Shown here: positions 1-24,679 of the stretch, piece after piece
Layout of the letters: every line of letters starts with the position of its first letter
Numbering within the stretch: position 1 is the stretch's first letter
Virus record (IMG/VR): IMGVR_UViG_3300025889_014311
Coordinates: 1-24,679 of that record
From: a virus
Length of the DNA: 24,679 nt
Strand: one strand, 5' to 3'
The notes under the pieces: model-generated
Told to the model about the DNA's origin: nothing
The model's input: the letters and a program-made list of their open reading frames with translations, nothing else
Database searches by the model: none
Program-made: the position numbers and the translations under genes

Positions 1-2
1 AC

Positions 3-299
3 ATGCCAAAGTTTAATGCGAGAAGAGGTATAGAAGGAGTAAAGAAGAAAGCTAAGAAACTTCCTGGACAAGTGGTGAAACAATTGCCTAACGCTGCCAT
101 GGTGTTTGGTGGGGGACTAGCTGTTACTCGATTAGCTGGGAGAGGAGTGATGAAGGCTGCGGGGAAGGCAGGAGCGAAGAAGGTAATCAAGAAAGGAACA
201 AAGAAAAAGACACTTGATACAGGCAACGCATACTGGAATCGTGTACAACGATACGAACAAGAAGCACGAAAAGCAGCTAAGGATAGACGAAGAAAGTAA
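3..299 (+). CDS. Small lysine/arginine-rich protein upstream of terminase
   Basis: A 98-residue, strongly basic protein that I do not recognise. Lys/Arg clusters lie at both ends, around a short Gly/Ala/Val-rich hydrophobic stretch (about residues 31-55). The C-terminal 30 residues look helical and charged. Its stop overlaps the terminase start (TAATG), so the two are probably translationally coupled. The position just before terL is where a small terminase subunit often sits, but I see no helix-turn-helix and the composition fits a nucleic-acid-binding or minor virion protein as well. The ATG is the third base of the window, so a longer upstream form cannot be excluded. Confidence 0.6.
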   Translation: MPKFNARRGIEGVKKKAKKLPGQVVKQLPNAAMVFGGGLAVTRLAGRGVMKAAGKAGAKKVIKKGTKKKTLDTGNAYWNRVQRYEQEARKAAKDRRRK

Positions 300-1867
300 T
301 GGCTTACTATGAGACTGTTTGGGAGAAGTTAGGTAAACAGATATTGGAAGGGAAGAAGGTCGGGGAGATAGAGTTGAAGGGGAAGAAGTTTAAATTCAAC
401 TACACCACGGAGGAGTTTGTTGAAGTAGCCCGCAAGAGTGGGTGGGATGATGAGTATGAGTATTTAGGAGAAACAGTTACCTTAGAGGATATCGCCCTAC
501 GGTACATTCCCACGCAAGCTAATTTTATATCTGACTTTTCATCTGATTTTTGTTTAAACTCTGGAGGCTTTGGTTCAGGGAAGTCTTTAGCTTTGTATAT
601 TAAATTAATACTGTTGTGTAAATGTTTTCCTGGTAACCGTGTGCTCCTGGGGAGAAAGACACTCTCAGACATTGATCGTGCGGTACTACCTGAACTCTTT
701 GATCTCATGCCTCCTAGTTGGTATGAACATCGAGTCAAGGATGGGTTAATAAATTTTTCAAATGGTTCGCAGATCATTCTATTTGGGTTAGATGCCATGC
801 AGTCAGGTGGTATAGCTGACATAAAGAAGGCCCAACAGAAATTAAAGTCACTCAACTTAGGTGCCTACTTTATTGATCAGTTGGAAGAGGTGGAGTACGA
901 AGTGTTTGAAGTCCTCAACAGTCGTCTTCGTCGGACCGATATACCGTTTCGTCAGGGGAACATGGACTGCAACCCTGCAAACTTCTGGGCCTACCACCAA
1001 TTTAAATTAAAACAGATGTGGGTTGGTGACGGGTGGAAAGATGATCCCCATAGTCACTCTACGTTGTACGAAACTTCGATGCTCTATAACCCCCACTTGC
1101 CAGGGGACTACATTCGTAAACAACTATCGATGAACGATGAGTATGTCAGACGGTTTGTGTTGGGTGAATGGTCAACTGATGTATTACTGAAGGGGACAGT
1201 GTTTGCCAAAGAACACATTCAAAAGTTAGAAGCCCTGCGGAAGCAACCAATTGCTAATGAGGAAGGCTGTGAAATTTATGAACAACCTCGCTCTGGCTTG
1301 GAGTATAGAATTGGAGTAGACCCCAGTGAAGGAGTCACCGACCCTGCCTCTATTTCAGTGGTTAGTAGTGAAGGTAGGAAGGTCGCTAAGTTCAATGGCA
1401 AAGTCCCCATACAAGCGTTAGCTGATCGGGTGAAGTTTTTGTACTACAAATATGGCAAGCCCCTGATTGTTCCTGAAAGTAATTCATCGGGGACTGCGTT
1501 GATAAGAGAGATACGGGATTTACGAGTCTACCGTAGACGGCAACTGGAATACAAGACCGATATTGAAACGGAGAAGTTAGGCTTCCGTACTAGTTGGGAA
1601 ACTAAAAGTCAGTTAATTGATCACTTTCAAAAATTACTACGGCAGGAGATACCAAAAATATATGATCACAAAACTATTGAAGAAATGAAATCGTTCATGT
1701 GGAGTAACGAAGCTACCAAGCAAGGCGCAGGAGCAGCCAGAGGATTTCACGATGATGATGTGATGAGTACCCTCCTTGCCTACTGGGACTTTAGCCCCGA
1801 GCGCGTGGAACGAGTAGAAGCTGCGAAAGCTGCACCCGTCTATCGAAAACGATTCCAATATGCCTAA
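299..1867 (+). CDS. terL: Terminase large subunit (DNA packaging ATPase/nuclease)
   Basis: This is the motor protein that pumps DNA into the prohead and cuts the concatemer. The N-terminal ATPase has a Walker A loop GGFGSGKS at residues 89-96. A Walker B-like strand FIDQLEEV lies at about 191-198, followed by a coupling-type motif MDCNPANFW at about 222-230. The C-terminal RNase H-like nuclease shows the expected acidic residues: Asp341 in GVDPSEG, Glu393 in VPESN and the Asp cluster 485-487 in HDDDVMS. Length (522 aa) is normal for the family. It starts on the stop of the preceding gene, and it is followed at once by an extended -10 box and a small gene before the portal. Confidence 0.96.
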   Translation: MAYYETVWEKLGKQILEGKKVGEIELKGKKFKFNYTTEEFVEVARKSGWDDEYEYLGETVTLEDIALRYIPTQANFISDFSSDFCLNSGGFGSGKSLALYIKLILLCKCFPGNRVLLGRKTLSDIDRAVLPELFDLMPPSWYEHRVKDGLINFSNGSQIILFGLDAMQSGGIADIKKAQQKLKSLNLGAYFIDQLEEVEYEVFEVLNSRLRRTDIPFRQGNMDCNPANFWAYHQFKLKQMWVGDGWKDDPHSHSTLYETSMLYNPHLPGDYIRKQLSMNDEYVRRFVLGEWSTDVLLKGTVFAKEHIQKLEALRKQPIANEEGCEIYEQPRSGLEYRIGVDPSEGVTDPASISVVSSEGRKVAKFNGKVPIQALADRVKFLYYKYGKPLIVPESNSSGTALIREIRDLRVYRRRQLEYKTDIETEKLGFRTSWETKSQLIDHFQKLLRQEIPKIYDHKTIEEMKSFMWSNEATKQGAGAARGFHDDDVMSTLLAYWDFSPERVERVEAAKAAPVYRKRFQYA

Positions 1868-1868
1868 A

Positions 1869-1877
1869 TGGTATAAT
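1869..1877 (+). promoter_or_regulatory. Extended -10 promoter TGGTATAAT
   Basis: A perfect TATAAT (1872-1877) with the TG of an extended -10 lies one base after the terL stop codon. There is no recognisable -35 hexamer about 17 nt upstream. Only 8 nt separate it from the ATG at 1886, so transcription would begin at or next to the start codon. It is one of five such sites in the window. The motif is seen directly; promoter activity is inferred. Confidence 0.65.
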
Positions 1878-1885
1878 ATTTGCGT

Positions 1886-2044
1886 ATGCCAACAAAGAAA
1901 AAAACTACCAAAACAGTAACCAAGAACGTGGTTGCTAAAAAAGAAGAAAAAGTTGATTTCCTCGCCACTGGAGCAGCTCCAGAACTTCATCCAGAGTTTG
2001 ATCCAGATATACCCGTGAGAAAACAACGACATTTAATTCGTTAA
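1886..2044 (+). CDS. 52-aa lysine-rich small protein between terL and portal
   Basis: A short reading frame of 52 codons filling the gap between terL and the portal gene. Its N-terminal 20 residues are almost all Lys, Thr and Val (starting MPTKKKTTKTV). The rest is acidic and proline-containing, ending RKQRHLIR. It has its own TGGTATAAT box 8 nt before the ATG, and its stop ends one base before the portal ATG, an operon-like fit that supports a real gene. There is no Shine-Dalgarno. Function is unknown; the lysine-rich start recalls the first protein of the window but I see no clear homology. Confidence 0.6.
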   Translation: MPTKKKTTKTVTKNVVAKKEEKVDFLATGAAPELHPEFDPDIPVRKQRHLIR

Positions 2045-2045
2045 A

Positions 2046-3854
2046 ATGAGTGTTACCACCTTACGTCAAATTAATCACGAACTTGAGTCTTTCAAAACGA
2101 GAGATATTCAAGTCGTGCCTGGTCTTCGTTTCTCACAGTACGAGACGATTAGAACCATCCACTTCTATTACAACTCTAAGTTTGAAACGGGACCAATTGA
2201 CGATGAGGGTGATCGCAAATACTTTTTAAATATTGTAAAGAACCCGTGTAAGGTGTTCTCTAAAGCGATTGATTTTGATACCAAGAATATTCGTCTCCTC
2301 ACTGTCGGTGGTGGTGACCCCTTAAAGACCTGGTTCATGGAACGGGACTTGAAGTTCTGGATGCGGGACAAACAATTTGGTCAAGTCCTCAATCGTATTT
2401 TCAAAGAACTGCCAATTTACGGCACAGTCGTTCTCAAGATCGTTAACGGGACACCGTACTTTGTAGACCTTCGTAACTTTATTGTCGATCCATCTGCAGA
2501 AGACCTTGAGTCAGCCAGTTACATAATTGAAAAATACAACTACACCATTCCTCAGTTCCGTAGAGTCGCTAAAGAAATGAAGTGGCCAGAAGCTAAGGTG
2601 GAAGAAACTATTGCTGAGTTTCGCAAGATGAAGGACCACTCTCATATTCGGGTGTATGAACGATACGGGGAATTGAACATGACCCCCGATACAGATGAAA
2701 ATAACTGGAGCTACCGTCGGGTGTACATTGCTGACGTGGGGGTTGATGAGTTAGACAACTACGGTCGTATTCAAGTCCATCACGCAGGAGTCGAACTCAG
2801 TAACGAAGAATTTTCACCTGAGAAATTAACCAATACCTACTGGGAATTTCATGCTGAAAAGACTGCGGGTCGGTGGTTAGGAATTGGTGTCGTTGAAGCT
2901 CTGTTTGAACCACAAATTAGACAGAATGAACTCTCTAACCTGCAAGCCAAGACCTCCTACTGGGCAGCCCTTCGTGTCTTCCAAACCAGGGATGCGGGGA
3001 TCAACCGTAACCTTCTCTCAGATGTCCGTAACGGTGAGATCATAAACGTTGACTCCGAGATTACTCAGATTGACATGAGTGACCGTAACCTCGCCTTCTT
3101 TAATCAAGACGAGAACAAGTGGATGCGGAACCGAGACGAACTGACGTTTTCATACGATGTGGTCCAGGGTGAACGACTCCCCGCAGGAACGCCTCTCGGT
3201 TCAGCTGAACTCGCAGTCTCACAAACCCTCTCTTACTTTGAAGGGATTCAAGAGAACGTCGCGATGCGGGTAAAGGAAATGCTCTACAAAGTAATCATCC
3301 CGCAGTTCTCTAAAGAGATGTCTACCGAGCATCACCTTCGTTTAGTTGGTCAAGATTTAGATAAATATGTGGAACTGGTCAGAAATGAATTTGTCTTTAC
3401 AGAAGTGATCCGCCTTGCAGTTGGAGGTGTCTTTGTAACGGAAGAGGAGAAAGAAGCCATTGGTCTTGCCGTCCAGGAATCAATCAAGCAGGGCAACGAA
3501 AAGTTACTTACGGTTCCCGTGTCGTTCTACAAAGATATTAAATACGATGTGGAGATTGATATTACTGGAGAAAGCATTGATACCCGAGTCCGTTCAGCTA
3601 CTTTGTTTGCCATTCTCCAAGCCATTACTGCCGACCCAACTGTCTTAGAAGATCCGATCAAGCGCAAGTTCCTCTACACGATGGGCGAAGACGGTGGTAT
3701 AAATATGAATGATTACTTGGACTCAATTCCTGCCACTCCAAGTACTGTAGCTTCGCCTGAAGAACAAGTAAATGCTCGAGGTAGAGCAGGTGGTGGAGTT
3801 TCCGCCCCAGCCCTTGGACAACAAATCCCAGGTCCACAAATGCAAACATTATGA
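2046..3854 (+). CDS. Portal protein
   Basis: The dodecameric ring at the capsid vertex through which DNA enters and leaves. It has 602 residues, in the range of larger portals, and sits directly between terL and scaffold/capsid genes as expected. The central region around residues 275-300 (RWLGIGVVEALF then QIRQNELSN) has the conserved portal pattern of a glycine-rich turn followed by the long helix. A helical C-terminal part (about 390-540) fits the crown/wing helices. The last 40 residues are a flexible Pro/Gly/Ala tail. It starts one base after the preceding small gene and has no Shine-Dalgarno. Its stop overlaps the next start (ATGA). The call rests on synteny plus sequence character. Confidence 0.88.
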   Translation: MSVTTLRQINHELESFKTRDIQVVPGLRFSQYETIRTIHFYYNSKFETGPIDDEGDRKYFLNIVKNPCKVFSKAIDFDTKNIRLLTVGGGDPLKTWFMERDLKFWMRDKQFGQVLNRIFKELPIYGTVVLKIVNGTPYFVDLRNFIVDPSAEDLESASYIIEKYNYTIPQFRRVAKEMKWPEAKVEETIAEFRKMKDHSHIRVYERYGELNMTPDTDENNWSYRRVYIADVGVDELDNYGRIQVHHAGVELSNEEFSPEKLTNTYWEFHAEKTAGRWLGIGVVEALFEPQIRQNELSNLQAKTSYWAALRVFQTRDAGINRNLLSDVRNGEIINVDSEITQIDMSDRNLAFFNQDENKWMRNRDELTFSYDVVQGERLPAGTPLGSAELAVSQTLSYFEGIQENVAMRVKEMLYKVIIPQFSKEMSTEHHLRLVGQDLDKYVELVRNEFVFTEVIRLAVGGVFVTEEEKEAIGLAVQESIKQGNEKLLTVPVSFYKDIKYDVEIDITGESIDTRVRSATLFAILQAITADPTVLEDPIKRKFLYTMGEDGGINMNDYLDSIPATPSTVASPEEQVNARGRAGGGVSAPALGQQIPGPQMQTL

Positions 3855-4084
3855 TTTCAGAAAAGCATCAAATGCTTTTACAGCAACTGTCAAAGACAGC
3901 CTACGGTGAAGCGTTATTAGAGCTGTATCACGAAGAAATGGAGGATCTCAAAGATGTGACCAAGTGTACATCTTGGGAAGATACGGTCGGGAGACAACAC
4001 GCTGTCAAGACGTTAACTCGGGTGATGTCTTTTATGTTAAAGGACAAAACTCCACAAACAAAAAGTAAGTCACAATACACGTGA
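3851..4084 (+). CDS. 77-aa hypothetical protein between portal and scaffold
   Basis: A small, mostly helical, charged protein (77 aa) that I do not recognise. It has no signal peptide, membrane segment or metal-binding cysteine pattern (only one Cys). It overlaps the portal stop by ATGA, so it is probably made by translational coupling. Its own TGA stop forms the first bases of the TGATATAAT box at 4082-4090. The position between portal and scaffold suggests an accessory head-assembly or head-completion role, but this is positional inference only. Confidence 0.6.
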   Translation: MISEKHQMLLQQLSKTAYGEALLELYHEEMEDLKDVTKCTSWEDTVGRQHAVKTLTRVMSFMLKDKTPQTKSKSQYT

Positions 4085-4098
4085 TATAATTTTCACGT
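4078..4098 (+). promoter_or_regulatory. Extended -10 box inside an inverted repeat, upstream of scaffold
   Basis: TGATATAAT (4082-4090) lies in the loop of a perfect 6-bp inverted repeat, ACGTGA (4079-4084) and TCACGT (4093-4098). Nineteen bases from 4078 match the site at 13033 with a single mismatch. The TGA of the box is the stop codon of the upstream gene. Transcription would start near 4097, giving a leader of about 25 nt before a 9-codon reading frame. Promoter function and any regulator binding are inferred. Confidence 0.65.
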
Positions 4099-4120
4099 AC
4101 AAGGGACTAAACCCGTAAAA

Positions 4121-4150
4121 ATGAATAATAGACTAAACTATTCAAAATGA
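4121..4150 (+). CDS. Nine-codon leader reading frame coupled to the scaffold gene
   Basis: ATG at 4121 opens a nine-residue frame (MNNRLNYSK) whose TGA overlaps the scaffold ATG as ATGA. The scaffold gene has no Shine-Dalgarno, and this tiny frame would deliver ribosomes to its start. The same ATGA arrangement joins several full-length genes in the window. An 8-base direct repeat GACTAAAC occurs just before the frame (4105) and inside it (4131). That the leader is translated is inferred; so short a frame could also be chance. Confidence 0.3.
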   Translation: MNNRLNYSK

Positions 4151-4746
4151 ATCCAGAAGAAAAGGAGAACGACACTCCACAAAACGAATCGGAAGTAGTA
4201 GAGCCAGAGTCTACTGAGGAAGTTGTTGAAGAGGGGGTAGAAGAGTCTACTCCTACAGACAACAAAGAACTACAATCTGCACTTGCTCAAAAGGAGCGGT
4301 TCAGAGATAAGTTCGAAAAAGCCGAGGCTGAAAGAAGAGCTTTAGAAAAAAAGCTCAATCAGTCTATAACTGGGGGACAAGTAGAAGAAGCAGCCCGTAC
4401 TGTTGAAGAATTTATCGACATCAGTACGTCTCTTGACGGCCTTGACCAGAGAGAGAAAGCTTACCTTGCTGAACAGCATCGTTTGTCGGGCAAACCACTC
4501 AAGGACATTAGGGAGAGTGAAGACTTCCAACTCTGGGATGAAGCCTATCGGACTCGTTTAGAGAAAGAAGCAGCTCTTCGTCCGAACGCAACTCAGGTTG
4601 TTGAGGACGAGCCACAAACTTTGCAGCAACGGTTGAGAAACGCTACCGCAGCAGAGAAAGAAAAGATTTTAACGGAAGCAGGTTTGTATAAATCCCCTCG
4701 TCCAAAAACAGATCGAGTTGATATCGGGAAAAAGATATCAGGATAA
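4147..4746 (+). CDS. Capsid scaffolding-like protein
   Basis: A 199-residue, Glu/Lys-rich, low-hydrophobicity protein immediately before the major capsid gene, the classic place for a scaffold. The first 40 residues are extremely acidic. Residues about 45-75 are a likely coiled coil rich in Lys, Glu and Ala, and the C-terminal 30 residues are basic (PRPKTDRVDIGKK), fitting the coat-binding helix of scaffolds. It resembles the so-called phage minor structural/scaffold proteins that precede HK97-fold coats. No protease motif is seen, so the scaffold is probably not a protease fusion. Its stop TAA lies within a -10-like GATAAT ahead of the capsid gene. Confidence 0.78.
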   Translation: MNPEEKENDTPQNESEVVEPESTEEVVEEGVEESTPTDNKELQSALAQKERFRDKFEKAEAERRALEKKLNQSITGGQVEEAARTVEEFIDISTSLDGLDQREKAYLAEQHRLSGKPLKDIRESEDFQLWDEAYRTRLEKEAALRPNATQVVEDEPQTLQQRLRNATAAEKEKILTEAGLYKSPRPKTDRVDIGKKISG

Positions 4747-4754
4747 TAATTATC
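4742..4754 (+). promoter_or_regulatory. Palindrome with -10-like GATAAT before capsid gene
   Basis: GATAAT at 4742-4747, one base, then ATTATC at 4749-4754 make a perfect 6-bp inverted repeat ending one base before the capsid ATG at 4756. GATAAT is one base from the -10 consensus and ends 8 nt before the ATG, the same spacing as two of the five clear sites. It lacks the upstream TG, so it is a weaker promoter candidate. It could also be an operator or simply AT-rich sequence. Confidence 0.4.
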
Positions 4755-4755
4755 A

Positions 4756-5700
4756 ATGACTCAAGTTATCACTAACGATGTAAGTGCCATCCAGCCAGAG
4801 ATATGGTCATCTATGGTGCAGGTACCGTTGTACAAGAGTCTTGTTGCTATGGAGGTTGCCAGCCTACGTCTATCTGAAACCGTTAAATACGGTGACACGG
4901 TACACGTACCACGATTTGGTGATCTTTCAGCACAGACCTATACACCAGGTACTACCATCACAGCGACTGCTCAAGACTGGGCGTTCGATACTCTTGTAGT
5001 ATCAACGTACAAGCACGTTACATTCTATGTGGATGATCCACGATCACTCACAGTGAATGTAGACCAAGCTCGTGAACTAGCTACTGAGGCTGCCTACCAG
5101 CTCAAGGATGTCATCGACCAGCACGTTTTTGCAAACGTTACTGGTGCAGATGGTTTCGTTGCAGCAGACGATGCTGATATTCTTGGCGGAACAAATGCCA
5201 AGCCAGTATCTGCAGGTACCGCCAACATCATCAACATCTTCGCTGGAGCCCGTAAGGTGCTTCGTAACCGAAATGTTGAAGAGACAGGTGACTGGTGCGC
5301 TGTTGTAACCCCAAAGATTGCTGCCGACATCGAGATCAAGGCTGCAAACGTGGGCTTCAACGTAGCTGACGCAACCTTGCGAAATGGCTACGCTGGAGAC
5401 TTCATGGGCTTCCAAGTGTACATCTCAAACAACTTGCCATCAGGTAAGATGACTGCTATTGCACCAGGTGCAGGAGGCGTTACCGCTACTGGACTTTCAG
5501 CAACTACTGGTCTATCTGTCTACTTTGGTAAGAAAAACACCATTGATGTAGTAATGTTGGCTGAACCAGCTCTCGAAATTCGCAAGAAGGACGATATGAT
5601 TGGTTCTAACTTCATTACCTGGACGGTATATGGTTCTAGCGTGTTCACCAAGAACCGCTCACGAGGAATCAATATGCCAATCGGTGCAGGATTCTATTAA
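4756..5700 (+). CDS. Major capsid protein (HK97-fold coat)
   Basis: The main shell protein, 314 aa. The N-terminus has the pattern common to P22/N4-type coats: PEIWS at residues 14-18 in the first helix, then the E-loop-like stretch YGDTVHVPRFGDL at about 45-57 followed by a Thr-rich beta segment. A long helix (about 103-128) is the spine helix. The C-terminal half is Ala/Gly/Val/Thr-rich, as expected of A-domain strands, and ends with a conserved-looking basic Arg-Gly segment. It follows the scaffold by 9 bases and is followed by a stem-loop. There is no cleavable propeptide of the HK97 protease type. No Shine-Dalgarno precedes the ATG, which is odd for the most abundant virion protein. Confidence 0.9.
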   Translation: MTQVITNDVSAIQPEIWSSMVQVPLYKSLVAMEVASLRLSETVKYGDTVHVPRFGDLSAQTYTPGTTITATAQDWAFDTLVVSTYKHVTFYVDDPRSLTVNVDQARELATEAAYQLKDVIDQHVFANVTGADGFVAADDADILGGTNAKPVSAGTANIINIFAGARKVLRNRNVEETGDWCAVVTPKIAADIEIKAANVGFNVADATLRNGYAGDFMGFQVYISNNLPSGKMTAIAPGAGGVTATGLSATTGLSVYFGKKNTIDVVMLAEPALEIRKKDDMIGSNFITWTVYGSSVFTKNRSRGINMPIGAGFY

Positions 5701-5711
5701 ACCGAATTGGT

Positions 5712-5750
5712 TGTGTGCTACTCTCTTCTCAGTATGGGGAGTGGCACATA
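5712..5750 (+). terminator. Stem-loop after the capsid gene, without a T-run
   Basis: TGTGCTACTC (5714-5723) pairs with GAGTGGCACA (5739-5748) over 10 bp with one G-T wobble. It can extend by a couple of pairs at each end, leaving a loop of about 10 nt. It lies 13 bases after the coat stop, in the only gap of notable length (73 nt). No run of T follows, so it is not a textbook intrinsic terminator. It may instead attenuate transcription or protect the 3' end of capsid mRNA. The fold is seen in the sequence; the role is inferred. Confidence 0.45.
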
Positions 5751-5773
5751 CTGGGCACAACTAACTTAAATTT

Positions 5774-6007
5774 ATGTTTGAAAATCTAATACAAAAATTC
5801 AATCGCTTTAGAGCGAGAAGGGCACTCATCAGTCGTTACCTTTACTTAAATGAGGTAGACAAACTGATGGAGGAATATACCACGGCTAATCTTCTTGAGG
5901 GTGGTTCAGAAGAATTTCTTAAACAGGGTCGTAAATCTTTATCTGAAAACCAAGGAAGGCAAAGAGAGCAGACTAAATTAATAGAATTTCTAAGAAAAGT
6001 GAAATGA
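5774..6007 (+). CDS. 77-aa basic helical protein at the start of the sugar cassette
   Basis: A 77-residue, predominantly helical protein with an Arg-rich beginning (FNRFRARRALISRYLYL) and a charged remainder. I do not recognise a family and see no membrane segment. It follows the capsid gene by 73 bases containing the stem-loop. Its TGA overlaps the ATG of the next glycosyltransferase gene (ATGA), so it is the first gene of the cassette transcript as far as can be seen. It could be a small head protein left at the junction or a cassette accessory protein. There is no Shine-Dalgarno and no TATAAT box. Confidence 0.6.
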   Translation: MFENLIQKFNRFRARRALISRYLYLNEVDKLMEEYTTANLLEGGSEEFLKQGRKSLSENQGRQREQTKLIEFLRKVK

Positions 6008-7119
6008 AAATTTTATTTATGCTCGATAGCCAGATGGCATTTATGTCAGGTATCTGGTCCCATCGGTGCGAATCTCCATCTTTAGCGCTGGGCAAACGTG
6101 GTCATGCGGTAAAGCAAGTAGCAATTGGTAATGAAATACCTGAAGAACTTATGGAATGGCCAGATGTGGTCATTTTTGGTAGGTCATACCCTACTCAGTA
6201 CACTCCAATTAAGTTCATGGAGGACTACAAAAAACGCGGTAAGCGCGTATTGTATGACATGGATGATGATTTTTGGTCAGTAGCTGATGATAATCCTTCA
6301 GTTCTTGTCTCAAATGCCCACAAAGATCAATACGAAGGCATGATCAACGTAGCCGATGCGGTGATTTCCCCTTCCCATGTCCTCCTAAAGAAGTTTAGAA
6401 AACACTTCAAGAAAGACGGGTTCTTCTGTCCTAATGGGATTCCGTTTGATGAATATCTAGAACGTCCACACGACAATGCAGATACGCTAAAGATCGGGTA
6501 CATGGGGGCCGCGTCCCACTGGAAGGACCTTCAATTAATTGGTGAGGTGATTGCTGAGTTGAATAAGAAGTATGACTTTCTCTTTACTATTTATGGATTA
6601 ACGGGGGAACCATTAGAATCTGCCATCTATACCTACAATAAAATTCTGGCTCATAACTTCCAACCTGAAAAACGGAAGTATCACCAGGCAGCAATAGACT
6701 TCTACAAACAATTAGAAGGAACCAGAATGTGGCACGTGCCGTTTATGCCACCAGAACTCCATCCTCGGACCCTACGCATGTGCGACCTAGACATTGGCCT
6801 GGCTCCACTTGAAGACACTGAATTTAACCGTGGAAAATCCAACATTAAATTCTACGAGTACGCTGCGGTAGGAACTATGACAGTCGCTTCAGATGTGCTT
6901 CCGTATAAAGATGAGGTAAATTATCTCGTCAAAAACACTCATAAGGATTGGTATAACAAGTTAGAGAAGTTAATCTTATATCCTGATCTGCGAAAGAAGA
7001 AACTAAAGGAACAGCAAGACTGGGTGAAAAAACATCGTTCTCTTGAGGCTATCGGCATTGATTGGGAATTAGCGTGTCAACGGCCAGGAGGTCTGAAGGT
7101 AAGGAATCAAGAACGATGA
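6004..7119 (+). CDS. GT-B glycosyltransferase, GT4-like
   Basis: A cytosolic sugar transferase of 371 aa with the two-domain GT-B outline. The N-terminal half opens with the strand MKILFMLD and includes VLYDMDDDFW at about 81-90, a pattern common in GT4-type enzymes that bind peptidoglycan or polysaccharide acceptors. The C-terminal nucleotide-binding half has GYMGAASHWKD (about 164) and the signature LDIGLAPLED ... KFYEYAAVG (about 262-288), where the second glutamate of the EX7E-like motif would contact the sugar nucleotide. Donor and acceptor cannot be read from sequence. It overlaps its neighbours at both ends (ATGA at 6004 and at 7116), so it is embedded in the cassette transcript. Confidence 0.85.
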   Translation: MKILFMLDSQMAFMSGIWSHRCESPSLALGKRGHAVKQVAIGNEIPEELMEWPDVVIFGRSYPTQYTPIKFMEDYKKRGKRVLYDMDDDFWSVADDNPSVLVSNAHKDQYEGMINVADAVISPSHVLLKKFRKHFKKDGFFCPNGIPFDEYLERPHDNADTLKIGYMGAASHWKDLQLIGEVIAELNKKYDFLFTIYGLTGEPLESAIYTYNKILAHNFQPEKRKYHQAAIDFYKQLEGTRMWHVPFMPPELHPRTLRMCDLDIGLAPLEDTEFNRGKSNIKFYEYAAVGTMTVASDVLPYKDEVNYLVKNTHKDWYNKLEKLILYPDLRKKKLKEQQDWVKKHRSLEAIGIDWELACQRPGGLKVRNQER

Positions 7120-8042
7120 AAATCCTGGCTTTTGACTTCAACAATATCTTAGATGAGGTAATCGCGGAACTAACCAATCGTGGGCATGAGCTAATGAACC
7201 ACCGCAAACCTGACGGCACCCTTATTAACTGGAAGCAAGCAGACAGAATAGTGGTTTGGCAAGAAACAGAGTTGGGTGGCTGGAAGGATCAGATTCGGGA
7301 GTTTCAAAAGGCAGGGATTCCTGTGATCTTGATGCAACATGGAAGACGAGGAACTTCCCGCATCTTCCCTCCTTTTAACGAGGAACTCGTCTCTGATCGG
7401 GTCTGTGTTTGGGGAGAAAATGATCGTAAACGACTAGAATCATGTGGTGTACCCTCTGAAAAGATTTTTGTGACGGGAACGCCAATTGTGAAGGGAGTAA
7501 AACCTCGCTTAGAACATGATGGAATTAATGTGGTCTTTTCTCCTGAACATTGGGATGTTGATGTAATGGAGAATTTAATTGTGGCAGGAGCCTTACGCAA
7601 GGTGCCTGACATAAACGTGGTGACCAAGATCCTCGAAGGGGAACACAACCCGAGTGAGTACGACAACCCAATTGCCTCTAACCGTCAGTTGCCTGGTCAC
7701 TTGAATATTTGCTACCAAGTGTTGCAGAAAGCTGATGCGGTAGTGGCTATTTCAGAGAGTACCTTTGAACTCCTCGCTGAAGTCATGGATATTCCAGTAA
7801 TCATTGCTGATATCTGGGTACCGAAAGCGTGTGCGGGTGATGCACGGTACAAAGAGTACCAACGAGAATATTCTCCAGGGTGTGCTATGGAAAAGGACAT
7901 GGACAAACTAGGGGACACAATTAAAAGACACATCAACAACCCAGAACTTCTAAGACAGCAAAGACAAGAAATCGGTGTCTTAGATGGGGGGACCAATATA
8001 GACAATCCTGTTGATGAAATAATTAAAGTCATTCTACAATGA
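7116..8042 (+). CDS. GT-B-fold enzyme of the epimerase / glycerophosphotransferase type
   Basis: A 308-aa enzyme. I take ATG 7116 because it makes an ATGA overlap with the previous gene and begins the beta strand MKILAFDFN; an in-frame ATG at 7062 would add 18 unlikely residues. Features are LMQHGRRGTSR (about 70-80), EKIFVTGTPIV (about 114-122) and the C-terminal VAISESTFELLAEVMDIPVI (about 208-227). This order is shared by UDP-GlcNAc 2-epimerases, CDP-glycerol glycerophosphotransferases and related capsule enzymes. With NeuB and NeuA-like genes downstream, a NeuC-type 2-epimerase role is attractive, but the DSGG-type signature of true epimerases is not evident. A glycosyl- or polyol-phosphate transferase is equally possible. 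Confidence 0.65.
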   Translation: MKILAFDFNNILDEVIAELTNRGHELMNHRKPDGTLINWKQADRIVVWQETELGGWKDQIREFQKAGIPVILMQHGRRGTSRIFPPFNEELVSDRVCVWGENDRKRLESCGVPSEKIFVTGTPIVKGVKPRLEHDGINVVFSPEHWDVDVMENLIVAGALRKVPDINVVTKILEGEHNPSEYDNPIASNRQLPGHLNICYQVLQKADAVVAISESTFELLAEVMDIPVIIADIWVPKACAGDARYKEYQREYSPGCAMEKDMDKLGDTIKRHINNPELLRQQRQEIGVLDGGTNIDNPVDEIIKVILQ

Positions 8043-8464
8043 GGCCACTTGAAGGGGTTACCCCACCAGAAGTAGCAGACCTAATCTCGGATGTCATAAA
8101 GGACAAAGTAGTGTGTGACGTGGGCTGTGGCGAAGGAACCTTTATGGAGTCTCTTGCCAAACACGCCAAACACGTGATTGGGATAGAAGAGGAAGAAGCC
8201 TGGGCTTATGCAGCAGCAGCAAAAGGGTTTGAAGTGCTTCACAGTAGTTCTTGGTTTCAACCATTACCCAAAGCAGATGTGTACTTCCTCTGGAGTAAAG
8301 ATGCAATGGGGGTGTATCTCAAAGCGAAGTATGAGGGAACCAAAGGAACCTTCGTTTTTGGCCATACTGTTAGACCTTCTCTTACTAACTTAATTAACTC
8401 ACTAGACGGGGAAAAAAGAGAAATCCCCGACAGTATCTGGTGGGTGTTTATCACTGAACTATGA
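8039..8464 (+). CDS. Small SAM-dependent methyltransferase
   Basis: A 141-aa class I methyltransferase-like protein. The SAM-binding motif I is VCDVGCGEGTF at about 25-35, followed by an acidic residue at the end of strand 2 (IGIEEE, about 48-53). A motif IV-like strand lies at PKADVYFLW (about 78-86). It is shorter than most stand-alone enzymes (often 180-250 aa), so the C-terminal strands may be minimal. Within this cassette the likely role is modifying a sugar or sugar-nucleotide intermediate, but the substrate is unknown. It overlaps its neighbours at both ends by ATGA (8039-8042 and 8461-8464). Confidence 0.72.
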   Translation: MRPLEGVTPPEVADLISDVIKDKVVCDVGCGEGTFMESLAKHAKHVIGIEEEEAWAYAAAAKGFEVLHSSSWFQPLPKADVYFLWSKDAMGVYLKAKYEGTKGTFVFGHTVRPSLTNLINSLDGEKREIPDSIWWVFITEL

Positions 8465-9764
8465 AACAAATAATTGAAGACCTCTACCCGATGAATCGTG
8501 GTTTGTTGGGGAAGGATATGACAATGCCCTGGAGTACCTCAAACAACTCATTAACTTAGATGTGTTGGAGTTTCCTTCTGGCACTGAAGTCGGTAATTGG
8601 ACCGTACCTGAAGAGTGGGTAGTCCGAGATGCTTGGGTAAAATACAAAGGTAAAAAGATACTGGACTACAAGAAACAACCCCTCTCTTTAGTGGTGGGGT
8701 CACTTCCGTTTAAAGGAATGGTAACTAGGGATGAACTAGCTGAACATCTTCATGTAGCTGATCATCGACCAGATGATACGTTGTATGAGTTTAAGTTCTA
8801 TGAGAAGGACTGGGGGTTCTCTATTCCTTGGAACAAGGTCTTTAAAAAGGGTAAGGATGGGGTGACAAAACAAGCTCTCAAAGAAGGAGAGTATGAAGTC
8901 TTCATTGATACTGAATACAAACCTGGGGTAATGAAAGTAGCTACCCATACCATTCTGGGAAAGACCGACAAAGAGATTTTGTTGTTTGCTCACCTTGACC
9001 ACCCATTCCAAGCGAATGACAACCTCTCAGGAGTCGCTGCCTTAGTCGATTTAGTAAAGAAGATCAAACCACTCTCGTTTGAACACACCATCAAATTAGT
9101 CTTCTGCCCAGAAACAATTGGGAGTAATGCGTATGTTGCTACGCAGAACTTAGACAATGTGTCGTTCGTAATTGCCTTAGACATTGTGGGTAATTCAAAT
9201 GAGGAAGGATTCCTCTTCCAAAAATCGTTTGACACTTCTCACCGAGTCAACGCAGCTGCTCACTTAGCGTTGCGGGGAATGGGGGAAGGCTACCGACAAG
9301 GTATCTTCCGTAGCACGATTGGTTCAGATGAGTATGCCTTTAACGATCCCGCCATTGGTGTCCCAGGGATTCTACTTACCTCTTATCCGTATGATGAGTA
9401 CCATACGTCAGCTGATACCCCAGAGAAGATTGATTACAAAATGATAGAGAAAGCCCAACGGTTTGTCTTAAAAACTATTGAGTACTACGAAAAAGACTTC
9501 ATTCCCCAGAAAATGTTTACTGGCCCATTGTTCCGTAGCAAGTATGGAATCCAAACTCCTGGAAAGCAATTGAATCTCTCTTGGGACTACTTGATTTATT
9601 CAATGGACGGTGAAAGAGCATTTACGGATTTATGTGTAGAGTTTGGACTTAACTTTGAACATACCTATGATTTCATCGAAAAACTTGTCGAAGGAGGAGC
9701 CGTTGGTCGCTGGCCTATTGTTAGTCAAGGAGACTTCCAAGAGATTGCCAGGGAAGAATACTAA
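8461..9764 (+). CDS. DUF4910 (M28-like aminopeptidase-fold) protein, disrupted by a frameshift near 8505
   Basis: This family is a zinc-peptidase-like fold common in surface-polysaccharide operons; its true reaction is unclear. The long intact frame runs from about 8478 to 9764, and its earliest start-like codon is GTG 8562. Counted from there, zinc-site motifs are HLDHPFQANDNLSG (144-157), GSDEYAF (254-260) and EYHTSAD (279-285), then a winged-helix-like C-terminus. The usual N-terminus is encoded just upstream in another frame: ATG 8461 (ATGA overlap with the previous stop) reads DLYPMNRGL. Re-reading one base near 8505 continues as VGEGYDNALEYL straight into the long frame. Without the shift the 8461 frame stops at a TAG (8557-8559). 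This means a one-base deletion, an assembly error or recoding; the local sequence is not a standard slippery heptamer. Confidence 0.8.
9691..9699 (+). promoter_or_regulatory. Strong Shine-Dalgarno setting a TTG start for the CMP-sugar synthetase
   Basis: AAGGAGGAG sits 3-5 bases before TTG 9703, inside the end of the preceding gene. It is the best Shine-Dalgarno match I find in the window, where almost all other starts have none. It supports TTG 9703 as the start rather than the upstream in-frame ATGs at 9643 and 9667, which would add residues unlike the family. Because these bases also encode Glu-Gly-Gly of the upstream protein, chance cannot be ruled out. Confidence 0.5.
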
Positions 9765-10278
9765 AGACTTTAACGGCAAGCCAATGTTTGTCTGGAACGT
9801 CTTGAAGTGCGTGGATATATTTGACATGACGTATGTCAGTTCAGACAGTGAATCTATCCTTAATATGGCTCGATTACACGGGGCTAAAGGAATTAAACGT
9901 GGGGATGATCTGATTGGTGAAACTCCTGATATTCCCGTCTACCAACACGCTATTGAACACATGCCTACAAATGTGACAGGAGTGGTTGCCGTTCATGCCA
10001 ACAACCCTACTCTTGAGAAGAACCTCATTGCCCTAACCAAACGGTTGGTGGAGGGGGGCGCACAGGAAGTAATGACCTGCAAACCGATGGTGCATGGTGA
10101 TGAGTACCACGCCCAACACAATCCCATATATGGTTCTATTCGTGGGCTCTCGGTAGAGAGGATTCGAAATTATCCAGATCCCTATCGTCCAAATCCAGAT
10201 GTACTAATTGTCGATAGTTCAATTGAAATTGAAACTCAGGAATCTTACGATCAAGCTCTATGTCAGTCTCAGTCATAA
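9703..10278 (+). CDS. CMP-sialic-acid-synthetase-like cytidylyltransferase (NeuA family)
   Basis: It would activate a nonulosonic acid with CTP to the CMP-sugar donor. From TTG 9703 (Shine-Dalgarno match before it) the protein is 191 aa and opens with the nucleotide-binding pattern LLLVKETSKRLPGKNTKDF, the RLPGKN at residues 14-19 being the family hallmark. VSSDSE at 45-50 and VHANNPT at 97-103 match the usual strand and substrate-loop positions. IVDSSIEIETQESYDQA near the end fits the conserved C-terminal Asp/Glu segment. It is somewhat shorter than typical NeuA (about 220 aa). An in-frame ATG at 9643 would give 211 aa but overlaps the previous gene by 122 bases. Specificity (sialic, legionaminic or other keto-sugar) cannot be told. 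Confidence 0.82.
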   Translation: MVAGLLLVKETSKRLPGKNTKDFNGKPMFVWNVLKCVDIFDMTYVSSDSESILNMARLHGAKGIKRGDDLIGETPDIPVYQHAIEHMPTNVTGVVAVHANNPTLEKNLIALTKRLVEGGAQEVMTCKPMVHGDEYHAQHNPIYGSIRGLSVERIRNYPDPYRPNPDVLIVDSSIEIETQESYDQALCQSQS

Positions 10279-10901
10279 TTACAAATTACAACAATGGAAT
10301 GTATTTGGGTAGAGCCATTCGCAGCTGCCTAAATCAGTCTCTCAAAGATGTTGAAGTTATAGTTGTTGATGATTGTTCAACCGATGATAGTCGGGCAGTT
10401 ATTCAAACGATGCCAGTAGTACCAGTGTTGTTACCAAAGAACGTGGGGGTGGCAGCTGCCAGTAACGAGGGTATACGCAAAGCGACAGGTGAATACATTA
10501 TTCGGGTCGATTCAGATGATTATGTGAACCAGAATACCTTTTTGTTTTTGTCCCAAATCTTAGAGTGGAATAAAGATATTGGGTTTGTCTACACAGATCA
10601 CCTTAAAGTGAATGATAAAGAACACGTAATTGGTCGGGGGAATCTCAATACCCTTGACTTGTTGTATAGACATGGTGCTGGTATCATGTTCCGCAAGAGC
10701 TATCTGGAGGCCATTGGCCTGTATGATGAGAAACTCAGAAATGCTGAAGACTACGATCTACTCAAACGGTACATTAAAAACTTTAATGGGTACCACCTCC
10801 CCCTTCCTCTTTATCGGTATCGTCAACACGATACAAACATGACTAATGATGAAGAAGAACGTAAACGGTGGGAATCATTTGTTGATGAAAATAGGAAATA
10901 A
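10260..10901 (+). CDS. GT2-family glycosyltransferase
   Basis: A 213-aa GT-A enzyme with the standard opening SVIITNYNNGMYLGRAIRSCL, then VIVVDDCSTDDS (about 33-44) for nucleotide binding. The metal-binding DxD is within IIRVDSDDYV (about 79-88). NAEDYDLLKRY at about 162-172 matches the ED catalytic-base motif of inverting GT2 enzymes. No membrane segments are present, so it is a soluble single-domain transferase. It overlaps the cytidylyltransferase by 19 bases and the NeuB gene by 17, typical of this packed cassette. Donor sugar is unknown. Confidence 0.88.
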   Translation: MSVSVIITNYNNGMYLGRAIRSCLNQSLKDVEVIVVDDCSTDDSRAVIQTMPVVPVLLPKNVGVAAASNEGIRKATGEYIIRVDSDDYVNQNTFLFLSQILEWNKDIGFVYTDHLKVNDKEHVIGRGNLNTLDLLYRHGAGIMFRKSYLEAIGLYDEKLRNAEDYDLLKRYIKNFNGYHLPLPLYRYRQHDTNMTNDEEERKRWESFVDENRK

Positions 10902-11931
10902 AACAATAGGTGAAAAAACCTATGTGATAGCTGAGTTTGGGGTGAATCATAACGGTTCAATTGAGCGGGCTAAAGAAGGAATTAGAAAAGCCGCTGAAGC
11001 GGGTGCTGATGCAATTAAGTTCCAGACCTATACCGCAGATGAGTTAGTGGTAAAAGGAACTCCAAAGTTTTGGGAATGGGAGGGTGATAAACAACATGAA
11101 ACACAATACGATGCCTACAAAGCATTGAAAGGATTACCGTATGAGGCATACCCAGAATTAATAAAATATTGTGAAGAGTTGGGAATAGAGTTTTTGTCTA
11201 CTCCTTTTTCATTTGAAGCAGCTAAAAAGCTGAATGACATGGGAATGAAGGCGTTTAAAATCGCCTCCTCAGACATGAGTACCTTACCCTTCTTGGAATA
11301 CGTGGCTCGTTTTGGGAAACCAATCATCCTTTCCACTGGGGCATCAGAACTAGGTGAGATTAAAGAGGCGGTGAGAACAATAGAACGGGCAGGTAATGAC
11401 CAAATTGTTATTCTCCATTGTAATCTTTGTTACCCAACAAAAGATAGTGATGCAAACCTTAATGTAATCCAAACGTTAAAAAAAGAGTTTCCTTGGCATC
11501 CAATTGGAATCTCTGACCACACATTAGGAGTGTTCCCAACTGTTGTAGCTAGTGCGGTAGGGGCGGTAGTCATTGAGAAGCACTACACCGTCGATAAGAC
11601 GTTAGGGGAATCGGCAGATCATTGGCTGAGTGTTGACCCAGTTGAATTAAAAGATATCGTTGATACAGTCAGAAAAATCGAAGAGCTAAAAGGACATAAT
11701 TTCCGATCAGTTTTCCCGTCTGAAAAAGAAACCAGAAAGTACGACAAAAGAAGCATTGTGTCAGCTTTTGACATTAAAAAAGGAGACGAAGTAACGATGG
11801 AAATGTTAACCTATAAACGCCCAGGAACAGGTATTGCTCCTCGAGATTATCTCAAACTACTTGGTCGCAAAGCGTTACAAGACATTAAAGAAGATACAAC
11901 TTTACAATGGAACCTCTTCCAGAAGAAATAA
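10885..11931 (+). CDS. neuB: NeuB-type nonulosonate (sialic/legionaminic acid) synthase
   Basis: It condenses phosphoenolpyruvate with an N-acetylmannosamine-type sugar to make a nine-carbon keto-acid. From ATG 10885 the protein is 348 aa, the usual family length, beginning with the strand before YVIAEFGVNHNG (13-24). An upstream ATG at 10846 only adds residues out of the family pattern. The TIM-barrel metal and PEP site is intact: LHCNLCYPT (177-185), GISDHTLG (208-215) and EKHYTVD (231-237). A DHWLS segment (245-249) is more like sialic/legionaminic than pseudaminic synthases. The C-terminal antifreeze-like SAF domain (about 285-345) keeps the Arg of KRSIVSA and RPGTGIAP. Nothing looks inactivated. 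Confidence 0.93.
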   Translation: MKIGNKTIGEKTYVIAEFGVNHNGSIERAKEGIRKAAEAGADAIKFQTYTADELVVKGTPKFWEWEGDKQHETQYDAYKALKGLPYEAYPELIKYCEELGIEFLSTPFSFEAAKKLNDMGMKAFKIASSDMSTLPFLEYVARFGKPIILSTGASELGEIKEAVRTIERAGNDQIVILHCNLCYPTKDSDANLNVIQTLKKEFPWHPIGISDHTLGVFPTVVASAVGAVVIEKHYTVDKTLGESADHWLSVDPVELKDIVDTVRKIEELKGHNFRSVFPSEKETRKYDKRSIVSAFDIKKGDEVTMEMLTYKRPGTGIAPRDYLKLLGRKALQDIKEDTTLQWNLFQKK

Positions 11932-12542
11932 CATCAGAAGCTGCCAAGGCAGATATGTTTGAAATAAAGAAAGTGTTTGACCACTTTGGAGTCCCAATAT
12001 TTCTCACGTATGGAGCTTTACTCGGTATTTATCGAGATGGGGATTTTATTCCTTACGATGATGATATTGATCTGTGTATTACAGAACCAATTGATCACAA
12101 AACCAGAAAGGCGATTGGGTGGAAACTGTATGATCTGGGCTTTACTGGCCAACCGATCTCGTTTCGAGTGTATGACCGCATGGAGCCAGCTGAAATGGGG
12201 TATAACGGGGATGGGGAAAGTGGCATTATTGTCTGCCAAAAACGTATTAGAACCACGTTGTTTTTCTTCAAGGAAGAACCGTGTGATATACACGACAGGG
12301 ATATGGTGTGTATTCCTAAATACAAAGGGTGGCCATTAATATCATGTCCTGCCAAGTTTTTTGACAAACCTGGCAAAATTACATTTAAGGGGGAGACATT
12401 TATTACTCCCCATCCAATTAAAGAATACTTAGAATATGTCTACGGCAAAGACTGGCGCAAGCCGATCAAAGGGAAACACGCGAAGCAGTACCTCGAAACC
12501 CACCCGTCTAAAAAACAAGAAATTTTGGGAGGAGAATTATAA
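11907..12542 (+). CDS. LicD-family nucleotidyl/phospho-transferase
   Basis: LicD/fukutin-type enzymes transfer phosphocholine or a polyol-phosphate from a CDP-activated donor onto a glycan. The hallmark segment is complete: LTYGALLGIYRDGDFIPYDDDIDL (about 33-56) with the DDDID metal site. The C-terminus keeps the family ending EYVYGKDWRKPIKGKHAKQYL. The first ATG overlaps NeuB by 25 bases; ATG 11955 is an alternative that keeps the whole domain. The predicted product is 211 aa. The intact frame ends at 12542, but the downstream methyltransferase frame begins inside the last 107 bases, so a frame problem at the junction near 12510 is possible. The acceptor may be the glycan built by this cassette. 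Confidence 0.85.
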   Translation: MEPLPEEITSEAAKADMFEIKKVFDHFGVPIFLTYGALLGIYRDGDFIPYDDDIDLCITEPIDHKTRKAIGWKLYDLGFTGQPISFRVYDRMEPAEMGYNGDGESGIIVCQKRIRTTLFFFKEEPCDIHDRDMVCIPKYKGWPLISCPAKFFDKPGKITFKGETFITPHPIKEYLEYVYGKDWRKPIKGKHAKQYLETHPSKKQEILGGEL

Positions 12543-13044
12543 GCACCACCACTTTACTGACCCAAGTTCATTTGCTTTATACTGTCTCCACCATATACAA
12601 GGCCCCACTGTTGATTTGGGGTGTGGGGATGGGAGAGATTTATATCTCTTCAAAAAGAATGGAATCCCCGCTCATGGAGTAGATGCTTCATATGAAGCTG
12701 AGTTCATCATTAAACAAGACGTGGAAAAATACATGGAGGAAAATGAGGCTCCTGACAATGTGTATGCTCGTTTCTTTTGGCACGCAGTTCCCCCAGAGAC
12801 ACAACAGAAGATATTGGAGTGGACCAAGAACATGCTCTTTATTGAAGCCAGGACGACTAAAGATAAACCAAAAAATACTCATGGGGCGCACAAGCGGTGG
12901 TTAGTGGATACCAAAAAGTTAGCTCGGGACTTAGACGATCATGGATTTGAAGTAATCCGTTTTATAGAAAGAAAGGGGCTTTCCCCGTATCAAGGAGAAG
13001 ACCCTCATTTAGTGAGAGTCATCGCCAAAAAGCACGTGATATAA
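12436..13044 (+). CDS. SAM-dependent methyltransferase overlapping the LicD gene
   Basis: Class I methyltransferase with motif I TVDLGCGDGRDLYLF at about 58-72 and GVDASYE at strand 2. The C-terminal GLSPYQGEDPHLVRVIAKK recalls small methyltransferases of polysaccharide clusters. The only usual start codon in this frame, ATG 12436, adds a Ser/Thr/Arg-rich leader that is just the other-frame reading of the conserved LicD end. Family-like sequence begins at KNKKFWEENYK, right after an A6 run (about 12510-12515). Either translation starts at 12436 with a 107-base overlap, or a one-base change in the A-run hides a proper start or a LicD fusion. Its stop TAA lies inside the next TATAAT box. Confidence 0.75.
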   Translation: MSTAKTGASRSKGNTRSSTSKPTRLKNKKFWEENYKHHHFTDPSSFALYCLHHIQGPTVDLGCGDGRDLYLFKKNGIPAHGVDASYEAEFIIKQDVEKYMEENEAPDNVYARFFWHAVPPETQQKILEWTKNMLFIEARTTKDKPKNTHGAHKRWLVDTKKLARDLDDHGFEVIRFIERKGLSPYQGEDPHLVRVIAKKHVI

Positions 13045-13051
13045 TTATCAC
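13033..13051 (+). promoter_or_regulatory. Extended -10 box in an inverted repeat, 6 nt before ATG
   Basis: TGATATAAT (13037-13045) is centred in the perfect 6-bp inverted repeat GTGATA/TATCAC (13036-13041 and 13046-13051), which ends on the base before ATG 13052. The whole 19 bases equal the site at 4078 except for one base. The upstream gene's TAA stop is part of TATAAT. Only 6 nt separate the box from the ATG, so the mRNA should have no leader. It would launch the tail-gene block after the sugar cassette. Activity and regulation are inferred. Confidence 0.7.
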
Positions 13052-13750
13052 ATGACAGTATCCGAGTTAGATAATGATGTAGACTTTTTGTGCGGTTCTA
13101 CGTCTGCTTCATACCCAGTCGCTGACAAGCGAAGAAACATGAACATCGCGTATCAAGATGTGGCTCGTTTGATTTGGGAAAGTGATGGTGGGTGGCGATA
13201 CGATGATTCCAATGCAGCTAATTTACCGAGGGCAACCACCGATTTAATAAATAATCAAAATGATTATCGGTTACCTTCAACCGCCCAAAGAGTCAACCGC
13301 TTAGAAGTATTAGACAGTGCTGGTAATTACATAAAACTGAATCCTCTTGATGAACAAGAGGTCACTACTGGGCTACCTGAATTTTTAGGGGGTCAAGCTG
13401 GAACTCCTCTTTACTATCGTTTGATTGGTCGTTCAATTCTTCTTTACCCAGCCCCAGCGTCTGGGTATGTAACGTTAGCAGCTGGGCTCCAGCTTTACAT
13501 GGATCGAGACGTTACTGGATTAGCGGTAACAGCAACCACTACTACACCAGGGTTTGCTACCCCGTACCATCGTATTTTGTCATACGCAGCTGCCATTGAT
13601 TTCACTCAAGATGATCGTCAAAGACAGTTTCTGATTGTGCAAAAAGATAGGTTAGAACAAGGTATGACCAGGTTCTATTCCAAGCGGGCTCCAGAGATAA
13701 AAACAAAAGTAAAACCAGGAGGCAGAAAGAAGTGGAGAAATTATACGTGA
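13052..13750 (+). CDS. Putative head-tail adaptor/neck protein
   Basis: A 232-aa protein placed as the first tail-module gene after the sugar cassette. The first 65 residues look helical with a Trp/Asp-rich segment (ARLIWESDGGWRYDDSN). A beta-rich middle follows, holding the pattern NNQNDYRLPSTAQRVNRLEVLDSAG (about 68-92). The basic C-terminal tail (KTKVKPGGRKKW) could touch DNA or the portal. The phrase about values decaying to a YxLP-type strand followed by RVxRLEV is familiar from small connector-type proteins of uncultured podoviruses, and I infer an adaptor or neck role on that basis and position. The transcript is predicted to be leaderless. Confidence 0.55.
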   Translation: MTVSELDNDVDFLCGSTSASYPVADKRRNMNIAYQDVARLIWESDGGWRYDDSNAANLPRATTDLINNQNDYRLPSTAQRVNRLEVLDSAGNYIKLNPLDEQEVTTGLPEFLGGQAGTPLYYRLIGRSILLYPAPASGYVTLAAGLQLYMDRDVTGLAVTATTTTPGFATPYHRILSYAAAIDFTQDDRQRQFLIVQKDRLEQGMTRFYSKRAPEIKTKVKPGGRKKWRNYT

Positions 13751-13774
13751 GCCTGGGCGTAACTACACATAATT

Positions 13775-15226
13775 ATGGCTAAATGGTCAGTTAAAATAGA
13801 CAACTTTTTAGGGGGACTGGCTCCAAATTACCAAAACGAAGACTACCCTTCCTACGGTAATACCAACCAAGCTGCCAAAATGGAAGCGATGGATTTAACG
13901 AACCCTGGCTACATGCAAGCTGGTCCTGCGTTAACTGTCCTTACCAATGGTGACGAGGATGGAGCGGTCACCAAACTAATCCGCTCTATTTTGGAACAAC
14001 CAGTAACGTCAGATACTACCTATGGAATTGGTGACAACCTCCTCCACCAAATTACTTCTACTGCGGTGACCAACGCTGGGAGTTGGCCACATACGATTGA
14101 TAAAGCTGCGGTGACTAATGAAGATGGAGAAGATGTGGTGGAGTATGGTGGTAATCTCTACTACTCCTATAATCATTCTGGTTCAGCTGGTGATATTGGT
14201 AAGTATGATCTCTCCAGTACCTTTGATGATGATTGGGGATCAACGGTGCCTAGTGGGGCAGCTGCTCTACAAGATGCGCCCCACCAAATGATTGTGGGAG
14301 GGAACGATGTTATGTACATTGCTAATGGGCGGTATGTAGCATCGTATGATGGGACCACGTTTATTCCACAAGCCTTGGATTTACCAGCTGGTACCGAAGT
14401 GCAGAGTATCGCTTGGAATACGGATCGCTTGTGGGTTTTTGCCAACAAAACAAATCTTTCGGGGAACAACAGAAATTTATCAGCTCTGTACATTTGGGAT
14501 GGAACTACTAATTCTTGGGAGTCAGAGACTCCTATACCTGGCCGAGTCGGGGGGTCAATAGTCAAGAATGGAGTAGTATTTTTTGCTTATTTAGATTCAG
14601 CCATCGCAAAGTACTTCATGGCCTACATTAGTGGGTCATCTATCTTTCCAGTTGCGCAAGCTGGGGTGTCTAATTTACCTCAATACTATCAGTTAACAGA
14701 CTATAAAGATTTTATTCTCTTTATTAGTCTGGATGCAATTTACGCGTTTGGGTCTGGCCATCCTGATTTGCCAGTAAGATTCTTTGACTACGCTGATTGT
14801 GGGCTTAATGGAACAGTTGGGGGAATGGCCAATCCATTTGGATTGCCGTTGGTTGCTACTAATTCTGGCACTGACTACCAGTTGGCTAAGTTTAATACTA
14901 GTGGGTATGACACTGACTCACGGTGGTACTCCATAACGTATGATGTCTCAGGTGAGTCAACTCTTTCAATGATTGACAATGTTGTGTTTACGTTTGAAAA
15001 ACTAACTTCTGGGGCAGTTGTTGATTGGGTATTGCGGGACAGTAAAGGACAAGCGTTATATTCTGACAAAATATCATTTGCTAAATTAGGAGCAGCCAAT
15101 TGTGCCAGGTACCCCATTAAGAAGTTGACGTGTGATTTCCGCATAGAGGTCGATTATGCTAATGGATCTACCACTGTCCCAGTAAGGATTAAATCAATTA
15201 AGGTGTATGGCGATTCAGAACATTAA
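13775..15226 (+). CDS. Beta-propeller-like tail protein
   Basis: A 483-aa, beta-rich structural protein. From about residue 150 there are repeated short strands with Asp/Gly turns, for example NDVMYIANGRYVASYDGTTF, AWNTDRLWVFANKT and LSALYIWDGTTNSW, which suggest a blade-type propeller. The N-terminus (SVKIDNFLGGLAPNYQ) is like tail proteins that start by docking to the neck. The last 90 residues form another beta domain (STLSMIDNVVFTFEKL onward). There is no signal peptide or membrane segment. Position between the adaptor-like gene and the fibres fits a tail nozzle or hub protein of a short-tailed phage. It starts 24 bases after the previous gene with no Shine-Dalgarno or TATAAT, and overlaps the next gene by 20 bases. 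Confidence 0.55.
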   Translation: MAKWSVKIDNFLGGLAPNYQNEDYPSYGNTNQAAKMEAMDLTNPGYMQAGPALTVLTNGDEDGAVTKLIRSILEQPVTSDTTYGIGDNLLHQITSTAVTNAGSWPHTIDKAAVTNEDGEDVVEYGGNLYYSYNHSGSAGDIGKYDLSSTFDDDWGSTVPSGAAALQDAPHQMIVGGNDVMYIANGRYVASYDGTTFIPQALDLPAGTEVQSIAWNTDRLWVFANKTNLSGNNRNLSALYIWDGTTNSWESETPIPGRVGGSIVKNGVVFFAYLDSAIAKYFMAYISGSSIFPVAQAGVSNLPQYYQLTDYKDFILFISLDAIYAFGSGHPDLPVRFFDYADCGLNGTVGGMANPFGLPLVATNSGTDYQLAKFNTSGYDTDSRWYSITYDVSGESTLSMIDNVVFTFEKLTSGAVVDWVLRDSKGQALYSDKISFAKLGAANCARYPIKKLTCDFRIEVDYANGSTTVPVRIKSIKVYGDSEH

Positions 15227-16178
15227 TGTTGTTTACGATGATGATGATGACCGAGACTTAGACGACATCAATCCAATTGAAGAAGCAACGTGGGATGAGG
15301 TTATTGATGTAAACAATAATCTTATTTCTCGTGGTTCTGGTCTTTCAGCCATGAACCGACCACTTCAATCAACAAACTATATTGAAGGTTCTACGGGTTG
15401 GAAAATTGACTCCAATGGTAACGCTGAATTTGCCTCTTTAGAAATCAGAAACATTCCTGATGTCCAAACGTTTACCGCTGATGGAACGTGGACAAAACCT
15501 TCTAGTGGCGGGGCTGTTTTTATTCAACTATGGGGAGGTGGGGGTTCAGGTGCTTCAGGAGGAGATGGGACAGGAGGTGGGGGAGGAGCGTATGTTGAGA
15601 CATGGCTAACCCTAACTGATTTAGGAGCAACTGAAACTATCACTATAGGAAGTGGTGGAGTAGCTGTAACAAATGGAAATGGGAATGTTGGGGGAACCAC
15701 TACCTTTGGTTCTTATGCAACTGCGTATGGTGGTGGTGCAGGAACAACTACTTCATCAGGGGGAGGTGGTGGCGGTGGAGGTAGTAGTTCAGCAGGTTCA
15801 GCAGGAGGAGCCACAGGAGGAAATGGTGGCGGTCCAAGTGGCGGAGATGGTGGAAATGGCGCAGCAGGTGGGGACTCTAATTTTGGCGGAGGCGGTGGGG
15901 GTGATAATACTTTCGTTGGTGGCGGTTCTGCTTATGGTGGCGGTGGTGGTGGTGGTGCAACCGCAGCAGGAGGAACTTCTTTGTACGGCGGAGGTGGTGG
16001 CGGTGGAAGCGGTGGTAATGGTGGCGTTTCTACATTTGGAGGTAATGGGGGTACAGGGAGTATAAGTGATGTAGGTCAAGATGGATTTTTCCCAAGTGGT
16101 GGAGGTGGTGGCACAGGTGCTTCAGCGAAGGTTTCAGGTGCAGGTGGAGACGGTAAAATAATTGTCACTGTGTTCTAA
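15207..16178 (+). CDS. Glycine-rich tail fibre / adhesin-like protein
   Basis: A 323-aa virion surface protein. Residues 10-20 hold a poly-Asp patch. Residues about 57-80 (YIEGSTGWKIDSNGNAEF) match a small domain seen near the start of many phage fibres. QTFTADGTWTKP (87-98) then VFIQLWGGGGSG introduces a domain of about 215 residues dominated by Gly with Ser/Ala/Thr, ending GDGKIIVTVF. This layout is typical of glycine-rich phage fibre domains; the S16 gp38 adhesin is a known case where poly-glycine helices form the receptor-binding body. It could be a host-recognition tip. It overlaps the propeller gene by 20 bases. Confidence 0.75.
   Translation: MAIQNINVVYDDDDDRDLDDINPIEEATWDEVIDVNNNLISRGSGLSAMNRPLQSTNYIEGSTGWKIDSNGNAEFASLEIRNIPDVQTFTADGTWTKPSSGGAVFIQLWGGGGSGASGGDGTGGGGGAYVETWLTLTDLGATETITIGSGGVAVTNGNGNVGGTTTFGSYATAYGGGAGTTTSSGGGGGGGGSSSAGSAGGATGGNGGGPSGGDGGNGAAGGDSNFGGGGGGDNTFVGGGSAYGGGGGGGATAAGGTSLYGGGGGGGSGGNGGVSTFGGNGGTGSISDVGQDGFFPSGGGGGTGASAKVSGAGGDGKIIVTVF
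15508..16157 (+). repeat. Glycine-codon tract (GGN-rich low-complexity repeat)
   Basis: Runs of GGT/GGC/GGA/GGG codons, with Gly runs up to eight residues and units such as GGTGGCGGTGG repeated imperfectly. The repeat is coding (residues about 101-317 of the glycine-rich fibre) and stays in frame throughout. Such tracts can expand or contract by recombination or slippage, so length may vary between related phages. It is not a CRISPR array because there are no distinct spacers. Confidence 0.8.
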
Positions 16179-16187
16179 TGTTATAAT
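16179..16187 (+). promoter_or_regulatory. Extended -10 box TGTTATAAT, 8 nt before ATG
   Basis: TGTTATAAT begins on the base after the fibre stop codon. TATAATT and AATTATA (16182-16188 and 16190-16196) form a 7-bp perfect inverted repeat around one base, and the repeat's last base is the A of the next ATG. A TTGTCA at 16162-16167 resembles a -35 but is only 14 nt away. The predicted mRNA for the gene at 16196 is leaderless. Activity is inferred. Confidence 0.65.
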
Positions 16188-16195
16188 TAAATTAT

Positions 16196-17785
16196 ATGGC
16201 CAAGGTTAATTTAATTAAAGATGGGTCCTTTAGACGAGTGACTGTAGGTTCAGATACTTACAAAAGACTTGTTGGTCAGGGTTACGCCGTAGATGGTGGC
16301 GGTTCTTTAAAGACAACCACGTCTAACACAGGTTCAACTTCTGGTTCTACCCAAACTTCTAGTGGTGGATCTAAGACTCGGGTTATTCGATATAATGGTC
16401 AAGAATATCCTTCTTTAGAAGCAGCTTACGCTGCTAGGGATGCTACTAGTGGCACAACTACCCGAACATCTGCGGGACAAGAAACAGTAGAAGACACAGT
16501 GGCGAGAGCAAAAGCATTACTTGGTTCAGCCTATGATCCTACTACCCCAGCTCCCGATCAACAACGGATGCAAGAGATAGCCAGTCAGCCTTTTATACGG
16601 GATGAAGTACGGAGGCAATACCAAGCCTCTCTACCGAGAACGACTGCGCCAACAAATATTGGTCAGGTCAGTCCGTTCTACCAACCGACCAACATTCCTT
16701 CTATTACTCCACCTTCTGGAGATATTTCCTTTGCGACTGCGGGAACGGCAGGATTACAGGGTCAAGCAGCGGTTGCCCAAGATTTCTATAATCAAAAGTT
16801 AGCAGCAGAACAAACCCGACAGGAAGAAAAATCTGGTTTATTGCAAAGTTTCCTTGATAATGTCACTAGCCCCGCTGAAGCGAGAGAGCAAGCGATAGCA
16901 GATTCAGGATTTGATTTTGGTGAATATTATGCTGCTCAGGAAAGAGGGTTTAAGGAGATTGAATCTCTCTCTAATGAATACAACCGAACGGTGGAAGCAA
17001 AAGACCAGCAAATTGCTCAGACCCAAGACAAACTAGCGAGTAACAATTTCATAAATAATCAGGTAGCTCAGATTGAAAGAAATGCTGCGCCTAAACTCAA
17101 TCGTCTGTCAGCTGAGATCAATGCCAAAGCAGCAATCCTACAAGCACAACAGGGTAATTTTGCTGAAGCTCAGAAGTACATTAACCAAGCGGTAGATGAT
17201 GCGACAGCTGAGACAAAGTTCCAGTACGATATGTATGCGCTGGTTGCTCAAGAGAATGAAGACAACTTTAGTCGGATTCAATCTATTTACACAGAAGCCT
17301 ACAATGCGTCAATGGCCTTGGCTCAAATTGAATACGAGCAAGACCGAGCTGATAAGGAGGCAATTGGCAATTTAATGTTGGAATACCCAAGTGCAGGGAT
17401 TGATATTTACAATGACACGTTAGATGAAGCGTACCGTAAAGCAGGGTTAGTTCCACCACAAGTAGCTGGTGGGTCGGGTGGTGCAGGTGGTGGGTTCACT
17501 CTTTCTAGTAGGACTCAACAAGTCTTAGACGGCTTTACTTCTCTGACTGCGTTAACCCCAACTGAAGCTGCAAAAGTAAGAGATGAATTATACGCTCAAG
17601 GATTTGGCTCAGATGAACCGCCAGAGTGGTACGTAGAATATTTACAAGACGCTTGGAAGCAAAGCATTTTACCTTCAGTCGTAAAGGAAGAATGGATTAA
17701 GTATAGAGATCAAGTAATGCAAGGTGGTACTGCTCCTGCCACAACTGGAGGGGGAAGTGAATTACCAGGTTTTGATGAACTATAA
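16196..17785 (+). CDS. Long virion protein, probable internal/ejection protein
   Basis: A 529-aa protein without recognisable enzyme motifs. The first 80 residues are Gly/Ser/Thr-rich with a small beta domain (YNGQEYPSLEAAYAAR). Residues about 180-410 are Ala/Gln/Glu-rich and helical, likely long coiled coils (AAKLN, EINAKAAILQAQQGNFAEAQKYINQ). A Gly-rich linker (about 423-432) leads to a compact C-terminal helical part with Trp residues. This composition and its place before an even larger protein resemble the ejection proteins stored inside short-tailed phage heads. Its stop overlaps the next ATG (TAATG). I do not recognise the family, so the role is inferred from composition and order. Confidence 0.55.
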   Translation: MAKVNLIKDGSFRRVTVGSDTYKRLVGQGYAVDGGGSLKTTTSNTGSTSGSTQTSSGGSKTRVIRYNGQEYPSLEAAYAARDATSGTTTRTSAGQETVEDTVARAKALLGSAYDPTTPAPDQQRMQEIASQPFIRDEVRRQYQASLPRTTAPTNIGQVSPFYQPTNIPSITPPSGDISFATAGTAGLQGQAAVAQDFYNQKLAAEQTRQEEKSGLLQSFLDNVTSPAEAREQAIADSGFDFGEYYAAQERGFKEIESLSNEYNRTVEAKDQQIAQTQDKLASNNFINNQVAQIERNAAPKLNRLSAEINAKAAILQAQQGNFAEAQKYINQAVDDATAETKFQYDMYALVAQENEDNFSRIQSIYTEAYNASMALAQIEYEQDRADKEAIGNLMLEYPSAGIDIYNDTLDEAYRKAGLVPPQVAGGSGGAGGGFTLSSRTQQVLDGFTSLTALTPTEAAKVRDELYAQGFGSDEPPEWYVEYLQDAWKQSILPSVVKEEWIKYRDQVMQGGTAPATTGGGSELPGFDEL

Positions 17786-20652
17786 TGGCTGTTTCAGACT
17801 ATGTAAAAAACTTTTTTGAACCTACTCCTGATGTAAGAACTAGGGATGTATTACGTGAAATTCCTGGAACCATATCGTCAGCAGCTGGAGCTACTAGACG
17901 ATTTTTATTGCCTTCCAGAGCTGAAGAGTTTGAAAGGATGCAACAGGAGGCGCAGCAATCTTTGCGCTTTACGCCTGAGCTTGGTCAAGAAATTGATCGT
18001 AGAATCGGGGCTATGGGTCCAGGAGCTGCAACGCTTGAGCAATTTCTTAGTCAAACTCCAGTAGATCCTTTTGGAGTTGTTGGTAGAACAGGGGCTGTGT
18101 TTAGGAGAACAGGAAAAGCACTAATCAATCGAATTTCCAAGGAAACGTCAGAAGATGCAGTGAAAGTGTTTTTACGAGAGTCTGGCTTAGACCTCTCAGA
18201 AGGAGTGGTCAATAAATTTGCGCCACGGTTAACTAAGATTAGTGACCCCAATACGATTGCTAAAGTAATTAACTTAGCAATCAAAGAATCCCCAGTTAGT
18301 AAACAAGCTGCTAAAAAAATAAGTGACAGTATTAGTACCCGTCTTACCAGAGAACGAGGGTACGTTACTTCAGCTAGAAAAGTGGTCCCCACCGCTGAGA
18401 AGTTGGGTGGTCAATATGTCCCCAGAGCTACTAATCCTCTTGCAATTAAGGCTAGGAATTTAGTTAGTGAAAACGCTTTTGAAGCGGAGAGAATAGTACG
18501 AGAAGAACCATTAAGTGACCGAACTGTAGCTTTAGGATCAGAACTTATTAAAAAATTAGGAGATGATATTGCAGCAGAAACTGATCTGTTACGCAGGGCT
18601 TCATTAGAAGACAAAGTAGCTACTATTGCTAATGACTTAGCTACTCGGTTAACTGAAGTGGGTAGAACAATCCAAGCTGCATCTATCCTAGGGCGGTTAA
18701 CCCCAGAGGGACAGTTACGTTTTGCTGCCAAAGAGATCCAAAAATTTAATATTAAAAATCCTGGCAGAAAAATTCCAGAACTCACAGGGGAACAATCAGC
18801 CTACATCTTAAATCAATCAAAAGAGATCTTGGCATTACCTGATGGTTTAGACAAAGCCAAGCGTTGGCAGAAACTGCAAGATTACATTTCTGATTTAGTT
18901 CCTACCCCCTTTATAAAAAAAGCAGTTGCTACTTGGAAAGCAGGGTTACTCACAGGTATCAAAACTTCTGGACTTAACTTGTTTTCAAACCTTACACACT
19001 TTGCCTCAGAAATTGCCAAGGATGCCCCCGCAGCCGTCGTTGACAGTGCAGCTGCATTATTTACAGGGGAAAGAACGAAAACTCTCACTGTGCGTAGAGC
19101 GTTTGATGGAATCAAAGAGGGATCAATAAAGGGGGTTCGTTACTTTGCGACTGGTTTTGATGAAAGAAATGTTGGAGCCAAAATTGATTACAAACGAGTT
19201 AACTTTGGTAAAGGTAAGGTTGCAAAAGTATTTCAAGTGTACACCGATACAGTCTTTCGAGCTTTAGCTGTCGGTGACCAACCTTTCTATTACGCTACAT
19301 TAGCTCGGTCTTTAATGGATCAGTCACTGGCAGTTGCTAAAAACAAAGGACTCAAGGGTAAACAAATGGTGGAAGAAGCCTATAAACTAGCTGAAAATCC
19401 TACTGAAGATATGTTGCGGGCAGGAGTTTCGGATGCTGCTACAGCGGTCTTTATTAATGACACCGCAGCAGGGCGAGCTGCTCGTCAAGTACAGACTTGG
19501 TTTGGAGGTGTAGGAGAATTTATCATCCCGTTCGGGAGAACCCCATCTGCGGTTGCTATGCAAGCGATAGCGTATTCACCAGTAGGCGCAGCAGCGTCTA
19601 TCATCAGGAATATTGGTAAGGGTAGATTTAACCAACGTGATTTTTCACAAGGTCTAGGTAGGGGTTTGTCTGGTACTGCCCTTCTTACCATCGGTATGGA
19701 GCTGGCTAAAAATGACCGCGTAGCTCCAGCCTACCCAGTGGGTGATGAGAAAGAACAAAAGTTACAAGAAGCTGAGGGAGTTAAAAATGGATATATTCTT
19801 GTTGATGATAAATGGCGTAGTCCGTTAGTGCTTGGTCCAGCTGGGGTGGTGGTTCAAGCAGGAGGGTTGCTCCAGCAAGCATTAGAAACTGAAGGGGGAC
19901 CAACTGATGCAGCAGTTAAGGCATTTGCAACAGCAGGGAAAGCATTTCTTGAACTCCCTTTCCTTACTGGACTCGAAGATGCTATCAATGCAATTTCTAA
20001 CCCAGAACGTTACGCAAAAAGTTATCTCCCAGGTTTGATTGCCTCCTTTGTCCCAACTATCATTTCAGATGTAGCAAGGGCAACTGATCCTGAAGAAAGA
20101 AGAACGTCAGCTCCTTCTTTGATCGAAACTATTGGAACCAGAGTCAAGAGTAGAATCCCAGGTCTAAGAAAAAATCTTGAACCTAGAGTCAACATCCTTG
20201 GCTACCCAGTAGAGAGGGCTGGTAATGTGGTAGAAGTAATGTTTGATCCTACTCGACCTTCTAAGACAATGGAAACTCCTGTCACCATAGAATTTAGACG
20301 ACTCCATGATGAAGGGTTCCGAGTATCACCAACTGCATTAGGAAATAAAAATGGGTATGAAGTGTTATCAGCTCCTGAAAATACACGGTTGTGGCAAATT
20401 ACAGGCACGTTAATTGATCAAAAAGTAACGGCGTTAATTGCCAATGAAGCGTATGCTAATGCAGACGATAGTGATAGAGCAAAAGCAATAGATAAAATCG
20501 TAGAAAAATCTAAAGAAGTAGCGAGGGCAACGATGGTAGTTGAACTAACTGTTGGTTTGGAAGGTGAAGAACTAAGCAAAAAACTTAGTGAATTAAAAGA
20601 AGGTAAACTCATAACCAAAGCGGTGTACAAAAAGTACTTAGAAATCAGATGA
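17785..20652 (+). CDS. Very large virion protein with a polyvalent-protein-like domain
   Basis: The largest gene (955 aa). Residues about 190-320 (RGYVTSARKV ... GRTIQAASILGRLTPEGQLRFA) look like a segment that recurs in large phage polyvalent proteins. Residues about 380-600 (TWKAGLLTGIKTSGLNLFSN ... FGRTPSAVAMQAIAYSPVG) look like a second part of the same kind. Several moderately hydrophobic stretches occur (for example GLSGTALLTIGMEL and LGPAGVVVQAGGLLQ), as expected of a protein that enters or crosses the host envelope. The N-terminal 150 residues are helical. No lysozyme or nuclease motif is seen. A role in DNA ejection, delivered with the genome, is inferred. The gene is coupled to the preceding one. 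Confidence 0.6.
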   Translation: MAVSDYVKNFFEPTPDVRTRDVLREIPGTISSAAGATRRFLLPSRAEEFERMQQEAQQSLRFTPELGQEIDRRIGAMGPGAATLEQFLSQTPVDPFGVVGRTGAVFRRTGKALINRISKETSEDAVKVFLRESGLDLSEGVVNKFAPRLTKISDPNTIAKVINLAIKESPVSKQAAKKISDSISTRLTRERGYVTSARKVVPTAEKLGGQYVPRATNPLAIKARNLVSENAFEAERIVREEPLSDRTVALGSELIKKLGDDIAAETDLLRRASLEDKVATIANDLATRLTEVGRTIQAASILGRLTPEGQLRFAAKEIQKFNIKNPGRKIPELTGEQSAYILNQSKEILALPDGLDKAKRWQKLQDYISDLVPTPFIKKAVATWKAGLLTGIKTSGLNLFSNLTHFASEIAKDAPAAVVDSAAALFTGERTKTLTVRRAFDGIKEGSIKGVRYFATGFDERNVGAKIDYKRVNFGKGKVAKVFQVYTDTVFRALAVGDQPFYYATLARSLMDQSLAVAKNKGLKGKQMVEEAYKLAENPTEDMLRAGVSDAATAVFINDTAAGRAARQVQTWFGGVGEFIIPFGRTPSAVAMQAIAYSPVGAAASIIRNIGKGRFNQRDFSQGLGRGLSGTALLTIGMELAKNDRVAPAYPVGDEKEQKLQEAEGVKNGYILVDDKWRSPLVLGPAGVVVQAGGLLQQALETEGGPTDAAVKAFATAGKAFLELPFLTGLEDAINAISNPERYAKSYLPGLIASFVPTIISDVARATDPEERRTSAPSLIETIGTRVKSRIPGLRKNLEPRVNILGYPVERAGNVVEVMFDPTRPSKTMETPVTIEFRRLHDEGFRVSPTALGNKNGYEVLSAPENTRLWQITGTLIDQKVTALIANEAYANADDSDRAKAIDKIVEKSKEVARATMVVELTVGLEGEELSKKLSELKEGKLITKAVYKKYLEIR

Positions 20653-20658
20653 TATAAT
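20650..20658 (+). promoter_or_regulatory. Extended -10 box TGATATAAT, 6 nt before ATG
   Basis: TGATATAAT starts with the TGA stop of the 955-aa protein gene. ATGA/TCAT (20649-20652 and 20659-20662) flank TATAAT as a small inverted repeat. Six bases separate it from ATG 20665, so the fibre transcript would be leaderless. No -35-like hexamer is visible. It is almost the same box as at 4082 and 13037. Confidence 0.68.
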
Positions 20659-20664
20659 TCATAT

Positions 20665-21819
20665 ATGACAACAGCAGAACTCAAGAAAGTAATGCGTCTG
20701 CTTAAAACTGTTTTTGCCAAAATCCAAGAACAGGCTTTAATTGATGGAATTGACATCACATCTCCTCAGTATGACGAATTAATTAATCGGGTACGGGAAG
20801 CGACCTTGGCAAAAAAAGGTTTTACCTTAGAAGAATACCGAGCTGCCAAAGCAGACTTCGCAGCCGAAAGAAAACAAACCAAAGTAAAAACTGCGGATGA
20901 ACTGAAAGCTGTTGTTGATAAAGTCCTTGAAATTAAAGGACAAGTTGGGGAACGTGGTCCGCAAGGTGATCGAGGAGAGAAAGGAGACAAGGGTGATCGT
21001 GGACCGAAAGGTGATAAAGGTGACCGTGGACCCAAAGGGAAAGATGGACGGGACGGGAGAGATGGGCGTGATGGCGAGGACATTCCAGAGACTACGGTTG
21101 CCTACCTAGAAGAACGAATTGATTCCATCAAGATTCCAGATCCAGTCGATATGCAGAAGATAGAGGATTGGTCCCGCAATCTCTTTGCTGAACTATTTGA
21201 ACACAACATCAACACCTTGGGGATGCCTGACTTTAGGAAGTTAGCAATGGGTATCCGAGCAGATGTTGACCTCAAGGTAAGTGGTACCAGTGACGCAGGG
21301 AGAACCCCATTTATTTATGTACAAGCTGAAGAACCAACTGGGCAGAAACAGGGGGATATCTGGATAGATACGGATGCTGTTATCGCCTCTTACGCCGAAA
21401 TATCGGTGTATAACAATACAACTCCAGTAACGTTAAACTCAGCTGCAAAAGTACAAATAACTGATTTTGATACTAATGGCCAATCTACTGATTCAACTCC
21501 CGACCATACTAATGACCATATAACGATTGGTACTACTGGTGTCTATGAAGTTACCTGTTCTATGTCTCTTCAGAATAATGCGGGAGCTTCCCACGGAGTT
21601 TCTATAAGTATCTGGAAAAATAATGGAGCTACTGAATTTCAAAATGTACATGCTGATAGAACACTTGCATCTGGGACAGACATCGGAGCAATCACTATTT
21701 CTGGGTTGGTTAATTTAACCGCTAATGATACGATTGAATTGTGGGCGTTAACTGATTCTGGGACTAACAGGAACGTCACATTTGCGGACATATCTTTGTC
21801 TGCAATTCTAGTGGATTAA
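20665..21819 (+). CDS. Collagen-like tail fibre with C1q/TNF-like tip
   Basis: A 384-aa trimeric-fibre candidate in four parts. Residues 1-90 are a helical, charged attachment region. Residues 92-139 are 16 uninterrupted Gly-X-Y triplets, Lys/Asp/Arg-rich (GDKGDRGPKGDKGDRG in part) and poor in Pro, as in bacterial and phage collagen-like stalks. Residues about 140-250 are a helical linker and small domain that includes EEPTGQKQGDIWIDTDA, a common fibre motif. Residues about 252-384 are an all-beta domain ending VTFADISLSAILVD, which looks like the jelly-roll of C1q/TNF heads. The tip is the likely receptor binder. It is the last virion gene before the second sugar cassette. Confidence 0.78.
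   Translation: MTTAELKKVMRLLKTVFAKIQEQALIDGIDITSPQYDELINRVREATLAKKGFTLEEYRAAKADFAAERKQTKVKTADELKAVVDKVLEIKGQVGERGPQGDRGEKGDKGDRGPKGDKGDRGPKGKDGRDGRDGRDGEDIPETTVAYLEERIDSIKIPDPVDMQKIEDWSRNLFAELFEHNINTLGMPDFRKLAMGIRADVDLKVSGTSDAGRTPFIYVQAEEPTGQKQGDIWIDTDAVIASYAEISVYNNTTPVTLNSAAKVQITDFDTNGQSTDSTPDHTNDHITIGTTGVYEVTCSMSLQNNAGASHGVSISIWKNNGATEFQNVHADRTLASGTDIGAITISGLVNLTANDTIELWALTDSGTNRNVTFADISLSAILVD
20938..21081 (+). repeat. Collagen-like (Gly-X-Y)16 coding repeat
   Basis: Forty-eight codons of perfect Gly-X-Y periodicity without interruption; recurring units encode GDR, GDK, GPK and GRD. The DNA repeats are 9-18 bases long and imperfect (for example ggtgatcgtgga / ggtgaccgtgga). It encodes the fibre stalk and may vary in length between relatives. 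Confidence 0.9.
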
Positions 21820-21820
21820 C

Positions 21821-23239
21821 ATGCTGAGTGTACTCATACCCGCTAAAAACGAGAAGTATCTCGAACAGACGATTCGTGATGTCTTAGCTAATGCTGAAGG
21901 CAAAATTGAAGTGTTAGTCATGCTAGACGGATACCTACCTGATCCACCAATTGAAATCGGTGACGATCGGGTTATTTTTTTTCACGATGAGAAGGGAATG
22001 GGCCAACGTCAGGCCATTAACTTCTTGGCGAAAAAAGCCAAGGGAAAGTATGTAATGAAATTAGATGCTCACTGTGCCGTCGATAAAGGGTTTGACGTGA
22101 AACTAGCTGCCGACTATGAGGAAGGGTGGGTAGTCATCCCTAGAATGTATAACCTTGATATAGAGACGTGGAAGCCAAAACTCCATAAGAAAACTGACTA
22201 CATGTATATTGGGTGGAAAGATGGTGAGTTACGATCTTTGTATTATGGAGGGGATCAATTTAAAGAAATGCACCGTAGACCAGAACTTATTGACGATACG
22301 ATGGGGTGTATGGGTCCATGTCGGTATATGTCCCTGAAGACCTTCTGGGATTTAGGGGGGTGTGATGAAGGTCATGGAGGTTGGGGATCAGAAGGTATTG
22401 AGTGGGCATGTAAAGCGTGGCTCTCAGGTGGTAGACTAGTAGTCAATAAGAAAACTTGGTTCTCTCACTGGTTTCGTGGCGGGAGTGGTCCAGGCTTCCC
22501 TTATAAAATAAAACAAAGTGACATCAACAAGGCCAGGCTACATGCAGAAAGTATCTGGCTACAGAACAAATGGCCCAAACAAAAACGTAAATTCAGTTGG
22601 TTATTAGATAAATTCGCCCCTCCAGGGTGGGAAGATTATATGGAAATACCAGAACATAGTGAGATGTGGAGTCATCTCTATAAGCATATTCATCGTAGGA
22701 TGCACTACCCGAAGTACAAGGGTATAAAAATACAGAAGTTCCCAAATGATTTATGGATGTATCACCATGTCTTATGGGAGAAAAAGCCTGAAGTATTAGT
22801 TGAGATAGGAACTCGCTTCGGTGGCGCGACGCTATGGTTTCAAGATCAAATGGATGAGTGGGGAGGTAAGGTGGTCACTATTAACGTGGTTGATGAGGTC
22901 GAAAATAAAGACCCTCGTATTACGTACCTAATTGGTGATTCGATTAGTGAGGATATAGTCAACCAAGTTAAAGAGCTAGTCAAAGACAAAAAGACTATGT
23001 TTGTAGTCGATGGAAACCATCACCGCAAACAAGTAAAGTGGGAACTTCACCACTATGCCAAGCTAACCACGCCTGGCCAATACTTTGTCCTTGAAGATTG
23101 CTATGTAGACCGAGGCTTGTACGGCCCAGGTGAAGCTCGTGATTGGTACCTCTCTAACACCAAAGCCTTCAAAAAGGTTGACCTTCATAAAGAGTTTCTC
23201 TACGGGGTCACTAATGGTGGCTGGCTACTCAGAGTATGA
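21821..23239 (+). CDS. Bifunctional protein: GT-A glycosyltransferase fused to CmcI-type methyltransferase
   Basis: A 472-aa two-domain enzyme. Residues 1-240 form a GT-A domain: SVLIPAKNEKYLEQTI, LVMLDGYLPD (32-41), a metal-binding DxH in KLDAHC (80-85), and HGGWGSEGIEWACKAW (185-200). DxH plus the WG-E-E-W pattern is more like GT27-type N-acetylhexosamine transferases than ordinary DxD GT2 enzymes. Residues about 300-472 match the CmcI/rhamnosyl O-methyltransferase family: PNDLWMYHHVLWEKKPEVLVEIGT ahead of FGGATLW, IGDSIS (371-376), VVDGNHHRKQV (396-405) and VLEDCYVD (423-430). One polypeptide would add a sugar and methylate it. It starts two bases after the fibre stop and overlaps the next gene by ATGA. 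Confidence 0.82.
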   Translation: MLSVLIPAKNEKYLEQTIRDVLANAEGKIEVLVMLDGYLPDPPIEIGDDRVIFFHDEKGMGQRQAINFLAKKAKGKYVMKLDAHCAVDKGFDVKLAADYEEGWVVIPRMYNLDIETWKPKLHKKTDYMYIGWKDGELRSLYYGGDQFKEMHRRPELIDDTMGCMGPCRYMSLKTFWDLGGCDEGHGGWGSEGIEWACKAWLSGGRLVVNKKTWFSHWFRGGSGPGFPYKIKQSDINKARLHAESIWLQNKWPKQKRKFSWLLDKFAPPGWEDYMEIPEHSEMWSHLYKHIHRRMHYPKYKGIKIQKFPNDLWMYHHVLWEKKPEVLVEIGTRFGGATLWFQDQMDEWGGKVVTINVVDEVENKDPRITYLIGDSISEDIVNQVKELVKDKKTMFVVDGNHHRKQVKWELHHYAKLTTPGQYFVLEDCYVDRGLYGPGEARDWYLSNTKAFKKVDLHKEFLYGVTNGGWLLRV

Positions 23240-24003
23240 TCGATATATCAGTAATATCTCCAGTCTTTAAAGATCCCTACATCTACCCGACTGTTACAGA
23301 TATTCTGAATAAGTTTGAAACCAACGTTGAAGTTATTCCTGTGTTCGATGGGTGCCTCCCAACGGAGGAGTTTACTGACCCCAGAGTTAAACCCGTACTT
23401 TTACCCAAGCAAGTAGGTATGAGGGGGGCGATTAATGCAGGGGTGAGAGCTGCCCAAGGTAAGTACCTAATGCGTACCGATGCACATTGTATATTCGGCC
23501 AAGGGTTCGACCGCATTATCCTAGAAACAATCCAACCTAATTGGATTGTAGATACCAAGCGATACTTCCTTGACCCTAAAAAATGGGAAGTAATGGATAA
23601 GGAACCAATAATGATGGAGCGGTTAATAATTAGTGAACGCCACCATAAATTTGCTTCCTTGCCGTGGCGTGAAGCAGACGATGATCAACCGTTAAAACCT
23701 AAAACTGCAATGCAAGGATCAGTGTGGGTTATGCCCCATGACTGGTGGGATAACGTTATTGGCGAACTTCAAGAAGAAGGGTACGGAACCCTCTATCAAG
23801 ATTCTACTGAAATGACCATGAAGACTTGGAAAGCTGGAGGGGAGTTAATGTTAAATCAAAACACTTGGTACGCTCACAAAGAACGAAACTTTAATCGTAC
23901 CCACAACTACGCTAATAAACTTTCCCGTGCCTCTTGGGATTATGCCTTGAAAATGTGGGGGGATTATTACCGAGAGGTAATCATACCTAAATATGGTTTA
24001 TGA
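23236..24003 (+). CDS. GT-A glycosyltransferase, sister of the fused domain upstream
   Basis: A 255-aa glycosyltransferase. Its N-terminal strand ISVISPVFKDPYIY, VIPVFDGCLP (33-42) and RTDAHC (80-85) align position for position with the upstream fused enzyme, including the rare DxH. The acid-rich YQDSTEMTMKTW (187-198) replaces the upstream WGSEGIEWACKAW. The C-terminus is basic and aromatic and lacks any methyltransferase domain. Tandem duplication with loss or gain of the CmcI part is likely. It probably uses a different donor or linkage from its neighbour. It overlaps both neighbours (ATGA upstream, 11 bases downstream). Confidence 0.78.
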   Translation: MIDISVISPVFKDPYIYPTVTDILNKFETNVEVIPVFDGCLPTEEFTDPRVKPVLLPKQVGMRGAINAGVRAAQGKYLMRTDAHCIFGQGFDRIILETIQPNWIVDTKRYFLDPKKWEVMDKEPIMMERLIISERHHKFASLPWREADDDQPLKPKTAMQGSVWVMPHDWWDNVIGELQEEGYGTLYQDSTEMTMKTWKAGGELMLNQNTWYAHKERNFNRTHNYANKLSRASWDYALKMWGDYYREVIIPKYGL

Positions 24004-24532
24004 TTTTTGCATCTACTCTTCCTCTCGTTGTGGTACCCACATGGTGGCTTCAGCACTAAACTCCCATCCACAAATTACGTGCCAAGGAGAAAGAATGAGT
24101 AAACGAGAGTGGTTAATGCCCGATAAAGAAAGCCAGTTCAATGGTTACATAAAAACCTACTGGCAAGGTAGCCCCTACGCTAAGAAAATAATTCATCTGC
24201 TTCGCAACCCTATTGACGCTGCAAAGTCCCATGCTATTTGTAACACTCGAGGTAAAGAAGCCCCCATACATTACTTTAAAGAACACCCACCAATAACTGA
24301 AGGGTACGATCCTGAAGAGGCGTTGCAGATTGCTCACACTCATTGCGAGTACTTACGAAAATATCTGCAACCAAAGTACTCTCATTTTCTTAATATCTGG
24401 TACGAAGATATCGTACAAGAGGGTTACGACAAGATACTTCAGTACCTCGGGGCAGATATTATCCCTCTCTCTCCAATAACAGTCCAAAATAAATATGTCT
24501 CACCAAACCACAATACTCTATCTGGGGACTGA
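23993..24532 (+). CDS. PAPS-dependent sulfotransferase-like protein
   Basis: A 179-aa small sulfotransferase. The 5'-phosphosulfate-binding loop is YSSSRCGTHMVASALNSHP (8-26), and the 3'-phosphate-binding motif is IHLLRNPIDAAKSH (67-80) with the characteristic Arg, Asp and Ser. WYEDI near residue 136 fits the conserved acidic strand before the last helix. It is shorter than most sulfotransferases (about 250 aa or more) but has both cofactor motifs. PAPS would come from the host. Next to glycosyltransferases it most likely sulfates a sugar, though a protein tyrosine or lipid acceptor cannot be ruled out. It overlaps the previous gene by 11 bases. Confidence 0.82.
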   Translation: MVYDFCIYSSSRCGTHMVASALNSHPQITCQGERMSKREWLMPDKESQFNGYIKTYWQGSPYAKKIIHLLRNPIDAAKSHAICNTRGKEAPIHYFKEHPPITEGYDPEEALQIAHTHCEYLRKYLQPKYSHFLNIWYEDIVQEGYDKILQYLGADIIPLSPITVQNKYVSPNHNTLSGD

Positions 24533-24679
24533 AATAGACCCAGTGGTCAAAAAAACATGCCTTCATTGGCTCAAAATTGCCTCTGACGGCAAAGAAATCG
24601 TGTACATGCACCAAGACCCAGCATTAGAGATTTCTGGGCTAAATATGTACAAACAAATCGCTAAAGGATTAGAGCAGAT
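24495..24679 (+). CDS. Partial gene running off the window, possibly another transferase
   Basis: ATG 24495 opens a frame still open at the last base (61 complete codons), overlapping the sulfotransferase end by 38 bases. It begins with a strand-like TILYLGTEIDPVV, then a Cys-containing helix, and continues with EIVYMHQDPALE and LNMYKQIAKGLEQ. This order (strand, helix, strand, then a Met-Tyr-x-Gln helix) vaguely recalls the N-terminus of GT-A-like enzymes from phage and metagenome sugar clusters. No catalytic motif has been reached. It may be the next member of the cassette. Confidence 0.5.
   Translation, partial: MSHQTTILYLGTEIDPVVKKTCLHWLKIASDGKEIVYMHQDPALEISGLNMYKQIAKGLEQ

Follow-up and report, generated by a model that had tools for sequence, protein, structure and literature searches.

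Sigma-70 promoters of the extended -10 type carry a TG at -15/-14, and a -35 element is dispensable in them. The late promoters of phage T4 also consist of a -10 element only, stand before late genes with the consensus TATAAATA, and need phage-encoded factors. It is already known that bacterial leaderless genes can be marked by a -10 box beside the start codon: in TA-led leaderless genes, start codons are preceded, at a distance of about 10-12 bp, by a -10-like TANNNT signal that is read as a promoter and gives a leaderless mRNA (Zheng et al. 2011, PMC3160421), and a phage lambda mRNA starting directly at its AUG is cited in the same work. The boxes described here resemble the TA-led signal in placing a -10-like hexamer by the start codon (at four sites the box ends 6-8 nt short of the ATG) and in being both above random and positionally clustered, but differ in that the TG-extended form dominates, no -35 accompanies it, and the carriers are a phage family and Patescibacteria, a group absent from PMC3160421 by the names searched. 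Unlike in ordinary extended -10 promoters, the +1 is predicted at the start codon, and the box also serves as stop codon for the gene before it. Lambda provides one particular leaderless transcript, whereas here a recurring layout is predicted at several structural-gene units.

The window, the whole stretch of 24,679 nucleotides analysed here, is a 24.7-kb linear IMG/VR entry from a tailed phage with all genes on the + strand. It encodes a terminase large subunit (terL; 299..1867, +; phrog_2, E 3e-29), a small gene (1886-2044, +) followed by a portal-like protein (2046-3854, +), a gene in the scaffold position directly 5' of the capsid gene (4147..4746, +), the major capsid protein (MCP; 4756..5700, +; phrog_267, E 5e-34), a 232-aa tail-region gene with a predicted leaderless start (13052..13750, +), and a collagen-like tail fibre gene (from ATG 20665, +). 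The scaffold-position protein has no family match, and its C-terminal part resembles the homologue on the related contig L045. Besides terminase, portal, capsid and tail genes, the window carries a set of sugar-related genes. As read from the sequence, these form a run between the capsid and tail genes (6004-13044) that is unusual in a phage and includes glycosyltransferase-like, NeuB-like and CMP-sugar synthetase-like genes; an M28 peptidase/DUF4910 protein is also encoded within this run. Genes within each putative unit overlap or nearly abut. No Shine-Dalgarno motif was seen upstream of the main window genes inspected, and scans of the window returned no Rfam match and zero tRNAs.

The motif TGnTATAAT stands at 1869, 4082, 13037, 16179 and 20650, as the original prediction had placed it, with five occurrences on the + strand and zero on the - strand. 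This excess is real: dinucleotide shuffles contain 0.67 boxes on average and none of 100 reaches five, nor do any of 2000 first-order Markov simulations on the + strand, of which just 60 contain even one box-then-ATG arrangement on that strand. The hexamer is TATAAT at all five sites and the flanking bases differ. The box TGGTATAAT (1869..1877, +), upstream of the small gene, lies 8 nt before the ATG at 1886, with a predicted leader of 0-2 nt, and TGTTATAAT (16179..16187, +) abuts the upstream stop and likewise lies 8 nt before an ATG, at 16196. The remaining three boxes are all TGATATAAT: the copy at 13037..13045 (+) contains the TAA stop (13042-13044) of the ORF 12436-13044 and precedes the ATG at 13052 by 6 nt, that at 20650..20658 (+) supplies with its TGA the stop of the ORF 17785-20652 and precedes the ATG at 20665 by 6 nt, and that at 4082..4090 (+) supplies with its TGA the stop of the ORF 3851-4084 and is not leaderless. 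Contact with the upstream stop, claimed for all five, thus holds at four, and at 1869 a one-base gap follows the terL stop (1865-1867). Because the box itself supplies stops (TGA when n is A, and TAA), with TGATATAAT carrying both in two frames, it can overlap the end of the preceding gene in this compact genome. The + strand holds four other TATAAT strings (14168, 16391, 16787 and 17781) rather than the two that had been counted by eye.

The predicted lack of a clear -35 also stands, since hexamers at 15-19 nt reach three of six matches or fewer; 16179 has a TTGTCA, but with a spacer of 14 nt. A fixed-spacing -35 was likewise absent from the related phages and the host genomes described below. 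A scan with a TTGACA consensus promoter gave 22 matches, below the shuffle mean of 33, and was set aside. Dyad symmetry is present at 4079-4098 (ACGTGA...TCACGT) and 13036-13051 (GTGATA-TAAT-TATCAC), which may reflect operator overlap or chance; an operator based on these dyads was dropped, as the other boxes do not share them and the relatives do not clearly do so.

Among related phages, comprising 70-odd contigs (727 kb in total) found by MCP and TerL scans, the motif recurs at homologous positions, with a strand bias and a spacing peak. TGnTATAAT occurs 112 times along the genes and 11 times against them, with 27 occurrences of the reversed-pattern control, and the corresponding non-redundant counts after collapsing similar contexts are 86 v 7 v 19 v 21; plain TATAAT has no strand bias (422 v 424). 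Of 54 terL loci, 27 have an exact box no more than 100 nt past the stop of that gene, where about 0.0017 per locus would be expected. Boxes also precede four of five orf3 homologues (at 8-9 nt), 8 of 22 homologues of the scaffold-position gene (48-65 nt from the start) and 9 of 14 homologues of the 232-aa tail gene, five at 6 nt and four at 23-24 nt, so that leaderlessness at the tail gene is not strictly conserved. No box was found in the relatives before terL (0/33), portal (0/58), orf5 (0/40) or MCP (0/60), and a homologue of the gene at 16196 was not findable. Spacings of exactly 6 nt between box and ATG are the commonest, with 16 sites (13 of them non-redundant); spacings of 7 and 8 nt have 8 sites each, and those of 12, 16 and 20 nt have none. 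The TG is present in 14 of 22 phage TATAAT-N6-ATG sites, compared with 1.3 expected. Shine-Dalgarno motifs are not enriched in these phages (8.7% vs 10.3% in a control stretch). Judged by sequence conservation, the boxes appear to be conserved promoters heading a few transcription units.

Patescibacteria, tiny cells with reduced ribosomes, form a very large group of bacteria with hardly any cultured members, and their transcription and translation initiation is largely inferred. Searching bacterial genomes with TerL gave two loci, one of them in a Portnoybacteria MAG whose terminase is related to that of the window (52% identical over the whole protein, 60% over the core). This locus (contig L080, 4233-19434) is a prophage of the same family that interrupts comEC, whose upstream part corresponds to positions 1-33 of the Competence model and whose downstream part to positions 32-267. 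The downstream junction carries two serine recombinases, and the cellular genes nrdD and ndk flank the locus, which is an integrated prophage within a Patescibacteria genome. A sigma-70 region 4 protein is among the prophage's own products, and its coding strand has no exact box. The TerL search across 380 genomes of the phylum and 23 of the order found this as the sole prophage. The other TerL locus occupies an isolated contig of 3.6 kb, which is assigned to a 'Deltaproteobacteria' MAG and could be misbinned. The related terminase in the Portnoybacteria prophage makes Patescibacteria the likely hosts of the family, and we infer that the window phage itself infects Patescibacteria.

The box-and-ATG arrangement is abundant in the genomes of these likely hosts. 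TGnTATAAT-N{5,8}-ATG was found in 20 of 20 relatives of the prophage-bearing MAG. Across 287 genomes of the phylum, there are 2242 copies of TGnTATAAT-N6-ATG and 152 of its reversed control (a 14.8x excess, 8.6 per Mb), and the pattern outnumbers the control in 255 genomes; the corresponding figures for 148 genomes of a comparison phylum are 239 and 95 (2.5x; 0.52 per Mb). Both totals were tallied from transcribed tables. The pattern is extremely frequent in some Patescibacteria (G144, G192, G280 and G288), reaching 100 and 86 copies within roughly 0.7 Mb. In the comparison phylum, the single genome with a high count (G442, 22 copies) owes it to repeats of TGGTATAATTTGTTCATG, mostly near contig ends, which are probably due to a transposon. 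In pieces of three pattern-rich genomes (G192, G144 and G288), the spacing again peaks at 6 nt (24/186, 14/113 and 6/80 genes, respectively), the TG is present in 51 of 63 TATAAT-N6-ATG sites compared with 3.9 expected, and these sites carry no -35 information. T is most frequent right before the ATG at these host sites, which fits a transcription start at the A. Shine-Dalgarno motifs are in use as well in the same three genomes (24-44% vs about 5%), but hardly at all in close relatives of the prophage host (10-15% vs 7%). These patterns suggest that leaderless extended -10 initiation is one class among host gene starts and that the phages use the same class, their layout being apparently that of their likely hosts and borrowed from them.

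The boxes are thus very probably extended -10 promoters read by the host, heading phage units, with leaderless transcripts at four of them and a leadered one at 4082. They have a TG one base before TATAAT and no -35 at normal distance, and the main host sigma factor (sigma-70/sigma-A type) would read them as extended -10 elements for which a -35 is unneeded. Each box would head a phage transcription unit. At the boxes with 6-nt spacing (13037 and 20650), the +1 would fall on the A of the ATG; at those with 8-nt spacing (1869 and 16179), it would fall on the A or at most 2 nt before it, so that a leader of 1-2 nt is possible at two of the four. The first gene of a unit would be translated from a leaderless mRNA, and the overlapping or nearly abutting genes downstream probably by coupling. 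The sequences show directly the motif, its strand bias, its conserved positions, the spacing peak and the enrichment in the host clade, and we infer the transcription starts, the sigma factor and the leaderless translation.

It is improbable that the boxes are phage-specific late promoters requiring a phage-encoded sigma factor or RNA polymerase, as with T4 gp55. Like T4 late promoters, they lack a -35, many of them precede morphogenesis genes, and the prophage relative encodes a sigma-region-4 protein. However, their consensus is TGnTATAAT and not TATAAATA, host chromosomes abound in the same architecture, and a Sigma70_r4 search of 16 phage records (four of 40-44 kb), which may be incomplete, gave zero matches. 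Boxes also occur outside the late block: in near-complete relatives, they stand by HNH-like, lysin-like and metallophosphatase-like genes, and in G001, G002 and G004 they precede non-morphogenesis genes that are part leaderless and part leadered, many boxes outside the morphogenesis block having leaders of 20-70 nt. The boxes are therefore not restricted to morphogenesis genes. The original prediction of a leaderless extended -10 architecture for late genes accordingly divides into two parts. The architecture is strongly supported by the conserved positions, the 6-nt peak in phage and host, the T before the ATG and the lack of Shine-Dalgarno excess in the phages, but its late specificity is unsupported, because boxes occur outside the morphogenesis block and the pattern is general in Patescibacteria genes.

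The box could instead be an AT-rich ribosome-binding signal for translation initiation, which would suit phage genes without Shine-Dalgarno excess and clades known to use AT-rich non-SD signals. This too has a low probability, as the sites match the exact extended -10 consensus, including the TG at -15/-14, only some gene starts have a box, and homologous genes also have it 20-70 nt from the ATG, a distance that suits a promoter and not a ribosome-binding site. Chance or composition, whereby AT-rich gene junctions would yield TATAAT-like strings near ATGs and stops would naturally overlap TGA or TATAA, is a negligible prospect given the shuffles, the strand bias of TGnTATAAT that TATAAT alone lacks, the peak at a single exact spacing, and the conservation at homologous positions (27 of 54 after terL, none before terL, portal or MCP).

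Under the preferred reading of host-read extended -10 promoters, the box at 4082 drives a leadered transcript, with a predicted leader of about 56 nt ahead of the gene at 4147 and the MCP gene. This leader contains two hairpins. The first, GGG-ACTAAA-CCC (4103..4114, +), has a 3-bp stem and is followed by G-TAAAA and an ATG at 4121; the second, AATAG-ACTAAA-CTATT (4127..4142, +), has five pairs, mostly A-T, and lies 4 nt before the ATG at 4147. Both share the loop ACTAAA and stand just before an ATG, the first of which opens a short upstream frame of 9 codons (4121..4150, +; ATG...TGA) whose stop overlaps the ATG of the gene at 4147. In about 15 distinct relatives, the same place is taken by a hairpin whose 4-bp stem closes the hexaloop AC(T/A)NAA; about 5 nt separate it from an ATG downstream. 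Scaffold-gene leaders with such a hairpin are those of the window (4091-4146) and of contigs L008, L013, L014, L019, L022, L029, L034, L036, L038-L041, L045, L055 and L056. Tandem hairpins are likewise present in L008, L019 and L040, and L005 is the window's own phage. Different hairpins occupy the same leader position in other relatives.

The pattern with a perfect stem occurs 28 times forward, 3 times in reverse and 5 times in reversed sequence, counts that are unbiased, whereas the percentage of pairing is biased by the choice of hairpin sequences for pairing. Both sides of the stem change in 27 cells compared with 8.8 in shuffles (17 sequences), and the same loop is genuinely combined with a variety of stems. 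A stem that covaries and a loop that is conserved, next to a start codon, characterize translational-operator hairpins and are found here; from its sequence features the hairpin is a plausible candidate translational operator for scaffold or capsid. The leader hairpins at 4082 would probably control how the scaffold/capsid operon is translated. Some capsid genes have RNA operator hairpins, for example the MS2 coat operator. The present hairpin resembles these in being small and covarying and in having a conserved loop next to the start codon of a particle-assembly gene. It differs in belonging to a dsDNA tailed phage, in its hexaloop ACtNAA, in being sometimes tandem and in having no Rfam match.

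In the literature covered, to which preprints and most subscription journals do not belong, the sole link found between Patescibacteria and leaderless initiation is a remark, in PMC12641178, on YchF promoting leaderless translation, and neither the phage use at conserved units nor the Patescibacteria-wide TG-extended form was found. More tentatively, and with somewhat less than even confidence, the leaderless extended -10 mode might be ancestral and phylum-wide in Patescibacteria and have been copied by phages for their structural blocks, with the hairpin-controlled leadered scaffold/capsid operon representing a new operator class. The signature, which fits on one line, predicts both promoters and exact start codons and would thus improve gene-start annotation in Patescibacteria and their phages. 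In addition, it gives a hint as to which phages belong with Patescibacteria, and leaderless initiation becomes testable in the few cultured members of the group. For the phages themselves, the leader hairpin is a candidate site at which capsid assembly is controlled.
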